NCBI GenBank assembly: GCA_028291765.1 | Contig: JAQGNR010000203.1 | Location: 1 to 64,000, forward strand | Reading direction: 5' to 3' | DNA from: Herbaspirillum sp. | Lineage (GTDB): Bacteria; Pseudomonadota; Gammaproteobacteria; Burkholderiales; Burkholderiaceae_D | DNA length: 64,000 nucleotides | In this document: piece by piece, positions 1-64,000 of the stretch | Layout: each line of letters starts with the position of its first letter | Position numbering within the stretch: the first letter of the stretch is position 1 | Program-made: the position numbers and the translations under genes | Notes under the pieces: generated by a model | What the model saw: only the letters and a program-made list of their open reading frames with translations | Databases searched by the model: none | What the model was told of the DNA's origin: nothing

Positions 1-386
1 GCAATATCGGCCGCGGTATTGATCTGATGCGTCTGGCGCCGGCCTCGTTCGCGATTTATTCGGGCGACGATCCAAGCGCTATCGCATTGATGTTGTGCGG
101 CGGCAAGGGCAATATTTCCGTAACGGCCAATGTCATGCCGCGTGCGATGCATGCAATGTGCGTAGCGGCGATGGCAGGCAAGGCAGCCGAGGCGGTCGCC
201 ATTAATAAAAAAATGCTGCCGCTGCATAATAAATTGTTTGTGGAACCCAATCCGGTGCCTGTTAAATGGGCAATGGCCGAACTGGGCCTGATCGGTTCCG
301 GCATGCGTTTGCCATTGGCGCCATTGGGCGCTGAATACCACGATGTGGTGCGGGCGGCGCTGCGCGAGTCCGGTGTATTACAATAG
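1..386 (+). CDS. dapA: 4-hydroxy-tetrahydrodipicolinate synthase, C-terminal part (5' end outside window)
   Basis: This is the C-terminal end of DapA, the lysine and diaminopimelate pathway enzyme that condenses pyruvate with aspartate semialdehyde in the cytoplasm. The reading frame is open from base 3, so the gene starts upstream of the window. The segment reads GNIGRGIDLMRL, then YSGDDPSAIALMLCGGKGNISVTAN in two parts, which is the conserved late TIM-barrel region and start of the C-terminal helical domain of the family. It ends at a TAG at 384-386. BamC follows 89 bases later on the same strand, the dapA-bamC order common in proteobacteria. The only uncertainty is the missing N-terminal two thirds, including the catalytic lysine. 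Confidence 0.93.
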   Translation, partial: NIGRGIDLMRLAPASFAIYSGDDPSAIALMLCGGKGNISVTANVMPRAMHAMCVAAMAGKAAEAVAINKKMLPLHNKLFVEPNPVPVKWAMAELGLIGSGMRLPLAPLGAEYHDVVRAALRESGVLQ

Positions 387-475
387 CGCGCAAATCTTTA
401 ACGTTCGACCGGTATTAACACACAAGCCCGCAAGTGCTTCCCTCTGAACCTGTTTGCTACTTACCCTGTAAGCAC

Positions 476-1657
476 ATGACTATTCGCAAAAATACTTTGA
501 TGACTTTCAATAACACGCCCAAGAAAATGGCGCTGTTCACATTGATGGTAGCCGGCCTGGCGGGATGTTCTTCCGTTAATTCTATGTTCGAGGGCAATTC
601 GGTCGATTACAAGAGCGCGGGCAAAATTACGACGCCGAACCTCGCGGTGCCGCCGGATCTGACGCAATTAAAGGGCGATAGTCGTTTTTCTGTTCCTGAA
701 GCGAACACCAACGGGGTTGCCACAGCATCTACTTACACGCTGGCGCAAACAGCCAAGCCGGATCCTGAGAAGCAGCAGGTTATTGCGCCTAAATCCGAAG
801 GCGACATGCATATCGAGCGCGACGGTTCGCAGCGCTGGCTGGTGATCAAGGCTGCGCCGGAAGTGTTGTGGCCGCGTATTAAAGAGTTCTGGCAGGATTC
901 CGGCTTTCTGATCGATATCGAGTCGCCTGCCACCGGCATAATGGAAACTGATTGGGCTGAAAATCGTGCGAAGATTCCGCAGGATTTCATCCGCAATAGT
1001 TTGGGTAAAGTGTTCGATTCTCTGTATTCGACCGGTGAGCGCGATAAATTCCGCACACGTCTGGAACGCGATTCGAACGGCAACACCGACGTTTTTATCA
1101 GTCATCGCGGCGCCGAAGAAGTATTGACGGGTTCGGAGAAATCGACTTCGGTCTGGACTGCACGTGCGCCGGATCCAAGCCTTGAAGCGGAATTCCTGTC
1201 GCGCCTGATGGTGCGTCTGGGTGCTGATGAAACCAGGGCCAAGGTCGAGGTAGCGAGTGCGCCGGATCTGCAGAACCCGCGTTCCAAATTGCAAAAGGAT
1301 GCAAACGGCGCCTATGTTCAGGTGAATGAGAGTTTCGATCGCTCGTGGCGCCGGGTCGGCCTGGCGCTGGATCGCGTCGGCTTCACCGTTGAAGATCGAG
1401 ATCGCACGCAGGGTATGTATTTCGTGCGTTATGTCGATCAGACCGTGGAAGCCAAAAACACTTCCCAGGGCTTCTTCAGCAAATTATTCTCCAGTAGTGC
1501 CAAGAAGGAAGATAAAACTGCGCAGCGTTACCGCATTCTGGTCAAGGAAACCAACGGTTCCGGCAGCCATGTCAGCGTGCTCAATAACAATGGCCAACCT
1601 GAAGTTTCAAAAATTGCAGACAACATTCTGTCTCTGCTCAATGAGCAACTTCGGTAA
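476..1657 (+). CDS. bamC: Outer membrane protein assembly factor BamC (NlpB), lipoprotein
   Basis: BamC is a lipoprotein partner of the BamA beta-barrel assembly complex in the outer membrane. The N-terminus carries a hydrophobic stretch and lipobox LAGC followed by SSV, as in NlpB/DUF3394-type proteins. An unstructured stretch with the conserved SVDYKSAG region follows, then two helix-grip domains, the first around IERDGSQRWLVI and the second around YVQVNESFDRSWRRVG. The frame is open upstream to a GTG at 434. I chose ATG 476; ATG 500 gives a more typical 22-residue signal peptide before the lipid-modified Cys and is equally possible, as neither has a strong ribosome site. The gene lies directly after dapA, as in many relatives. 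At about 390 residues it is slightly longer than the Escherichia coli protein. Confidence 0.9.
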   Translation: MTIRKNTLMTFNNTPKKMALFTLMVAGLAGCSSVNSMFEGNSVDYKSAGKITTPNLAVPPDLTQLKGDSRFSVPEANTNGVATASTYTLAQTAKPDPEKQQVIAPKSEGDMHIERDGSQRWLVIKAAPEVLWPRIKEFWQDSGFLIDIESPATGIMETDWAENRAKIPQDFIRNSLGKVFDSLYSTGERDKFRTRLERDSNGNTDVFISHRGAEEVLTGSEKSTSVWTARAPDPSLEAEFLSRLMVRLGADETRAKVEVASAPDLQNPRSKLQKDANGAYVQVNESFDRSWRRVGLALDRVGFTVEDRDRTQGMYFVRYVDQTVEAKNTSQGFFSKLFSSSAKKEDKTAQRYRILVKETNGSGSHVSVLNNNGQPEVSKIADNILSLLNEQLR

Positions 1658-1705
1658 TTCCTGGTAACTGCCCCGGTTACACCTAGAGGCTGTACTTATA
1701 CGATT

Positions 1706-1740
1706 GCCGCTCTATCTTTTAGTTAGAGCGGCTTTATTTT
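1706..1740 (+). terminator. Rho-independent terminator after bamC
   Basis: A perfect 9-bp stem (GCCGCTCTA at 1706-1714 with TAGAGCGGC at 1724-1732) is followed by the T-rich run TTTATTTT. It stands between bamC and the next gene, so it probably ends the dapA-bamC transcript. Confidence 0.85.
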
Positions 1741-1753
1741 ATCGGCGCGAACA

Positions 1754-2545
1754 ATGAAATTTGCCAGTCTCGGCAGCGGTAGCGAAGGCAATGCGCTACT
1801 GATTTCTTCTTCTTCCAGCACTGCAACCTTATCCGGCACACATGGCACGACGGTCATGCTCGATTGCGGTTTCGGTTTGCGCGAAACCGAAAGGCGGCTC
1901 GCCACGCGCGGCATGCTGCCGAGCGACATCAGCGCAATGATCGTCACGCATGAACATCAGGATCATGTGGGTGGTGTCTTCAAATTTGCGCGACGGCACC
2001 GGATTCCGGTCTGGCTCAGCTTCGGTACTTATCAGGCGGTGCGAGATACTTGCGACGGGGTCGAACTCAATTTCTGCCGCGATGGCGCGTCCTTTGCTGT
2101 GAATGAACTATCGTTATTGCCTTATACCGTCCCGCACGATGCGCGCGAGCCGATCCAGTTTGTTGCCACCGACGGCAAAACCCGGCTCGGCGTTTTGACC
2201 GATGCGGGACAGGCCACAGCCCATTTGATCAGTGCGCTCGACGGCTGCGATGCGCTGATGCTTGAATGTAATCACGATAGGCAAATGCTGGCCGATTCAT
2301 CCTATCCGGCATCGCTCAAGCGCAGGATCGGCGGCGCGTATGGGCATTTGTCGAATCAGGTCTCGGGTGAAATACTGGCGCTGCTCGATAAAGTGCGATT
2401 GAAGACGGTGGTAGGGGCGCATCTGAGCAGTAGCAACAACACACCGGAATTGGCGCGCAGTGCACTGACGGCGGCGTTGGCGGGATGTGCAGCGGCCGTC
2501 ATGATCGCGTGCCAGGAACAAGGCTTCGACTGGATCGATTTGTAA
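1754..2545 (+). CDS. MBL-fold metallo-hydrolase, YycJ/WalJ-like
   Basis: This is a metallo-beta-lactamase-fold hydrolase of the small YycJ-like group. Members bind two metal ions and some act on nucleic acids, but the substrate here is unknown. The N-terminus MKFASLGSGSEGNA is the group signature and the metal-binding motif THEHQDH lies at residues 65-71. The conserved LTDAG region and the late GAHLS histidine also match. There is no signal peptide, so it should be cytoplasmic. At 263 residues it has the usual length. It is preceded by the bamC terminator and stands alone. Confidence 0.85.
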   Translation: MKFASLGSGSEGNALLISSSSSTATLSGTHGTTVMLDCGFGLRETERRLATRGMLPSDISAMIVTHEHQDHVGGVFKFARRHRIPVWLSFGTYQAVRDTCDGVELNFCRDGASFAVNELSLLPYTVPHDAREPIQFVATDGKTRLGVLTDAGQATAHLISALDGCDALMLECNHDRQMLADSSYPASLKRRIGGAYGHLSNQVSGEILALLDKVRLKTVVGAHLSSSNNTPELARSALTAALAGCAAAVMIACQEQGFDWIDL

Positions 2546-2594
2546 GGGGCTGACGGGCGGAGGGTGAGGGGGGCAGGAAATAAATGCTGCAGGC

Positions 2595-2622
2595 AAGAAA
2601 AAAGCCAACCCGAAGGTTGGCT
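2595..2622 (-). terminator. Rho-independent terminator of the Ala/Pro-rich lipoprotein gene
   Basis: On the minus strand an 8-bp perfect stem, AGCCAACC with GGTTGGCT around a TTCG tetraloop, is followed by TTTTTTCTT. The stem occupies 2603-2622 and the T-tract 2597-2602. It sits about 30 bases after the stop of the lipoprotein gene at 2653. Confidence 0.9.
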
Positions 2623-2652
2623 TCTAAAACATAACTTTAGATAAATCTAAGA

Positions 2653-2886
2653 TTACTTGGCTGGAGCAGCAGGAGCGTCAGCAGCAGGGGCGGCAGGTGC
2701 AGCAGCAGGAGCGTCAGCAGCAGGAGCGGCTGGAGCAGCAGCAGGAGCGTCAGCAGCAGGAGCGGCTGGAGCAGCAGCAGGAGCTGGTGTTTCGACCGCT
2801 GGGGCGGCAGGAGCGGCATCATCTTTTTTACCACAAGCAGCCAGAGCAATAGCCAACAGGGATGCGATCAACAGCGTTTTTTTCAT
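2653..2886 (-). CDS. Small Ala/Pro-rich lipoprotein with tandem 12-residue repeats
   Basis: This 77-residue protein begins MKKTLLIASLLAIALAACGK, a textbook type II signal peptide with lipobox LAAC, so it should be a lipidated envelope protein. The mature part has a short acidic/basic start (GKKDDAAP) and then three near-identical 12-residue units of the type APAAAPAAPAAD, ending in AK. Such a chain should be extended and unstructured, perhaps a spacer or cell-wall-associated tether, but no function is known. A GAAGGAAT ribosome site precedes the ATG. It has its own terminator, and an AT-rich upstream region containing a perfect palindrome. An antisense frame of similar length is only a low-complexity shadow. 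Confidence 0.8.
   Translation of the reverse strand: MKKTLLIASLLAIALAACGKKDDAAPAAPAVETPAPAAAPAAPAADAPAAAPAAPAADAPAAAPAAPAADAPAAPAK
2672..2779 (-). repeat. Three 36-bp tandem repeats inside the lipoprotein gene
   Basis: The unit starting GGAGCGTCAGCAGCAG on the plus strand recurs at 2672, 2708 and 2744, exactly 36 bases apart, and encodes the 12-residue protein repeat. The length is a multiple of three, so copy-number changes would keep the frame. Confidence 0.85.
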
Positions 2887-3223
2887 GAGTATTCCTTCGA
2901 TTTAATAATAAAATGCAACGAATAATTACCGGTAATTATTGCTGAACAGAATGATTTCGTAAGTTGTTTCGTACCAAGCGGTGCGCCACTTCACAACGAA
3001 AGCTTTCTAGCCGCATATTATAATGAATATCGTTAAATAACACATTAAGATATTGTTTAATAGTAAAAATTTGTAGTCCTATTTGCTTACTTTATTTGAA
3101 AATATTACTTTTGCGCTTAATTAAGTTGTATTTTTGCAATAGTCGAACAGTGGACGCGCAAATCGCATTCGGATTACAGGCAAATCGCGCGTAAAAAAAC
3201 AGCGATTTGCATGCCGAATCGCT
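2887..3223. other. AT-rich intergenic region upstream of the lipoprotein gene
   Basis: This is 337 bases without a credible gene and much richer in A+T than its surroundings. It should hold the promoter of the lipoprotein gene reading leftwards, with a perfect palindrome at 2921-2940. Nothing else is recognisable, and no gene reading rightwards starts here because the next gene also runs leftwards and ends at 3224. Confidence 0.7.
2921..2940. promoter_or_regulatory. Perfect 20-bp palindrome upstream of the lipoprotein gene
   Basis: The sequence AATAATTACCGGTAATTATT is a perfect dyad with no spacer. It ends 35 bases before the lipoprotein start codon, where it could overlap the promoter. Its symmetry suggests a site for a dimeric regulator; which one is unknown. 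Confidence 0.5.
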
Positions 3224-4345
3224 TCAGTTTAAAAGCAACCATCCATCCTGATACCAAAGATAAAACGACTCGCGCAAATCCGCAGACGCGCGTTGTAAAG
3301 TTTCGCCATCCAGGCTGCGAGCATTGGCCAGAGCCGTTAGCAAGGTTTTGTCTTCCCCGCCGACATCGAACGATTCGCCGTTGATAAAGATCGTGCGGCC
3401 ACGATATAGCATCTGCGTTTTACGCGATAACGCAATGCCGTGTTTGGCGCTGGCCTGCGCAAAGCCGGCCGGCGAAAACTGCTTGAGCGGGGGATCGAAA
3501 AATACGCTGGCTTTTGGTTCCGACAGGTATTCGCCGAGGAAAATGCCGATATCTTCGTCGGTAAAACGCACTTTATTCAGTTCGTCGCTAATGCGTCTTA
3601 ACATAACTTTACCTATTTCGGCGGGATTCGCACTCGGCGTCAGGTCCGGATCGGCGTAGCGATTCGGCAGATCGATGGTTTCGACCATGAAGTCGAGGAA
3701 AGCCTCGCCCAACTCCTGATAAGTCGGCGCCCGGAAGCCGATGGAATACGTCATGCATGGGCCTATCGCAATACCATCATGCGCATAATGCGGCGGCAGA
3801 TAGAGCATGTCGCCCGGCTCCAGCACAAATGTTTCCGACGGCATAAAATTCTGCAATATTTTCAGCGGCGCGCCATCGACCAGCGTCAGGTCGTCCTGCG
3901 CCCCGATTTGCCAGCGCCGTTGGCCTTCGGCTTGCAGCAGAAAGACATCGTAAGAATCGAAATGCGGGCCGACCCCGCCGCCATCGCCGGCGTAACTGAT
4001 CATCAAATCATCCAACCGCGCGTCGGGAATAAAGCGAAAACGGCGCAGTAGCGCATCGGCATCGTTGTTATGCAGATTGACGCCTTGCACCAACAGGGTC
4101 CAGTCCTTTTGTTTGGCGGCCGGCAACCGTTTGAAAGGCCCGTTTTGCAAGCTCCAATCATCGTTCACTTTCGTGATCAGGCGTGACTCGACATCTTCGC
4201 GCGCTGCCAGCGCGAATAATTCCTTTTGCGTGAGCAAAGCTTGGAAACCGGGCAAGGCTTGACGAATCAATAATGGTTTTTTATGCCAGTAATCACGCAG
4301 AAACTGGGCCGGCGTGATATCGCCGAGTATGGGTATATTTTTCAT
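3224..4345 (-). CDS. roxA: 50S ribosomal protein uL16 3-hydroxylase-type cupin (RoxA/YcfD-like)
   Basis: This is a JmjC-type, Fe(II)- and 2-oxoglutarate-dependent oxygenase. The family's known member in Escherichia coli, RoxA (YcfD), hydroxylates an arginine of ribosomal protein L16 in the cytoplasm. The cupin metal triad is visible: H128 and D130 in GVGPHFDSYDVFL and H189 in PPHYAHDG. The N-terminus ITPAQFLRDYWHKKPLLIR is typical of cupin_4 proteins. With the start at 4345 the protein has 373 residues, the same as RoxA. The frame stays open upstream to 4666, but that extension overlaps slyD and lacks family similarity. A TATAAT box lies so close to ATG 4345 that the mRNA may be leaderless. 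It is divergent from slyD. Confidence 0.88.
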   Translation of the reverse strand: MKNIPILGDITPAQFLRDYWHKKPLLIRQALPGFQALLTQKELFALAAREDVESRLITKVNDDWSLQNGPFKRLPAAKQKDWTLLVQGVNLHNNDADALLRRFRFIPDARLDDLMISYAGDGGGVGPHFDSYDVFLLQAEGQRRWQIGAQDDLTLVDGAPLKILQNFMPSETFVLEPGDMLYLPPHYAHDGIAIGPCMTYSIGFRAPTYQELGEAFLDFMVETIDLPNRYADPDLTPSANPAEIGKVMLRRISDELNKVRFTDEDIGIFLGEYLSEPKASVFFDPPLKQFSPAGFAQASAKHGIALSRKTQMLYRGRTIFINGESFDVGGEDKTLLTALANARSLDGETLQRASADLRESFYLWYQDGWLLLN

Positions 4346-4351
4346 GCGTGC

Positions 4352-4357
4352 ATTATA
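4352..4357 (-). promoter_or_regulatory. -10 box placing transcription start at the roxA start codon
   Basis: A consensus TATAAT on the minus strand ends seven bases before the A of the ATG at 4345. By standard spacing, transcription would begin at the start codon itself. No purine-rich ribosome site lies between them. The -35 region is not obvious. Confidence 0.45.
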
Positions 4358-4408
4358 TGTGTATGTGCTGGCGGCGATTGCACGCGCATCCGGAATATGC
4401 CTAACGGG

Positions 4409-4414
4409 TATAAT
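4409..4414 (+). promoter_or_regulatory. -10 box of the slyD promoter
   Basis: A consensus TATAAT lies 33 bases upstream of the slyD ATG, followed by an AAAGGA ribosome site at 4434-4439. No good -35 is seen at normal spacing. With the opposite-facing TATAAT at 4352-4357 it forms a compact divergent promoter region. Confidence 0.55.
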
Positions 4415-4446
4415 GCCGCTCATTAATATTTCGAAAGGATAGCCTA

Positions 4447-4995
4447 ATGAAGATTGCTCAAAACACCGTTGTAACGGTGCGCTACAAATTATCGGATGCG
4501 CAAGACAATCTGATTGAAGAAAGCCGGGAACCGATGGTTTATCTGCATGGCGGTTATGAAAATACGCTGCCGAAGATTGAAGAAGCGCTGGAAGGCAAAC
4601 AGGCTGGTTACGAAACGACGATTCAGGTTGAGCCGGGCGACGCATTCGGTGAATACGATGCCGCACTGGTCAAGATCGAAGCGCGCAGCAATCTGCCGAC
4701 GCCGCTGGAAATCGGCATGCAGTTCGAAGGCACGCCGGACGACAACGAAGACGAAACCACTATTTTCACTGTGACCGATATCGCTGATGACAAGGTGGTT
4801 CTGGACGGCAATCATCCGCTGGCAGGCATGGCATTACGTTTTGCGTTGAGTGTGACGGAAGTTCGCGCTGCGACCGAAGAGGAAATTGAACATCAGCACG
4901 TGCACGGTGCGCATGGCCATGATCACGGGCACGATCATAATCATGACGGCGACCACGATGAAGGCGACCATTTCCGCAGCCATCCGATTCACTGA
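4447..4995 (+). CDS. slyD: FKBP-type peptidyl-prolyl isomerase SlyD
   Basis: SlyD is a cytoplasmic prolyl isomerase and chaperone that also carries nickel for hydrogenase and urease maturation in organisms that have them. The FKBP domain starts at MKIAQNTVVTVRYKL and contains the insert-in-flap chaperone region around residues 70-125. The C-terminus is a His/Asp-rich metal-binding tail (HVHGAHGHDHGHDHNHDGD). At 182 residues it is close to the 196 of Escherichia coli. The start is supported by AAAGGA eight bases upstream. Its end overlaps the convergent gene at 4989 by seven bases. Confidence 0.95.
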   Translation: MKIAQNTVVTVRYKLSDAQDNLIEESREPMVYLHGGYENTLPKIEEALEGKQAGYETTIQVEPGDAFGEYDAALVKIEARSNLPTPLEIGMQFEGTPDDNEDETTIFTVTDIADDKVVLDGNHPLAGMALRFALSVTEVRAATEEEIEHQHVHGAHGHDHGHDHNHDGDHDEGDHFRSHPIH

Positions 4996-5951
4996 TGCTG
5001 CGTTGCTGAGGGCGGCGCTTCCTTGTGTTCTGCAATGTAAAACAAGGTCGGCCGAGCGGTATCCACGCCGATCTTAGACCAGTTGACGTCGCTTCCCAGC
5101 GTTCCCAGATTGCCGTACCAGATAATATTGCGCGGCGCGTGTTGCTGACTATGTACCAGCAACACGCGGCCGGCGTATTTGGCCGACAAGGTCGTGATCA
5201 ACTGGCGCACTTCATTGAATCCATCGCGTTGTCCACGCAATTCCGGCGCTCTCTGCAACAGCGGCAATAAGGGATTGGCATCTGTGAACAACACAATTCC
5301 CGGCAGTTTTTGATTTTTGGCAATGGCGAACAGCCGTTGCAGCCAGTCGCGATTGGCAATCAGCCGGTCTTCGTATTCGCCGTTACGGCCGCCGTCGCTA
5401 CGATAGTGATTGTTATTGATCGGCAGGTTCACCGTGGCAAATAAGATGCCGCCAATTTCCCAGCGCGCATTTTCTGCATATTCGCGAAATTTAGGCGAGG
5501 CCGATTGCCGGATCAAATCCAGTTTGCTGGCGCCGAGGGACATATCGCTGTCGTAAAACAGTTCGCGGATTTGATTGAGCCGTTCGATGGCGCTGGATTT
5601 TCCGGCGCTATTTTTACATGGCACCCAATCGTTGGCCGCGAGCGACATGATGACGCCGTTTTGCGCCTCGTCCAGGATACTGCGGCGCTCCGTATATAAG
5701 CGGTCGCTGCAAGATTCGCTGGCCGATTTGATGCCGTTGACGACCACGAAGGCCAGATTGTCCGCATCGCTTTCGGCTAATGCGTTGCGTAAGGCGGTTT
5801 CGCCGTCATTGTGGATAAACGATTGGCCGATGACACCGAAACTGAAATCGGCCGCCGCAGCCGGCGCGCTCAGACAGGTGAACATCAGCGTCATCAGCGT
5901 CAGCGCCGCCAGCAATAGCGAGCGGGGTTGTCCCGGGTTTCGGCGGCGCAT
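4989..5951 (-). CDS. Secreted protein of unknown function
   Basis: This 320-residue protein has an N-terminal signal peptide (MRRRNPGQPRSLLLAALTLM, hydrophobic core to the APAAAADF cleavage region) and is probably periplasmic. The mature part begins FSFGVIGQSFIHNDGE and contains segments such as LAFVVVNGIKSASESC, MSLAANDWVPC and ILFATVNLPINNNHYRSDGGRNGE. The order resembles a calcineurin-like phosphoesterase fold in which the usual metal ligands have changed, but I cannot confirm this. The start at 5951 is chosen because GAGGAG (5958-5963) stands six bases before it; an ATG at 5957 touches that site. It begins 11 bases after the mutS stop and is probably co-transcribed with mutS. Confidence 0.75.
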   Translation of the reverse strand: MRRRNPGQPRSLLLAALTLMTLMFTCLSAPAAAADFSFGVIGQSFIHNDGETALRNALAESDADNLAFVVVNGIKSASESCSDRLYTERRSILDEAQNGVIMSLAANDWVPCKNSAGKSSAIERLNQIRELFYDSDMSLGASKLDLIRQSASPKFREYAENARWEIGGILFATVNLPINNNHYRSDGGRNGEYEDRLIANRDWLQRLFAIAKNQKLPGIVLFTDANPLLPLLQRAPELRGQRDGFNEVRQLITTLSAKYAGRVLLVHSQQHAPRNIIWYGNLGTLGSDVNWSKIGVDTARPTLFYIAEHKEAPPSATQHQ

Positions 5952-5961
5952 GTTCATCTCC

Positions 5962-8652
5962 TCATTCCTGCTGGCCGGCGCCAAGCTGCTTCAGTTGATA
6001 CAGCGCATCGAGTGCCTGGCGCGGCGTCAGCAAATCGGGATTGATGCCGTCCAGTGTTTGCAGCAAGCGCAGCGTCGCAGGATCCGGCGCAGCGGTTGTG
6101 GTTTCAGGCCCGTCGTCGAATGCTGCCGGCGGGGCGCTGAACAGATCGAATTGCGGCGTGGTATTGACCGACTGCGCTTCCAGTAAAGCCAGGCGTTTGC
6201 GCGCAGCACGAATAACGAGGGGAGGAACACCGGCCAATTGCGCGACTTGCAGCCCGTAACTTTGCGATGCCGGACCCGGCTGCACTGCGTGCAGAAAAAC
6301 GATGCTGTCTTTGTGTTCGATAGCCGACAAATGCACATTGCAGGCAGTGGGGTGAATTTCCGGCAACTGCGTCAATTCGAAATAATGCGTCGCAAACAAG
6401 GTGAAGCTGCGGCTGTTATCGATCAGATAATTGGCAATCGCCCAGGCCAGCGCGAGTCCATCGAAGGTCGAGGTGCCGCGGCCGACCTCATCCATCAGCA
6501 CCAGCGAATGCTCGGTGGCGTTATTCAGGATCGCCGCCGATTCCGTCATTTCGACCATGAATGTGGAACGTCCGCCGGCCAGATCGTCGGCCGCGCCGAT
6601 GCGGGTGAAGATGCGGTCGATCGGCCCGATCGTCGCGCTTTGCGCCGGCACGAAGCTGCCGATATAAGCCAGCAGCGTAATCAGTGCGACTTGTCGCATA
6701 TAAGTCGATTTACCGCCCATGTTCGGGCCGGTAATCAGCAGCAGCCGCTGTTCGGCGTCGAAGCAGCAATCGTTGGCGATAAAACGTTCGATCTGATTTT
6801 CCACCACCGGATGCCGGCCTTGTTCGATCACGATGGTCGGCTGCGGCACCAGTTGCGGCGCACACCAATTATGGCGCGCTGCATGATCGGCCAGCGCTAC
6901 CAAGGTATCGAGCTGGGCTAAGGCATGCGCGATTGCCTGCAGCGTGCTGATATACGGCGCCAATGCCAGCAGCAATTGTTCATACAGATATTTTTCACGC
7001 GACAGTGCGCGCTCTTGCGCCGACAACGCCTTATCTTCAAACGCCTTCAGTTCCGGCGTGATGTAACGCTCGGCATTTTTGAGTGTCTGGCGGCGGCGAT
7101 AATCGTCCGGTACTTTATCGATTTGGCCATGCGTGACTTCGATATAGAAGCCATGCACCTTATTGTATTCAACGCGTAGATTGCTGATGCCGGTACGGCT
7201 GCGTTCACGCGTTTCCAGGTCCAGCAGGAACTGCCCCGCATTTTCGGAGAGACCGCGCAATTCATCGAGTTCGGCATCGTAGCCACGCGCAATGACGCCG
7301 CCGTCGCGCGCCATCGCGGCAGGTTCCAGCAGCACTGCGCGCTCCAGCAAATCGAGACAATCGTGCGGCGTGGCCAGCGCGCCGTGCAAAGTATTGAGCA
7401 GCGGCGCATCGGCATCGCGTCCGCAGATTTCGACATAAGCGCGCAGCGATCCCAGCTGTTGCAAACCGGCCCGCAGGCCGGCCAGATCGCGCGGGCGGGC
7501 CGACAGCAGCGCGATGCGCGTAGTGATGCGCTCAATGTCGGGTACGGCGGCCAAGGTGCCGGACAAGCCTGAGCATGCATCGGTGCGCATCAATGCGTTA
7601 ACCGCCGCATGCCTGGCGCGCGCAACCTGCTGATCGCGCCGCGCATGATGCAGCCAGTGCCGCAGCAAGCGCGAACCCATTGCCGTGCGGCAGTGATCCA
7701 GCAAGGAAAACAGTGTCGGCGCGTTGCCGGTATCCTGCGTGCGCAGCGTTTCGGTCAATTCAAGATTGCGGCGAGTGGCGGCATCCAGGCCGATAAATTC
7801 GTTTTCGGACTCAACCGTCAAGGCCCTGACATGTTGCAAACCTTTGCCTTGTGTCGATTCCGCATAGCGCAGCAGCGCACCGGCCGCGCCGATTGCGGCG
7901 TTCAAGCCTTCGGCGCCGAAGCCATTGAGCGTGGCGACCGCCAGTTGATCGCACAGTGCGCGGCTGCCGTTGCCGATATCGAAATGCCAATCCGGCACCG
8001 TATTGATTTTGCCGTTGAATAATGCGGCGACGCGGCTTGCCATGCTTTCGCTCACGAGCAACTCGGCCGGCGCTATGCGCTCCAATTCCTGTTTTAATCG
8101 CGTTTCGAAATCAACCGCATTGGCGCTCGATTCCATCACCCGCAACGCGCCGCTGGCCATCGACAACCAGGCCAGGCCCAGCGTGATTGTTTTGCGCTGC
8201 TCGGTAACATAGAGCGCCAACAGCGAACGTTCCGATTTCTCCGGCAGCAAATCCGAATCGGTCAATGTGCCGGGCGTGATCACACGCACCACTTTGCGAT
8301 CGACCGGTCCCTTGCTGGTGGCGGGATCGCCGATCTGTTCGCATAGCGCGACCGATTCGCCCAGCTTGATCAATTTGCTCAGATAGGGATCGAGCGAATG
8401 AAACGGCACGCCGGCCATCTTGATCGGATTACCGTTGGACGCGCCGCGTTGCGTCAGCGTAATACCCAGCAGACGCGATGCTTTCTCCGCATCATTGAAA
8501 AACAATTCGTAAAAATCGCCCATCCGGTAAAACAGCAGTGTTTCTGGATGTTCCGCTTTGATGCGTAAATACTGCTGCATCATCGGGGTGTGTTTGGCTA
8601 GCGCAGGATCGACGCCGAGGGCCTCTGATTCGGGGGGTAGTGCTACAGACAT
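5962..8652 (-). CDS. mutS: DNA mismatch repair protein MutS
   Basis: MutS recognises mismatches and small loops in DNA and starts repair with MutL. The N-terminal domain has the mismatch-binding signature [16 protein letters not shown], with the Phe and Glu that contact the mismatch. The C-terminal ATPase shows Walker [14 protein letters not shown] near residue 640 and the ABC-type [13 protein letters not shown]. The C-terminal end [16 protein letters not shown] is the tetramer-forming tail. With the start at ATG 8652, preceded by AAAGG, it has 896 residues, a normal length. The open frame upstream to 8754 shows no family similarity. It is divergent from dedA. Confidence 0.97.
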
Positions 8653-8807
8653 TCCAACCTTTCGTATGGCCAGTGGTATGTGCCCAGCGATGGGGCGTGG
8701 CGGATCGGTTATTTTACTCTTACAGCAGACCACATTTTCGCTAAAAATCGGCATATCGCGGACAGCGCGGTAAAATGCCGTTTTGATATCAGCATGACAG
8801 GGATAAT

Positions 8808-9461
8808 ATGGAATTTGTAACGTTCTTGATCGATTTTATTTTGCACATCGATGTGCATCTGGCGCAATTGGCTACCGCCTATGGGCCTTGGCTATTCCTG
8901 ATATTGTTTTTGATTATATTTTGTGAAACCGGTTTGGTCGTCACGCCGTTTTTGCCTGGCGACTCCATGCTGTTCGTCACCGGCGCCATTGCAGCGGCCG
9001 GCGCATTCAATATTCACTTAATGGTGGCGACTTTGATTTTGGCCGCCGTGCTCGGCGATAGCGCCAATTATCAGATTGGACGCATGATCGGGCTGAAAGT
9101 ATTCGACAAGCCCGATTCGCGCATCTTCAAACGCAAGCACCTAGATAGAACGCGCGCATTTTACGAGCGGCACGGTGGTAAAACTATCATCATTGCGCGC
9201 TTTGCGCCGATCGTGCGCACGTTTGCACCGTTTGTGGCCGGCGTTGGCGCAATGCGCTATACGCGCTTTCTGTCGTATAACATCGTCGGCGCGGTAGCTT
9301 GGGTGGGCGCCTTTTCTTATGCCGGTTATTTCTTCGGCAATCTGCCCCTCGTCAAAAAAAATCTCAGCCTATTGATTCTTGCGATCGTGGTGATTTCTTT
9401 GATGCCGGCGGTGATGGGATTTATTCGTCAGCGACGTGAAACGACGGCAGATCGGAATTGA
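8808..9461 (+). CDS. DedA-family inner membrane protein
   Basis: This is a 217-residue DedA/SNARE-associated family membrane protein. Members act in membrane homeostasis, in some cases as undecaprenyl-phosphate or phospholipid flippases. Family motifs are visible: [19 protein letters not shown], the [10 protein letters not shown] segment, [28 protein letters not shown] with the functionally important Arg residues, and a final Lys/Arg-rich tail. It has several hydrophobic segments and no cleavable signal. Ribosome site AGGG precedes the ATG by a few bases. A 9-bp inverted repeat (9445-9468) overlaps the stop codon and may help terminate transcription. Confidence 0.92.
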
Positions 9462-9501
9462 TCTGCCGCCGTTGTGGATGTATTGATATGCGTTGATTCG
9501 A

Positions 9502-9990
9502 TTAGTGCGCGGTGATGCCGGCGGTATGTCTTTTTGCCAGCAACCGCGCTCTGATGATGTCGTAGAACCAATTGTAGACAAAGGAATAGAACAAGAAGAA
9601 CAGCAGCACCCCGATATCCAGCAAGAACGCCTCCAGCAGGCCGATTCCCAAGCCCCATGCCGCCAGCGGCACGACCGCAATCGTCAATCCCAATTCGAAC
9701 AGCAGCGAGTGCATCACGCGCACGGTAATCGTGCGCTGAAATTTCATCTTGCTCTGCGCCCGATCGAACGCTGCGTTAAAAATCATATTCCAGAGCATGG
9801 CAATCGTCGAAATCGCGATGGCCAGCCCGCCGGCGTGCGATAGCGGCTTATCCATCAGCCAGACGATTGCAGCAGCCGTTAATGCAATGGCGATCAGCTC
9901 AAACACAAATGCGTGAAAAATGCGTTCCACGATCGATTTTTGCAGGGAGGCGGCGTTGTTATTTCTACCGCGATTCATATCGTTATTCAT
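9502..9990 (-). CDS. PACE-family (BTP-domain) transporter-like membrane protein
   Basis: This protein of 162 residues consists of two repeats of the bacterial transmembrane pair domain, four predicted membrane helices in total. The repeat hallmarks are RIFHAFVFELIAIALT with WNMIFNAAFDRAQ in the first half, and RVMHSLLFELGLTI with YNWFYDIIRAR in the second. The acidic residue in FE(L) of each repeat is the proton-coupling position in the AceI-type PACE efflux pumps, whose known substrates include chlorhexidine and short diamines. The start at 9990 has AAGGAT at the right distance; the frame continues to 10011 without one. The divergent LysR regulator is the usual partner of such genes. Confidence 0.85.
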   Translation of the reverse strand: MNNDMNRGRNNNAASLQKSIVERIFHAFVFELIAIALTAAAIVWLMDKPLSHAGGLAIAISTIAMLWNMIFNAAFDRAQSKMKFQRTITVRVMHSLLFELGLTIAVVPLAAWGLGIGLLEAFLLDIGVLLFFLFYSFVYNWFYDIIRARLLAKRHTAGITAH

Positions 9991-10056
9991 GTTATTAATC
10001 CTTGACGACAAAAAAGATGCCGCATTATGATCGCTATTTGTGATAATCGATAATCA

Positions 10057-10074
10057 GTTATTAATGGAAATAAC
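10057..10074. promoter_or_regulatory. Inverted repeat between PACE gene and LysR gene
   Basis: GTTATT at 10057-10062 and AATAAC at 10069-10074 form a 6-bp-arm dyad just before the LysR start codon, beside a tandem GATAATC pair at 10042-10055. It is a candidate site for the LysR protein in the shared 89-bp control region. Assignment is by position only. Confidence 0.35.
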
Positions 10075-10079
10075 GATAG

Positions 10080-10946
10080 ATGATCCACCATTCCCCGGAA
10101 GCTCTATTAGCGTTTGTCGAGGCGGCCATGCTGGGCTCCTTCTCGGCTGCGGCGCGCAAGCTGGGCAAAAGCCAGTCCACCATTAGTGGCGCCATTGCCA
10201 ATCTGGAAGCCGATCTGGGCGTCATTCTGTTCGACCGCAGCAGCCGTAAGCCGGCATTGACCGAACATGGCCGGCTCTTATTGGGCCGCGTTCAGGACAT
10301 CCTGGCAGCCACCGACCGGCTCGACCGCGCGGCGCTGCAACTGGTCGACGGACTGGAATCGCGGCTGACGCTGGCGCTATCGGACACCTACCATTCGATC
10401 CACTATGAGCAGATCATGCAGGCCTTCGAGCAGCGTTATCAGGATCTGGCATTTGAGTGTGTGATTGCGGAAGGACCGGATTTGCTGGCGATGATCCAAA
10501 GCGGCAGGGCGCATATCGGATTAGTACAGGGGCAGGCCGACTATCCGCCGGATATCGGCTCGGCAGCGTTATCGGAGCGTTCGGAAATCGCGCTTTACGT
10601 GGCCACTACGCATGCCTTGGCGCGCGAGCCGGCGGTCAACGCCGAACTATTGGCCGAACACCGGCAGATCAGGCTTGCCACTTCGGCGATGCTGCCGGCA
10701 AAGCCGACCGCCGGGCGCAGTTGGTCGGCCCCGAGTTACTTAATGATGCTGGAAATGACGACGATGGGATTCGGCTGGGCTGCGCTGCCGAAATGGCTGG
10801 TCCAGCAGTTCGCCGGCGATAAGCTGCGACAACTGGCAATGCGAGGCTGGCCGCGACAGGTGCAAATCGATGCAGTCTGGTCGCGTCAGCGCACGCTCGG
10901 TCCGGCCGGCGGATGGCTGCTGGAAACGATGCTGGCGATGGAGTGA
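10080..10946 (+). CDS. LysR-family transcriptional regulator
   Basis: This is a 288-residue LysR-type regulator. The N-terminal winged helix-turn-helix is clear (ALLAFVEAAMLGSFSAAARK followed by GKSQSTISGAIANLE), with the typical DLGVILFDRSSRKPALTEHG hairpin, then a long linker helix and a periplasmic-binding-like effector domain. It is transcribed away from the PACE-type transporter gene, with only 89 bases between the two start codons, so it most likely controls that gene and itself, by analogy with AceR controlling aceI. The ligand is unknown. Confidence 0.92.
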   Translation: MIHHSPEALLAFVEAAMLGSFSAAARKLGKSQSTISGAIANLEADLGVILFDRSSRKPALTEHGRLLLGRVQDILAATDRLDRAALQLVDGLESRLTLALSDTYHSIHYEQIMQAFEQRYQDLAFECVIAEGPDLLAMIQSGRAHIGLVQGQADYPPDIGSAALSERSEIALYVATTHALAREPAVNAELLAEHRQIRLATSAMLPAKPTAGRSWSAPSYLMMLEMTTMGFGWAALPKWLVQQFAGDKLRQLAMRGWPRQVQIDAVWSRQRTLGPAGGWLLETMLAME

Positions 10947-10965
10947 ACGGATCGTTCGCCGCGGT

Positions 10966-11229
10966 TTAATGCGAAGCCGGTTTATCCTGACGTAAATCGT
11001 TCAATGCTTTCACATGCGCTTCAAAGCTGGCTCTGACCACATCATTGGCATTGGTCTGCGCAAACATCTCACGCGCCAGTTCGGTCTCGACATCGAATTC
11101 CTGCAATGCCTTGGCGCAGAAATCCCGCGGCAATGAGTGAAACAGGCCGTTGATCAGACAGGTCAGGGCAGTAATCTGGCCTTTTTGCTCATTGATGGTT
11201 TTTAGAATCCGGCGATCGATTTCACTCAT
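10966..11229 (-). CDS. Small cytoplasmic protein of unknown function
   Basis: This 87-residue protein (MSEIDRRILKTINEQKG to DLRQDKPASH) is predicted to be mostly helical, with no signal peptide or membrane segment. The start at 11229 is chosen for its GGGAAG ribosome site; the frame remains open to 11280. It contains a pair of cysteines (residues about 24 and 39) and an otherwise mixed charged composition. It lies alone between the LysR gene and the DsbA-like gene, the latter on the same strand upstream. I do not recognise the family. Confidence 0.6.
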   Translation of the reverse strand: MSEIDRRILKTINEQKGQITALTCLINGLFHSLPRDFCAKALQEFDVETELAREMFAQTNANDVVRASFEAHVKALNDLRQDKPASH

Positions 11230-11325
11230 TTTGCTTCCCTGCATTAATAAAAGCCGCCACTGTACAGCAGGCGGGAACAAATAAGGGTATCCGGCCGCAT
11301 ATTGCCGCTTCGGGCTTATCTGGCC

Positions 11326-11973
11326 TTATTCGGCCGCGGCAATTTGCCGCAATGCCTGCTCGAATACCTCCACCGGCTGGCCGCCTGAGATCAAATGGCG
11401 ATCATTGATAATCACCGCCGGCACGCCATTGATGCCTTGCTGACGATAAAACTGCTGTTGCGCGCGAACCTCGGCGGCATAGGTATCGGCGGACAGAATC
11501 TGCTGCGCCTTTGCTGCATCCAGTCCCACCTTGCGCGCCAGTTCAACCAGCACTGCATGATCCGAAGGATTCAGACCCTGCGTGAAATAGGCATCGAATA
11601 ATGCGGTTTTCAATGCCAGCTGGCGGCCTTCAAGCCCAGCCCAATGCAACAAACGGTGGGCGTCGAAGGTATTGTAAATACGCTCGCGTTTATCCATGTT
11701 GAAAGTGAAGCCGAGCGCCGCACCGCGCGCCCGGATGGCCTCGCTACTGGTAGCAAGCTGGGCCGGTGTGGAACCGTATTTTTCGGCCAGATGTTCGATG
11801 ATATTTTGTCCGCCGGCCGGCATCTGCGAATTGAGCTCAAACGGCTGGAAATGCAAATCGACCTGCACATCGTCGCCGACACGTTCAATGGCCTGTTGCA
11901 GCGAACGCAGTCCTACCACGCACCAAGGGCAGGAAACATCGGAAACGAAATCAATTTTCATAGGGGTAGGCAT
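11326..11973 (-). CDS. DsbA-family oxidoreductase, FrnE-like
   Basis: This is a cytoplasmic thioredoxin-fold protein of the DsbA/FrnE group. The active site CPWC lies near residue 15 in FVSDVSCPWCVVG, the helical insert contains FDAHRLLHWAG, and the cis-Pro loop is GINGVPAVIIN, all typical of FrnE-like proteins and 2-hydroxychromene-2-carboxylate isomerase relatives. The lack of a signal peptide argues for a cytoplasmic role, such as disulfide handling under oxidative stress. The start at 11973 has AGGA eight bases upstream. The length of 215 residues is normal. Confidence 0.88.
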   Translation of the reverse strand: MPTPMKIDFVSDVSCPWCVVGLRSLQQAIERVGDDVQVDLHFQPFELNSQMPAGGQNIIEHLAEKYGSTPAQLATSSEAIRARGAALGFTFNMDKRERIYNTFDAHRLLHWAGLEGRQLALKTALFDAYFTQGLNPSDHAVLVELARKVGLDAAKAQQILSADTYAAEVRAQQQFYRQQGINGVPAVIINDRHLISGGQPVEVFEQALRQIAAAE

Positions 11974-12077
11974 ACTTTTTCCTGATCGCAAACTAAATGA
12001 AAAGTGTAGCCGATTGGGGCAAATTGCGTTGCCGGGGTAACGATTATGGCGATGGTCGGGAGCGGTGATAGAAAAGC

Positions 12078-12106
12078 TGGCGAAAACCGCAAACTGCCGC
12101 TATAAT
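12078..12106 (+). promoter_or_regulatory. Sigma70 promoter of tRNA-Lys
   Basis: TGGCGA at 12078-12083 and the consensus TATAAT at 12101-12106 are separated by 17 bases. The predicted transcription start lies about six bases before the tRNA. Confidence 0.65.
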
Positions 12107-12118
12107 TCGACCCCTGTT

Positions 12119-12194
12119 GGGGCGTTAGCTCAGTTGGTAGAGCAGCGGACTCTTAATCCGTAGGTCGTGTGTTCGAATCACACACGCCCCACCA
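12119..12194 (+). tRNA. tRNA-Lys (anticodon CTT)
   Basis: A complete 76-nt tRNA with CCA encoded. The acceptor stem pairs GGGGCGT with ACGCCCC; the D arm is AGCTCAGTTGGTAGAGC, and the T arm carries GTTCGAATC. The anticodon loop is CTCTTAA, giving anticodon CTT, which reads AAG lysine codons. The 3' side is followed by a terminator and by the stump of a tyrosine recombinase, so this tRNA probably served as an attachment site. Confidence 0.97.
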
Positions 12195-12204
12195 ACAGAT
12201 TCAA

Positions 12205-12229
12205 GGTCTTCCACTCGGAAGGCCTTTTT
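12205..12229 (+). terminator. Rho-independent terminator of tRNA-Lys
   Basis: GGTCTTCC at 12205-12212 pairs with GGAAGGCC at 12217-12224 (one G-T pair) and is followed by five T. It lies 11 bases after the tRNA CCA end. Confidence 0.85.
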
Positions 12230-12233
12230 CGTT

Positions 12234-12377
12234 TTAGGAGTCTTGCGCCGTGCCCTGAAGTAGATGCCCAATTACTGCTGCATGCTTGACCATTTTCGCC
12301 GGAGCAAGGTGTGCATGTCGCCACACCATTTCCGAAGACTTCCATCCGCCCATTTCCTGCAAAGCGCTAACTAAGCG
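12234..12377 (-). pseudogene. C-terminal remnant of a tyrosine recombinase (phage-type integrase)
   Basis: Translated on the minus strand, the 144 bases after the IclR stop codon read [20 protein letters not shown], then [19 protein letters not shown] and a stop. This is the C-terminal end of a phage-type integrase: GGW-x-S-x-EMV-x-RYAHLAP is the conserved block holding the last catalytic residues. Here the catalytic Tyr of RYAHL is His, and everything upstream, including the Arg and His catalytic residues, is missing. The stretch has no start of its own and follows the IclR TAG in the same frame. Its position beside tRNA-Lys fits the integrase end of an integrative element that used this tRNA. 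It cannot be functional. Confidence 0.8.
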
Positions 12378-13142
12378 CTATGCAGCCGTTGCGTAGTATC
12401 CGAGCGCTAGCGAAAGATTTTCGCTCTCGCGTTTCACAAGCATACCCAGCTGTTCAATCCGCTCTTCATTCATCCTCACACTTGGCCCAAAAACACCGAT
12501 CGAGCCTGCAGCTTGACCGTTCTGACTAAAAAACGGCGCAGCGACTGCGATCGCGCCGGCGATCAGTTCTTCTCGGCTTATCGCGTAGCCGCGTTGCCTG
12601 GTCAGGTTTAGCTCTTTTTCATATTCCTCAAAACCAATGTCGATTCCTTCAATCAATGCTTTGATTTGATCCGGATCCAGGTCCCTGAAGGCGAGGATCG
12701 CGCGACCACTGGCACCAAGTGCGAGCCGCTCCTTATACCCAACGCCCCTTTTGAAACTTAACGGTTGGGAACTGGCCATTTCCGCGACACATAGACGTTG
12801 CGCGGCTTCAGGAACAAACAGTGCAACTGTTTCGCCTGTACTCTCCCAGATACGTCGCATCATCGGTTGGGCAACTGCATTTAAATCGAGGCTGGCAGTC
12901 CAGACGTGTGCCAAATAAGCGACCGAGGGTCCGAGCCGGAATTTTTGTGGTTCCCCCTCCGAAACGACGAATTTAAGTTGTTCCAATGTCGACAGCAGGC
13001 GATACAACGTCGGGCGACTCAAGTCGACGCGCTTGAGCAGTTGACCAGCGGTTAGTTCAAATTCTGTCGCAGAAAATGCGGTCAGGATGCCAAGTGCTCT
13101 ATTGACAGCGCGGACGCCGTCGCCCGATTTTTCATTTTCCAA
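12378..13142 (-). CDS. IclR-family transcriptional regulator of the aromatic cluster
   Basis: This is an IclR-type regulator with an N-terminal winged helix-turn-helix (ELTAGQLLKRVDLSRPTLYR) and a GAF-like C-terminal effector domain (ALFVPEAAQRLCVAEMASSQ, then the GASGRAILAF signature region). There is no in-frame ATG near the N-terminus. I place the start at TTG 13142, which has GGAGGG just upstream; a TTG at 13154 is the alternative. It is divergent from the Rieske oxygenase gene, and the intervening 268 bases contain two near-identical 19-bp sites, so it most likely controls the degradation operon in response to an aromatic compound. The protein has about 254 residues, normal for the family. 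Confidence 0.9.
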   Translation of the reverse strand: MENEKSGDGVRAVNRALGILTAFSATEFELTAGQLLKRVDLSRPTLYRLLSTLEQLKFVVSEGEPQKFRLGPSVAYLAHVWTASLDLNAVAQPMMRRIWESTGETVALFVPEAAQRLCVAEMASSQPLSFKRGVGYKERLALGASGRAILAFRDLDPDQIKALIEGIDIGFEEYEKELNLTRQRGYAISREELIAGAIAVAAPFFSQNGQAAGSIGVFGPSVRMNEERIEQLGMLVKRESENLSLALGYYATAA

Positions 13143-13257
13143 TCTTCCCTCCAATTAATCCAGGCGCCCCAATGGGTGCAGCCTCTCAATATAACCCGCG
13201 AAGCGTCATTTCACGATCGACCGCAACCTCTCGCCGATTTTACTGTGGATCATCGTG

Positions 13258-13276
13258 TGTGTCACTGTGTGGACAC
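13258..13276. promoter_or_regulatory. Regulator-binding site 1 (19-bp dyad) upstream of the Rieske operon promoter
   Basis: TGTGTCACTGTGTGGACAC is an imperfect dyad. It recurs at 13357-13375 with 15 of 19 bases identical. Site 1 lies about 26 bases upstream of the -35 box, where it could activate the operon or control iclR. The likely binder is the divergent IclR protein, by position. Confidence 0.6.
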
Positions 13277-13302
13277 GGATCTTATTTTAATGAAATTAAT
13301 TC

Positions 13303-13330
13303 TTGACATTAAACGGCGCCGAAATATACT
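13303..13330 (+). promoter_or_regulatory. Sigma70 promoter of the Rieske oxygenase operon
   Basis: A perfect TTGACA at 13303-13308 and TATACT at 13325-13330 are separated by 16 bases. The predicted transcription start is near 13337, giving a leader of about 74 bases that contains regulator site 2. Confidence 0.75.
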
Positions 13331-13356
13331 GGGGTAAATATCACGGTATGGATTGA

Positions 13357-13375
13357 TGTATCACGCAGTGGACAC
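13357..13375. promoter_or_regulatory. Regulator-binding site 2 (19-bp dyad) in the Rieske operon leader
   Basis: TGTATCACGCAGTGGACAC matches site 1 with differences only at position 4 and in the three central bases. It lies about 20 bases downstream of the predicted transcription start, a typical repressor position. The two sites start 99 bases apart, which would allow looping. Confidence 0.6.
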
Positions 13376-13410
13376 ATTGCAGAATTTGAAACCAGCTTAG
13401 GAGAACTTGA

Positions 13411-14682
13411 ATGAGCGATGCTTCAATGGAAATATTAGTACGGACAGGTCGGGACACCCCGATGGGCAATCTAATGCGCCGTTATTGGGTGCCAGTACTG
13501 TTGCTGAGCGAAATCGCAGAACCGGATGGTCCGCAAGTGCGGGTTCAAATCCTAGGAGAAAAACTGCTTGCGTTTCGTGATAGTGAAGGACGCCCTGGCC
13601 TGATTGACGAGTTCTGCTCGCACCGCGGCGTTTCGCTGTATTTCGGTCGCAACGAAGAAAATGGCATTCGCTGCGCTTACCACGGTGTCAAATTCGACCG
13701 TAATGGTAAATGCGTCGACGTGCCCTCTGCTCCGCAGTCTTGCGCGCGCATGAATATCAAGTCATATCCCTGCATTGAGCGTGGCGGTCTTTTATGGGCG
13801 TACATGGGGCCGCCAGAAAAAATGCCGGAACCACCAGAGTTGGAGTGGGCTACGCTGCCACCAAGTCATGTCTTTATTTCAAAACGCGTTCAAGAGTGCA
13901 ACTATTTGCAGGCGATGGAAGGCGGAATCGATACTGCCCACGTTTCGTATGTACATCGCTATGAGGTTGACAACGACCCGATGCATAAAGATACGAAAGC
14001 ACTCGATTACATCAAAGCGGATGGAAACGTGATCTTTGAGATCGAGAAGCAGCCATTTGGTCTGACATTGTTTGGCCGCCGCAACGGCGAACCCGATTCA
14101 TATTACTGGCGCGTAACTCAGTGGCTGTTCCCCTGGTTTTCGCTTATTCCGCCTTTCGGCGAACATTCCTTAGCCGGTCACGTATGGGTGCCAATTGACG
14201 ATCATAGTTGCTGGTCTTGGGCCATCAATTTTCATCCGAACAAGCCGCTGTCGGCTGAGGAACGCGAGGAGCTTGAAGCCGGAAAAGGGATCCACTGCGA
14301 ATACGAACCTGGAAGTTTCCGCCCGAAGGCCAACAAGGACAATAATTACTTGATGGACCGCCAGGCGCAGAAAGATAAGCGGGCGTATAGCGGCATCCTT
14401 GGCTTTGCCATGCAAGACGCATCTTTACAAGAAAGCATGGGTCCGATCCAAAACCACGATGCAGAACATCTCCTTCCGACCGATAAAGCAATCGTGATGG
14501 CGCGTCGAATGCTGCAGGAGGCTGTAGCAGGACTCGAACAAGGGATAGAACCGCCAGCGTTGTCCGTCTCTGCGCAACATGTCCGTGCAGCTGGCGTATT
14601 GCTCGAACGTTCGGTCGATCCGACCGAATGGGCAAAGGAGTACCTGACGGATAGTCGCACACACCCCGTTTACACAATCTAA
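13411..14682 (+). CDS. Rieske non-heme iron aromatic oxygenase, oxygenase component (VanA/phthalate-oxygenase/LigX-like)
   Basis: This is the oxygenase of a Rieske-type aromatic hydroxylase or O-demethylase. The [2Fe-2S] centre ligands are C69, H71, C88 and H91 (CSHRG and CAYHG). The mononuclear iron site is visible as D174, H177 and H182 in EGGIDTAHVSYVH. At 423 residues it belongs to the single-subunit group that works with a VanB-type reductase, such as phthalate 4,5-dioxygenase or the LigXa-type demethylase. The substrate cannot be read from the sequence. The start is supported by AGGAG at 13399-13403. It heads an operon with SDR, reductase and transporter genes, the partner reductase being at 15610. 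Confidence 0.93.
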   Translation: MSDASMEILVRTGRDTPMGNLMRRYWVPVLLLSEIAEPDGPQVRVQILGEKLLAFRDSEGRPGLIDEFCSHRGVSLYFGRNEENGIRCAYHGVKFDRNGKCVDVPSAPQSCARMNIKSYPCIERGGLLWAYMGPPEKMPEPPELEWATLPPSHVFISKRVQECNYLQAMEGGIDTAHVSYVHRYEVDNDPMHKDTKALDYIKADGNVIFEIEKQPFGLTLFGRRNGEPDSYYWRVTQWLFPWFSLIPPFGEHSLAGHVWVPIDDHSCWSWAINFHPNKPLSAEEREELEAGKGIHCEYEPGSFRPKANKDNNYLMDRQAQKDKRAYSGILGFAMQDASLQESMGPIQNHDAEHLLPTDKAIVMARRMLQEAVAGLEQGIEPPALSVSAQHVRAAGVLLERSVDPTEWAKEYLTDSRTHPVYTI

Positions 14683-14777
14683 ACACCTTGAATTAAAAAG
14701 TGTTGCTGACACCGGCACGCCTGAGAGATCGCATTTTTTGAGCTTGGGTACGCGGTTGATCTAGGAGATAAAAAATC

Positions 14778-15551
14778 ATGAAACGACTTGCAGGAAAATC
14801 AGCGCTCATCACCGGCGGCGCGGCAGGAATAGGAAAAGCTTGCGCTCTGTTATTCTGTAATGAGGGGGCCGCTGTTACGTTGGTTGATACCGATGGACAC
14901 GCGCTTGAGCACACCGCGGCTGCGATTCTTGCTCAGATACCCTTGGCAAAGGTGACGCATTTCATCGCGAACGTTACTGAAACCGAATCGGCTGACGCTG
15001 CGGTTCGCCAAGCTGTCGCCTCACATGGCGCTCTCGATATTCTCGTTAATAACGCCGCGATGAGAAATTACGCACCGGCCTCTGAAGCAACTCTTGAAGA
15101 ATGGCAAGCCATCACCGCTGTCAATCTGTTTGGCGCTGCTAACTACTGCCGGGCGGCGCTCCCTCAATTGCGACTCTCGGGAAGCGGAAGCATTGTCAAC
15201 GTCTCATCCTGCTATGCAGTAACTGGTCGAAAAGGCATGGGATTGTATGACGCCACGAAGGCAGGGCAACTGGCTCTGACTCGCACCATGGCTCACGAAG
15301 AGGCACAACATGGTGTTCGGGTAAACGCCGTTTGCCCAGGCGCAACGCTGACTGATTTCCAGCTCGCGAAAGCAAAAGCCAGTGATAAGAGCGTCGCCCA
15401 ATTGATGGGCGAGCGACAGGATACGTCGTTGCTGCGCCGCTGGGCGACTACCGACGAGGTCGCTTATCCAATACTTTGGCTGGCATCCAGCGAAGCTTCG
15501 TTTATCACAGGTACCACTGTAATGGTTGATGGTGGCTTGCACGTGATGTAG
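14778..15551 (+). CDS. Short-chain dehydrogenase/reductase
   Basis: This is a 257-residue classical SDR. It shows the cofactor motif TGGAAGIG at residues 12-19, the NNAA motif near residue 91, the catalytic Ser in VSSCYAV, and Y157 with K161 in YDATK. An acidic residue at the end of the second strand (LVDTDG) favours NAD. By position it should oxidise a diol or alcohol intermediate made by the Rieske oxygenase, such as a cis-dihydrodiol, or process the transported substrate. The ATG at 14778 follows TAGGAG. It is separated by 95 bases from the oxygenase gene and 58 from the reductase gene on the same strand. Confidence 0.92.
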   Translation: MKRLAGKSALITGGAAGIGKACALLFCNEGAAVTLVDTDGHALEHTAAAILAQIPLAKVTHFIANVTETESADAAVRQAVASHGALDILVNNAAMRNYAPASEATLEEWQAITAVNLFGAANYCRAALPQLRLSGSGSIVNVSSCYAVTGRKGMGLYDATKAGQLALTRTMAHEEAQHGVRVNAVCPGATLTDFQLAKAKASDKSVAQLMGERQDTSLLRRWATTDEVAYPILWLASSEASFITGTTVMVDGGLHVM

Positions 15552-15609
15552 GCCATTTCGCTCACCTGAATCGGATGAGCGAACTTTTTACCACCAAAAT
15601 ACCGAGGCC

Positions 15610-16590
15610 ATGAGCATGTCATGTTCCACTCTTTTTGCGCTTGTTTACAGCATGCGTTACGAGGCAGAGGGCGTCGTCAGCGTTGTGCTGCGCCCTGACG
15701 AACCTTCGTCGCCTTTTCCATCATTTTCACCCGGTGCGCACATCGACTTGCATTTGCCCAACGGTTTGATACGCAGCTATTCGCTGCTTAACGCATCTTC
15801 CGATCGCCATGAATACGTGATCGCTATCCTCAAGAACCAAGAAAGTCGAGGCGGCTCACGCTATGTCCATGAGAATTTGCGAGTGGGCATGCGGGTATCC
15901 ATCTCGCCTCCGCGCAATAATTTTGTCCTAAACGAAGAGGCAGTTGACACTGTCCTTGTAGCCGGAGGCATCGGTGTGACACCGCTTTTGAGCATGCTCG
16001 AGCGCATGGCGAGCCTAGGAAAGCGGACCGAATTCATTTATTGCGCAAGATCGCGAAGGGAAGCGGCTTTCATGGAGCAGGTTGAGTCAATCGCTAAGTC
16101 GGCCGCTATCCAGGTGACCTGGCACTTTGACGAAGAACGTAGTGGACCACCGAATCTCAAGCAGTTGCTCGACGGGCGCCCGGTCGATACCCACCTTTAT
16201 TGCTGCGGCCCGGGAAAAATGCTGGAGGCATTCGAACAGGCATGCGACGACATCGGATACGCAAACGCGCATGTCGAACGTTTCGCGCCCATCCCCATTC
16301 CGGTAGACGCCGCAACAACTGATCCGAGTTATAGCGTTGAACTCCGCCGCAGCGGCCTGACCATCCAGGTGCCCGCCGGAGGCTCGTTGTTGAGTGCGTT
16401 ACTAGATGCCGGTGCATCTCCCAACTATAGCTGCGGGGAAGGGGTCTGTGGTGCATGCGAAACCAAGGTGCTGGCTGGTGATGTTGATCACCGGGACAGC
16501 ATACTTAGCAAGGCAGAACGCGCGGCAAACAAAACCATGATGGTGTGTGTATCACGCAGCAAAAGTAGCACGCTCGTGCTCGATATGTGA
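15610..16590 (+). CDS. PDR/VanB-family reductase component (FMN, NAD and [2Fe-2S] ferredoxin domains)
   Basis: This 326-residue protein transfers electrons from NAD(P)H to the Rieske oxygenase. The N-terminal ferredoxin-reductase barrel contains the flavin motif RSYSLLNAS, with the NAD domain following at VAGGIGVTPLLSML and ending in YCCGPGKMLEAF. The C-terminal plant-type ferredoxin domain holds cluster ligands C275, C280, C283 and C313 (CGEGVCGAC and MMVCVSR). This order is that of phthalate dioxygenase reductase and VanB. Its presence downstream of the oxygenase completes a two-component Rieske system. Confidence 0.94.
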   Translation: MSMSCSTLFALVYSMRYEAEGVVSVVLRPDEPSSPFPSFSPGAHIDLHLPNGLIRSYSLLNASSDRHEYVIAILKNQESRGGSRYVHENLRVGMRVSISPPRNNFVLNEEAVDTVLVAGGIGVTPLLSMLERMASLGKRTEFIYCARSRREAAFMEQVESIAKSAAIQVTWHFDEERSGPPNLKQLLDGRPVDTHLYCCGPGKMLEAFEQACDDIGYANAHVERFAPIPIPVDAATTDPSYSVELRRSGLTIQVPAGGSLLSALLDAGASPNYSCGEGVCGACETKVLAGDVDHRDSILSKAERAANKTMMVCVSRSKSSTLVLDM

Positions 16591-16687
16591 AATGACCGGT
16601 TACGGCTACAGGTGTAGCCCAGGCCGGCGCCAGATATAAACCTGCAGGATAAAGCCACAAAAAAAATGTGGCATCAAGGATGAAATA

Positions 16688-17944
16688 ATGGAGACAAGCA
16701 CCAAGCTATCGGGGAGCGCCACTAGCACCCCTGGCCTTAAGACGAAAATGTCTGCTGCCGACGCGCTGCCCGCATACCGCTGGGTAGTGCTGTTCGTGAC
16801 ATGGACTGCATTTTTGCTGAGTTATGTTGACCGGGTCGCGTGGAGTACGGTAGCGGCGCCAGTTGGTCACTCACTAGGATTGTCGGTAAGCATGCTGGGC
16901 GCGTTCATTACCGCCTTCTATATAGGCTATGTTGCGGCGAACCTGGTTGGGGGCTTTCTCACGGATACATTCGGTGGGCGGCTTATGCTGACGTTTGCGT
17001 TGGTTCCGCTTGGCATTGCGACGTTCTTTTTTAGCTACACCCATTCTTTAACCAGCGGCATCGCGATTCAGCTGGCAATGGGAGTCGCAGCGGGCGCAGA
17101 TTATTCTGCTGGGGTGAAGATATTAACCGCTTGGTTTGGCAAAGAAAAAGGCAAGGCAATGGGAATCTACACGACAGCAACGTCGCTGGCAGTGGTGATT
17201 GCGAATGCTACGGTGCCGCTCATGTCGCAGCAATACAGCTGGGAAACCGCGTTCCGAATACTTGGTGGAATCACCCTTTGCTGGGCACTGGTATCGTTTC
17301 TGTTATTACGCGATAATCCTTTGCGCGTTCCGTATGTTGCAATCACTCGTACCGAAATACGCAGCCTGATTAAAAACAAAAATTTGATTTTCTTGGCGCT
17401 TGCAGGCCTAGGTGGACTTTGGGGGACAGTTGGTTATGGTGCCTGGAGCAATGCCTTAATGACAAAGCACTACGGCATTTCCCCAATTGTTGCTGGATCG
17501 ATCGCCGCATGGTTTGGCGTAGGTGCGGTCCTGGCAAAACCTACTTTAGGCTGGATATCGGATCTAAATGAACGACTTCGTAACCCAATGTCCATCGCTT
17601 GCCTAGCTGGCTTCGCAATGTTGTTACTGGTATTTGGCCAATGTTCGACAACAGCGCAGTTCTATCTACTCGCCCCTATTCTTGGTGCCTTTGCTTTTGG
17701 GTATACGCCGCTTTTGATGGCTGAAATCACACATACATCTGGCAACAAATCGGCAGGTGCCGCGGCCGGCTTAACTAATGCGGTGTGGCAGTTGGGCAGC
17801 GCAATGTCGCCGTTGATGGTCGGATTAGTATATGGCCAGACAAAATCGTTCTCCTTGGCGCTCGTGACGCTAGCGGTCGGTCCGATTTTTGCGGCGGTGC
17901 TCCTGCTTTTCCTGCGGCCTGTAAAAAATATGCCATCCATTTAG
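16688..17944 (+). CDS. Major facilitator superfamily transporter
   Basis: This 418-residue protein has about twelve hydrophobic segments. It carries MFS signatures such as LSYVDRVAWSTVAAP in helix 1, GGFLTDTFGGRLML after helix 2, and GAAAGLTNAVWQLGSAMSPL in helix 11. It resembles the anion:cation symporter and aromatic-acid symporter groups. As the last gene of the Rieske cluster it probably imports the aromatic substrate across the inner membrane. Its end converges on the pseudopilin gene at 18149; the 204 bases between contain no recognisable gene. Confidence 0.9.
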   Translation: METSTKLSGSATSTPGLKTKMSAADALPAYRWVVLFVTWTAFLLSYVDRVAWSTVAAPVGHSLGLSVSMLGAFITAFYIGYVAANLVGGFLTDTFGGRLMLTFALVPLGIATFFFSYTHSLTSGIAIQLAMGVAAGADYSAGVKILTAWFGKEKGKAMGIYTTATSLAVVIANATVPLMSQQYSWETAFRILGGITLCWALVSFLLLRDNPLRVPYVAITRTEIRSLIKNKNLIFLALAGLGGLWGTVGYGAWSNALMTKHYGISPIVAGSIAAWFGVGAVLAKPTLGWISDLNERLRNPMSIACLAGFAMLLLVFGQCSTTAQFYLLAPILGAFAFGYTPLLMAEITHTSGNKSAGAAAGLTNAVWQLGSAMSPLMVGLVYGQTKSFSLALVTLAVGPIFAAVLLLFLRPVKNMPSI

Positions 17945-18148
17945 ATGTCACTGTCACCGGCTTGTCGATTTTCTTTTTACCGCCGACTGACATTCACGCG
18001 GCCGGGTCGGAAGGCTGCTTCAAGAGCGGGCAGGGCGCTGGGCGAATCGCAGGTCGCGCACATGAACAGGGCGGGCGCGCAGACAACCAGGCCGAGAATC
18101 GAAACAAGCAAAACTGATCAAGCCAATAGTAAGCCGATACAACTCAGG

Positions 18149-18649
18149 CTAACGCGGCAACCCGGGCGTAGGGACGATCGCTTCCGGCGGCGGCATGAAC
18201 TTCCATTCACTATATGAAGTCTTTCCTTCGAAGTCCTGGAAACGCGGGTCGAAATTGCCGATTTTAATCGGCTTGCCGTCCGCGAGGCTGTAGACGCCCA
18301 TGATGCCGGGGCCCGGCAGCGCCGGGACGGTTCCCCATTGCTCTTTACCGCTGATCGGATCCACATATATTCTGCGCAGGTGGCGGCGTATGGTCGGAAA
18401 GCGCGGATCTTTCAGCAACTCTTGCAGGGATGGCGGGGTGCGCGGCCGGCCCGGGGGGGTGGCGTTCGCATAGCTCACGAATGCATCGCGAAATTCGTCC
18501 CCGATCATCAGCAGTTCTTCCTCTGCCGCGCGACGCTGCATGACCGACCCCAGCAGCAGTGTCGCGGATGCGGCGACGCCGATCACCGCGACCATAATGA
18601 GTACGCCAATGTAGGTAAAGCCGCGTTCGCGCAGAATCGGAGGCGCCAT
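18149..18649 (-). CDS. Type II secretion-like pseudopilin, third of the operon (copy A)
   Basis: This 166-residue protein starts MAPPILRERGFTYIGVLIMV, a prepilin-type signal with cleavage expected after the Gly of RG, though the usual Glu at position +5 is replaced (GFTYIG). The hydrophobic helix is followed by a charged helix (RRAAEEELLMIGDEFRDAFV) and a globular domain with HLRRIYVDPISGKEQWG and EGKTSYSEWKF. The start at 18649 has TAGGA upstream; a longer open frame to 18919 overlaps the next gene. A paralogue lies at 61010-61552. It is the last gene of the secretion operon reading leftwards. Lack of Glu5 suggests a minor, tip-type pseudopilin (GspK or GspH role), by inference. Confidence 0.85.
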   Translation of the reverse strand: MAPPILRERGFTYIGVLIMVAVIGVAASATLLLGSVMQRRAAEEELLMIGDEFRDAFVSYANATPPGRPRTPPSLQELLKDPRFPTIRRHLRRIYVDPISGKEQWGTVPALPGPGIMGVYSLADGKPIKIGNFDPRFQDFEGKTSYSEWKFMPPPEAIVPTPGLPR

Positions 18650-18656
18650 GATGATC

Positions 18657-19073
18657 CTACCGATCCGAAAACGGGATGTCGGTGCGGCCCCTGCCCGGCG
18701 CCGCACTACGCAAGTCGTAGACACTGCCTTTGCCGTCGTCGCCGGGCGGCACAATGATCCAGCTTGTGGTGCTATTGGTGATCGGGTCGACGGGTAGTGA
18801 GCGCAAGTATTTTTTCTCCACCAGTTCCTCCAGGGAGTCCGGATAGCGCCCGGTGTCCTGATAGAACTTGTCGATCGTATCGCGCGCGGTCGCCAGATTT
18901 CTGACCAGGACCGTTTCACGCGCCGTGTCCACGCTGTGAAAGTAACGCGGAACGGCCAGCGTCAGCAACAGCGCGACGATCGCAAGCACGACCAGCAGTT
19001 CGATCAGCGTGAAACCGCGTTGCGCCAGGCGCTGAAGGGGGGGCCTGTTTGCCCGTGGAATGATGGTCACCAT
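18657..19073 (-). CDS. GspG-like pseudopilin (copy A)
   Basis: This 138-residue prepilin has the signal QRGFTLIELLVVLAIVALLL, with Gly at the cleavage site and Glu at position 5. Its C-terminal domain (DTGRYPDSLEELVEKKYLRS, LPVDPITNSTTSW) is like that of GspG major pseudopilins. It overlaps the preceding gene by seven bases, indicating translational coupling. The paralogue is at 61539-61940, with the same YLRS-x-PVDP signature. It would form part of a periplasmic pseudopilus after processing by a prepilin peptidase, which is not in this window. Confidence 0.9.
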   Translation of the reverse strand: MVTIIPRANRPPLQRLAQRGFTLIELLVVLAIVALLLTLAVPRYFHSVDTARETVLVRNLATARDTIDKFYQDTGRYPDSLEELVEKKYLRSLPVDPITNSTTSWIIVPPGDDGKGSVYDLRSAAPGRGRTDIPFSDR

Positions 19074-19588
19074 TTTCTGTACGGAACACCGTTCAGGCCG
19101 GTCTTCGTCGATTTGGTATAAACATCGTAGATATCGTCGCCGGCTTGCGGATCGTCGGCTTCACTGGCATAGCTCCGTTTGCCCCATGACGCCGATTCAA
19201 GTCCGCTGATGACATCGGCCATCGGGTCGCCCGGAATGCGGCGCAGAAAAAACAGCTTCTTCGGGGTTGGACTGCGCAGGTCGTTGACGCCCTCGACCAG
19301 CACTTCCAGATTTTTCGGGTAGCCCGAAGTGCCGATCGACTTGGTAATCCGCCCTTCGTCGCTGGCGCGTTTGTATGCATCGATCCCGTTCCGGATGTCG
19401 CGCAGCGCGCGCCGCAATGCATGTTCCTGGTCGCGTTGCACCGACACCTGCGCCAGCGGAAGGGCAATAGTGGCAAGCACGCCGATGATCGCCAGCACCA
19501 CCAGCAATTCGATCAGCGTGAATCCGGCGGCAGCCCGCAGCCCGCCTGCACGCGTCTGCCGTTTTGCGAAAATCCAGGCCAGGTTCAT
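19067..19588 (-). CDS. Type II secretion-like pseudopilin (copy A)
   Basis: This 173-residue prepilin has the signal AAGFTLIELLVVLAIIGVLA and a long C-terminal domain with NLEVLVEGVNDLRSPTPKKL, FFLRRIPGDPMAD and the ending TGLNGVPYRKW. The ending and FLRRIP-x-DP are shared with the paralogue at 61934-62458. It follows the secretin gene with a gap of 24 bases and is in the same operon. It is a pseudopilus component; whether it is major or minor cannot be decided from sequence. Confidence 0.9.
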   Translation of the reverse strand: MNLAWIFAKRQTRAGGLRAAAGFTLIELLVVLAIIGVLATIALPLAQVSVQRDQEHALRRALRDIRNGIDAYKRASDEGRITKSIGTSGYPKNLEVLVEGVNDLRSPTPKKLFFLRRIPGDPMADVISGLESASWGKRSYASEADDPQAGDDIYDVYTKSTKTGLNGVPYRKW

Positions 19589-19612
19589 TTTTTTCCTTCT
19601 CGTTATCCCGCG

Positions 19613-21874
19613 TTACGGCTCCACTTGCACCATGTGCGGCGCCGGCGCTTGCGCGGGAATGATGCTTCCCCCGACGCCGACGGGCGCCGCCGTCAACAGT
19701 TGGATTGCGGAGGCGTCGGCTGGCGCCAGTGCGCGAAAATTGATGCTGGCGAAATTTCCGTTGCCGGTTGCGCCGTTTTTGTTGGTGCGGGTGCCGGTGA
19801 TGAGGATTTGGCCGCCGGGATCGATCTTGCTGTTGAAGATGGTCTGGGCGCCGCCTTGCTTGAGGAAGCTGCCTTCGGTCACGCCGCTGGCCTGAAGCAC
19901 CTTCTCGTCATAGGTAATCGCCAACGGCAGACTGGTCACCGGCTGGCCGGACTGCATCGACAACTGTAACGTGAAGGTATCGCCGACCTTTATTTGCTGG
20001 GCGCCGTCCCAGCGCAATTGCGCGCTGCCCGACATTGCGGCGCTTGGCTGCTCGCTGTCGGCGCTCAGCGGCGCCGACGAAGCGTTGTATGGGATCGGTT
20101 GATCCGGCAGGATCGGCTGCGGCGACGGCGAGCCGGCCAACATAATCAGCGGCGATCGGGCGGCAAGCTGACTCATGCCTTCCGGGCGTGTGCGCAGGCT
20201 GCTTTCGGTTCCAGATGAAAACTCGCTCAGATCTATTTCCTGTCTCCCGATGTTGCGGATCAGGTGCGGCGTGATCGACAGCACGATTTCGGTTTTCTGG
20301 TGGTCGTCCGCAGTGGTGCCGAACAGCCGGCCGATCAAAGGCAGGTCGCCCAAGCCGGGCACCTTTTTGGAGCTGCGCCGGTCTTCATCGTTGATGAGTC
20401 CTGCAAGCACTTGGTTCTCACCGTCCTTGAGCCGCAACACAGTGCTCGCAGTACGAGTGCCGATTTGGTAGGCGACCGAGCCGGACTTGGTTTGAAGCTG
20501 GCTGACGATGTTGCTCACTTCCAGGGCAATCTTGATCGTTACGTCGTTATCGAGATGGACCGAAGGTTCTATATCGAGTTTCAGACCCACGTCGATGTAA
20601 TTGATCGATTCGGACGCAAAGCCGGTTGCTGTGGACGTTGTCGTGATGAGGGGAACCCGGTCGCCGATCAGGATCTTGGCTTTTTCGTGATTATGCGCAC
20701 GGATGCGCGGATTGGCGAGGATGTTCGCATCCGCGTTCTGCTTGGTTGCGTTAATCGTGGTGGACCCGATGGTAGCGCCGAGCGTCGAGCTCCTGATGTG
20801 ATGCAAATCGTCCAGGGTGAGCGCACCGGAGGCGGCGGATGCGAGCGGCGTCAGGCTCAGGCTATCCGGCCAGGCAATGCCGAGTTCAAACAGCAGGTTG
20901 CGCTTGACTTCGAGTATTTCCACCTCGAGCATCACTTCCGGCTCCGGCATATCGTGCATTGCAACCAGCTTGGCAGCCAGTCGGATCGCTTCCGGACTGT
21001 CGCGTACGATCAGCATGTTGAGCTTGTCGTCGACCACGACGTCGCGCGACTTGATGATGGTCTTCAAGGTATTTGCCACCATCTTCGCGTCAGCGTTGGT
21101 AAGGTAAAAACTGTGCACGACCATTTCCTGATAGTCCTTCAGCTTGTTCGCGGTGTTCGGATAAATCAAGATCGTGTTTGCGTTCACCACTTGCTGTTCG
21201 AGCTGATTGGTCAGCAGCGTGTAGTACACCGCCGATTCGATCGTGCTGTTTTTTAAGAAAAGCGTAACCTTCTGATCGGTGCGCACATCCTTATCAAACA
21301 GGAAGTTCAAGCCCGATGAGCGAGAGATGACCTCGAATACTTGTTTTAACGAGACATCCTTGAACTCGATCGAGATTGGTTTCTTGTAAGCGGCCGCTAG
21401 CGTCGATTCAACCGGCGCCTTGGCGACGCGGTCTGCGTTTGCGGCATCCTCCTTTCCCTGTGCCTCGGCGAGTTCGCGACGCCGGGCCGCATCCAGCGCG
21501 CGCAGTCCGGCTTTCGAGCGCTCGTTGCCTGAATCGAGCGCCAGCGCGCGCCTGTAAAGCGATTCGGCCGCATCGGGCCTGCCGGCGCTGGCATTGCGGT
21601 CGCCCTGTTCGGCGTAGCTGTTGACGGCGCGCTCGCGTGTTTGAATGTAGGCGACTTTGTATTGCAGCTCCTCCGGATCGCGTGCCAGCGCTTCCTGGAA
21701 TTTGGCCATGCCTTCCTCAACCCGGCCCTGTGCGACCAGTCCTTTGCCTTGGTTATAGGCTATTTCGGCCGCGCATCCGCCAAGCAGCAGGATCGCCCCG
21801 GCAATTGTGCAATTGCGCCAGAAGCGCGGCATCGACGGATACCGGGCGGGTAAGTAAATTCGGTATGCAAACAT
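19613..21874 (-). CDS. GspD/PilQ-like secretin lipoprotein with TPR-type N-terminus and extra C-terminal cohesin-like domain
   Basis: This is the outer membrane channel of the secretion system, 753 residues. The N-terminus has a hydrophobic stretch and lipobox LLGGCAAE. TPR-like repeats follow (EEGMAKFQEALARDPEELQY, then SLYRRALALDSGN). Next come an STN/N0-type domain (ISIEFKDVSLKQVFEVISRS), N-domains, and the secretin core with VPGLGDLPLIGRLF and TEIVLSITPHLI. After the core lies about 150 residues with an Ig/cohesin-like pattern (LRWDGAQQIKVGDTFTLQLS to INFRALAPADASAIQLL), unusual for GspD. The start at 21874 overlaps the upstream stop (TAATG). The open frame beyond it is a shadow of the PilP-like gene. 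Confidence 0.92.
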   Translation of the reverse strand: MFAYRIYLPARYPSMPRFWRNCTIAGAILLLGGCAAEIAYNQGKGLVAQGRVEEGMAKFQEALARDPEELQYKVAYIQTRERAVNSYAEQGDRNASAGRPDAAESLYRRALALDSGNERSKAGLRALDAARRRELAEAQGKEDAANADRVAKAPVESTLAAAYKKPISIEFKDVSLKQVFEVISRSSGLNFLFDKDVRTDQKVTLFLKNSTIESAVYYTLLTNQLEQQVVNANTILIYPNTANKLKDYQEMVVHSFYLTNADAKMVANTLKTIIKSRDVVVDDKLNMLIVRDSPEAIRLAAKLVAMHDMPEPEVMLEVEILEVKRNLLFELGIAWPDSLSLTPLASAASGALTLDDLHHIRSSTLGATIGSTTINATKQNADANILANPRIRAHNHEKAKILIGDRVPLITTTSTATGFASESINYIDVGLKLDIEPSVHLDNDVTIKIALEVSNIVSQLQTKSGSVAYQIGTRTASTVLRLKDGENQVLAGLINDEDRRSSKKVPGLGDLPLIGRLFGTTADDHQKTEIVLSITPHLIRNIGRQEIDLSEFSSGTESSLRTRPEGMSQLAARSPLIMLAGSPSPQPILPDQPIPYNASSAPLSADSEQPSAAMSGSAQLRWDGAQQIKVGDTFTLQLSMQSGQPVTSLPLAITYDEKVLQASGVTEGSFLKQGGAQTIFNSKIDPGGQILITGTRTNKNGATGNGNFASINFRALAPADASAIQLLTAAPVGVGGSIIPAQAPAPHMVQVEP

Positions 21875-22395
21875 TAGTCGGCCTCTCCAATTGTCAGCGT
21901 CTGGATCTGCTTCAGCGGCAGATAAGTAATGGTCAATGTCGGCGGCCTGATCGATTCGGCGCGATACATCTTGTCGATCATGTTTTGCTCGCGCACGACG
22001 TAGGTATCGTTGCCGCGCGCCAGATATGCTTCCCATGTTCCGTTTTCCAGTTTCTTGCCGAGATAGGTAAACGGCAACGGCGGCGCAACGGGTTTCGGCG
22101 GCGGTCCTGCGTTGACTTTTATCGGCGGCGGCGGCGGCGGGGTCCAGCTCTGGACGCCGAATAGCATGTCGGCCGGCCCGCTTGCATTGCCGATCAATTC
22201 GTCGCGTGCGCGCAACTTGCCTATCGCCCGCGCAGCCGTCTGCGCGGAAGTGGCTCCGGGCCCGGCCGGCGCATCGGCGGAGCGGCTGTGCTCTATCGGC
22301 TGTACGACGGCCGTGGCCGGCGATTTGTCGCCAAACCAGGTAAGCCACGCCGCTGCGAGGAGCGAGACGCCTAAACCTAAATGACGCGTTTTCAT
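21874..22395 (-). CDS. PilP/GspC-like periplasmic connector
   Basis: This 173-residue protein has an N-terminal signal anchor (MKTRHLGLGVSLLAAAWLTW), a flexible Ala/Pro region with a run of prolines (WTPPPPPPIK), and a C-terminal beta domain with PPLPFTYLGKKLENGTWEAY, a hallmark of PilP and GspC HR domains that contact the secretin. It is coupled by overlapping start and stop codons to the secretin gene after it and the PilO-like gene before it. By position and domain it should link the inner membrane platform to the secretin. Confidence 0.82.
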   Translation of the reverse strand: MKTRHLGLGVSLLAAAWLTWFGDKSPATAVVQPIEHSRSADAPAGPGATSAQTAARAIGKLRARDELIGNASGPADMLFGVQSWTPPPPPPIKVNAGPPPKPVAPPLPFTYLGKKLENGTWEAYLARGNDTYVVREQNMIDKMYRAESIRPPTLTITYLPLKQIQTLTIGEAD

Positions 22396-23009
22396 GGGAC
22401 GTGATCCTCCATGGTGGCGAGTTTCTGCTCCTGGCGGACAAGCGGCGCGTCGCTCAGGTAAAAAGTGAAACGCAGCCGCGCGTCCAGTGCACCGTTGCCG
22501 ATAGCATCGCGCTTGAAGCTGATTTCATCGAGCGATGCGAACGGGATTGCCAGCAGAACTCTCTCGCAGAATTGACGTATGGCGCTGTACGAGCCGGTCA
22601 TCGGCAACAGAATCTGATAGCTGTAGCTCTGGCTATTGCGCTCTTTTTCGGACTTGTACTCGCCCTTGGCCAGCGCTAACCCGCTAGCGCGGGCGATGTC
22701 GAACAGGACGCGGATCTGCGCTTCGGCGCGACGACGGTCGCCCAGCACGGCGTAGAAGGCGGCGAGATCCGCCTGGGCCGGGGAGATCGCGGCTTTGAGC
22801 GGTGCGGCCGGCATCGCCAGCAAGGCCGCGCGCCGGTCGCTAAGTTCGGCCTGTTGCGTCTCGATCTTGGTCTGCTGTTGCGGAATCCACCACAACCAGC
22901 ACAGCGCGCCCGCCAGACACAGCAGAGCGGCAACGATATTGCTCGCGCCGAAAGCCGAGAATGCAAGATGCGTTCGCAACGCCAGTTTTCCGATATACGC
23001 GGTTTTCAT
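22392..23009 (-). CDS. PilO-like inner membrane platform protein
   Basis: This 205-residue protein has one N-terminal membrane helix (IVAALLCLAGALCWLWWI), a coiled-coil stretch (QQQTKIETQQAELSDRRAAL) and a ferredoxin-like periplasmic domain (YQILLPMTGSYSAIRQFCER), the plan of PilO and GspM. ATG 23009 overlaps the stop of the PilN-like gene (ATGA); the frame continues to 23027 but without such coupling. It would pair with the PilN-like protein. Confidence 0.82.
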   Translation of the reverse strand: MKTAYIGKLALRTHLAFSAFGASNIVAALLCLAGALCWLWWIPQQQTKIETQQAELSDRRAALLAMPAAPLKAAISPAQADLAAFYAVLGDRRRAEAQIRVLFDIARASGLALAKGEYKSEKERNSQSYSYQILLPMTGSYSAIRQFCERVLLAIPFASLDEISFKRDAIGNGALDARLRFTFYLSDAPLVRQEQKLATMEDHVP

Positions 23010-23557
23010 TTTCCGGTGTCCTCCCATACCGCCAGAAACTGGAAGCGCAGCGGCCTGTTCGGATCCTGCTCATTGATTTCATGCCGAGTCAGCACCACCG
23101 AATCGAAAAACGGTTGACTGCCGATCCGTGCGATGTAGTTCAGCATGTCGTCGCCGTTCTTGGCCTCCGCCGTGCCTTTGATCGCGTGCCGCTTCGCATC
23201 GGGGCTGAGTTCCAGTAATGCGACGCTGGCCGGCGTTGCCGATTCGATCGCTTGAAATACATCGCGCCAAGGCAGATTGAGGCGGCCGACGATCTCGTTT
23301 ACCGCGTCGGCCTGTCCATCCGGAATGACGACTTCGTGTCGCGCCGGCGCAGGCTGGATGCGCGCTGCGATGCGTGTCTGGATGCGTTGCAGTTCGGCCT
23401 GCCGCGCCTCACCTTGCCTCAGCAGGTTATATGCGATAACCGCGGAACTCGCGCATAGCATCAGTCCGATCGATCCGATCAGCCAGGTTGCGGGCCGGGT
23501 GCGCGCAATGGTGCGTCGAAGCGAACGCGGCGCAAAGTCGATGCGGCTGGGTTTCAT
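23006..23557 (-). CDS. PilN-like inner membrane platform protein
   Basis: This 183-residue protein starts MKPSRIDFAPRSLRR, has one membrane helix (WLIGSIGLMLCASSAVIAY) and a periplasmic domain with LPWRDVFQAIESATPASVAL followed by LLELSPDAKRHAIKGTAEAK, which is the PilN/GspL-C pattern. It overlaps both neighbours by four bases. The short cytoplasmic N-terminus is the usual PilM-binding segment. Confidence 0.83.
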   Translation of the reverse strand: MKPSRIDFAPRSLRRTIARTRPATWLIGSIGLMLCASSAVIAYNLLRQGEARQAELQRIQTRIAARIQPAPARHEVVIPDGQADAVNEIVGRLNLPWRDVFQAIESATPASVALLELSPDAKRHAIKGTAEAKNGDDMLNYIARIGSQPFFDSVVLTRHEINEQDPNRPLRFQFLAVWEDTGK

Positions 23558-24375
23558 GCGCGTGCTCCCGTATAGGCCAGCGTAGCGCCGGCCGACTCAC
23601 TCGCGAAATCGGGCGTCGGAGGCATGGCGTCGAGCCGGATGCAGGCCGGCTCGCCGGGACCCTGGGTTATCCAGGCATCCGGCACACAGCCGCAGAGATG
23701 GATGCGCTCCGGCACAGGCAGCGCCAGTCGTAGTGCTTCGCGCGCGATCTGTTCCGGCAACCAGGTCTGATCGGTACACGCCGCAAACGGTACGGCCAGG
23801 CGGCGCAGGTCGACCAGCCGGCGTCCGCTAATTACACCCAGGGTCAGTGCGTCGGCATGCGCGGTCCCGTACCAGGTATTGGCGTGCACGCCGCGCCGCC
23901 AGCGATTCCAGGCCGCCACGAATTGCGGCATGATGCTGACGAATGTCAAACGGCGCTCGGCGCCGGCCTGCTGCAGCGCGCCCAGTATCGAACGCGGCAA
24001 CGCGCACGCCAGAAACGGATGTTGCGCCTCCCAGTCGGCGTCTATCGTCCAGTCTTGTGGCGGCTCGCCATACAGCGACTGAAAGCGCAGCGCCGCCGCC
24101 GCCTTGCAGTCCCGAAGCCATTCCGCGTTATGCGGCGGAGTGACCATGAACAGACGCGCCCAGTCGTCGGCCAGCACCACGGTCGTCGCCAGCTTCGCGC
24201 AGCTTGCATCGACCAACGCCGCGCGCAGGCCTTCCAGGATCTGCTGCGACGAACTGCCGTCGAGCGGATATTCGGTCAACACTTCGCGGCGGGGACGCGA
24301 CCAGCCGCTGGTGCGCAATAGCGTCACCGAACTTCTGGACAGCCCGATGCGCAGCGATGTATTGAGCTTATCCAT
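23554..24375 (-). CDS. PilM/MshI/GspL-like cytoplasmic platform protein
   Basis: This 273-residue protein has no membrane segment. It resembles the divergent actin-fold proteins of type IV pilus and MSHA systems, with phrases such as LATTVVLADDWARLFMVTPP and SIMPQFVAAWNRWRR, but clear nucleotide-binding motifs are not visible. The start at 24375 lies inside the end of gspE (ATGGATAA), so the genes are coupled. The assignment rests mainly on position between GspE and the PilN-like protein. Confidence 0.7.
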   Translation of the reverse strand: MDKLNTSLRIGLSRSSVTLLRTSGWSRPRREVLTEYPLDGSSSQQILEGLRAALVDASCAKLATTVVLADDWARLFMVTPPHNAEWLRDCKAAAALRFQSLYGEPPQDWTIDADWEAQHPFLACALPRSILGALQQAGAERRLTFVSIMPQFVAAWNRWRRGVHANTWYGTAHADALTLGVISGRRLVDLRRLAVPFAACTDQTWLPEQIAREALRLALPVPERIHLCGCVPDAWITQGPGEPACIRLDAMPPTPDFASESAGATLAYTGARA

Positions 24376-26056
24376 GCAGTGTGACCCTCTTGATTTCCTC
24401 GAGCGTCGTTTCGCCGCTCTTGACCAGATCGAGCGCGGCTTCACGCAGGCTGCGAGTGCCGGTGCGGCGAGCGGCTTCCTTGATGTGGCGGATCGATTGC
24501 TTCTCGATGATCAACTCGCGCACCTCATCGTTGAGAATCAGGATCTCGGCAATTGCGCGCCGCTTGCTGAATCCGGTGCCGCGACAGTCGCCGCAGCCCT
24601 TGCCGTGCATGAAACGGAAATCGGCAACATCGGCGCGGGTCAGATGCACGCGCGCCAGGTCGCTTTCGTCCGGCGTGTAAGGTATTGCGCAGCGTATGCA
24701 GTTGAGTCGCACCAACCGCTGCGCCCAGATGCCGTTGAGCGCGGACACGAAAGCATACGGGTCGATGCCCATATGATTGAAGCGTCCGAATACATCGAAC
24801 ACATTGTTTGCGTGCACTGTGGTCAATACCAGATGGCCTGTCAGCGCGGACTGCACGGCAATCTCGGCGGTCTCGCGATCGCGGATTTCGCCGACCATGA
24901 TCTTGTCGGGATCGTGCCGCAGAATTGAACGCAGGCCGCGCGCAAAACTCAAGCCCTTTTTTTCATTGACCGGAATCTGCAGAATTCCCGGTAATTGATA
25001 TTCGACTGGATCCTCAATCGTGATGATCTTGTCGCGGCCGTTATGAATTTCCGTCAGCGCCGCGTACAAGGTAGTGGTCTTGCCCGAACCGGTCGGGCCG
25101 GTTACCAGAAGCATGCCGTAGGGTTCTCCGGCCAGTGCGCGCAGCGACACCAGCGAGGGCGCATCGAAACCCAGTGCTTCCAGCGTCAGCGAACCGTAGG
25201 CTTCGATCATCGCGCGTTTGTCGAGAATCCGGATCACGGCATCTTCGCCGTGAATGCTGGGCATGATCGAAAGTCGCAAATCGATTTCCCGGCCGCCGGC
25301 TTCGACGCGGAAGCTGCCGTCCTGCGGCACGCGGCGCTCGGCAATGTCCAGTTCGGCCAGTACCTTGAGGCAGGAGATCACTTGCTGCGTGACTTCAATG
25401 CCGTTGGCCGAGGTCGCATGATTCAGTACGCCGTCGATCCGATACTTGACGGCCAATCCCTGCGCGGTGCTCTCCAGATGGATGTCGGAGGCGCCCGCCT
25501 TGAGCGCATCGTATAGCGTCGAATTAACTAACTTAACGGCCGGACTCACCGCTTCCGACAGCGAAACGAACGACAGCACCGCCGCCGTCTTGCCGCCGTG
25601 CGCGCCGTCGTCGGCGTTGCTGACCAAAGTATCGACTGCGCGTACCGACTCCTCCTGCTTCGACAGGTAGGCCTGAATGTCGGCCTGCAACGCCAGGCAG
25701 TACACCACCGGCGCCGCAGCGCGTGTCGTGAGCCAGGTTTGCAGGTCGGCATCGAACGGGTCGGCGATCACGCCTATCAGTTGCGCGGCGGCCGTGCGCA
25801 GCAGCACGCAACCACGTTGCATGGCCTTCGATAACGGCAATAAATCGAAAGCCGGCGTCAACGCCAGCATCTGCGCGGTCTCGAGCACGTCCATGCCGAA
25901 CGAGGTCGCCATTGCCAGCACCATGTCCCGGGCGGAGGCGGCGGTCAGCACTTCCAGTTCGGTGATCAGCGAGCGATTCGATTGCTTCGCCTGATGGCGA
26001 GCGCGCTGCAGCAGCGCGACGTCAATCGTGGGCAAGGAATGGGCCGGCGCATTCAT
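24368..26056 (-). CDS. gspE: GspE/PilB-like secretion ATPase
   Basis: This 562-residue ATPase powers pseudopilus assembly from the cytoplasm. An N-terminal GspE/MshEN domain is followed by the RecA-like core. The core has Walker A GPTGSGKTT near residue 320, the Asp box ITIEDPVEYQLPG, Walker B IMVGEIRDRETAEIA, the His box GHLVLTTVHANN, and a CxxC zinc motif pair (CIRC and CGDC). The start at 26056 overlaps the gspF stop (ATGA). The frame runs on upstream to 26644, but that part is a shadow of gspF. It would bind the inner membrane through the PilM/PilN-like proteins. Confidence 0.95.
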   Translation of the reverse strand: MNAPAHSLPTIDVALLQRARHQAKQSNRSLITELEVLTAASARDMVLAMATSFGMDVLETAQMLALTPAFDLLPLSKAMQRGCVLLRTAAAQLIGVIADPFDADLQTWLTTRAAAPVVYCLALQADIQAYLSKQEESVRAVDTLVSNADDGAHGGKTAAVLSFVSLSEAVSPAVKLVNSTLYDALKAGASDIHLESTAQGLAVKYRIDGVLNHATSANGIEVTQQVISCLKVLAELDIAERRVPQDGSFRVEAGGREIDLRLSIMPSIHGEDAVIRILDKRAMIEAYGSLTLEALGFDAPSLVSLRALAGEPYGMLLVTGPTGSGKTTTLYAALTEIHNGRDKIITIEDPVEYQLPGILQIPVNEKKGLSFARGLRSILRHDPDKIMVGEIRDRETAEIAVQSALTGHLVLTTVHANNVFDVFGRFNHMGIDPYAFVSALNGIWAQRLVRLNCIRCAIPYTPDESDLARVHLTRADVADFRFMHGKGCGDCRGTGFSKRRAIAEILILNDEVRELIIEKQSIRHIKEAARRTGTRSLREAALDLVKSGETTLEEIKRVTLHG

Positions 26057-27267
26057 GTCAATCCTCCTGCAAGATCGAAAATTGGCATATACAGCAACAC
26101 CACGATGGCGCCGACGATCAGTCCGATTGCCGCCATCAGAATCGGTTCGAACATGCGCAGGAAGCGCTCGATCCAGCGGCTGATTTCGCCGTCGTAAAAG
26201 CTGGCCGATTGCGTAAGCATTTGGCCCAGGCCGCCGCTGCGTTCGCCGACCCGCAGCATGCGCAACGAGATCGGTGTGCTCAGCCCATGCGTTTCGAAGG
26301 CGCTGGAAAGCGCCTGGCCTGACTGGATGGCGTGCTTGGATGCCAGCAGGTTGGCGCGCAGGTCCGCCGAGACCATGCCCTGGACGGTGTCGATCGCGAC
26401 GACGATGCTGATGCCGCCCTCGAGCAGCATGCCCAGGGTGATGTACAGCCGGGACAGTTGCATGATTTTTATCCGCTCGCCGACGCCCGGGATGCGCGCC
26501 AGCAAAGGTGCGATGCCGCCGCGCGTATGCAGGTTGCGCAGCCAGCGGTAAAAAAGGAATGTGGCCAGCACCGCCGCGGGGAGTAGCACGTTGCCATGGC
26601 TGGTCGCGAACTGGCCCCAGTCGAGCAGCAGTTGCGAAAGCCACGGCAGGTTGCGTCCGGCGCTCTGATAAACCTCTGCGAAGCGCGGCACCACGTATCC
26701 GATCAGAAAAGCGCTGACCGCGCCGCCGACGGCTAGCAGGATCAGTGGATAAATAGCCGCGCTGACGAGCTTCTCGCGCACGCTATCGATGCGTTGCTGG
26801 TAGGCGATGTAGCGTGTCAGCGCATGCGGCAGGTCGCTGGTATCTTCAGCTGCCCGCACAATGCCGATGTAGAGCGGCGGGAACAACGCTTCTTGCTCCG
26901 CCAGCACGCCGGAAAAACGCTTGCCGTCGCGCAATCCGGAAAGCAGGCTGGAAAGCATCGCGCTCGCGGCTGCATTATTTTCTTTTTCCAGCAGCGCCTC
27001 CAGGCATTCGACAATGCTCAGTCCCGCATTGAGCAGTGCCAGCAATTCCTGGCTGAACAGTGTCAGCGACATTCTGCTTCGACGCGCGCCGCGCAACCGC
27101 AGGCCGTTTCCCAGGCCGATTCCCAGGCCGCCGCTCGCCGGGGAAATGGAGGCGGCGAACAGCCCGCGAATTTCCATTTGACGCCGGACGTCGGATTCGT
27201 CATGGGCGTCCACGGTGAGCCGCACCATCAGGTGGTCGGGCGAAAGCGCGCGTACGTCGAATTGCAT
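26053..27267 (-). CDS. gspF: GspF/PilC-like inner membrane platform protein
   Basis: This 404-residue protein has two T2SSF domains. The first has FSQELLALLNAGLSIVECLE and the second LYITLGMLLEGGISIVVAID, with membrane segments ahead of each core end (IYPLILLAVGGAVSAFLIGY and ILMAAIGLIVGAIVVLLYMP). The signature near VGERSGGLGQML is present. ATG 27267 is preceded by GGAGG. It is the first gene of the ten-gene secretion operon A, and the upstream region is the left arm of the long inverted repeat, which should hold the operon promoter. Confidence 0.94.
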   Translation of the reverse strand: MQFDVRALSPDHLMVRLTVDAHDESDVRRQMEIRGLFAASISPASGGLGIGLGNGLRLRGARRSRMSLTLFSQELLALLNAGLSIVECLEALLEKENNAAASAMLSSLLSGLRDGKRFSGVLAEQEALFPPLYIGIVRAAEDTSDLPHALTRYIAYQQRIDSVREKLVSAAIYPLILLAVGGAVSAFLIGYVVPRFAEVYQSAGRNLPWLSQLLLDWGQFATSHGNVLLPAAVLATFLFYRWLRNLHTRGGIAPLLARIPGVGERIKIMQLSRLYITLGMLLEGGISIVVAIDTVQGMVSADLRANLLASKHAIQSGQALSSAFETHGLSTPISLRMLRVGERSGGLGQMLTQSASFYDGEISRWIERFLRMFEPILMAAIGLIVGAIVVLLYMPIFDLAGGLT

Positions 27268-27357
27268 ACCATAACCTCCGCAAACGGACGTGTGACAGGT
27301 AAGTAAGCTGGAATCAATGAGCAGAATTTTCAAAACAGGACTTGGTAAGAAGCCCTG

Positions 27358-27387
27358 TAATTAGCCAATACCAAAACAGTTCTGCAA
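27358..27387 (-). promoter_or_regulatory. Candidate promoter in the left repeat arm, facing gspF
   Basis: On the minus strand TTGCAG (27382-27387) and TAATTA (27358-27363) are separated by 18 bases. The same boxes, 17 bases apart, occur in the right arm. It is weak against consensus but conserved between arms. Confidence 0.35.
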
Positions 27388-27493
27388 TGTAGATAAAGGG
27401 TTCGATTGAGCCCTCTCTCCCTCTCCCCCATCCCGCAATGCGTTATTGTTTCGTTTGATTGAGGCGATATTAGGACGCACGCAGGCTTTGTTT

Positions 27494-27532
27494 ATGACAA
27501 AGTCATGTCTACTGATGACGCCAGATTTGGCG
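27494..27532. promoter_or_regulatory. Paired dyads in the left repeat arm
   Basis: ATGACAAAGTCAT at 27494-27506 is a perfect 5-bp-arm dyad, and CGCCAGATTTGGCG at 27519-27532 is a second perfect dyad. Both have counterparts in the right arm, the second unchanged. They may bind a regulator common to the two operons. Confidence 0.45.
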
Positions 27533-27681
27533 GTTTTGGGGTAGGACAAAAAAGGGAATATGAGGTGACGCGGTGATACGGGGCGAAAGGGGAGGAGAGC
27601 AGCGCAACGCACCGCGGGGCAAGCAGCAGGGAGGGAAATCGCTCCGAAGCTTTTAGTTTATTTGCTTAGTGTGCTGTCCTG

Positions 27682-28134
27682 CTAATTGCTAATGTCGGCG
27701 TTTTCGCCGGCGCCTCCCGGTTGTCCATCTTTGCCATATGACAGTAGTTCGATCTCACTGGTTGCGCCGGGAGATCGATATTGATACGGATGGCCCCACG
27801 GATCCATTGGAATACTTTTTTGCAGGTATGGACCGTTCCATTGCGTGGCGCTTGGCGGTTTGGTCACCAGCGCCGCCAGGCCTTCCTCGGAGCTTGGGTA
27901 ACGCCCGACATCGAGGCGGTAAGTATCGAGCGCTTTTCCCAGCGCTTCGATCTGCGCCTTGGCGATCGTGCGTTCGGATTTTCCGAGTTGTGCAAAATAC
28001 TTCGGCCCGACATACGCAGCCAGCAAACCGATGATCACGACCACGATCAACAATTCGAGCAACGTGAAGCCGCGAGAGGGGCGCGTAAGCGATGCCGAAG
28101 CGCGAGAATTTCGCATACTGGAAGAGGTGAGCAT
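27682..28134 (-). CDS. gspG: Major pseudopilin GspG
   Basis: This 150-residue protein is a classical GspG. It has the prepilin signal SRGFTLLELLIVVVIIGLLA with Glu5, and the conserved C-terminal domain with LDTYRLDVGRYPSSEEGLAA and WNGPYLQKSIPMDPWGHPYQ, ending with the calcium-site region LLSYGKDGQPGG. It is more typical than the GspG-like copies at 18657 and 61539. The start at 28134 is seven bases after the stop of the lytic transglycosylase gene, so the two are co-transcribed. The pair lies between the arms of the inverted repeat, apart from the main secretion operon. Confidence 0.95.
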   Translation of the reverse strand: MLTSSSMRNSRASASLTRPSRGFTLLELLIVVVIIGLLAAYVGPKYFAQLGKSERTIAKAQIEALGKALDTYRLDVGRYPSSEEGLAALVTKPPSATQWNGPYLQKSIPMDPWGHPYQYRSPGATSEIELLSYGKDGQPGGAGENADISN

Positions 28135-28140
28135 GGCGTC

Positions 28141-28776
28141 TTAGGGTGTCGATCGGTTGCGGTAAATCTGCAGACGCGCCAGTACTGCGGGCACATACAA
28201 CATCGTTTCCCGGTACGGTGGAATACGCCCAGAGTTCCTTGCTACCGCGCCTTCCCCGGCGTTGTAGGCGGCTAATACCAGTGCAAGATTTCCGTGATGT
28301 AGCGCTAATAAATATTTTAAATGGAGAATGCCGGCTTCAATATTTTGTGCGGGATCGGTGAGTTCCGTGACGCCGTACATGGCGGCCGTCGCAGGCATAA
28401 GTTGCATCATCCCGGTTGCTCCCTTGTTCGATACGGCATTCGGATTTGCATTCGATTCGACATCGATGATCGCCCGGACCAGCGTCGGATCAACCGCATG
28501 TTTTTTTGAAAGCGTCTCAAGGAGCTGCGAGACTGAGGCTTCATTGCGGCGGCTGCGGGGTGTGGCGGCAACAAGCTGTCTGGACGGCTTTGCCACGACG
28601 TGCGAAGCATCGTCACGCATGTAAATTCGATAGGTTTCGTCAAGTGCCTGGCTGGCATAGCGCACCACACCGTTCGGACTTTCGGAGCGAAATATGTCGG
28701 CACTCATGACTTCGCCGCACACGCCGATCCCCAATGTGCAAATTGAAATCCGCAAAAATAGCGCGTGCGATTTCAT
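28141..28776 (-). CDS. Secreted lytic transglycosylase (SLT domain)
   Basis: This 211-residue protein has a signal peptide (MKSHALFLRISICTLGIGVC to VMSADIF) and a Slt70-type lysozyme-like domain. The catalytic Glu is in IIDVESNANPNAVS, followed by GATGMMQLMPATAAMYGV and AAYNAGEGAV, the family motifs. It would cut peptidoglycan in the periplasm, here probably to let the pseudopilus or secretin pass the wall. AAGGGGG precedes the ATG. A paralogue of similar size is at 41587. It is the first gene of the pair with gspG. Confidence 0.93.
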   Translation of the reverse strand: MKSHALFLRISICTLGIGVCGEVMSADIFRSESPNGVVRYASQALDETYRIYMRDDASHVVAKPSRQLVAATPRSRRNEASVSQLLETLSKKHAVDPTLVRAIIDVESNANPNAVSNKGATGMMQLMPATAAMYGVTELTDPAQNIEAGILHLKYLLALHHGNLALVLAAYNAGEGAVARNSGRIPPYRETMLYVPAVLARLQIYRNRSTP

Positions 28777-28997
28777 GCCATCCCCCTTGTTCTTGAAAAA
28801 AAGAATACATGAAATTGAAACAGAAAGGTATAAAATTTTGTCAACTTGTGAATTTATGAAATCCGCTTTGGGTTTAGCTATTTTTGCAGTTCACGAAATA
28901 TTTTTGCGTAAGTCCTATTCCGTTGCGCTTCTCTCCTCGTATTTCGCCCCGTATCACCGCATCACCTCATATTCCCTTTTTTGTCCTACCCCAAAGC

Positions 28998-29036
28998 CGC
29001 CAAATCTGGCGTCCTCAGTAGACATGACTTTGTCGT
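28998..29036. promoter_or_regulatory. Paired dyads in the right repeat arm
   Basis: CGCCAAATCTGGCG at 28998-29011 is a perfect dyad, identical to the left-arm copy when inverted. ATGACTTTGTCGT at 29024-29036 has one mismatch where the left-arm copy is perfect. The spacing between the two dyads is the same in both arms. Confidence 0.45.
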
Positions 29037-29134
29037 AAACAAACCCTGCGGGCGTCCTAATATCACTTCAATCAAACGAAACAATAAGCATTGCAGGATC
29101 GGGGAAGAGGGCTCAATCGAACCCTTTATCTACA

Positions 29135-29163
29135 TTGCAGAACTGTTTTGTATTGGCTAATTA
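29135..29163 (+). promoter_or_regulatory. Candidate promoter in the right repeat arm, facing the oxidase operon
   Basis: TTGCAG at 29135-29140 and TAATTA at 29158-29163 are separated by 17 bases, mirroring the left arm. The boxes deviate from consensus, so the call rests on conservation. Confidence 0.35.
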
Positions 29164-29258
29164 CAGGGCTTCCGACCAAGTCCTGTTTTGAAAATTCTGC
29201 TCATTGTCTCGGGGACGCAAAGGGCAAAGAAAAAGTACGATCTCCATTGAGAATAAAA

Positions 29259-29414
29259 ATGAAAAATCATATTATCGCGGCAGCTGTCCTGACCATGCGG
29301 GCTAGTTCCGCCATCGCTGGTCACGGGTCTCCACCACCAGCTCCGACAATAACCCACCTAAATATCGTAAGTGCTACTCAGTTAGTGATCGCCAGCGCGC
29401 GACCCACTGGATAG
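29259..29414 (+). CDS. Small putative secreted peptide, possibly a gene fragment
   Basis: This 51-residue frame begins MKNHIIAAAVLTMRASSAIA, which looks like a signal peptide interrupted by an Arg, followed by GHGSPPPAPTITHLNIVSAT and a short tail. The ATG lies 53 bases after the repeat arm, with only a weak upstream purine stretch. It may encode a tiny exported peptide or be the leftover N-terminus of a larger secreted protein. I do not recognise it. Confidence 0.35.
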   Translation: MKNHIIAAAVLTMRASSAIAGHGSPPPAPTITHLNIVSATQLVIASARPTG

Positions 29415-29480
29415 CAGTAACTGATCGCGGCGTGTCCGTCGACGTCGCCTCATCAAAACAAATTCCGTTGTTTTACCAAG

Positions 29481-29539
29481 AGCATAAAGACAGCCTCTCG
29501 AGGCTGCTTATTGTTCGTCGTCTTTATGGCTAAGCCATA
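29481..29539 (+). promoter_or_regulatory. Structured leader in front of the Tat-exported multicopper oxidase gene
   Basis: AGCATAAAGAC (29481-29491) can pair with GTCTTTATGGCT (29520-29531), enclosing a 7-bp hairpin CAGCCTC/GAGGCTG (29491-29506). The right strand of the outer stem is also half of a second perfect dyad, TATGGCT-A-AGCCATA (29525-29539). The two arrangements exclude each other. The ribosome site AGAGGGG follows directly. This could be an RNA switch or an operator. Confidence 0.4.
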
Positions 29540-29558
29540 AATCTGAGAGGGGATTCCC

Positions 29559-31364
29559 ATGTCCGGTTCTAATGTGGTCTCAAAGGCGAAACTTGGCCGC
29601 AGACAATTGCTTAAACTCGGCGCCGTCAGTGCCGGCGCCGGTTTACTGGTAAATACCTTATCGCCCGCTGCCGCACGCGGCGGAAGCGACGATAGCGGAG
29701 GCGGAGGCGGAGGCGGAAGCGGAAGCGGAAGCGGAAGCGGAAGCGGAGGCGGAGGCGGAGGCGGCGATTCGCGCACCGGCAGCCCTTTCACTACACCGTT
29801 TGTCGAGGTTCTGCCGGTTTATCAGCCAAAACAGCCGGTGGCGGCGCTCAATCCACCGGCACAAGAGACGCCCGGTCCTGCAGAATGCGGGCGTCCGCCG
29901 CACCAGCGATGGGCGGAGTTCCCGGCCAAAAAAGTGTACGAACTGCATGTGAAAGAGGCGTTGCATTCGTTTCATCGCGAATTGCCGACGCAACCGATCT
30001 GGGGATATGACGGGATATTGCCCGGTCCTACCTTTATGGCTCACTATCATGAGCCGATTATCGTGCGAATATTCAACGAGTTGCCGCAAAATCACATCGG
30101 CTTCGGCTCGCCGGAAATCACCACGCATCTGCACAACCTGCACGACGGATCGGAAAGCGACGGTTTCACCGGCGATTACTATAGCCCGAGAAAATTCGGT
30201 CCTACCATGACAGGGCCGGGAAATTACAAAGATCATTTGTATTCGAACTGCCTTGCGGGGTATGACGCGTTCCATGCAACCCAGGGCGACCATCGCGAGG
30301 CGCTGGGCACGCTCTGGTATCACGATCATCGTCTGGATTTTACGGCGCCCAATGTCTACAAGGGGCTAGCGGGATTTTATCTGCTGTTCGACGAGCTCGA
30401 TTCCGGAGACGAGAAAGATCCGAATCCGAATGCGCTGCGCTTGCCTAGCGGCGTGGGCGTGTACGACATTCCATTGATATTTCACGACAAGCTGTTCGAT
30501 GCAAAAGGAATGCTGACGTTTGATTCGTTCAACTCGGATGGCATCCTCGGCGATAAATTCTGCGTCAACGGCAAGGTCCAGCCCTTGTTCGAAGTGGAGC
30601 GCCGAAAATATCGTTTTCGTCTGCTCGACGGCGGCCCATCGCGGTTCTATGAATTTTATTTGAGCTACAAGGGCGCCGACCAACCCTTTACCTACATCTC
30701 CAACGACGGCAACTTGCTGCCGGCGCCGCTGACAATGAGCAAGGTAAGACTTGGCGTAGCCGAACGCGCCGATATCATCATCGATTTTTCTAAATATCCG
30801 ATCGGCAGTCAACTGTTCCTGGTCAATAAACTGGAACAAACAAACGGCCGCGGCCCGACCGGCAAGATCCTCACGCCCGGCACGCAGATCCTGCGCTTCG
30901 ACGTGAAATCCAATCCGAAAGTGCCGGACGTGAGCCAAGTACCCGCAACCTTGCGCGCACTGCCCGACATTCCTTCCGCCGCCGATATAAAAAAATTGTT
31001 CACGCGGGTCTGGGAATTCGATCGCTCCAATGGGGGCTGGACAGTCAACGGCCAACTGTTCGATGTTTTGACGGCGTCCGCCACGCCCAAGCGCGGAACG
31101 GAAGAAGTGTGGGTGTTGCGCGGCAAAGGCGATTGGACGCATCCGATCCATATTCACTTCGAGGAAGGCCGCATCTTGTCGCGCAACGGCGTGCCGCCGC
31201 CACCCCATGAGCGTGGTCGCAAGGACGTATATCCGATTAGTCCGGGAGAGGAGTTGCGACTCTATATCCGATTCAGGGATTACACGGGAAAGTACATGAT
31301 GCACTGTCATAACCTGATCCATGAAGACCACGCAATGATGATTCGCTGGGATATCTTGCCCTGA
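29559..31364 (+). CDS. Tat-exported CotA-like multicopper oxidase
   Basis: This 601-residue laccase-like enzyme has a twin-arginine signal (GRRQLLKLG, R14-R15) ending near SPAAARGG, then a Gly/Ser linker of about 30 residues. Three cupredoxin domains follow. All four copper motifs are complete: HLHNLHDG near residue 188, WYHDH near 253, HPIHIH near 527, and MMHCHNLIHEDHAMM near 580, with the type 1 Cys and an axial Met. The long loops resemble CotA and bilirubin oxidases, which oxidise phenols, bilirubin and in some cases Mn(II). Tat export fits folding with copper in the cytoplasm. An SCO-like gene follows 49 bases later. Confidence 0.93.
   Translation: MSGSNVVSKAKLGRRQLLKLGAVSAGAGLLVNTLSPAAARGGSDDSGGGGGGGSGSGSGSGSGGGGGGGDSRTGSPFTTPFVEVLPVYQPKQPVAALNPPAQETPGPAECGRPPHQRWAEFPAKKVYELHVKEALHSFHRELPTQPIWGYDGILPGPTFMAHYHEPIIVRIFNELPQNHIGFGSPEITTHLHNLHDGSESDGFTGDYYSPRKFGPTMTGPGNYKDHLYSNCLAGYDAFHATQGDHREALGTLWYHDHRLDFTAPNVYKGLAGFYLLFDELDSGDEKDPNPNALRLPSGVGVYDIPLIFHDKLFDAKGMLTFDSFNSDGILGDKFCVNGKVQPLFEVERRKYRFRLLDGGPSRFYEFYLSYKGADQPFTYISNDGNLLPAPLTMSKVRLGVAERADIIIDFSKYPIGSQLFLVNKLEQTNGRGPTGKILTPGTQILRFDVKSNPKVPDVSQVPATLRALPDIPSAADIKKLFTRVWEFDRSNGGWTVNGQLFDVLTASATPKRGTEEVWVLRGKGDWTHPIHIHFEEGRILSRNGVPPPPHERGRKDVYPISPGEELRLYIRFRDYTGKYMMHCHNLIHEDHAMMIRWDILP
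29695..29764 (+). repeat. Hexanucleotide repeat encoding the Gly/Ser linker
   Basis: About eleven 6-bp units of GGAGGC or GGAAGC lie in tandem and encode alternating Gly-Gly and Gly-Ser. Slippage would change linker length in steps of two residues without shifting frame. Confidence 0.85.
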
Positions 31365-31413
31365 GCCGCGGCAAGCGTTCGGCATCTTCCAATTCGAAAT
31401 CGGAGCAGAAAAC

Positions 31414-32013
31414 ATGAACACCAAGCGCGCAATTTTGAAGGCCCTTTGCGGAGTGGCCTTGTATCCCGCAGTAGCATCGGCCCGCGTTGCCGGTGTTGCC
31501 GGCGTTAACGCAGCACCGGGGCCGCGGGCCGGTTATTTCCCGAATGCGGAATTCGTCGATCAGAACAACCGCAAAGTCAGGTTCTACGACGACATCATCA
31601 GAGGCAAGCTGGTTGTCATCAATATGATGTACACCGTATGCAGCGGCATCTGTCCGTCCAACACTGCCAACTTGCTGACCGTGCAAAAGGCATTGGGCCA
31701 ACGGGTCGGCCGCGACATCCATATGGTCTCGATTTCCCTGCAGCCCGAGTTCGATTCGCCGGCTGCGCTGCTGGCCTATGCAAAAAAATACGACGTGCAA
31801 CCGGGCTGGACATTCCTGACCGGAAAACGCGCGGACATGGAAGTGGTGCGCCGCAAGTTGGGTTTCTATGACACGGACCCGATAGAGGATGGCAAATTGG
31901 CGCGGCATACAGGCATGGTCAGTATCGGGAACGAGCGAATCGACCGATGGTGCATGCAGCCGTCGCTGTCGGCCACTCACCAGCTTGTGAAATCGATACT
32001 CGACATGACTTGA
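31414..32013 (+). CDS. SCO1/SenC-family protein
   Basis: SCO proteins are thioredoxin-fold, membrane- or periplasm-located copper chaperones. This 199-residue protein has an N-terminal hydrophobic signal (ILKALCGVALYPAVASA), the copper-binding CSGIC motif (C76, C80) in MMYTVCSGICPSNTANLL, and the distal His H165 in LARHTGM, so all three copper ligands are present. It lies between the multicopper oxidase and the 841-residue protein on the same strand. It probably loads copper into the oxidases or acts as a thiol reductase for them. A paralogue is at 42253. Confidence 0.9.
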   Translation: MNTKRAILKALCGVALYPAVASARVAGVAGVNAAPGPRAGYFPNAEFVDQNNRKVRFYDDIIRGKLVVINMMYTVCSGICPSNTANLLTVQKALGQRVGRDIHMVSISLQPEFDSPAALLAYAKKYDVQPGWTFLTGKRADMEVVRRKLGFYDTDPIEDGKLARHTGMVSIGNERIDRWCMQPSLSATHQLVKSILDMT

Positions 32014-32082
32014 GGTCGCTATTGGCGAGCGCCCCGGTCTATTGAAACGAACGTCTTATCGTGGAAATCGGAGGTCTTTTTT

Positions 32083-32121
32083 ATGTTGAGTATTCAGGCA
32101 ATGAGGAGCATCGGGCAATAG
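32083..32121 (+). CDS. Possible 12-residue leader peptide
   Basis: A GGAGG site is followed eight bases later by an ATG and the frame MLSIQAMRSIGQ, ending in TAG, 79 bases before the next gene. The ribosome site is strong for such a short frame. It may be a leader peptide or chance. Confidence 0.25.
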   Translation: MLSIQAMRSIGQ

Positions 32122-32200
32122 GCAATAGGCAGTGGAAGGGGCGAGCCGGGCGGCGTTGCCCCCGCTTTAAATCGAACCATGGTGGTGAGGGAGAAAGATC

Positions 32201-34726
32201 ATGTGGAATTCAATGGAAACGTCAACCGGAAGCGGCGGTTTTGGTGTCTCGCGTCATAGAACCGGATCAGCACGCAGATTCAATCTGGTGCGCGGGCTCG
32301 CGTTACTGCTGCTGATGATGATTTTGCAGTTGTGCTGGCTCAACGGCGCTAGGGCCCAACTCCCGCCGGCGGGCACACCGTCGCAATTCGACCTGGACGG
32401 ATTTTTGCAGGAGGCCACGTTGAATGCGCCGAACCCAAGCGCGATCACCGGTGGCAAACTGAAGGTCAACGGTCACGTCGTGATCGTACCCGACAATACC
32501 ATCGTGATCCTGCCGGCCAATGCGCTTACCTGGCAGGAATTGTTCATGCAGGCGCCGCCGCCATATACCGGCGTTGCGACCGGAATGGCGATGGCGGACT
32601 CGCCGGCGCCGCTGACCACCTATGAGGCGCATGTGATAGGCAACCGGGTCGGCGATACCTACATTGCCGGGTTGATCTACCTGTCGCAGCAGGATTTGAA
32701 TGCGGGTGCGGGATATATCAATCGGATCGACTATGCTACCGGCGATATCTATGTCGGCGGCACACTCAACGTCAGCAGCACAGGCGTGCCGCTGAACACA
32801 CTTGATCTCAGCAATCCCGGCACGCGCGTGCGCATCAACGATCCGAGCGGAAAATTCGGTCGCGCGGCATCGCCCGATCAGCGCTTCACGCTCGATCCCG
32901 ATAATCCGACTATTCGCAGCGTCACAGGTTTTCCGATGTGCCTGCCTCGCACTGATCCGACCGATGCAGCAGCCACTCCCGATGCCTTATGCCCAGAAGG
33001 AAACAGGCCAAAAGACATTACCGGAAATTTTGTGACTTCGTTTACGACGCCGGCTCCCGCTACCATCGCCGCCGGGCAGTTGCCCGATCCGCGCATCATG
33101 GCGCCTTTTGAGCTGGGCGATTACGTTACTTATGCCGGAACCCTGTTTACTGGCGCAGGCTCGAGCGGTCCCTATCCCGTCGGAAGCGCCGGCACTTACA
33201 TTTCCGCGCACACAATCACCGACAACGTCGCGATCTATACCAGCCCAGGCACTGATCCGGCCTATGTCGCGGTCGAGGTGACCATCATCGGCACCGGCGG
33301 TTTGACCGTGCTCGGTGCGGGAGAGGCGGTCATACGCACCCGCTTCGAGGGGATGGCGACCGATACGAGTCGCAATATCCATCTTTATGGTATCGACATC
33401 AACGCAGCTGACGGCACAACCACCGATCGCGACTGGGGTGTAGTCGGCGTCGATCCCGGCGCGCCGACCGGCGCTGTCAAAGGACGCTGGCGTTTCCGGC
33501 CTCCATGCACAGCCACAACGGCAACTGTGAAAGCCTGCAAGCCACCGCTGGCCGGCACTTTCCTCCCGCCTACACGCGAAGTGCGAGCCGTGATCGAAGG
33601 TGCATGGACACCGGCGACGAATCCAACGACTACCGGCGGCGCGAACGGTCTGATCGCCGGTCAATACCATGCGCCTATTCTCGAATACATTTTCCCTGAA
33701 AATGTTCCGGGAACACCGCCGCCTCCGAATAATTTCGAAACGATCGCTTTCCTGGCTCAAGGCGGCTATACGTCGGCGGCAGGCACACGTGTAGGCCAAC
33801 TCAACCCATGGCCCGGCAAGCAAGCGCCGGGTACCTGCGCCGCGCCGACCGCCAGTGCCGGGACCGCCTTTAACGTTGCTTCCGGGGCGACGAATGTGCC
33901 GCTGTCAGGCAGCGCTACAGGCACGGGGCCGTTCACCTATGCCTGGACCGCAGTGTCGCCGGCTACTACGGTAATCACGAATCCGACTTCGGCCAATGCG
34001 ACTTTCAATGCGCTGACGATCGCCGCCGGCCAGCCTTCGCAAACCATGGTGTTCAGCCTGACCGTGACCGGTTGCAACAGCCAGACGTCGACGTCCACCG
34101 TAACCGTGACGGTTCTCCCTCCGCAGCAGGCCGTGCCGGTGCTTAATCCAATTGCGCCGCAAACGGTCGGATCGGGTGCGCCGGTCACCTTGACGGCAAG
34201 CGGGACCGGTTCATCTGCGCTCACCTATACCTGGACCCAAACCAGCGGACCTGCGCAGACGTTCACTCAACAGCCGGCGGGCGGCCCGACAATTCGTTTT
34301 ACCCGCACGCTGCCGTTGGGGCAATTGACCAACGATGTGCTGGTGTTCTCGGTTGTCGGAACCGCTATCGGCGGGGCCACTTCAGCACCCGTGACCGCCA
34401 CAGTAACGGTGAGACCGGTCGCGGACAGTATCACCGTAACGGTCGCCGAATACCGTACTACGAAGCAGCGGCTCGACATTACGGCGACCTCGTCCATCAT
34501 CAGTCCTAACGTGGTCCTGACGCTGCAGCCGTACAAAACTGTTTCGGGAACGATATTCGACCCGGCGCTTATCGGCAACACCTTTACCAATACTGGTGGC
34601 GGCGTATACACGATGGTACTGGTGGGTGCGCCGGAACCGGCAATACCGCCTGCGACGCCGTTGGTCATCAAATCCAGTTTGGGAGGAACCAGTAGCTCAA
34701 CCGCGCTGACGCGCATAAGAAACTGA
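32201..34726 (+). CDS. Large secreted protein of unknown function with Ig/PKD-like repeats (paralogue of 37015-39501)
   Basis: This 841-residue protein has a long N-terminal signal whose hydrophobic core is VRGLALLLLMMILQLCWL, with cleavage likely after GARAQ. Residues of about 53-545 form a domain I do not recognise, with motifs ILPANALTWQELF, TGMAMADSPAPL, GDTYIAGLIYLSQQDLN and LPDPRIMAPFELGDYVTY. Two Ig/PKD-like repeats follow (NVASGATNVPLSGSATGTG and VGSGAPVTLTASGTG), then a C-terminal beta-rich domain starting VAEYRTTKQRLDI. The paralogue at 37015 keeps the same plan, with the diheme peroxidase gene between the two. GAGGGAG precedes the ATG. The protein is probably at the cell surface or periplasmic. 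Confidence 0.8.
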   Translation: MWNSMETSTGSGGFGVSRHRTGSARRFNLVRGLALLLLMMILQLCWLNGARAQLPPAGTPSQFDLDGFLQEATLNAPNPSAITGGKLKVNGHVVIVPDNTIVILPANALTWQELFMQAPPPYTGVATGMAMADSPAPLTTYEAHVIGNRVGDTYIAGLIYLSQQDLNAGAGYINRIDYATGDIYVGGTLNVSSTGVPLNTLDLSNPGTRVRINDPSGKFGRAASPDQRFTLDPDNPTIRSVTGFPMCLPRTDPTDAAATPDALCPEGNRPKDITGNFVTSFTTPAPATIAAGQLPDPRIMAPFELGDYVTYAGTLFTGAGSSGPYPVGSAGTYISAHTITDNVAIYTSPGTDPAYVAVEVTIIGTGGLTVLGAGEAVIRTRFEGMATDTSRNIHLYGIDINAADGTTTDRDWGVVGVDPGAPTGAVKGRWRFRPPCTATTATVKACKPPLAGTFLPPTREVRAVIEGAWTPATNPTTTGGANGLIAGQYHAPILEYIFPENVPGTPPPPNNFETIAFLAQGGYTSAAGTRVGQLNPWPGKQAPGTCAAPTASAGTAFNVASGATNVPLSGSATGTGPFTYAWTAVSPATTVITNPTSANATFNALTIAAGQPSQTMVFSLTVTGCNSQTSTSTVTVTVLPPQQAVPVLNPIAPQTVGSGAPVTLTASGTGSSALTYTWTQTSGPAQTFTQQPAGGPTIRFTRTLPLGQLTNDVLVFSVVGTAIGGATSAPVTATVTVRPVADSITVTVAEYRTTKQRLDITATSSIISPNVVLTLQPYKTVSGTIFDPALIGNTFTNTGGGVYTMVLVGAPEPAIPPATPLVIKSSLGGTSSSTALTRIRN

Positions 34727-34742
34727 TGCAGGCAATGGCGTA

Positions 34743-34777
34743 CCGGCCGGAACGCGTCAGCATTGCGCTCCGGCCGG
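34743..34777. terminator. GC-rich hairpin after the 841-residue protein gene
   Basis: CCGGCCGG at 34743-34750 is repeated at 34770-34777. The block is self-complementary, so the copies can pair across a loop containing a smaller GCG/CGC stem. There is no T-tract, so it may only weaken read-through. Confidence 0.35.
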
Positions 34778-34850
34778 AACGTCAACCGCTTCTTCATAAA
34801 AACGTGTAACAAGCCCATTTGCAAAATTAAAGGCTTGACTGGGGAACGAC

Positions 34851-36953
34851 ATGACGAACAAATTTAGGCGTGGGGCTGGGGAAGTAGTGTCGAAATGGCT
34901 ACAAGCGAAAGACGGCCCGAATCTTCCAAGGCAATCCAATTGCAATGCGGCGCGCCGCGGCATTGCACGTTGGGGAAGATGCGGTGCAATCGTTTTGATA
35001 ATCGGCCTTCAAATTGCGTCGGTACATATTCTGTATGCTCAGTCAGGGTCGCCGATTCTGCCGATACAACGACCGCTGGGCGCGCTCAAGAACGTGCCCG
35101 TTCCAGGGCCGAGCGATCAGGAACTGGCCGAATTCGTACGGGATAAAAAGGCGGCTATCCAACTCGGCAAGGCGCTGTTCTGGGATGCCAAGGTCGGCAG
35201 CGACAATCGCACTGCTTGCGCCACCTGTCACTTTCATGCCGGCGCCGACAGTCGCATCACAAATCAGATCAACCCCGGCCTGTTGTCGGGCGATCGCACG
35301 TTTCAGACGGGTGGGGCGCAAGCCGGCCCCAACTACACATTACGCGCAGCGGATTTTCCGTTTACCAAGCACGCGCTGCTCGATGACTCAACCACCATCA
35401 TCAGCGACATGAACGATGTCGTTTCCTCTCAAGGCGTTTTCACGACACAGTTCGAAAACGTGTCGCCGAATGCAAAGCCGGACGACTGCACCAATGTGCA
35501 GGATTCGGTCTTTCACGGCGGTAGCGGATTCAACATCAATGGCGTCAACACGCGACGCGTCGAGCCGCGCAACACGCCAAGCGTCATCAACGCGGTATTC
35601 AATTTTCGAAATTTCTGGGACGGACGCGGCAACAACATGTTTAACGGCGGCGATCCCTTCGGGTTACGCAATGTCCAGCCGCTTGCATGGAAGCTCGTCA
35701 ACGGCATGTTGAGAAATGTTCCGGTGGCGCTGCCGTCGTCATCGCTGGCTTCGCAGGCTGTCGGCCCGCCAATGAGCGGCAACGAAATGAGCTGCCAGGG
35801 CCGGGCCTATATCGATCTGGCGAAAAAGCTGCTGGCCCAGAAATTACTGGCCGACCAGGTCATTTCGCCGAGCGATAGCGTCTTGGGCGAATTCGCGGTT
35901 CGCCCGCCTCTCTATAGCGCATTGGTAATGAAAGCCTTCCGTCAGGAGTACTGGATGGCGGCATCGCCGATCAACGTACCCGGATCGCTCGTGAATATCT
36001 TTAAGTCGATGGATCTGGGTAAACTCCGCGAAGACGGCAAGCGCGCGCGGTCGAATCTGGTGATGAGTCAAATGGAATCCAATTTCGCGCTGTTCTTCGG
36101 GATTGCGATTCAGATGTATGAAGCCACGCTGATTTCCGACGATACGCCGTTCGATCGTTTCGCCGCAGGCGACCGCACCGCATTGAACACGCAGCAGATC
36201 CGCGGACTCCAGATATTCGAGGATAAGGGGCGCTGCGTAACCTGCCACAGCGGACCGGAATTAACAGGTGCGGCATTCAGCAATTTGAGTACGCAGCGGG
36301 TCGAGCGGATGATCATGGGAGATGGTGCGGCCGCCATTTACGATACCGGGTTCTACAACATCGGCGTGCGGCCGACCCAGGAAGACCTGGGGGTCGGCGG
36401 CAGCGATCCGTTTGGAAATCCCTTGTCCGAAACGCGCATGGTGGCGCTGGGGAAGACCGCGCAACTCGGCAATAATTTCGGCGATGGCAGCACACCGATA
36501 TTCCCCGGCGGTGAGCGCATCGTCGTTGACGGCGCCTTCAAGACGCCAAGCTTACGCAATGTGGAATTCACAGGTCCTTACTTCCACAACGGCGGTAAAG
36601 CGACGTTGATGCAGGTGGTCGATTTTTATAATCGCGGCAGCGACTTCGGCAATGCCAATCGCGACAATTTCGACTTCAATATTGTGCCGCTGGGGCTGAC
36701 CCAGTTGGAGAAGGAGGACCTGGTCGCCTTCTTGCTGTCGCTGTCCGACGACCGGGTGCGTTTTCGCAAGGCGCCATTCGATCATCCGTCCATTTGCGTG
36801 CCGAACGGGCATCTCGGAGGCTCGACCGCCGTCGCGCAAAACGGCAAAACCGGCGCGGCAATCGACCTGATGAACTGCGTGCCGGAAGTCGGGGCCAAAG
36901 GCGCCAAAGCGGGACTGCAAACCTTTCTGGAATTAAGTCCGTTCAAACACTGA
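34851..36953 (+). CDS. Diheme cytochrome c peroxidase/MauG-family protein
   Basis: This 700-residue protein has an N-terminal membrane or signal segment (GAIVLIIGLQIASVHILYA) and two c-type heme motifs, CATCH at residues 123-127 and CVTCH near residue 462, as in the CcpA/MauG family. Further family features are LGKALFWDAKVGSDNRTACA and FKTPSLRNVEFTGPYFHNG. It is considerably longer than typical CcpA (about 320 residues) because of inserts between and after the hemes. It would be periplasmic, reducing peroxide or oxidising a protein partner. It lies exactly between two paralogous secreted proteins, which suggests that they are its partners or substrates. Confidence 0.9.
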   Translation: MTNKFRRGAGEVVSKWLQAKDGPNLPRQSNCNAARRGIARWGRCGAIVLIIGLQIASVHILYAQSGSPILPIQRPLGALKNVPVPGPSDQELAEFVRDKKAAIQLGKALFWDAKVGSDNRTACATCHFHAGADSRITNQINPGLLSGDRTFQTGGAQAGPNYTLRAADFPFTKHALLDDSTTIISDMNDVVSSQGVFTTQFENVSPNAKPDDCTNVQDSVFHGGSGFNINGVNTRRVEPRNTPSVINAVFNFRNFWDGRGNNMFNGGDPFGLRNVQPLAWKLVNGMLRNVPVALPSSSLASQAVGPPMSGNEMSCQGRAYIDLAKKLLAQKLLADQVISPSDSVLGEFAVRPPLYSALVMKAFRQEYWMAASPINVPGSLVNIFKSMDLGKLREDGKRARSNLVMSQMESNFALFFGIAIQMYEATLISDDTPFDRFAAGDRTALNTQQIRGLQIFEDKGRCVTCHSGPELTGAAFSNLSTQRVERMIMGDGAAAIYDTGFYNIGVRPTQEDLGVGGSDPFGNPLSETRMVALGKTAQLGNNFGDGSTPIFPGGERIVVDGAFKTPSLRNVEFTGPYFHNGGKATLMQVVDFYNRGSDFGNANRDNFDFNIVPLGLTQLEKEDLVAFLLSLSDDRVRFRKAPFDHPSICVPNGHLGGSTAVAQNGKTGAAIDLMNCVPEVGAKGAKAGLQTFLELSPFKH

Positions 36954-37014
36954 GGCGCAACGAAGAAGCTGCGTCAGCAGCACTGATTGACTGTTAAAAA
37001 CAAAGGGGCAGAGC

Positions 37015-39501
37015 ATGTCACGCACATATAAAGCATTCTCGGGAATTATGCATTCCTCGCACGATAACGAGCGGTTCCCGGACGGCCGACGCGCCGGTTG
37101 CGCGGGTCGCCGATGGTGGCTCCTGGTGCTGCTGCTTCAATTTTTTGTGGGGATGCATGCGCTGGCGCAGGCGCCGGCGCCGGGCGCCGATTCCCAGTTC
37201 GATGTCTTCGGTTTCATCCAGGAAGCAACCCTCGATCAGTGCGGCGATAGCTTATGCGGCGGGAAGATCAAGGTGAACGGTCAGACCATTATCGTTCCAG
37301 CCAATACGATCGTGATCCTGCCGGCCAATGCGTTGACCTGGAAGGAGTTGTTTCTTCAGGCGCCGGCGCCTTACACCAACGTCGCTACCGGCATGGCGAT
37401 GGCCGACAAGCCGGCTCCGCTGGCAACGTTTGACGTGCAGGTGAGCGGCAACCAGGTCAACGATGTCTTCATTGCGGGATTGGTTTTCATCTCGCAGCAG
37501 CAACTCAACAACGGCGCCGGCTATATCAACTATATAGACTACGCCAGTGGCGAGATGCGGGTCGGCGGCCGCTTGGTGCGCGACGGCGGCGGCGTGCCGC
37601 AGAACACGCTCGATGTCACCCGGCCGGGTACACGTTTGCGTATCAACGACCCGGTCGGCCGTTTCTCCCGCGTGATGTCGCCCGACCAGCGCTTCACGCT
37701 CGATGCGGACAATCCGACCGTACGCAGCACCACGGGTTTTCCGATGTGCCTGCCGCGCGTCGATCCGGGCCGGCAGGTCGAGGATCCGGCCTGCCCGCAA
37801 GGCAATCGTCCGAAGGACATTACCGGACAGTTCGTCGGCAATTTTACGATGGCTGCGCCTGCGGCGCTGGCCGCCGGGCAGTTGCCCGATCCGCGCATCA
37901 TGGCGCCGTTTGAAGTAGGCGACTACATCACTTATTCCGGCACGCTGGTCAGCGACAGCGGTTCGCAGGGGCCGTTCCCATCGACCGATGCGACTTATAT
38001 TTCGGCCCATACCGTGGTTGCCAATCTCGGTATTTATACCGCCCCGGGGGCCGATCCGGCGTATGTCGCGATCGACGTGAGCATTCTGGGTAACGGCGGC
38101 GTCATAGTGCCGGCCAATATGGAAGCGGTGGTGCGCACCCGTTTCGAGGGCTTTTCGACAGATCCGAGCCGCGATATCCGTATATACGGAATCGACGTCG
38201 CGCCGGACGGCTCGACCAGCGACCGCGCGTGGGGCATCGTCGGGGTCGATCCCGGCCCGCCGAACGGGACCGTCAAGGGGCGCTGGCGTTTCCGTCCACC
38301 TTGCACCGGCCTGGCGGCGACTTTCAGATTCTGCTTCGGGCCATTGGATGAAACGACTTTCCTGCCGGCCACGCGCGAGGTGCGGGCGGTGATCGACGGT
38401 GCATGGACCCCGGCCAATACAACCCGGGAAAAAAACGGCTTGTTGGCCGGGCAATACCACGCGCCCATCCTTACTTATCTATTTCAGGAGAGCTTTCCCG
38501 GCACGCCGACGCCGCCCATTAACTTTGCCACGGTGCCGTTCCTGGCCGCGGGCGGCTATAGCTCATCAACCGGCGTGGTGGCCGCCGCCCTCAAGCCGTG
38601 GCCCGGCTCGAACTCGCCGGCTACATGCACGCCGCCGCTGGCCAACGCCGGCAGCAATATTACAGTGGCGTCGGGGGCAAAAAATGTTCCATTGGCCGGC
38701 AGCGCGAGCGGTACCGGCTCACTAAGCTACGAATGGATCGCGCCGGCGGGAATCGTGCTGTCGCCCTCCGCGACGGTGGCCAACCCGACCTTCAATGCAC
38801 CGAGCGTGGTGGCAAACAACACGTTCCTGTTCACATTGAACGTCACTGGTTGCAACGGTCAGAAATCCACGGCGTCGATGACCGTCACCGTCACTGCCGC
38901 GCAGTCGGCTACGCCGGTGATCACCCCCATCGCAGCACGGGTCGTGCCCTCCGGCACCAAGGTCACCCTGACCGCGGTCGGCAGCGGTGCTCATGCGCTT
39001 AGCTACACCTGGAGCCAAAGCAGCGGCCTGTCCCAGCCGTTTTCTCAGACTGCCGGGAGTGCAAGCATGAGCTTTACCCATACGCTGGCGTCGGGCAAAG
39101 TCACCAATGACGTACTGAGTTTCAATGTGGTCGCTACCGATACCGTCTCTCACGCGATATCGGCGCCGGTAACGGCAACCGTTACGTTCACGCCGCTGCC
39201 TGACTTCGATACCATCACCATTGCGGATTACAGGGTATCGAGGCAGCGACTGGCCATCACGGCAACGTCGTCGGTCGTGAGTCCGAACGTCGTTCTGAGC
39301 TTAATGCCCTATCGGACCACGACCGGCGCGCTGTTCGATCCCGCGACCATCGGCAGCACGATGACAAACAACGGCGGCGGAAACTACACGCTGACGCTTG
39401 TCGGCGTGCCGCAGCCGGGATTTACGCCTACACCGCTGACGGTGCAATCGAACATCGGCGGCACGAGCCCACCGACTGCATTGACGAACGTACGCCCATA
39501 A
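37015..39501 (+). CDS. Large secreted protein of unknown function with Ig/PKD-like repeats (paralogue of 32201-34726)
   Basis: This 828-residue protein repeats the plan of the 32201-34726 product. It has a signal peptide (RRWWLLVLLLQFFVGMHALA, cleavage near QAPAPG) and an unrecognised domain with ILPANALTWKELF, TGMAMADKPAPL and LPDPRIMAPFEVGDYITY. Two Ig/PKD-like repeats (VASGAKNVPLAGSASGTG and VPSGTKVTLTAVGSG) and a C-terminal beta domain (IADYRVSRQRLAITATSSVV) follow. Paired cysteines (MCLPRVDP with ACPQGNRPKDI; FRPPCTG) are conserved between the two. It starts 61 bases after the diheme peroxidase gene. A strong terminator follows. Confidence 0.8.
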   Translation: MSRTYKAFSGIMHSSHDNERFPDGRRAGCAGRRWWLLVLLLQFFVGMHALAQAPAPGADSQFDVFGFIQEATLDQCGDSLCGGKIKVNGQTIIVPANTIVILPANALTWKELFLQAPAPYTNVATGMAMADKPAPLATFDVQVSGNQVNDVFIAGLVFISQQQLNNGAGYINYIDYASGEMRVGGRLVRDGGGVPQNTLDVTRPGTRLRINDPVGRFSRVMSPDQRFTLDADNPTVRSTTGFPMCLPRVDPGRQVEDPACPQGNRPKDITGQFVGNFTMAAPAALAAGQLPDPRIMAPFEVGDYITYSGTLVSDSGSQGPFPSTDATYISAHTVVANLGIYTAPGADPAYVAIDVSILGNGGVIVPANMEAVVRTRFEGFSTDPSRDIRIYGIDVAPDGSTSDRAWGIVGVDPGPPNGTVKGRWRFRPPCTGLAATFRFCFGPLDETTFLPATREVRAVIDGAWTPANTTREKNGLLAGQYHAPILTYLFQESFPGTPTPPINFATVPFLAAGGYSSSTGVVAAALKPWPGSNSPATCTPPLANAGSNITVASGAKNVPLAGSASGTGSLSYEWIAPAGIVLSPSATVANPTFNAPSVVANNTFLFTLNVTGCNGQKSTASMTVTVTAAQSATPVITPIAARVVPSGTKVTLTAVGSGAHALSYTWSQSSGLSQPFSQTAGSASMSFTHTLASGKVTNDVLSFNVVATDTVSHAISAPVTATVTFTPLPDFDTITIADYRVSRQRLAITATSSVVSPNVVLSLMPYRTTTGALFDPATIGSTMTNNGGGNYTLTLVGVPQPGFTPTPLTVQSNIGGTSPPTALTNVRP

Positions 39502-39525
39502 GTCGGTCGCACGATAGGGCCGGGG

Positions 39526-39548
39526 GCCGGGGCGTGCTCCGCCCCGGC
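39526..39548 (+). terminator. GC-rich terminator after the 828-residue protein gene
   Basis: GCCGGGGCG (39526-39534) pairs with CGCCCCGGC (39540-39548) over a five-base loop and is followed by GTTCGTTT. It marks the end of the peroxidase operon. Confidence 0.7.
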
Positions 39549-39719
39549 GTTCGTTTGCGGGCGGCGCGTGAGAAATGATCCGCCCAGCTTGATGATCGCG
39601 ACAGATATCGTGCTGGACGGGCAGCTGAACGCGCGCCCGGAAGCGCAATACCCGTATCGCGGGCATAATCATTATTCGCGTTTTTCTTTATTTTCTCGGC
39701 TGTTATAGGAGCAACAATT

Positions 39720-40421
39720 ATGAGCCCGCAAGAAATCCAATCCCTGCAGGATTTTTTGAATCAATTGACCCAGGTGCGAGGCATTGCAAAAGATCCGCAA
39801 GCCGATGCGCTGATTGCAAGCGCCGTCGCCCGCCAACCGGACGCTGCCTACCTTCTGGTGCAGCGCGCAATGCTGTTAGAGCAAGCGCTCAATAACGCGA
39901 AAACACAAATTGCTTCGCTGCAAAGCCAGATTCAAAGCCAGATGCAGACAACACAGTCTGCGCCGGCGCGCAGCTTCTTTGACGCCAACGCGTGGGGTAA
40001 CACGCCGGAGGCAAGCTCCCGGCCTGCGCCGGCGCCAGCCCCGATGATGGCGAGCGCGCCCGCGCCGATGCAGACGCCCGCTGCACCCGTTATGCAGAGC
40101 CCGGCTCCGGCGGCGTCGCCCGGCTTCTTCGGCAGCGGCATGGGGAGTGCGCTCGGCACCGTCGCGACTACTGCCGCCGGCGTGGCGGGCGGGGCATTCC
40201 TTTTTCAAGGCATCGAACACCTGATGCATCCCAATGGCGGCGCCGGATTCATGAATCAGTCCGGCATGACGCCATCGGAAACAACCGTGGAGAACACCAC
40301 GATCAACAATTATTACGGCAACGAGACCACGCAGCAGGCGCAGGCTGATGACAGCACAAGCGTGGACGATTTCACTGCCGACGACACCGGCTGGAACGAT
40401 GATGATTCATCCTTGGCCTGA
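39720..40421 (+). CDS. DUF2076 domain-containing protein
   Basis: This 233-residue protein matches the DUF2076 pattern. It has an N-terminal helical part (SPQEIQSLQDFLNQLTQVRG, RQPDAAYLLVQRAMLLEQAL), a Gln-rich coiled stretch, an Ala/Pro-rich linker, a Gly-rich hydrophobic segment (GSALGTVATTAAGVAGGAFLF) and an acidic Asn/Asp tail. The function is unknown; the family is described only as possible ligand-binding periplasmic proteins. TAGGAG precedes the ATG. It stands apart from the oxidase genes and may be an older chromosomal gene. Confidence 0.85.
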   Translation: MSPQEIQSLQDFLNQLTQVRGIAKDPQADALIASAVARQPDAAYLLVQRAMLLEQALNNAKTQIASLQSQIQSQMQTTQSAPARSFFDANAWGNTPEASSRPAPAPAPMMASAPAPMQTPAAPVMQSPAPAASPGFFGSGMGSALGTVATTAAGVAGGAFLFQGIEHLMHPNGGAGFMNQSGMTPSETTVENTTINNYYGNETTQQAQADDSTSVDDFTADDTGWNDDDSSLA

Positions 40422-40430
40422 AAAAAGCCA

Positions 40431-41375
<945 letters not shown>

Positions 41376-41586
41376 CAATCTTCCTTATTGAGCATCAAAA
41401 GAGGAGCGCAATATTACGCCAAAATCCGTCGCCGTTTCCAATCGACATTTTGCGCATGATGGAATATTGCAGCTTTTAAGCACAGGAGCGGAACAGCAAT
41501 CTGGGTGACTTTGCCCATGAATATGCAGGGAAGGCTGGTAGTTCATTTCGGGGTCGCTTGTTTTATACCTCTACCTGAGGACAAAA

Positions 41587-42207
41587 ATGAAGACGACCCT
41601 TATCCCAAGGTTTCTAATATTAATGTCTTGCACATGCGTGCTGGCGGGGTCGCGTCTTGCCTGCGCGCAAGTCTATGCAGGGGCAGATTCCGAAGGCACG
41701 TTGATGCTGTCGAGCTTCAGGTCCGACGGTGTTCAAGAACTGATCGTTGCCGATCCGGCGCCGCGGACGACGAATTTGCGGCAATTGAATGCGCCGCAGC
41801 CGGCGCGGCCTATCGTTCCGGCGGCGCTCAAGGCGCTGGTGGACGATGCCGCCAAACAGCATGGGCTGGATCCGCTTTTGCTTCACGCCGTCGTCAGGGC
41901 CGAGTCTGGATATAACCAGCAAGCCGTGTCGCCGAGAGGCGCCAGCGGTCTAATGCAACTGATGCCGGACACGGCGCGCCGTTTCGGGGTGAAGAATCTG
42001 TTTGACCCCAGGGAGAACCTGAAGGCGGGCGCGCGCTATCTGAGCTGGCTGCTCAAACTGTTCGATGGAGATCTCGAATTGGCGCTGGCAGGCTATAACG
42101 CGGGAGAACAGGCCGTCATCCGCGCCGGCTACCGCATTCCTCCATATAACGAGACGATCCATTACGTACCGAAGGTGCTTAGCTATTACCGGATCAAGCC
42201 ACTCTGA
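41587..42207 (+). CDS. Secreted lytic transglycosylase (SLT domain), paralogue of 28141-28776
   Basis: This 206-residue protein has a signal peptide (MKTTLIPRFLILMSCTCVLA to ACAQVYAG) and an SLT domain. The catalytic Glu lies in VVRAESGYNQQAVSPRGASG, followed by LMQLMPDTARRFGV and LALAGYNAGEQAVI. The two transglycosylases share the ending pattern RIPPYNET or RIPPYRET and then a VP-x-VL segment. GAGGAC precedes the ATG. It is the first gene of a second block with an SCO gene, a cytochrome fusion and three multicopper-oxidase-like genes. It probably opens the wall for exported proteins. Confidence 0.92.
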   Translation: MKTTLIPRFLILMSCTCVLAGSRLACAQVYAGADSEGTLMLSSFRSDGVQELIVADPAPRTTNLRQLNAPQPARPIVPAALKALVDDAAKQHGLDPLLLHAVVRAESGYNQQAVSPRGASGLMQLMPDTARRFGVKNLFDPRENLKAGARYLSWLLKLFDGDLELALAGYNAGEQAVIRAGYRIPPYNETIHYVPKVLSYYRIKPL

Positions 42208-42252
42208 TCCGCGCAGAACAAAGAACAACCCCCTTGTGATTGGAGAACCGCC

Positions 42253-42873
42253 ATGCGCCGACTCAAGAAACTGTTTCACGGTTCGCTATTTGTTGCGACC
42301 GTTTCCCTTGCCTCCTTTGCGTGCGCGCAGAGCCCGGACGCTCACGACCACCATCATCATATGGAGATGGCGCCAGAGTCGGGACGCACAATGATCGGCG
42401 TCTACAATTTGCCGAACGTGGAGCTGGTTCGGGAAGACGGCAAGACGGTCTCGCTGCTCAAGGAGTTGAACGACGGCCGGCCCGTCATCCTGAACTTCAT
42501 CTATACCACCTGTACGACGGTCTGTCCGGTGACCAGCCAAACGTTTTCGTTATTGCAAACCGCTTTGGCGAGCGAGAAAAACAAGGTCCATCTGGTATCG
42601 ATCTCGATCGATCCGGAACAGGATACCCCGGCGCGACTGCAACAATATGCGAAGAAGTTCGGGGCCGGTTCGGCATGGAACCACTACACCGGCAGTGTTG
42701 AAGCAAGTATCGCCGCTCAACGCGCATTCGATGTCTACCGGGGCGACAAGATGAACCACAGCCCGGTAACGTTGTTGCGCGCCGAGCCCGGCAGGCCGTG
42801 GCTGCGGATCGATGGCTTTCCCACGGTGGCCGATCTGCTCAACCAGTACCACAACCTGGTAGTGGTTAATTGA
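42253..42873 (+). CDS. SCO1/SenC-family copper chaperone
   Basis: This 206-residue protein has a signal peptide (GSLFVATVSLASFACAQ), then a His-rich stretch (DAHDHHHHMEM) that could hold extra copper. The SCO domain follows with CTTVC (C87, C91) in FIYTTCTTVCPVTSQTF and the distal His H169 in KMNHSPVTLL. It is more typical of the family than the copy at 31414. It is 45 bases downstream of the transglycosylase gene and just upstream of the cytochrome fusion. It probably delivers copper to the oxidases at 44667-47879. Confidence 0.93.
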   Translation: MRRLKKLFHGSLFVATVSLASFACAQSPDAHDHHHHMEMAPESGRTMIGVYNLPNVELVREDGKTVSLLKELNDGRPVILNFIYTTCTTVCPVTSQTFSLLQTALASEKNKVHLVSISIDPEQDTPARLQQYAKKFGAGSAWNHYTGSVEASIAAQRAFDVYRGDKMNHSPVTLLRAEPGRPWLRIDGFPTVADLLNQYHNLVVVN

Positions 42874-42899
42874 AGGATGCTTTGGCCGGCAGGATATTG

Positions 42900-44534
42900 A
42901 TGGTTCGGCGATGGCGGGACTTGCAAAAGCCGGCGGCCGCTATCCTGCTGGCCGCGCTGTGCGGATTTGCATCGCATTGCCGCGCGGACGAGGCGTCCGC
43001 GCAACGTCTCTATCGGCAGGCAATTCTGCCGTCCGGCGCAATACTTCGCGGCGACCGGGACGCCAACGGCGCTGTGGAAGGTTCTGACGCCGCCTGCGTC
43101 AACTGTCATCGCCGCAGCGGTTTCGGAACTGCCGAGGGCAAGTTCGTCATTCCCCCGATCGCCGGAAAATACCTGTTCAGACCGCATGGCGACCGGCCGG
43201 AAGATATCGACTTCCGCTACCGGCCGGGATTCGTTCCCAAGCGCGAACCATACACCGACGCCAGCCTCGCGCGCGCTATACGCGATGGCATTGGCAGGGA
43301 TGGAAAACCGCTCAACACACTCATGCCGCGCTTCGCGCTCGACGACGCCGCGATGGCCGACCTGATTGCATACCTGAAAAAACTGTCGAGCGATCCGACC
43401 CCCGGCGTGAGCGACGACACACTTCATTTTGCAACGATCATTACACCCGACGCCGATCCCGTAAAGCGCCAGGGCATGTTGGACGTACTCAACCGCTTCT
43501 TCCGCGACAAGAACGAATTTATCCGCGGCGGCCTGCAGCCGATGAGAAGTGACAAAGGCGTGATGTATCGGGTAGTCCGGAAGTGGCAGTTGCATGTATG
43601 GGAACTCTCCGGACCTGCCCGCACGTGGGAGCAGCAATTGCATGCGCTAAACGCTGCGGAACCGGTGTTAGCCGTCGTTTCCGGACTGGGCGGAACAGAC
43701 TGGGCGCCGATCCACCGGTTTTGCGAACAGGAGTCGATTCCCTGCCTACTGCCGAACGTCGAACTGCCGGTCGATGCGGAGCAGGACTTTTATTCGATTT
43801 ATTTTTCCAGGGAAGTGCTGCTTGAAGCGCAATTGATTGCGCATCGCCTGGGTGAGGATGAGACGGCGGCCGGACGAAGGAGGGCGGTGCAGATATTTCG
43901 GCAGGGAGATGTGGGAGAGCAAGCAGCCGGCGCGCTTGAAGCCGAGTTGCAAAGCAGGGGATGGAAATCGGAATCGCGCGTCCTCAGGACAGGCGGGGCG
44001 CGGGAACTGGCGCGCGCGGTCGATCGCATCGAGCCGGGGGATGCGCTGATTTTATGGCTGCGCCCGCCGGACCTTGCGTTGCTGCCGTCCGTCGCGGCTA
44101 AAAGCCAAACCGTGTTCGTATCCGGTCTGATGGCGCAACTTGAGAATGCGCCGCTTCCATCATCCTGGCGCGGGACGGTGCGAATGACCTATCCGTTCGA
44201 TTTGCCGGAGGTCCGGAAGGTCAGAATGAATTTTCCGCTTGGCTGGTTCAAGGTGCGCAATATCGCGGTGGTGAACGAACGGGTCCAGTCGGATACCTAT
44301 CTTGCCTGCCGCATCCTGTCGGAGAGTCTGGGGAACATGCTCGATAGTTTCGTGCGCGAATATCTGGTCGAGCAGGTCGAGGCGATGTTAAGCAGGAGAC
44401 TCGTCAACGGCTATTACCCCCGGCTGGGACTGGCGCCCGGTCAGCGCTTCGCCTCCAAGGGCGGATATATCGTTCGTTTTGCGAATCCGGATTCCATGCA
44501 GCCGGCAATCGACGGCGCCTGGATTGTGCCGTAG
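42900..44534 (+). CDS. Cytochrome c domain fused to a periplasmic substrate-binding-like protein
   Basis: This 544-residue protein has a signal peptide (KPAAAILLAALCGFASHC) and then a class I cytochrome c domain with heme motif CVNCH at residues 66-70, and a likely Met ligand in LNTLMPRF. From about residue 165 it becomes a type 1 periplasmic-binding fold, as in branched-chain amino acid receptors (LHFATIITPDADPVKRQGML, VLAVVSGLGGTDWAPIHRFC). The combination is unusual. ATG 42900 has AGGA at the right distance; a TTG at 42870 that overlaps the SCO stop is less likely. It could sense or bind a ligand and pass electrons. Confidence 0.82.
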   Translation: MVRRWRDLQKPAAAILLAALCGFASHCRADEASAQRLYRQAILPSGAILRGDRDANGAVEGSDAACVNCHRRSGFGTAEGKFVIPPIAGKYLFRPHGDRPEDIDFRYRPGFVPKREPYTDASLARAIRDGIGRDGKPLNTLMPRFALDDAAMADLIAYLKKLSSDPTPGVSDDTLHFATIITPDADPVKRQGMLDVLNRFFRDKNEFIRGGLQPMRSDKGVMYRVVRKWQLHVWELSGPARTWEQQLHALNAAEPVLAVVSGLGGTDWAPIHRFCEQESIPCLLPNVELPVDAEQDFYSIYFSREVLLEAQLIAHRLGEDETAAGRRRAVQIFRQGDVGEQAAGALEAELQSRGWKSESRVLRTGGARELARAVDRIEPGDALILWLRPPDLALLPSVAAKSQTVFVSGLMAQLENAPLPSSWRGTVRMTYPFDLPEVRKVRMNFPLGWFKVRNIAVVNERVQSDTYLACRILSESLGNMLDSFVREYLVEQVEAMLSRRLVNGYYPRLGLAPGQRFASKGGYIVRFANPDSMQPAIDGAWIVP

Positions 44535-44556
44535 TTCTTCCCCCCTGACACAATGA

Positions 44557-44579
44557 ATACCCTACCGCCGGTTGGGTAT
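44557..44579. promoter_or_regulatory. Hairpin in the leader of the multicopper oxidase trio
   Basis: ATACCC and GGGTAT enclose a shorter ACC/GGT stem, 88 bases before the 44667 start codon. There is no T-tract. It may be a weak terminator after the cytochrome fusion or an operator for the downstream genes. Confidence 0.3.
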
Positions 44580-44666
44580 CCCTCCCTATATTTCTTCCCT
44601 TCCGTCTCTCGTATTCTCTCCTATAAGCCCGGTTCGTGTTTTGCTTATGGAATGAAGGAGATCGTG

Positions 44667-46229
44667 ATGTCTATCGCGAAGTTGATATATGGCGGCCTGA
44701 CGGCGTTGCTGCTGGTGTTCGCCGGCGTCCCGGCCGCCGCACAGAGTTTCCGGGTGCAGTGTCCCAACGGAACGTCCCTGCACAAGTCGCTGGACGGGAA
44801 GATCGATTCGATGATTATCGGAGACGCCACGCGTCCGACCGCGGCAAATGCGAACCCGCAGATCAAGTGCCAGCATATCTCGGGCGGGGACGGTTTTGCG
44901 ACGATGGCGGATGGACAGCAGATCTATCTGTTCGGTTTTGGGGCCTTGTCCGGGCTGGCCGATCTTGATAGCGGCCTGCCCGGAACGCAGCCTGCGAAAA
45001 CTTTCAACAGCGTGTACGCCGGGCCGGTATTCCCGGGCGACAGCACAGCGCCGAACAATGCAGCCATTACGGAGCCGGCGCTCATGATGAATAACGGCGT
45101 GCTTGCCGCTCAGGCGCCGGGGCCCATGATGGCCATCGACGAGGACGATGAATTTTTTCTGACGCTCTCGAATGTCGGCATGATCATGCGGCCGGATCTA
45201 TTCGAGCAGCACACCGTACACTTCCACGGTTATCCCAACGCATCGTCGTTCTTCGATGGCGTGCCGGATGCATCGGTCGCAATTAATATCGCCGCCAGTT
45301 TTACCTACTATTACACGGCGCCCGACGCCGGCACCTATTTCTGGCACTGCCACATCACGCCGCCCGAGCATCTGCAAATGGGCATGGAGGGGCAGCTTTT
45401 CGTCAGACCGCGCCAGAACCGGCTCACCCCGGGAGCAAACCTGTACACCGCGCTGCACGACTACCTCTATCCGGCCGCACCGGTTTCAACGCTGGCATCC
45501 GCTCACTACCCGAATGCGACATTTCCACCGGAAGACTGCAAGACGGACATCCTGTGCTCCGCACCACTTCCGATCAAGGATAACGGTGCGGTGCAAAAGG
45601 CGGGGGCGCAATACGCGTACAACGACGGTGATGGCTCTACCCGTTACGACGTCGAGTATCCGGTACAGATGATGGGTTTCGATCCGAATTTTCATTTCAT
45701 CGGCATGACGTTCAATCCGGAGCTGTTTGCCAACATGAAGGATAAATACTTCTTGCTCAGCGGCCGCGGCTATCCCGACACCATCGGCTTGCCCGGTTAT
45801 GCCGGCCTGCCTGCCGCCTCCGGTAATCCGTTGCCCGGCGGCGCCATGACGACGGCGGCCAGTGACGGCATATCCCGGCAGTCGCAGGTACAGCCGACGC
45901 TCATTACGATCAACAAGACCGGCGGACAGACCCGGGCGCTGCTGCGTGTGTCGAACCTGAGCGTGACCGAATATCACACGCTGGCGACAGTAGGCGTGCC
46001 GATGCTGGTGATTGGCTTCCATGCGCGCCTGCTGCGGGATACCGCCGGCGAAAATCTGTACTACACGACGAACTCGCTGACCATCGGAGGAGGCGAATCC
46101 GCCGATGTCATTCTCGATGTGAGCACTGTTCCCACGGGTACCTATTTTCTCTACACCCCGCAACTTGATCATTTGTCGAACGATGCCGAAAACTTCGGCG
46201 GCATGATGACTGAAATTCGCGTTCTATAG
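44667..46229 (+). CDS. Multicopper-oxidase-like secreted protein with type 1 copper motif only in the first domain
   Basis: This 520-residue protein has a signal peptide (LIYGGLTALLLVFAGVPAAA). The first cupredoxin pair contains HTVHFHG (H182, H185, H187) and WHCHITPPEHLQMGM (H227, C228, H229, H235, Met 238 or 240), the latter with two more residues than the canonical HCH-x3-H spacing. The second half (TEYHTLATVGVPMLVIGFHA) keeps the fold but lacks HPxHxH and a final HCH. It therefore cannot form a full trinuclear site alone. ATG 44667 follows AAGGAG at the best spacing; the frame is open to 44553. The next gene starts nine bases after its stop. Confidence 0.85.
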   Translation: MSIAKLIYGGLTALLLVFAGVPAAAQSFRVQCPNGTSLHKSLDGKIDSMIIGDATRPTAANANPQIKCQHISGGDGFATMADGQQIYLFGFGALSGLADLDSGLPGTQPAKTFNSVYAGPVFPGDSTAPNNAAITEPALMMNNGVLAAQAPGPMMAIDEDDEFFLTLSNVGMIMRPDLFEQHTVHFHGYPNASSFFDGVPDASVAINIAASFTYYYTAPDAGTYFWHCHITPPEHLQMGMEGQLFVRPRQNRLTPGANLYTALHDYLYPAAPVSTLASAHYPNATFPPEDCKTDILCSAPLPIKDNGAVQKAGAQYAYNDGDGSTRYDVEYPVQMMGFDPNFHFIGMTFNPELFANMKDKYFLLSGRGYPDTIGLPGYAGLPAASGNPLPGGAMTTAASDGISRQSQVQPTLITINKTGGQTRALLRVSNLSVTEYHTLATVGVPMLVIGFHARLLRDTAGENLYYTTNSLTIGGGESADVILDVSTVPTGTYFLYTPQLDHLSNDAENFGGMMTEIRVL

Positions 46230-46238
46230 GAGCGGGCC

Positions 46239-47879
46239 GTGAAGCATCGACTACACAAATGTAGCGAGACGTTCGCCAAATCGATCATGTTGTCGATGGC
46301 GATGCTGGCTGCGAATGCATTCTGGAACGGCGCGGCGCAAGCGGCCGTCCCAGGCATCACGGGAGGCGTCAATACGCCTGTTTTCTCGATGGTCGCGAGC
46401 GCTGGGAATTCCTCTCAGCCGGACGGCTCCCTTGTCTATTCCTGGGGGTATGGATGCGGCAAAGCCGGCGCTACGGCCGGTGCGATTGCGTCGGCTTTGC
46501 CGGCGGGATTCGCGCCGGCTGCGATGAGCAGCGTCAATTCCTGTTCTCCCATGCAGTTGCCGGGACCGACGCTCATCGTCACCGAAGGCGATACGGTCAC
46601 GGTCGACCTGGCCAATGAGCTGCCGGTCGCCGCGGGAAATACGTCGATTGTGTTTCCGGGCTTCCAGGTCTGCTACGGCGCGATCAGCGCGGGCGTTTGC
46701 CAGCCTTCGGCCACCAACGGTGTCGCGGGCATACTCACGCGTGAGGCTGTGCGCGGAGCGACGGTCCGCTATTCTTTCCTTGCGGCCAAGCCCGGTACCT
46801 ACGGCTATCACAGCGGCACCCATGCCGAGCTGCAGGTCGAAATGGGTTTGTACGGCGCAATCATTGTTTTGCCGAAGGCAGCACCTGCGCGCTGTAACAA
46901 GTCCGCGCTCGGCACGCAGACCGATTTCCGGCTGGCGACATCGGCCTACGGGCATCCGCTGACCTGCTATGACCGCGAATACCTGTTCCAGTTGGCGGAA
47001 ATGGATTCCACTATCCATTCGGCCGCGCAAGACCAGGTCCAGTCCTGTGACACGGCCCTCGTTGGCGGGGCGAAAAGCTGCCCTCCGATCGAGGTCAAAA
47101 CCGAGCCGTATCATCCTAATTATTTCCTGATCAACGGGCGCTCGATGCCGGATGACATGGATGCAGCGTTCTCGCCGGCCTATCCGAACCAGCCGTACAA
47201 CGGCAATCCGCATTTGCATCCGGGCGAAGCCATGCTGGTGCGCGAAATCGGCCAGGGACGCATCCAGCACCCGCTGCATATCCATGGCAATCATGCGCGC
47301 GTCCTTGCCCGGGACGGCAATCTGCTGCTGTCGGCAGTTGACCAAAGCAGCCTCGCAGGGCCACTGATCTTTACCTTCCCGTCGGTCCCGGGACAAACAG
47401 TCGACGCGCTTTTTACCTGGACCGGCAAGGGGTTGAACTGGGATGTGTATGGTCACAACTTCACCGGCCGCGCCGGCGCCGTAGATCCCAGCCCATGCTA
47501 TCCGGATGTATCCGGCTTCTATACCGATGCCAGTAATCCGCCGGCCGTACCGGGGGTCACGCCGAATTACGGCGAATGGTGCGCGGATCACAACAAGCCG
47601 ATACCGGTCACGCCGCCGGATCCGCAGATCGTCACAAACGGTTTGTGGTACGGCGGTACCCCCTACCTTGGATTGCGCGCCAGCGACAGCGGAGGGGTGC
47701 AGGCGATAACGACGCCGCTGCCGCCCACCACCACTTCGCAAAACCCCAGCGCCGGATATGCCTTCATGTGGCATTCGCACGATGAGCGCGAAATTACGAC
47801 CAACGATGTGTTTCCGGGCGGCATGATGATGATGATGATTATCGACCCGCCGGGCGCAGCAATCGACGAAAAGTTGTGA
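46239..47879 (+). CDS. Multicopper-oxidase-like secreted protein lacking the type 1 Cys
   Basis: This 546-residue protein starts with GTG 46239 behind AGGAG and has a signal peptide (SIMLSMAMLAANAFWNGAAQA). The HxHG motif of a first laccase domain is missing; the second motif is altered to YGYHSGTH. A complete HPLHIHGNH lies at residues 344-352. The final motif is WHSH (H512, H514), with Ser in place of the type 1 Cys, followed by an unusual run of five Met. Together with the 44667 product it would supply a full set of copper ligands. The 2863-residue protein follows 27 bases later. Confidence 0.84.
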   Translation: MKHRLHKCSETFAKSIMLSMAMLAANAFWNGAAQAAVPGITGGVNTPVFSMVASAGNSSQPDGSLVYSWGYGCGKAGATAGAIASALPAGFAPAAMSSVNSCSPMQLPGPTLIVTEGDTVTVDLANELPVAAGNTSIVFPGFQVCYGAISAGVCQPSATNGVAGILTREAVRGATVRYSFLAAKPGTYGYHSGTHAELQVEMGLYGAIIVLPKAAPARCNKSALGTQTDFRLATSAYGHPLTCYDREYLFQLAEMDSTIHSAAQDQVQSCDTALVGGAKSCPPIEVKTEPYHPNYFLINGRSMPDDMDAAFSPAYPNQPYNGNPHLHPGEAMLVREIGQGRIQHPLHIHGNHARVLARDGNLLLSAVDQSSLAGPLIFTFPSVPGQTVDALFTWTGKGLNWDVYGHNFTGRAGAVDPSPCYPDVSGFYTDASNPPAVPGVTPNYGEWCADHNKPIPVTPPDPQIVTNGLWYGGTPYLGLRASDSGGVQAITTPLPPTTTSQNPSAGYAFMWHSHDEREITTNDVFPGGMMMMMIIDPPGAAIDEKL

Positions 47880-47906
47880 TCGTGTTGTGACAGCCGAGGA
47901 TTAATA

Positions 47907-50900
47907 ATGATAAAAATCACAATGGTGCTGAAGCGGCTGCCGCTAGGATTGGCCTCTGCCGCAATTGCAATTGCAATTGCAACTGCAATGGCCCTGGCGG
48001 CCGCATCCGCCTCGGCCCAGACCGCCGCGCTTACAACTGTCAATCTGACCGCGCAGCGCATGAGTACGACGCTGCCGGACGGCACGACTGTGCCGATGTG
48101 GGGCTATTGCACTGACGACCTCCCGCAAAACGCGGGCCTGAGCGGCGGCAGGCTGCTCAACGCCAACGCCTGCACCGTCGCCGTGACGGGATCGGCGCTG
48201 CGTGTGGCGAATACTAACTGGACTCCGGGACCGACAATTGTCGTGCCGGTCGGCAATGAGCTTAATATCAGATTGACCAACAATCTCGCGAGCGGGACTT
48301 CGACCTCACTAGTCATCCTCGGCCAGATTGGCGGCAGCGCCGGCAAGCCCACGCGTGACGCCGCGCCGGTCAATCATCCCCCTCAGACAACAACTACCTG
48401 GCCCGCCAACGCCGCTGCCGCCGGCGCCGGTTTCGTACCGCCGCAGCAAGCCGTGCGCGCGCGCGCCTTCGGCCAGGAGGCAGCGTTTAACGGGAATATC
48501 TCGTATACCTGGAACACCAACATCGCACCGGCAGCCGCGAGCGCCAAATATCTCAAGCCCGGCACGTATCTTTATGAAACCGGCAGCCACCCCTCTTTGC
48601 AGGCCCCGATGGGCTTGTACGGTGTGCTGATCGTAACTAGTCGGCCATTGTATGAAATCGAGGAGCCCGGCACCTCGGAGGCGTCGCAACAGCTGGAGAA
48701 CCCCGGTCATGCCTTCCCCGGCGCTTATGCCGCCTATGCGGGGACTGCGTCGCCGCTTGCCAAATTGGCCGGCGTTCCTTACGACATGGATGCGACACTA
48801 CTGTTTTCCGAGATCGATGCAGTTCAGAACACCGCGGTTGACGCGGCCGCGGTTGCAGGAACCAGCGAATCGATCCGCTGGAACGATGCGCGTTGCACGC
48901 AATCGCAAAAGCCGGGAGCGGCCGGCGCAGCGCAGGCGCCATGCTACCCGGCGGCAGTGAACTACGCGCCCACCTATTTTGTCGTCAACGGCAAGCCGTA
49001 CAATCAGACCAGCCCGGCCGATACATCGGTCGTGTTGCCCGATCTGGCGGGCAGCGACTACGTAACCGGCAATATCCTGGTGCGCATGGTGAACGCCGGA
49101 TTGCGCACGCACACGCCGTCCATCGTGGGCATGCCTTTCACGCTGATTGCCGAAGACGGCAACGTCGCGCCCGGCAACACCAAGATGCAGAACGAAGTCA
49201 ATATGCCAGCGGGCAAAACGATAGACGCGTTGATACACCCCATGGCCGGCGCGCCGGCCAGCACACTAAGACGATACCCTGACGCCGTCTATCCGTTTTT
49301 CGATCGCGGGCTTGGCCTGACGACCGGCAACGAGACCAGCGGAGGCATGCAGGGATACATCGTGGTCGCGCGGGCGGGTACGGCCACGCTCACCGGCGCC
49401 GCGTTGGCGACGGCGCTTAACAAGACTGTCGGCGCCAGCGCCAAACCGGCTGTCGCGGCGACGGCCAATCCCGACTACTACACGCTCTCTCCCAATGCGA
49501 CCTCCTTGAGCAACAATGTCCTGACCAACGACATCGGCGTCACGCATGCGGTCACACAGGGACAGACATTGGTTAGCGGCGCCACCTCGACCACGGCGCT
49601 GTTGGGGCACGGTTCCGTGACGCTTGAAACCAGCGGCAAGTTCACCTATACGGTGACGACGCCCCCCGCAAATTCGGCAGCCCCCGTCATTGATAGCTTC
49701 ACCTACTGCGGCAATAATTCCGCCACCGTTTGCGCGCTGGTAACGATCACATTCGAGGCCACCGGCGCCGCACCGACCGCCGCCGCGCGGATCTACGACA
49801 ACAGCGCCGTCACCGCCTATCCGAGCAATGTGGCATCGTTGCTCAGCGTGCCTCGCGGAGCTGGTCTGCTGCAGGGCGCGGTTGACCCGAGCGGCTATCC
49901 GATGACGGCAAAATTCTCCGGGGCAGCCCCGGGCTGGGTAGCGCTTAATAGCGATGGTTCGTTCAAGGCGACCCCCTGTTCGCCGGCTCCCGCGACTTGT
50001 ACATTCCAGTTCGTGTCGGTCAATTCGCAGGGCACGTCGAGCCTGCCGCAGACCGCCACGGTGGCGTTCCCTGCTGGCAGCGGCCTGCCGGTGCGCCTGA
50101 TCGACGCCCAGAGCAGCACGGTATTGCAGAACGATTACAGTTGGGTCATTGAAGAAGATCAGACCTGGCACACCACCGATGCCGGCGTGACGCCGCCGCT
50201 CGTCAACGGCACGCCGCCGCCCAGTCTGGCGACGAGCTTTTTCCACAGCTATATGCCGGTCGTAGCTTCCGGCTGTACCGGGCCGTTGAGTTGCTCGGAT
50301 GCACAGGCCGTGAGCGGTACTGCAGTGGCGCCGCGGACGCGTTCGCTGCCCTCCGATGTCGCACTCGATCCGACCAAGTGGTACTTCATCTCCATTTTGC
50401 CAGGCGATGCGGCCAATCCATTCATCAGCGGTTTTGCCAGAGATCCGTTGCTCACTCCCGGCTGTCTGACGCCGAGCGCAGCCTCGGCCAATGACGCCCA
50501 ATGCGGGCATACCATCGGCGGCATAACGATTGCTCCGCGGACGGGGGCCGGCTATCCGGTCGCAACTGTCAAAGTTGAACCCAATCCGTTGAAGCCGGCG
50601 CAGTTGTCCGTGTATATTTTCGAAGACAGCAGCCCGACCAACGGCGATCCGGACGCGATGGAGCACGGCCTGGGCGGCTTCGAGATTACCATCTGGGACG
50701 TGGCGGGCCGCTCCGGCGATCCGATCGGCCAGATAACGTATGACGCGTTCAATTCGCCGTTGACGAATGCGCTTCTCGGCACGCCGGGCTGCCCGAATAC
50801 ATACAGCCCGACGGCGTCCGCGGCAGGTCAGGCAGCAGGTCAGACAAGCCCGAATTACGCCAAGAGGGATTTGACAGGCGTCATCATTACCTGTCCCAAC

Positions 50901-53900
50901 GATCCCGTGGATCCGGCCAACCCGAGCGCCGACTATGCTTTGCAGGGACAGGCGCTCGTCAAAAACCTGATGCCGGCCCGTCTGGATGTGATCGCCAATT
51001 CCGGCGCGGCGCGGCGCGGCGCGGGAGAAATCTGGCACCAGGTTTCCACTTTGGAAGGCACCCCCGCGCAGGACGCTTTTGTCAAGTCGGGTGAACCGGC
51101 ATACTTCCAGGAGTTCGGCCCGCCCGGATTCCATACGTTTATCGGCTTCGTCAACCCGGCGCATATCACGCAGCAAAACATCATCGCCACCCACGTGCCG
51201 GTAAGCGGCGTTCCTCCGGTGCAAACCGGCGATACCGAGGGGCCGCCGATAACCGGGCCGGTTGCGCTTGCCACAACCAGCGTGTCCGGCCGCGTCACCA
51301 GCCTGCATATGTCGCGCCCGATCATGGAAACCCTTTGGGATTCCGGATCGCGCAAGCCGCTGGCCGCCACCTCATGCCTGGTCGGACTGAACCAGCAAGG
51401 CGAGCTTGGCCTCAATATCGGCTTCGCCGCCTGCGACAGCGACGGTAATTTCACGCTGAGCAATATTCCGGTCGGTTCGTACATGCTGGTCATCTGGGAC
51501 CGTTGGCTTGACCAGATCATCGCCTTCAAATCGGTCCAGGTGGTGGCGGGCAAGACGCCGGATGCAAACGGCAACCCAGTTCCGGCGGCCGCCGTCGCCT
51601 TGGGCAATATTCCGGTGTTCAGCTGGTTTACCCGGGTCGAGACGAGCGTCTATGTTGACCAGAACGGCAATGGCGTGCGTGACGCCGGCGAGTCGGGCAT
51701 TGCGCAGGTGCCGGTGGCGATCCGGTTCCGTGACGGTTCGGTCTCCAATGTGCTGACGACCGATTCCGACGGCAATGCGGTATTTAATGAGCTGTTCCCG
51801 CTGTTTAACTGGTATGTGGTGGAATCGGACCGTACCCGCTTTGCCAACACCGGCGTCAACGTGACGGTCGATGCCGGCGGTTTGCCCGATTGCGCGACCT
51901 ATAATCCGGCCAACGGGCAGGGCGCAGTCGGCGCGGCCAATCAGAACAGCGCCATGCCATGCACCAGAACCGGCGGTATTCTCAACTCTTCATACGTATG
52001 GAATGACCCGGTCTCCGGCAAGAGTTTCGGCGCGGTGCCGGCGGGATTGGGCAACGGCACGAACCGCAAGGATAGCGGAAACGTTCTGTACGAAGGCCTG
52101 CAGGGTTTCATCAACCAGACCCAGATTCTCGACTGGGGCAAGCGTCCTCTGAACGTCGGCGAAAACGGCGGCATCCAGGGCATGGTCGTGTATGCCTCGA
52201 CGCGTGGTTTTGACGATCCGAGTCTCGAGCTTCAGTTCAAATGGGAACCCGGAGTGCCGCGCGTGAAAGTCAACCTTTACAGCAAGACGCTCAATGCAGA
52301 CGGTACGGCAGCGCTGACGCTGGTCAATTCCACGACCACCACCAGCTGGGACGACTACGCCAACGGCGTCAAAGCCGACGGCACACGGAATATGGTTTGT
52401 CCCGGGCAGGATTCGCAGGATCCGTTCCTGACCTATACGCTCGGCACGGCCAACCAGTTCAAGTGTTATGACGGCTTCCATTTGTGGAACCAGGTTCAGC
52501 CGGCGGTCTATGATGGCGCCTATGTATTCAATACCGATTCGGCCGGCCAGCCTCTTGCTCCGGGCAGATATGTGGTCGAGATTATTCCGCCCGCAGGATA
52601 CGAAATCGTCAAAGAAGAAGACAAGAACATTCTGATCGGCGATGCATGGGTGGCGCCCGCGGCACAGCAATTCAACACGCTTGCCAATATTTTCATCATG
52701 CCGGATCAGGCACAGGTGGCCGCCTATTACAACCCGAATAATCCGAATAATCCGACCACCAGTCTTGGATTCCAGGGTGCCAAACAGCAGTTTCCGAATT
52801 GTGCCGGTACGATGCGCACGGTCCCCGATTTCATGAGCCTTTTCCCCGGCTCCGGCCAGGTAGCGCCATTCGCGGGAGTGCTCAAACCGCTCTGCGATCG
52901 CAAGGAAGTGCTGCTTGCAGATCAGTCCACCGCCAAAGCGAGTTTCTTCATCTTCAGTAATACGCCGGTGGCGGCGCATTACACCGGAATGATCCTTAAC
53001 GACGCAGCCACCGAGATCAATGCCATGTCGCCCGATTTCGGCGAGAAATTCGCGGTCCCCTATGCGCCGATTTCCGTCCGCGACATGAACGGTGTGGAAA
53101 TTTCCAGGGTCTATTCCGACCAGTGGGGTACTTTTAACGGCATGGCGCCGTCGACATGGCAAGTCAACGTGCCCAATCCAAGCGGATACTCCCCCAATAT
53201 GCTGCAGAGCTGCATGAACGATCCGGGCCCGATACTAGACACGCGTCCAGGCTCGTCCACTTTCGGCCAGATGATTACCGATCCGCTGTTCAACCCGTCA
53301 TTCAGCAATTTCTGCTACGAGTGGCCATACATGCCGGGAGCAACTGTATACCTGGATACGCCGGTGGTGCCGGTGGCCGCGTTCGCCGACGGCTACAATC
53401 CGCCGGACTGCAGTTATCCCGACAGTACGCCGTCGATCAAGCGTGTGGATGGCGACGGCATCGGGCCATGGGTGGCAGCCGCGGACGGCACGCATACGCT
53501 GAAGATCACGGCGCTGGGCGATGCCGACGTGCCGAACCCGGCTTACCAGGGGCCGAGCGCGACGGCTGCACCGTTTAATCAGCGTATCGTGAAGCGGCAT
53601 TACGGATTCGGTTCGACGCCGGGCACGGTCAGCGTAAACGGCATTCCACTGATCAATGTGTCATGGTCCGACGCCGCCATCACCGCCACAGTGCCTCCCG
53701 GCGCGGCCACCGGCGAACTGATCATCAGGAATGCGGCCGGCTTGTCCAGCGTGGACTCGGTTACCGTGAATGTCGGCGGTCCGGCCCCGGCGGTGGTCAA
53801 ACCCGCCTTTTCCAGTCCGACAACCGCCTCCACGACCGGAGTGGGTTTCCCGCACCCGATCCAGGATGCGATCGATGCCGCCAAGCCGGGCAATCTGATC

Positions 53901-56498
53901 ATCGTCGATGAAGGAATTTATCCCGAACTGGTGATCATGTGGAAGCCGGTGCAGCTTCAGGGCGTAGGCGCTGCATCGGTGGTCATCAATGCGGCAAAAT
54001 ATCCGACCCAGAAACTGGAAGACTGGAGACCCAGGATCAATAAACTGTTCGGTATCGACCCGACCACCGGCAATCTGAGCAATATGCCCCAAGTCGATCC
54101 GCTGCCGACGCAACAGCCGATCACGGGAGGCATCGTGATGCTCGAACCGACCATCCTCGCCACCGAAGAAGGTTCGGGCGTCGTGGTGCTTTCCAAAAAC
54201 CTGCCGCAAAGCGATTGCGGCAGCGCGACCGCGCCGGCCAACGGACCGAGCGATTATTTCGCGGTCATCGCGAAGAACAACGGGGTGCCGAGCCAGGTTG
54301 CCGTGCAGCCGACCGGCTGGAATAGGGGAGATTCGAATTTCTATTGCGCCAAGGCGCGCATTGACGGCCTGAGCATCACCGGCAGCGACGGCGGCGGCGG
54401 CATCTACGCCAATGGTTGGGCGCATGGACTTGAAATTTCCAATAACCGTATCTACAGCAACTCAAGCTCGATGCACGGCGGCTTGCGCATCGGTTCGCCG
54501 TTCGAGGAAGAAACCCCTCCTGTCGATGGCTATGGCTACGACATCGGGGTCAAGATCCATCACAACGCCATCACCAAGAATGGCACCACCGAGTTCACAC
54601 CCGGTGCGGGCGCGGTCAATGCAACCGGCGCCGGCGCGGGAGTGTCGATCTGTACCGGCACCGATAACTACGAAGTGAATTACAACTTCATTTGCGGCAA
54701 CTACAGCAACGGCGACGGCGGCGGCATCGGCGCCATCGGCGTCAATATGAACGGTGTGATCGCGCACAATAAGATCCTGTTCAACCAGAGTTCGCAGCAG
54801 ACCGCGGCGGTGCATGGGGGCGGCATTGATATCGAAGGCGATCTCACCACCGCCACCACGCTTTCAAACGGTGCGGGAAATATCACTATCGACTCGAATC
54901 TGATCGTGGGCAATTTTGCCCAATCCGGCCATGGCGGCGGCATTCGCCTGCAACAGGTCAACGGCAACGATGTCATCAGGAATCCGAACAATCCGTCAAA
55001 GTGGTATCGGGCGTCGATCACCAATAACATCATCACCAATAACGTGGCCGGATGGTCGGGCGGCGGGATCTCACTGGTCGACACGCTCAATGCGGTCATT
55101 CATGAAAATACGATTGCAAACAACGATAGCGCCGCAATCGTGGGGGCCCTGTTCGGCACCAACGGCCGCGGTCCGACTACTTCGTATGCGAATCCGGCGG
55201 GCGTCAGCACCGAAATGACATCGCCGGCGCTGCTCGCAGTGCTGCCGACGGCCGCTTCGACCACTGTGCCGCCAGCGGCGACCAAGGCGCGCAATACGTA
55301 TTCGAACCCGGACATCTTCAATGACATCATCTGGCATAACCGGTCGTTCTTCGTCGACGCTACCGGCGGCGCCGGCGCCTCCAATGTCTGTTCCAGCAAC
55401 GATACGAACGTCCGTACATGCATCGTGCTTCCACCATCGGCGAATGCCGGCGATTGCACGGGCGCGCCTGCGTACTGGGATATCGGTACGGTCGGCGACG
55501 CCTCGGCGGCGGTCTCCAATTTCACGCTGACGAATCTGTACAACTCGGTGCTCTCGCCGGCAGGTTCGATCTATAGCAGTAATCGGCCGCCAGGCGTAAG
55601 CGTCAACGATCCGGGACTGATGAAGACCTACTGCAACGGTCCGCGCGCCAATCCGGGAATGAAATTCGAACCGGGGCAGCCGTTCCTGCCGCCGTTCAGC
55701 ATAATCGCCGGCGTCACGCTCGATGAGGCGGGCAACTTTGTCGATCTGAGATACGGCCCCTTGTCCTTAACCGATCCGCTGCAGCCGGGTGTGGTGCTAT
55801 ACGGAGACTATCGCATTTCTGCAACCGGCTCGGCATACAACACCGGGATAGGCGCCGAACCGGCCAGCCGCGTAGCGGCCAATTCGGTCGATTATTTCGG
55901 TGCGCCGCGTCCTACGCTGCTCCGCTTACCCGGTTATGACATCGGTGCGACGCAGGTGGCGGGCGTATTACCCATCGGTGGCGTGATACCGCCGTTCCTG
56001 GCGTCGCGCACCGCCGCGCTCACGACCGCCGCAAACACCGTCGCCGCGATAAGGCCGGCATTTCTCGCCGCCACGCCAGCACCTGCGCCTGCACCTGCAC
56101 TCGCGGCCGGCGCAAATGCTCTGATCGCGATCGGGGCGCCGGCCAACCAGACAGCTTTGCCTGTTGCGCGTCTGAGCGGCCTGACGCCGGCGTTGATCCA
56201 TTCGCCGCTCAACTGCGGCGTGAACGGACAGCCGGCCTGCGGCACGGGTACCTTGCAATTGTCCAATACCGGCAGTGCCGCGCTTGCGATCGCCAACATT
56301 ATGTCCAGTAATGCGGCGTTCTCCATTGCAAACAATTGCGGCAGCAGCCTGGCGGCCGGCGGCAAGTGCCTGATCACGGTCGCTTTCAATCCGCCAAAGA
56401 ACGGATTGCCGGTGAACGGGACCGTCGTGGTGCGCAACAATAGCGGCGGTGTGGCAAACAACACGCAGATCGCGACCTTGAGCGGCGCGGTCCGATGA
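47907..56498 (+). CDS. Giant (2863-residue) surface protein: degenerate cupredoxin N-terminus, Ig-like, SdrD/Cna-B-like, IPT/TIG and beta-helix domains
   Basis: The signal peptide ends near ASASAQ. Residues up to about 500 form a multicopper-oxidase-like fold without copper ligands (GTYLYETGSHPSLQAPMGLY; LRTHTPSIVG where HPxHxHG is expected). A cadherin/VCBS-like repeat follows near 520-590, and then long beta-rich regions. An SdrD/Cna-B-like unit lies near 1247 (VYVDQNGNGVRDAGESG), and an IPT/TIG domain near 1895-1955. A right-handed beta-helix runs from about 1980 to 2520 (ISNNRIYSNSSS, ITNNIITNNVAGWSGGG). An Ala/Pro linker and a HYDIN-type beta domain from about 2767 end the protein. It resembles giant oxidase-associated proteins of metal-oxidising bacteria only in a general way. 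GAGGAT precedes the ATG. Confidence 0.82.
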   Translation: MIKITMVLKRLPLGLASAAIAIAIATAMALAAASASAQTAALTTVNLTAQRMSTTLPDGTTVPMWGYCTDDLPQNAGLSGGRLLNANACTVAVTGSALRVANTNWTPGPTIVVPVGNELNIRLTNNLASGTSTSLVILGQIGGSAGKPTRDAAPVNHPPQTTTTWPANAAAAGAGFVPPQQAVRARAFGQEAAFNGNISYTWNTNIAPAAASAKYLKPGTYLYETGSHPSLQAPMGLYGVLIVTSRPLYEIEEPGTSEASQQLENPGHAFPGAYAAYAGTASPLAKLAGVPYDMDATLLFSEIDAVQNTAVDAAAVAGTSESIRWNDARCTQSQKPGAAGAAQAPCYPAAVNYAPTYFVVNGKPYNQTSPADTSVVLPDLAGSDYVTGNILVRMVNAGLRTHTPSIVGMPFTLIAEDGNVAPGNTKMQNEVNMPAGKTIDALIHPMAGAPASTLRRYPDAVYPFFDRGLGLTTGNETSGGMQGYIVVARAGTATLTGAALATALNKTVGASAKPAVAATANPDYYTLSPNATSLSNNVLTNDIGVTHAVTQGQTLVSGATSTTALLGHGSVTLETSGKFTYTVTTPPANSAAPVIDSFTYCGNNSATVCALVTITFEATGAAPTAAARIYDNSAVTAYPSNVASLLSVPRGAGLLQGAVDPSGYPMTAKFSGAAPGWVALNSDGSFKATPCSPAPATCTFQFVSVNSQGTSSLPQTATVAFPAGSGLPVRLIDAQSSTVLQNDYSWVIEEDQTWHTTDAGVTPPLVNGTPPPSLATSFFHSYMPVVASGCTGPLSCSDAQAVSGTAVAPRTRSLPSDVALDPTKWYFISILPGDAANPFISGFARDPLLTPGCLTPSAASANDAQCGHTIGGITIAPRTGAGYPVATVKVEPNPLKPAQLSVYIFEDSSPTNGDPDAMEHGLGGFEITIWDVAGRSGDPIGQITYDAFNSPLTNALLGTPGCPNTYSPTASAAGQAAGQTSPNYAKRDLTGVIITCPNDPVDPANPSADYALQGQALVKNLMPARLDVIANSGAARRGAGEIWHQVSTLEGTPAQDAFVKSGEPAYFQEFGPPGFHTFIGFVNPAHITQQNIIATHVPVSGVPPVQTGDTEGPPITGPVALATTSVSGRVTSLHMSRPIMETLWDSGSRKPLAATSCLVGLNQQGELGLNIGFAACDSDGNFTLSNIPVGSYMLVIWDRWLDQIIAFKSVQVVAGKTPDANGNPVPAAAVALGNIPVFSWFTRVETSVYVDQNGNGVRDAGESGIAQVPVAIRFRDGSVSNVLTTDSDGNAVFNELFPLFNWYVVESDRTRFANTGVNVTVDAGGLPDCATYNPANGQGAVGAANQNSAMPCTRTGGILNSSYVWNDPVSGKSFGAVPAGLGNGTNRKDSGNVLYEGLQGFINQTQILDWGKRPLNVGENGGIQGMVVYASTRGFDDPSLELQFKWEPGVPRVKVNLYSKTLNADGTAALTLVNSTTTTSWDDYANGVKADGTRNMVCPGQDSQDPFLTYTLGTANQFKCYDGFHLWNQVQPAVYDGAYVFNTDSAGQPLAPGRYVVEIIPPAGYEIVKEEDKNILIGDAWVAPAAQQFNTLANIFIMPDQAQVAAYYNPNNPNNPTTSLGFQGAKQQFPNCAGTMRTVPDFMSLFPGSGQVAPFAGVLKPLCDRKEVLLADQSTAKASFFIFSNTPVAAHYTGMILNDAATEINAMSPDFGEKFAVPYAPISVRDMNGVEISRVYSDQWGTFNGMAPSTWQVNVPNPSGYSPNMLQSCMNDPGPILDTRPGSSTFGQMITDPLFNPSFSNFCYEWPYMPGATVYLDTPVVPVAAFADGYNPPDCSYPDSTPSIKRVDGDGIGPWVAAADGTHTLKITALGDADVPNPAYQGPSATAAPFNQRIVKRHYGFGSTPGTVSVNGIPLINVSWSDAAITATVPPGAATGELIIRNAAGLSSVDSVTVNVGGPAPAVVKPAFSSPTTASTTGVGFPHPIQDAIDAAKPGNLIIVDEGIYPELVIMWKPVQLQGVGAASVVINAAKYPTQKLEDWRPRINKLFGIDPTTGNLSNMPQVDPLPTQQPITGGIVMLEPTILATEEGSGVVVLSKNLPQSDCGSATAPANGPSDYFAVIAKNNGVPSQVAVQPTGWNRGDSNFYCAKARIDGLSITGSDGGGGIYANGWAHGLEISNNRIYSNSSSMHGGLRIGSPFEEETPPVDGYGYDIGVKIHHNAITKNGTTEFTPGAGAVNATGAGAGVSICTGTDNYEVNYNFICGNYSNGDGGGIGAIGVNMNGVIAHNKILFNQSSQQTAAVHGGGIDIEGDLTTATTLSNGAGNITIDSNLIVGNFAQSGHGGGIRLQQVNGNDVIRNPNNPSKWYRASITNNIITNNVAGWSGGGISLVDTLNAVIHENTIANNDSAAIVGALFGTNGRGPTTSYANPAGVSTEMTSPALLAVLPTAASTTVPPAATKARNTYSNPDIFNDIIWHNRSFFVDATGGAGASNVCSSNDTNVRTCIVLPPSANAGDCTGAPAYWDIGTVGDASAAVSNFTLTNLYNSVLSPAGSIYSSNRPPGVSVNDPGLMKTYCNGPRANPGMKFEPGQPFLPPFSIIAGVTLDEAGNFVDLRYGPLSLTDPLQPGVVLYGDYRISATGSAYNTGIGAEPASRVAANSVDYFGAPRPTLLRLPGYDIGATQVAGVLPIGGVIPPFLASRTAALTTAANTVAAIRPAFLAATPAPAPAPALAAGANALIAIGAPANQTALPVARLSGLTPALIHSPLNCGVNGQPACGTGTLQLSNTGSAALAIANIMSSNAAFSIANNCGSSLAAGGKCLITVAFNPPKNGLPVNGTVVVRNNSGGVANNTQIATLSGAVR
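47961..47990 (+). repeat. Hexanucleotide repeat in the signal peptide of the giant protein
   Basis: GCAATT occurs three times, followed by GCAACT and GCAATG, encoding AIAIAIATAM in the hydrophobic core. Gain or loss of units keeps the frame but alters the length of the signal core. Confidence 0.8.
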
Positions 56499-56509
56499 TG
56501 GGGAACGGA

Positions 56510-56974
56510 ATGAATCGGAGAAGAGGCCTTGCCGGCGCTTTCGCTATTGCCGCGGCGATCGGTATCTGCGGTCCGGTGTGCGCCGGCGTCAAGGAAGATC
56601 CGCGGGACGCCGCGCGCGTCTGGCGCATCTATCGGAATCCCCAATTCGAGCGGACATGGGGCATTAACATCCTTGGGATTCGGCTGGTCTCGTCGGGATG
56701 GATGCTGCAGTTCAAATACCGTGTGATCGACCCCGAAAAGGCGAAACTGCTGCTCGACCGTCAAGCCAAGCCTTATTTGACCGACAAGACCAGCGGCGCG
56801 ATGCTTGCCGTTCCGGCGATGGAAAATATCGGCGAATTGCGGCAAGCGACTTCGCTGGCGGCCGGCCGCGACTATTTCATCATTTTCGGGAATGCCAACA
56901 AAGTGGTTCAACGCGGCAACCGGGTCAATATCGAGATCGGACCATTCCATGTCGACGATCTGGTGGTGGAATAA
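56510..56974 (+). CDS. Small secreted protein of unknown function
   Basis: This protein of 154 residues begins MNRRRGLAGAFAIAAAIGIC with a signal peptide, likely cut near VCAG. The mature part has VWRIYRNPQFERTWGINILG, GWMLQFKYRVIDPEKAKLLL and GRDYFIIFGNANKVVQRGNR. I do not recognise the family; the beta pattern suggests a small immunoglobulin-like or chaperone-like domain. ATG 56510 has GGGGA upstream; an earlier ATG at 56495 overlaps the stop of the giant gene (ATGA). It is very likely translated with the giant protein. Confidence 0.7.
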   Translation: MNRRRGLAGAFAIAAAIGICGPVCAGVKEDPRDAARVWRIYRNPQFERTWGINILGIRLVSSGWMLQFKYRVIDPEKAKLLLDRQAKPYLTDKTSGAMLAVPAMENIGELRQATSLAAGRDYFIIFGNANKVVQRGNRVNIEIGPFHVDDLVVE

Positions 56975-57015
56975 ACGCGCGGGAACGTCATTAAATAATA
57001 AGAGGAAAGTACATC

Positions 57016-57885
57016 ATGAACAGCAAATCCATCATATTCGGCCTTCTGAAATGGCATTGCGTCCTGACTGCGATGGTTGTCCTGTCGACGCCGTCAAGGG
57101 CCGAGACGCGCACCTTGAGCGCGGCGCAAGTGGTGGAAAAGAATGTGGCGGCGCGCGGTGGCGGCGCCGCTTGGCGCGCAATCCATTCGATCTCTTTTGC
57201 AGGCAATATGGACGTGGGTCGGACACACCCGACGCCGGCCGGCACGGTAGATAGCCCCGCATCGGCGCCGCCCAGTCCGAGCCGCGGGAAAATGCGCATG
57301 ATGATCACTGAGGGGCCGGTGAAAAAAGACGACGTCATTGCGCTGCCATTTCGGCTTGACATGAAACGGCCGCACAAGAACCGACTGGAACTGGACTTTG
57401 CTGGGCACACCGCGATTCAGGTCTACGACGGTAGCGCCGGCTGGAAACTGCGTCCATTCATGGGGCGCTCCGAGGCCGAACCGTTCAGCCCCGTCGAAAT
57501 GAAGATCGCAGCATCGCAGCAGGAACTCGACGGCCTGCTCATCGATGCCCCCGCCAAGGGAAGCGCGATCCACATGGAAGGCATGGACAACGTTAATGGC
57601 GTGCAGGCCTATAAGCTTAAAGTCACGTTGCGCAATGGAGATGTACGCCGGGTATGGGTGGATGCTTCCACGTTTCTGGATATCAAGGTCGATGGCGTCA
57701 GGGATATCGGCGGCCGTTCGCTCACCATGACGACGCTGTTGGGCGATTATCGCCGTGTCGACAACGTGATGATTCCTTTCGTCATGGAGACGCGCGGAAC
57801 CGGCTTGAAAGAATCCGAAAAAATAATCATCAATAAAGTGGCGATTAACGCCGACCTTCCCGATGCGCGTTTCGCAAAACCGTAG
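57016..57885 (+). CDS. Secreted LolA/LppX-fold-like protein (first of a pair)
   Basis: This 289-residue protein has a signal peptide (VLTAMVVLSTPSRAETR). It starts with TLSAAQVVEKNVAARGGGAA and WRAIHSISFAGNM, a pattern found in outer-membrane-lipoprotein-sorting-like proteins. Later phrases are FRLDMKRPHKNRLELDF, AIQVYDGSAGWKLRPFMG and AYKLKVTLRNGDVRRVWVDA. The fold should be an open beta-barrel that holds a lipid or other hydrophobic ligand. AAGAGGAAAG precedes the ATG. The next gene encodes a paralogue of the same plan. The role in the oxidase cluster is unknown. Confidence 0.72.
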   Translation: MNSKSIIFGLLKWHCVLTAMVVLSTPSRAETRTLSAAQVVEKNVAARGGGAAWRAIHSISFAGNMDVGRTHPTPAGTVDSPASAPPSPSRGKMRMMITEGPVKKDDVIALPFRLDMKRPHKNRLELDFAGHTAIQVYDGSAGWKLRPFMGRSEAEPFSPVEMKIAASQQELDGLLIDAPAKGSAIHMEGMDNVNGVQAYKLKVTLRNGDVRRVWVDASTFLDIKVDGVRDIGGRSLTMTTLLGDYRRVDNVMIPFVMETRGTGLKESEKIIINKVAINADLPDARFAKP

Positions 57886-57904
57886 CGCAGTCAAACGGAC
57901 AATC

Positions 57905-58771
57905 ATGAAAAACGAAGAACTGTGCATGATGACGCTGGCGGTAATGCTGACTGTGGCGATCAACGCAAAGGCGGCCGAATCGAACCGGCCGGATATGGCC
58001 GTGGAAAATCCGCAAGGGCGGCTACCCGCCGTCGAGGAAATTATCGAACACAATGCGGCGGCCCGCGGCGGTCTCGAGACATGGCGCGCAGTCACCAGCC
58101 TGAGCGAATTCGGCCGCATGGAAGCGGTCGATCTCAATGCGCTCAATGGCGCCGGCAAGGCGCGCCGGAGCGCCCGTCAAAAGATGGAGACGGATTCACG
58201 CGACATGAGAGTGCCCTTCACGCTGCATATGCAGCGTCCTCACAAGCTGTATCTCGAAATCCAGTACAAGGGCGTGAGCGCCGTCCAGGTCTTCGATGGC
58301 GTGCAAGGCTGGACTGTGACGCCTTCATCCAACGGGGCCGTCGTGCGTCAATACAGTCCGGAGGCGGCGCGCACCGCCTCCGTACAGCAGGATCTGGACG
58401 GACCCCTGATCGACAGCGCGGCAAAAAATACCAAAGTGCTGCTGGAAGGGACCGAATTGGTGGATGGACGGAAAACCTATCGCCTGAAGTTGACGTTGCG
58501 CGACGGGCAGGAGCGCCATCTCTGGATCGATGCCGAGACCTTTCTCGATGCGAAAATCGACGGCACCCGTATCGTGGGGGGAACGGCCTGGCCGGTCGAG
58601 ACGTATTTTTCTGCCTACAATAAGGTCAATGGCCTTCAGATTCCCCATATTCTCGACACATCGATAGGCGGCGCTCGCACCCTCGAACGAATTATTGTCG
58701 AGCATGTCTCAGTCAATCCGGTCTTGAGTGAGGCAATTTTCGCTGCCCCGATATCTGCGCCCGCCCGATAG
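57905..58771 (+). CDS. Secreted LolA/LppX-fold-like protein (second of a pair)
   Basis: This 288-residue protein is a paralogue of its upstream neighbour. It has a short signal (MMTLAVMLTVAINAKAAES), then LPAVEEIIEHNAAARGGLET, FTLHMQRPHKLYLEIQYKGV, AVQVFDGVQGWTVTPSS and YRLKLTLRDGQERHLWIDAE, each matched in the first copy. I chose ATG 57905; the frame is open to an ATG at 57863 inside the preceding gene, and neither has a strong ribosome site. The pair appears to be a local tandem duplication. Confidence 0.72.
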   Translation: MKNEELCMMTLAVMLTVAINAKAAESNRPDMAVENPQGRLPAVEEIIEHNAAARGGLETWRAVTSLSEFGRMEAVDLNALNGAGKARRSARQKMETDSRDMRVPFTLHMQRPHKLYLEIQYKGVSAVQVFDGVQGWTVTPSSNGAVVRQYSPEAARTASVQQDLDGPLIDSAAKNTKVLLEGTELVDGRKTYRLKLTLRDGQERHLWIDAETFLDAKIDGTRIVGGTAWPVETYFSAYNKVNGLQIPHILDTSIGGARTLERIIVEHVSVNPVLSEAIFAAPISAPAR

Positions 58772-58821
58772 GAGCGCCCTCTGCAGGTGAGCCGTTCGAT
58801 GAAGAAAAGAAGAGGTCGTCC

Positions 58822-59112
58822 ATGAAAACTATCGTTCACCGGGCATCAATCTTTCGTGTCCTACTGATCATGTTCTCATTGTTCGGAGGCGGCTCGAGTG
58901 TGGGAGAAAATCTCGCTTCGGTGCAGGCTGCAGCCGATACGGCAGACCGGTGCGAATCGGGCGCGACGACATCCGGCCAGGCTGCGGCGCCAGCGAAAAC
59001 CACGACGGAAAAGGCGCCGGCGAGCGTTGCGCCGCCCGTTGCGCGGCCGAGGCAATCGAAGGGGACTACCAATCCCAATGCGATGCCGGCGGGAAAGCCG
59101 CCCCAATATTGA
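58822..59112 (+). CDS. Small secreted Ala/Pro/Thr-rich protein
   Basis: This 96-residue protein has a signal segment (IFRVLLIMFSLFGGGSSVGE) and a low-complexity mature part with one Cys (TADRCESGATTSGQAAAPAK) ending in MPAGKPPQY. It should be disordered. AGAGG precedes the ATG. An antisense frame of equal length exists but lacks a ribosome site. No function is recognised. Confidence 0.5.
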   Translation: MKTIVHRASIFRVLLIMFSLFGGGSSVGENLASVQAAADTADRCESGATTSGQAAAPAKTTTEKAPASVAPPVARPRQSKGTTNPNAMPAGKPPQY

Positions 59113-59166
59113 TAAACGATATGCAATGGTGGGACAGATGAAGCAGGCTCTTAAAGGAACCCAATC

Positions 59167-60309
59167 ATGATAAAGCTGCAGCAGATAATGACGGCGATGC
59201 ACAAGATGAGTAGTGAACTGGAGCTGTCGAAGGCGCAATTCGGCGAGTTGACCGAACTTATCGGGATCGCCTCCATGATTGTCGACTGCAACGGCGGGAT
59301 CGTCAGCATCAATGAGACGGCCGCCGCGATGATCGGTTTCAAGCCGGAGGATCTGGTCGACACCTTGCTGACGGAACTTGTGATAGACGGCAGGCGCGAG
59401 CTCGATGAAATCCTGATTCCAAGCATGAAATCAGGCAAGTTTGAATCGTTCGATCTGGTGTTAAGAGGCCGCACCGGCCGGAAAAGCCCGCTCTGCGTGG
59501 TACCTCAGCCCATTGAGCATACGGATGGCGTTACGCGTTCGTTGCTGCTGGTATTCACGGAAAAAAGCAATCACAACGCCTTGTTGCAGACCTTGCACCG
59601 GTCCGAATCGCAGCTTCAACAATTTTCCAATCGTTTAATCGCCGCCCACGAAGTCGAGCTCAAGCGGGTGTCTTCGGAATTGCACGATGGGCTCGGCCAG
59701 GCGCTGACGATGATCAAGTTCATGGTGGAAGACGCCTCGCGGCACATCAAGGATGGCGAACCAGAATTGGGTAGCCGGGTTCTGGATGAAACGGTGGAGT
59801 GCCTGCGCGAGGCGATGTGTGAAGTCAGGCGTATCTCGCTGGAACTCCGCCCCAGCAGCCTGGACGACCTGGGACTGATTCCGACCATCGAATGGCATTG
59901 CCGTAATTACCGGCGAGCCTACAGGAATCTGTCGCTAAAGCTTGATCTCAACGTGATCGAAGCGGAAATCCCGAAAGTACTCAAGCTGGAGATCTATCGC
60001 ATCATCCAGGAGGCGTTGAACAATGTCGCCAAGCATGCCAATGCGTCCGAGATAGTGCTCTCGCTGCGGGTCGAACATGCCAGTCTGCTCCTGGTCATTC
60101 AAGATAATGGAACCGGCTTCGATGCGAATCAACTTTACTTCGAGATGGTCAACCGATGTGGTCTCGGCTTGAAGAGCATGAATGAGAGGGTCGAGTCGAC
60201 CGGCGGCGTGCTATTGATTCAGTCCGGAAATGGCGGCACGACAGTGGATGCCCACTGGACGCTGCAGGCGGTCGCATCCGATTTGTTGCCGCAATCGTCC
60301 GCCGGTTGA
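59167..60309 (+). CDS. Soluble PAS-domain sensor histidine kinase (NarX/HPK7 type)
   Basis: This 380-residue kinase has no membrane segment or signal. Residues of about 25-125 form a PAS domain (LTELIGIASMIVDCNGGIVS). The HisKA_3 region has the phosphoacceptor H173 in SSELHDGLGQALTMIKFMVE. The HATPase shows LNNVAKHANASEIVLSL (N box), DNGTGFD (G1) and CGLGLKSMNERVESTGG (G2). The natural partner is the NarL-type regulator on the opposite strand, whose end overlaps it by 91 bases. AAAGGA precedes the ATG. The PAS ligand is unknown. Confidence 0.93.
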   Translation: MIKLQQIMTAMHKMSSELELSKAQFGELTELIGIASMIVDCNGGIVSINETAAAMIGFKPEDLVDTLLTELVIDGRRELDEILIPSMKSGKFESFDLVLRGRTGRKSPLCVVPQPIEHTDGVTRSLLLVFTEKSNHNALLQTLHRSESQLQQFSNRLIAAHEVELKRVSSELHDGLGQALTMIKFMVEDASRHIKDGEPELGSRVLDETVECLREAMCEVRRISLELRPSSLDDLGLIPTIEWHCRNYRRAYRNLSLKLDLNVIEAEIPKVLKLEIYRIIQEALNNVAKHANASEIVLSLRVEHASLLLVIQDNGTGFDANQLYFEMVNRCGLGLKSMNERVESTGGVLLIQSGNGGTTVDAHWTLQAVASDLLPQSSAG

Positions 60310-61013
60310 ATGCGCGCCGCCCGCAACGCACCGGGCCGCCGGTCAAATGTCCTTGCTACTACCCTGTTTTCAATTAAACCTTTATCGAGCGCAAGAAGAA
60401 CGAGTTCGGCCGCATTTTTCAAACCGAGCTTGTGCATCAGATTGGCGCGATGTTTTTCCACAGTCTTTGAACTGATATTCAGAAATTCGGCCGCCAGGCG
60501 ATTAGTGCATCCCTCAGCGATGAGTTTAAGGATGCTGCGTTCACGCGAGGTGAGCGTGTCCCACGGCGTGGCGGTGGGTGCGGGGAGGTCGCGATGCAAA
60601 ATGATGTCGATCAAGTGAATGGACAAATCCGGGCAGATGAATTTTTTACCCGTGATCACCGTATGTATGGCGCGAACGAATTCTTCATATGAGGAATCCT
60701 TGAGCGCGTAGCCGTCGGCCCCCGCGCGCAAAGATTCCCGTACATATTCATCGGTCTTGTAACCCGACAGCACAAGAATGTATATGCTTGCCATGCGTCG
60801 CTTGATTTGCGCGATAGCCTCGATGCCGCTTATGCCGGGCATGGAGAGATCCATCAGGATGAGATCCGGTTGCAATGAAATGGCGTTATGAATGGCCTCT
60901 TTGCCGTTGGTGGCTTCACCCACTACCTCGTAGTCGGGAAGCCTCATGATCATGGATCGCAGACCTTCCCGCAGCAAATTATGATTTTCGGCGATTAAGA
61001 TTCGTTTACTCAT
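60219..61013 (-). CDS. NarL/FixJ-type response regulator with C-terminal extension
   Basis: This 264-residue regulator has a receiver domain with phospho-acceptor D55 (LILMDLSMPG) and a LuxR-type DNA-binding domain (LTSRERSILKLIAEGCTNRL, ISSKTVEKHRANLMHKLGLK). The last approximately 50 residues after LDKGLIEN are extra compared with the family. They are encoded opposite the end of the kinase gene, so they probably arose by loss of a stop codon. The ATG overlaps the stop of the pseudopilin gene upstream (ATGA), so the regulator is part of secretion operon B. Confidence 0.93.
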   Translation of the reverse strand: MSKRILIAENHNLLREGLRSMIMRLPDYEVVGEATNGKEAIHNAISLQPDLILMDLSMPGISGIEAIAQIKRRMASIYILVLSGYKTDEYVRESLRAGADGYALKDSSYEEFVRAIHTVITGKKFICPDLSIHLIDIILHRDLPAPTATPWDTLTSRERSILKLIAEGCTNRLAAEFLNISSKTVEKHRANLMHKLGLKNAAELVLLALDKGLIENRVVARTFDRRPGALRAARIQPADDCGNKSDATACSVQWASTVVPPFPD

Positions 61014-61552
61014 GGCGTTCCCCTTGTCTTTGTCGATGTTGACGGTACGGACGGTGAAGATCTGGATGAATTTCTGCGGCGCGGCGGGCTAAACAAGAAC
61101 CTCCATTGGTCGTAGGTTTCGAGTCCTTCGAATCCGGTGTAGGGCGGGGAAAAGCCGCTGCGCTTGATTGCCGGTTTGGTCGACTTGCTCGCCACCCCGT
61201 TAATTTGGTCGCCGATGCGGAGCAATTCGAACGGTTCGCCTGTTATCGGATCCGGATAGAGGCGGCGCAGATGCCGTACCGGCGCCGGGAAGCGGTCGTC
61301 CTGGAGCAAATCCTCCATATTCGATGGGAGCACTTTGACTGCGCCGGGCGTCGCATAGTAATACCGCTCGATCGCCATCCGATACTGATTGCCGACAAAC
61401 AGCAGATCTTCTTCGCTTTCACGCTGCCGTTCGAACGACCACCAGCTAACAGCACCCATGAGCGCCACCGATAGCAATGCCAGCGTCAGCAGGAACGCGA
61501 GTAATGCGACACCGCTTTCGGGCCGCTTATCGAGGTGCTTATTTCGTATCAT
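61010..61552 (-). CDS. Type II secretion-like pseudopilin (copy B, paralogue of 18149-18649)
   Basis: This 180-residue protein has a short basic N-terminus and the hydrophobic helix GVALLAFLLTLALLSVALMG, then a charged helix (ERQRESEEDLLFVGNQYRMA) and HLRRLYPDPITGEPFELLRI, which parallels HLRRIYVDPI in copy A. The prepilin cleavage motif is weak (SGVALL, without Glu5), as in copy A. The start at 61552 lies inside the end of the preceding gene; the frame is open to 61693. The C-terminus is Arg/Ser-rich and differs from copy A. Confidence 0.8.
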   Translation of the reverse strand: MIRNKHLDKRPESGVALLAFLLTLALLSVALMGAVSWWSFERQRESEEDLLFVGNQYRMAIERYYYATPGAVKVLPSNMEDLLQDDRFPAPVRHLRRLYPDPITGEPFELLRIGDQINGVASKSTKPAIKRSGFSPPYTGFEGLETYDQWRFLFSPPRRRNSSRSSPSVPSTSTKTRGTP

Positions 61553-61940
61553 TGCGCGCCCCGGCAGAACTGAGCACGTCATATACTCCGCCCAGTTCCG
61601 GATCATTCGGGGCGACGATAGTCCAGTTGCTCTTCTCAGTAAGAGGGTCGACCGGGACGCTGCGTAGGTAGCGCTTTCCAACCAATTCATCAAGCGTTTC
61701 CGGATAGCGGCCCTGATCGCCGAAAAATTTGTCGAGCGCGTCGCGTATCGACGATAGGTTCTGTTGCTGCACCTTGACTTTTCCGCTGTCGAACGCCATG
61801 AAATAGCGCGGCACGGCCAGCGTCAGAAGCAGGCCGATCAGCGCCAGCACAATCACCATTTCGATGAGGGTGAAGCCGCTGTTGCGGGTTGCGATCGTTT
61901 GCCGCGAGCGCGTGGCAGGATGTCGTAGCACGGTCACCAC
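61539..61940 (-). CDS. GspG-like pseudopilin (copy B, paralogue of 18657-19073)
   Basis: This 133-residue prepilin has the signal NSGFTLIEMVIVLALIGLLL and a C-terminal domain with QGRYPETLDELVGKRYLRSV and PVDPLTEKSNWTIV. The same signatures occur at the same place in copy A. It overlaps its upstream neighbour by seven bases and its downstream neighbour by 14, so the operon is tightly coupled. Confidence 0.9.
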   Translation of the reverse strand: MVTVLRHPATRSRQTIATRNSGFTLIEMVIVLALIGLLLTLAVPRYFMAFDSGKVKVQQQNLSSIRDALDKFFGDQGRYPETLDELVGKRYLRSVPVDPLTEKSNWTIVAPNDPELGGVYDVLSSAGARNDTK

Positions 61941-62458
61941 TCCTTGTAGTAAATGCCGTTGAGACCCTGGCGGGTCGACTGCGAGGCTATATCGAATATA
62001 TCCGCGCCCGGCTGGGGAGCGTCGGGCGGGCTTCCGTAACTGCGCAGACTCCAGGTCTGTTCGGCCGGTAGTGTTGCGTCCTGAAAAAACGGGTCGCGCG
62101 GAATGCGGCGCAAAAAGACCAGTCGCACGTGCTTGGGATCTGCCGGATTTTCTATGCCGTTGACCAGTATTTCCAGAGAAGGCGGATAGCCGGATTCGTC
62201 TGCGAGTTTAGGAATCTGACCGGTGTCCGAAGCCTTTTTATAAGCATCGAGTGCGCCGCGAATCTGCCGCAACGCAAGTTTCAGTTCCGTTTCCTTCACG
62301 CGCACCGACGTGATTTCGAAAAGAGGCAGCGCCACCAGCGCCAACAAGCCCACCAAGGCCAGCGTAGTGACCACTTCGATCAGCGTGAAGCCACGCATCT
62401 CCCTGGTATCCATATATTCCAAGGTTGTGTGGCCGAGAGTTCGTCCGTCGCGTTTCAT
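61934..62458 (-). CDS. Type II secretion-like pseudopilin (copy B, paralogue of 19067-19588)
   Basis: This 174-residue prepilin has the signal MRGFTLIEVVTTLALVGLLA and the C-terminal phrases SLEILVNGIENPADPKHVRL, FLRRIPRDPFFQ and RQGLNGIYYKEW, matching copy A. The gene starts at 62458, overlapping the end of the secretin gene by four bases (ATGA). A shorter start at the second or third Met would put the cleavage site closer to the N-terminus, as usual for prepilins. Confidence 0.9.
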   Translation of the reverse strand: MKRDGRTLGHTTLEYMDTREMRGFTLIEVVTTLALVGLLALVALPLFEITSVRVKETELKLALRQIRGALDAYKKASDTGQIPKLADESGYPPSLEILVNGIENPADPKHVRLVFLRRIPRDPFFQDATLPAEQTWSLRSYGSPPDAPQPGADIFDIASQSTRQGLNGIYYKEW

Positions 62459-64000
62459 GTGGATGTTGACTTTTTCTTCAATATGAAGTTTCTGAAATGT
62501 CCGCTATGAATGCACGAAATTGGTGAATCATGGCAGTCGACAGGCAGTAGCCGCGGGGCGTCCACATCCCCGAGAGTCGCTTCGACGAAACTCAGCACCG
62601 CCGAGTTCCATGATATTTCGGGGCCCGCGCCCACAACCGGGATGACGGGACCTGCGGCCGGCGCTGGCGCTGTAGGAGACGGAGCCGCCGGCGCAACAGC
62701 GCCGCCAGGAGCGGTAGGAGCGGGCGGAGTCGGGGCCGGCGCCGGTACCGCCGGCTCGACCTGATTGCCGGCGCCGACTGCTGGATTGACGGGAGTAGAA
62801 CCCGCGCTGGAGACCGGATCGAGACGCAAGGGGTTTTCCCGGATCGCGCCTTCCGTACCCGACCAGACGTCTGCCGTGGCGTCTTCGGCGACGGCCTTGG
62901 CGCGTAAGATGCGGGGAGTGATCGACAGCACTATCTCGGTTTTGGTGCGGTCGCCGTTATTGTTGGAGAACAAACGTCCCAGTATTGGAAGCTGACCGAT
63001 GCCTGGTACTTTGGAAGCGGTATTGCGGTCGGAGTCGCTGATCAATCCGCCAAGAATCTGCGTTTGGCCGTCATGCAGACGCAGGCTCGTCGATACCATC
63101 CGTGTGCCGATCTGGTAGGCGAGGGATCCCGCCGGTCCTGCGATTTCCTTGACGATATTGCTGACTTCGAGATTGAGCAGGATTCCAACGTCCCCTTCGG
63201 GGTAGGTGTGCGGCTGGGCTTCGAGCTTGATGCCGACATCGATATATTGGACCGAGCCTGTAACGACAGGGGTGCCGGTCGATACGGGCGTGACGGTATT
63301 GGTGATGATCGGAACCTTGTCGCCGATGAGAATTTTCGCCTTTTCGTTGTCGCGCACCCGGATGCGCGGGCTGGCCAGCAGATTCGCGTCCGTGTTTTGC
63401 AGTTTGAAATTCAGGGTCGCTTGCAGCGGGGTCGTCAGCAGCTGATTACCGGTCACGTGTTTGAGCGCACCGAATGTCAGCGCACCGCCGGCTGCATCTG
63501 GCGGGGTCGACAAGCTGAAAGTATCCGGCCACTCTATGCCGAGATTGCTTAGTTTGTCGCGCGAAATTTCCAGCACTTCAACCTCAAGCATGACTTCTGC
63601 CTCGGCCAGATCGTGCGCTGCAATGACTCTGGCAGCCACCGACAGCGCTTCAGGCGTATCGCGCAGAACCAGCATGCCGCTGTGTTCATCGACCTGTATT
63701 TCCTTGATCTTCAGCACGTTCTTTAGCATGCTTTGGATATATTTTGCGTCGCCGTTGGAGATCTGGAAAGTACGTACCTTGAGTTCTTGATACTCTTTCT
63801 GTTTCGCCGGAATCGCGGGATAGATGAACATCGTATTGGCGTTGAGCGTTTTCTTTTCAAGCTGGCTTTGCAGCAGAATCAAATCAACTGTGTCTTCGAT
63901 CGTTCCCGACCGTACGAAGATGGTGGTCTTCAAATCGGGCCTCACGTCGCGGTCGAAGATGACATTCAGGCCGGTGGTGCGCGAAAGCGCCTCGAACACC
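62455..64000 (-). CDS. Secretin (GspD/PilQ-like), copy B, N-terminus outside window
   Basis: The visible part has about 514 residues and is the paralogue of the secretin at 19613. It begins within the STN/N0 domain (FEALSRTTGLNVIFDRDVRP) and has N-domains. The secretin core contains VPGIGQLPILGRLF and TEIVLSITPRIL. After the core an Ala/Pro linker leads to ISWNSAVLSFVEATLGDVDA, where copy A has its cohesin-like domain. The rest here is only a short tail ending in FRNFILKKKSTST, so the domain has been lost. The gene runs off the window end, so its lipoprotein and TPR regions cannot be seen. Confidence 0.9.
   Translation of the reverse strand, partial: VFEALSRTTGLNVIFDRDVRPDLKTTIFVRSGTIEDTVDLILLQSQLEKKTLNANTMFIYPAIPAKQKEYQELKVRTFQISNGDAKYIQSMLKNVLKIKEIQVDEHSGMLVLRDTPEALSVAARVIAAHDLAEAEVMLEVEVLEISRDKLSNLGIEWPDTFSLSTPPDAAGGALTFGALKHVTGNQLLTTPLQATLNFKLQNTDANLLASPRIRVRDNEKAKILIGDKVPIITNTVTPVSTGTPVVTGSVQYIDVGIKLEAQPHTYPEGDVGILLNLEVSNIVKEIAGPAGSLAYQIGTRMVSTSLRLHDGQTQILGGLISDSDRNTASKVPGIGQLPILGRLFSNNNGDRTKTEIVLSITPRILRAKAVAEDATADVWSGTEGAIRENPLRLDPVSSAGSTPVNPAVGAGNQVEPAVPAPAPTPPAPTAPGGAVAPAAPSPTAPAPAAGPVIPVVGAGPEISWNSAVLSFVEATLGDVDAPRLLPVDCHDSPISCIHSGHFRNFILKKKSTST

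What the first reader, a model, noticed from the sequence alone, without database searches (positions are those of the whole stretch)
18149..64000. Redox island bracketed by two paralogous atypical type II secretion operons
Two minus-strand operons with the same gene order (secretin, long pseudopilin, GspG-like pseudopilin, Glu5-less pseudopilin) stand about 35 kb apart. Between them are four multicopper-oxidase-like genes, two SCO genes, a diheme peroxidase, a cytochrome fusion, two lytic transglycosylases and a two-component system. Known precedents link multicopper oxidases with unusual type II secretion: OmpB with the OxpG system in Geobacter, and Mn oxidation in Pseudomonas putida. Leptothrix mofA is a large Mn-associated oxidase. 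The inference is a dedicated export and wiring system for surface oxidases, perhaps for Mn(II) or Fe(II). The gene set and duplicated layout here do not match any system I know.
Basis: partly seen in the sequence, partly recalled or inferred. Interest (0 to 1): 0.88.

Follow-up and report, generated by a model that had tools for sequence, protein, structure and literature searches.

The report
Split copper oxidase with own exporter
A bacterium carries a conserved set of genes for a copper enzyme whose active site appears to be shared between two separately encoded proteins, sitting beside a protein-export machine that probably serves it, perhaps to draw electrons from minerals such as iron at the cell surface.

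Summary
The two operons are real: eleven genes in the same order, a type II secretion machine with a PilN-type inner-membrane part; operon 2 runs past the window end. They are not a recent duplication: in GspE and GspF trees they fall in different clades. All seven clade-mates of operon 2 lie near the oxidase genes, those of operon 1 do not. The conserved unit is operon 2 with SCO_B, a MofC-like cytochrome, MCO_B, MCO_C and MCO_D. Of 32 non-acidobacterial genomes tested that hold MCO_B, 20 have such a secretin on the same contig within 31 kb; 11 have it on another contig, both genes towards contig ends; 1 lacks it. All 79 MCO_B sequences carry the type 1 copper motif and half of the trinuclear-site histidines, all 73 MCO_C the other half; MCO_D carries neither set. 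This predicts an obligate hetero-oligomeric multicopper oxidase, like a two-domain laccase trimer with diverged subunits. The oxidase cluster itself is in print (three cupredoxins of Sideroxydans ES-1, more abundant on magnetite). I found no mention of the export link or the divided site. MCO_A with the PKD and peroxidase genes looks like a separate unit. Assembly, export and substrate are inferred.

The parts
18149..18649 (-). operon 1 pseudopilin ppK1, lacks Glu5 (GspK-like)
   Evidence: conserved last gene of the unit; no Pfam hit
18657..19073 (-). operon 1 pseudopilin ppI1
   Evidence: N_methyl
19067..19588 (-). operon 1 long pseudopilin ppH1
   Evidence: N_methyl
19613..21874 (-). operon 1 secretin SecD1 with TPR and C-terminal cohesin domain
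   Evidence: Secretin E=1.2e-41, Cohesin E=2.9e-11; start
21874..22395 (-). operon 1 PilP-like gene (name by position)
   Evidence: conserved position; no Pfam hit
22392..23027 (-). operon 1 PilO-like gene (name by position)
   Evidence: conserved position; no Pfam hit
23006..23557 (-). operon 1 PilN
   Evidence: PF05137 E=2.9e-5
23554..24375 (-). operon 1 PilM-like gene (name by position)
   Evidence: conserved position; no Pfam hit
24368..26056 (-). operon 1 GspE ATPase
   Evidence: T2SSE E=2.2e-117; start
26053..27333 (-). operon 1 GspF
   Evidence: T2SSF E=8.5e-43
27682..28134 (-). operon 1 GspG major pseudopilin
   Evidence: T2SSG E=5.1e-42
28141..28776 (-). lytic transglycosylase LT1
   Evidence: SLT
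29559..31364 (+). MCO_A: complete multicopper oxidase with twin-arginine-like signal (read from sequence)
   Evidence: Cu-oxidase_2/3; bilirubin oxidase 8rtq E=1.3e-65
31414..32013 (+). SCO_A copper chaperone
   Evidence: SCO1-SenC
32201..34726 (+). PKD_1 protein
   Evidence: PKD domain; 61% identical to PKD_2
34851..36953 (+). di-haem peroxidase
   Evidence: CCP_MauG
37015..39501 (+). PKD_2 protein
41587..42207 (+). lytic transglycosylase LT2 of the conserved island
   Evidence: SLT; matches in the islands of G016, G217, G299, G071, G248, G142, not G202
42253..42873 (+). SCO_B copper chaperone
   Evidence: SCO1-SenC E=2.1e-22; in 6 of 7 other islands, not G202
42870..44534 (+). MofC-like mono-haem cytochrome fusion
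   Evidence: Cytochrom_C; one CxxCH in all 9 sequences examined
44553..46229 (+). MCO_B: type 1 copper motif plus half of the trinuclear-site histidines
46239..47879 (+). MCO_C: the other half of the trinuclear-site histidines, no type 1 cysteine
47907..56498 (+). MCO_D: ligand-less MCO_C-like module on a 2863-aa adhesin-like protein (SdrD_B; weaker cadherin/Ig and ASH matches)
56495..56974 (+). h159, conserved small protein of the island
57016..57885 (+). LolA-like protein a
   Evidence: LolA_like E=1.2e-4, under the curated cut-off
57863..58771 (+). LolA-like protein b
   Evidence: position and likeness to a; no Pfam hit
59167..60309 (+). histidine kinase
   Evidence: read; conserved in G016 island
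60219..61013 (-). response regulator (LuxR type)
   Evidence: Response_reg and GerE
61010..61552 (-). operon 2 pseudopilin ppK2, lacks Glu5
   Evidence: no Pfam hit
61539..61940 (-). operon 2 pseudopilin ppI2
   Evidence: read; homologues
61934..62458 (-). operon 2 long pseudopilin ppH2
   Evidence: N_methyl; TIGR02532 over cut-off
62455..64000 (-). operon 2 secretin SecD2 (runs to 64617 on the contig; PilP, O, N, M, GspE, F, G follow to 70413)

Best explanation
The conserved unit is operon 2 together with the copper genes 41587-61013. MCO_B, MCO_C and the N-terminal part of MCO_D are diverged two-domain cupredoxin proteins of the two-domain laccase type. MCO_B keeps domain 1 chemistry: the type 1 copper ligands and four trinuclear histidines. 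MCO_C keeps domain 2 chemistry: the other four trinuclear histidines. MCO_D keeps neither and carries a long adhesin-like stalk. They would assemble in the periplasm with copper from SCO_B into one hetero-oligomer with a single trinuclear centre at the MCO_B/MCO_C interface. The folded complex would be moved through the operon 2 secretin by its pseudopilus, with the transglycosylase opening the wall, and be held at the surface by MCO_D. There it would oxidise a poorly soluble donor, most likely Fe(II) minerals (Mn(II) or phenolics possible), reducing O2. Shown: gene content, conserved linkage, ligand partition, fold class of MCO_B and MCO_C. Inferred: assembly, export by operon 2, surface location, substrate. 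Operon 1 is a machine of another clade with unknown cargo; here it happens to neighbour the complete oxidase MCO_A.
For: Linkage: a secretin like that of operon 2 is found at E<=1e-120 in 31 of 32 non-acidobacterial genomes with MCO_B; in 20 one lies on the MCO_B contig, 2.0-30.3 kb away (in G444 as a gene in two pieces, E=2.6e-112); in 11 it is on another contig, summed distances to contig ends 8.7-30.1 kb. In six further genomes of the order the distance is 3.8-43 kb. Chance for one copy in a 6-Mb genome is about 1%. Trees: operon 2 lies in a set of 8 rows, all near MCO_B/C (SH-aLRT 100 in GspE, 99 in GspF). Ligand partition: 79 of 79 MCO_B, 73 of 73 MCO_C, none with the other half; MCO_D: no HCH, and HxH in the first 600 residues in only 2 of 20. 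Fold: MCO_B best to 3g5w, Z 17.2, rmsd 3.3, 237 residues; MCO_C part best to 2zwn, Z 27.1, rmsd 2.9, 278 residues; MCO_B ligands line up with 3g5w domain 1; MCO_C and MCO_D N-terminus E=3e-12. Coupling: the MCO_B stop codon forms part of an AGGA(G) motif before MCO_C in 56 of 79 loci. Substrate: the matching ES-1 cluster is more abundant on magnetite (PMC12016527, passages).
Against: No experiment shows that operon 2 exports these proteins. The B-C fusion model was not confident overall (pTM 0.53), and ligand loops of MCO_B have low pLDDT, so the shared site is not shown structurally. One genome with MCO_B/C gave no secretin match (G438). Two genomes (G442, G465) have a second MCO_B on another contig than the secretin (L178, L202). 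In G464 a weaker secretin (3.4e-125) shares the MCO_B contig but 200 kb away; its best one is on another contig. Acidobacterial genomes have only distant secretins (27-32% identity), shown near MCO_B in 3 of 8, not all matches checked. In this genome operon 1 too is only 16 kb from MCO_B, yet I labelled it 'other' in the trees because its relatives are not linked. The secretion family is commoner than the oxidase: 20 of 61 relatives have it at E<1e-90, MCO_C 7 of 399 order genomes at E<=1e-60. I tested 44 of the 80 named loci, themselves the best of 460, and many are close relatives. ES-1 sequences were not compared.
Confidence: 0.65

Rival explanations
1. MCO_B and MCO_C are separate homo-oligomeric copper proteins (for example electron carriers or copper stores) that work side by side, without a shared trinuclear centre.
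For: Both have a complete two-domain fold of their own; the fusion model gave no confident arrangement (pTM 0.53); Keffer 2025 describes two of the ES-1 proteins as having canonical multicopper oxidase motifs (passages).
Against: The motif blocks are divided without overlap in 79 and 73 sequences; MCO_C follows MCO_B directly in 70 of 73 and the stop/ribosome-site overlap in 56 of 79 points to matched production. That neither set of ligands alone would make a trinuclear centre is inference from known two-domain oxidases (recalled).
Confidence: 0.22
2. The T2SS next to the oxidases is a general exporter; its nearness reflects a shared neighbourhood, not dedicated export.
For: The same T2SS family occurs in many genomes with no such oxidase near; the oxidase genes and operon 2 are on opposite strands; MCO_B second copies in G442 and G465 lie on other contigs.
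Against: In all 20 non-acidobacterial genomes counted as sharing a contig the distance is under 31 kb; on both trees the linked label is clustered and starred branches force at least two changes of it, gain or loss; Geobacter OmpB is reported as secreted by an atypical T2SS (Mehta 2006, title seen in reference lists only).
Confidence: 0.2
3. One reading: both operons and all oxidases form one bracketed export island.
For: Both operons flank copper genes in this genome; MCO_A lies 1.4 kb beyond operon 1's first gene and MCO_B 16 kb from it.
Against: Different clades; in G016 (Herbaspirillum sp. RYN_547) the two operons lie on different contigs and operon 1 has no oxidase near; 0 of 38 stretches around related secretins carry MCO_A; PKD_2 relatives in 2 of 399 genomes including its own at E<=1e-20.
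Confidence: 0.1

Closest known systems
Sideroxydans lithotrophicus ES-1 cupredoxin cluster Slit_1812-1818 (He 2017 PMC5566968; Keffer 2025 PMC12016527)
   Same: Three cupredoxin genes together, one much larger with adhesin-like domains and no copper motifs, plus SCO1/SenC, a predicted cytochrome and small proteins; similar clusters noted in Paraburkholderia and Ralstonia (passages).
   Different: 'Type II secretion' and 'secret' have no occurrence in the main text of Keffer 2025; the division of motifs between the two proteins is not stated in the passages read. ES-1 sequences were not compared here. That He 2017's ES-1 cluster and Slit_1812-1818 are the same is my inference.
Geobacter sulfurreducens OmpB / OxpG atypical type II secretion
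   Same: A multicopper protein reported as secreted by an atypical T2SS (Mehta 2006, title only), with a distant mofC homologue and a SCO gene in the ompB cluster (He 2017 passages).
   Different: OmpB is one chain with a fibronectin domain; recalled, oxpG is not beside ompB. No Geobacter sequence was compared here.
Leptothrix mofABC
   Same: MCO with a putative cytochrome gene (He 2017 passages).
   Different: MofA is one large oxidase; here the catalytic motifs are in two proteins. I did not search for a mofB homologue.
Two-domain laccases / blue copper oxidases 2zwn and 3g5w
   Same: Fold of MCO_B and MCO_C and ligand spacing of MCO_B.
   Different: Those chains keep both halves in one polypeptide and form homotrimers (recalled); here each half is kept by a different protein. 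Copper nitrite reductases score nearly as high for MCO_B (Z within 1).
Six-domain ceruloplasmin / MnxG
   Same: Three two-domain units with a single trinuclear centre are expected; Foldseek lists 9bxa (Mnx) and 1kcw (ceruloplasmin) among the top seven matches of the fusion model.
   Different: Here three chains, not one; TM-scores are low (0.24), so only the fold class is shared.

Membership tests
Type II secretion system | Secretin | tested here: met
   PF00263 E=1.2e-41 (operon 1), 4.3e-39 (operon 2)
Type II secretion system | GspE ATPase and GspF platform | tested here: met
   T2SSE, T2SSF in operon 1; T2SSE of operon 2 at 67028-68191; operon 2 GspF by homology to other GspF rows, not scanned by Pfam
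Type II secretion system | Major pseudopilin GspG | tested here: met
   PF08334 E=5.1e-42 in operon 1; operon 2 GspG read and matched by homologues, not scanned by Pfam
Type II secretion system | GspC/GspL/GspM inner-membrane proteins | tested here: inconclusive
   PilN matches (E=2.9e-5; 0.0097, under cut-off); the M, O and P genes have no Pfam hit; names given by position
Type II secretion system | Prepilin peptidase | not tested
   none seen in either operon; the rest of the genome was not searched for it
Type II secretion system | Exports folded periplasmic proteins | not testable with these tools
   needs deletion and localisation
Oxp system of Geobacter | Sequence kinship with OxpG and its secretin | not tested
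   no Geobacter record was fetched
Multicopper oxidase (single chain): MCO_B and MCO_C | All four copper motifs in one chain | tested here: not met
   MCO_B 0 of 79 with the MCO_C half, MCO_C 0 of 73 with HCH
Multicopper oxidase (single chain): MCO_A | All four copper motifs in one chain | tested here: met
   four motifs read; 8rtq E=1.3e-65
MofA/OmpB family: MCO_B, MCO_C, MCO_D | Single large oxidase chain with the copper motifs | tested here: not met
   a single-chain oxidase beside a MofC-like gene does occur in G400
Slit_1812-1818 cluster | Three cupredoxins, one large and motif-less, with SCO and cytochrome | tested here: met
   gene content and motif pattern against the paper's description; sequences not compared
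Two-domain laccase fold | Two cupredoxin domains superposing on 2zwn/3g5w | tested here: met
   Z 27.1 and 26.9 for the MCO_C part, 16.9 and 17.2 for MCO_B
Six-domain ceruloplasmin | Six domains in one chain | tested here: not met
   three separate genes

The most novel reading that the evidence does not exclude
A multicopper oxidase whose trinuclear copper centre is built from two different polypeptides: a hetero-oligomer of three diverged two-domain proteins (one with the type 1 site, one complementary, one inert with an adhesin stalk) forming a ceruloplasmin-like ring, exported ready-folded by its own type II secretion machine. It would be a living form of the step between homotrimeric two-domain oxidases and six-domain ceruloplasmin or MnxG.
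Probability: 0.55. Interest if true: 0.82.

Novelty: new variant of a known kind. Interest (0 to 1): 0.74.

Why it matters
It turns a vague group of 'cupredoxins' seen in a mineral-oxidising bacterium into a defined, testable enzyme plus its likely exporter, and predicts which genes must be expressed together to get activity. It gives a marker (MCO_B/MCO_C pair, usually with a T2SS nearby) for this kind of copper oxidase in Burkholderiales, other Proteobacteria and Acidobacteria. If the shared centre is real, it is a natural intermediate in the origin of six-domain copper oxidases, for which a published scheme draws a triplicated one-chain ancestor that later lost sites (PMC3600357, passages).

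Tried and rejected
Rejected: that the two operons are a recent duplication (44% identity between secretins; separate clades). Rejected: that MCO_D is itself an oxidase (no copper motif set; its N-terminus matches MCO_C with ligands replaced). Rejected: that the 'Glu5-less pseudopilin' is odd in itself; GspK-type tip pseudopilins usually lack it (recalled).

Tried without result: looking for shared cargo genes around operon 1 and seven relatives gave no recurrent non-T2SS family that includes the window, apart from a dehydrogenase match shared with G021. Pfam and NCBIfam gave no name for h159 or ppK, and NCBIfam none for the MofC-like protein. The name MofC-like rests on gene setting and one haem motif, not on a match to MofC. 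A B-C read-through fusion was folded to see the interface; pTM 0.53 leaves it open. A search in the family of G217 added no new oxidase genome (3 of 22, all known before). The operon 2 secretin here has lost most of the cohesin-like tail that G016 keeps; the Cupriavidus (L160), Trinickia and Pandoraea relatives aligned show none either, so I drew nothing from it. Literature searches (an open-access library; I saw listings, and passages of five papers) showed no report of the divided site or of the T2SS link for this cluster; subscription papers are not covered.

Rows dropped or chosen: L216 (MCO_B runs off the contig) before the count of 79. Six MCO_B loci without MCO_C end within 1.5 kb of the contig end. 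L163's MCO_C is in two pieces and one was counted. G045 (L076), L009 and L010 are not in the GspE tree; five rows were left out of the GspF tree. MCO_D was examined in the 20 named loci with a complete ORF.

Changed on checking: the T2SS of G400 is 10 kb from its oxidase, not 15-20 kb as I first noted; that operon 1 also lies 16 kb from MCO_B here is now told, and confidence lowered from 0.66 to 0.65.

Full report
What is there. The window is the first 64 kb of an 85-kb contig of a 4.68-Mb draft genome. Its genus contains a genome (G016) whose contig agrees in length and position with a Herbaspirillum sp. RYN_547 record (59,483 bases), and its MCO_B is 88% identical to that of Glaciimonas immobilis, so the host is probably an Oxalobacteraceae bacterium. 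Two minus-strand operons of eleven genes each stand at 18149-28134 and 61010-70413, the second running past the window. Pfam finds secretin, GspE, GspF, GspG, PilN and prepilin N-methyl motifs. The genome has six secretins and five T2SSE-family ATPases over the curated cut-offs.

The two operons are different machines. In a tree of 42 GspE rows (two of them outgroup) operon 1 sits with seven relatives, none of which has MCO_B/C in the stretches fetched, and operon 2 sits with seven relatives, all near MCO_B and MCO_C (both sets SH-aLRT 100). GspF gives the same two sets (99 and 99). Note that in this genome operon 1 itself is 16 kb from MCO_B; I labelled it unlinked because its relatives are. 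The linked label falls in several places on the tree and starred branches force at least two changes of it, gain or loss. In the near relative G016 operon 2 and the oxidase genes form one island on one contig, and an operon 1 relative is on another contig without oxidases in the 40 kb looked at. The secretion family itself is common: 20 of 61 relatives have it at E<1e-90, and of the 38 stretches fetched around such secretins one shows island oxidase genes (G016).

The conserved island. Strong MCO_C relatives are rare in the order (7 of 399 genomes at E<=1e-60, own included). Around them and in G016 recur LT2, SCO_B, the MofC-like cytochrome, MCO_B, MCO_C, MCO_D, h159, LolA-like proteins, regulators and the T2SS, though G202 lacks LT2, SCO_B and a nearby T2SS. 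Within the 10-kb flanks 13 of the 80 show at least three kinds of T2SS gene. I then asked where the operon 2 secretin lies in the genomes of 44 of these loci; one was not held, the rest are 40 genomes. Of 32 non-acidobacterial genomes, 31 have it at E<=1e-120 and one (G438) has none at E<=1e-30. Matching contig lengths puts such a secretin on the MCO_B contig in 20, 2.0-30.3 kb away (in G444 it is a gene in two pieces, its better-scoring copy being elsewhere). In the other 11 the best secretin is on another contig, the summed distances of both genes to their nearest contig ends being 8.7-30.1 kb, so these neither show nor exclude linkage. G464, one of the 11, also has a weaker secretin on the MCO_B contig 200 kb away. 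Second MCO_B loci in G442 and G465 (L178, L202) are on other contigs than the secretin. In six genomes of the order (G217, G299, G016, G142, G071, G248) the distance is 3.8, 10, 14, 29, 30 and 43 kb, and in G202 (the same genome as G472) the two are on different contigs. In 8 acidobacterial genomes only distant secretins were found, in 3 of them on the MCO_B contig 0.8-18.6 kb away; not every weaker match of the other five was placed. A single copy placed at random in a 6-Mb genome would fall within 31 kb about once in a hundred.

The split oxidase. MCO_B has HxxHxHG and HCH-x4-EH-xx-MGM in 79 of 79 sequences; this is a type 1 copper motif plus four trinuclear-site histidines. MCO_C has HxH(G/A)N and HSHxE in 73 of 73, never HCH; 55 have the full HPxHxHG form and 18 have alanine for the glycine. 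No MCO_B has the MCO_C half. MCO_C starts within -43 to +127 bases of the MCO_B stop in 70 of 73; six MCO_B loci lack it, all cut by the contig end. The MCO_B stop codon is TAG in 58 of 79 (78 of 262 for the other matched ORFs of these loci) and forms part of an AGGA(G) motif before MCO_C in 56 of 79, as expected for coupled translation. MCO_D has no HxH in its first 600 residues in 18 of 20 complete copies and no HCH in any, and its N-terminus is homologous to MCO_C (E=3e-12) with the ligands replaced. Models put both MCO_B and the MCO_C part on the two-domain laccases 3g5w and 2zwn (Z 17.2 and 27.1); copper nitrite reductases, of the same fold, score nearly as high for MCO_B. In the profile alignment MCO_B ligands coincide with those of 3g5w domain 1, while its weak, not significant, second-domain match lacks them. 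So one protein keeps domain 1 chemistry, the next domain 2 chemistry, and the third neither. In known two-domain oxidases the trinuclear centre forms between domain 1 of one subunit and domain 2 of the next (recalled); three diverged subunits would leave one centre per trimer, as in ceruloplasmin. The fold of a B-C read-through did not settle the packing (pTM 0.53).

How it probably works. Periplasmic assembly with copper from SCO_B, export of the folded complex through operon 2, wall opening by LT2, anchoring by the MCO_D stalk, and oxidation of a solid or surface-bound donor with O2. All these steps are inference. Evidence on the donor comes only from the ES-1 cluster, more highly expressed in late magnetite than in Fe(II)-citrate cultures (PMC12016527, passages).

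What is known. [quoted passage not shown] The terms 'type II secretion' and 'secret' have no occurrence in the main text of Keffer 2025. Geobacter OmpB is reported as secreted by an atypical T2SS (Mehta 2006, title in reference lists only).

The rest of the island. MCO_A is a complete bilirubin-oxidase-like enzyme with a twin-arginine-like signal, beside SCO_A and a di-haem peroxidase between two 61%-identical PKD proteins. PKD_2 relatives occur in 2 of 399 genomes including this one at E<=1e-20; the other (G050) has one near a SCO gene and a very large MnxG-like oxidase (likeness to MnxG recalled). This looks like a second, rarer oxidase set. In G400 a 1106-aa single-chain oxidase with all four motifs and a tail that reads like fibronectin type III lies beside a MofC-like gene, with LT2, a regulator and a T2SS about 10 kb away, which suggests that exporter and cytochrome serve different oxidases in different genomes.

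Noticed in passing
window 62455-62560 (C-terminus of SecD2): The operon 2 secretin here ends abruptly where G016 continues into a cohesin-like domain; the tail looks like a deletion.
   Followed up: partly
window 32201-39501: Two PKD proteins, 61% identical, flank a di-haem peroxidase; relatives are very rare (2 of 399 genomes, own included).
   Followed up: partly
L228 9225-15389 and L229: In G050 a PKD_2 relative lies near a SCO gene and a 2054-aa MnxG-like oxidase with several HxH motifs.
   Followed up: no
L220 7806-11126 with L222: A 1106-aa single-chain oxidase with all four copper motifs sits beside a MofC-like gene, with a T2SS operon about 10 kb away.
   Followed up: partly
contig ends in G435, G449, G455, G456, G462, G464, G468: In seven drafts the contig breaks about 12 kb from the secretin and, in six of them, about 17 kb from MCO_B (6 kb in G435), as if a repeat lay between them.
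   Followed up: no
L198 and L215: In two acidobacteria-type loci a distant secretin gene lies directly upstream of MCO_B.
   Followed up: no
L051 14360-16561: A type I secretion ABC-transporter-like gene recurs near operon 1 relatives in 4 of 8 genomes compared, not in the window.
   Followed up: no
window 13411-17944: Rieske-type oxygenase, dehydrogenase, reductase and MFS transporter genes (read from sequence) next to operon 1, apparently an unrelated catabolic cluster.
   Followed up: no
contig 78500-79279 (beyond the window): A protein ending in a PEP-CTERM-like tail (read).
   Followed up: no
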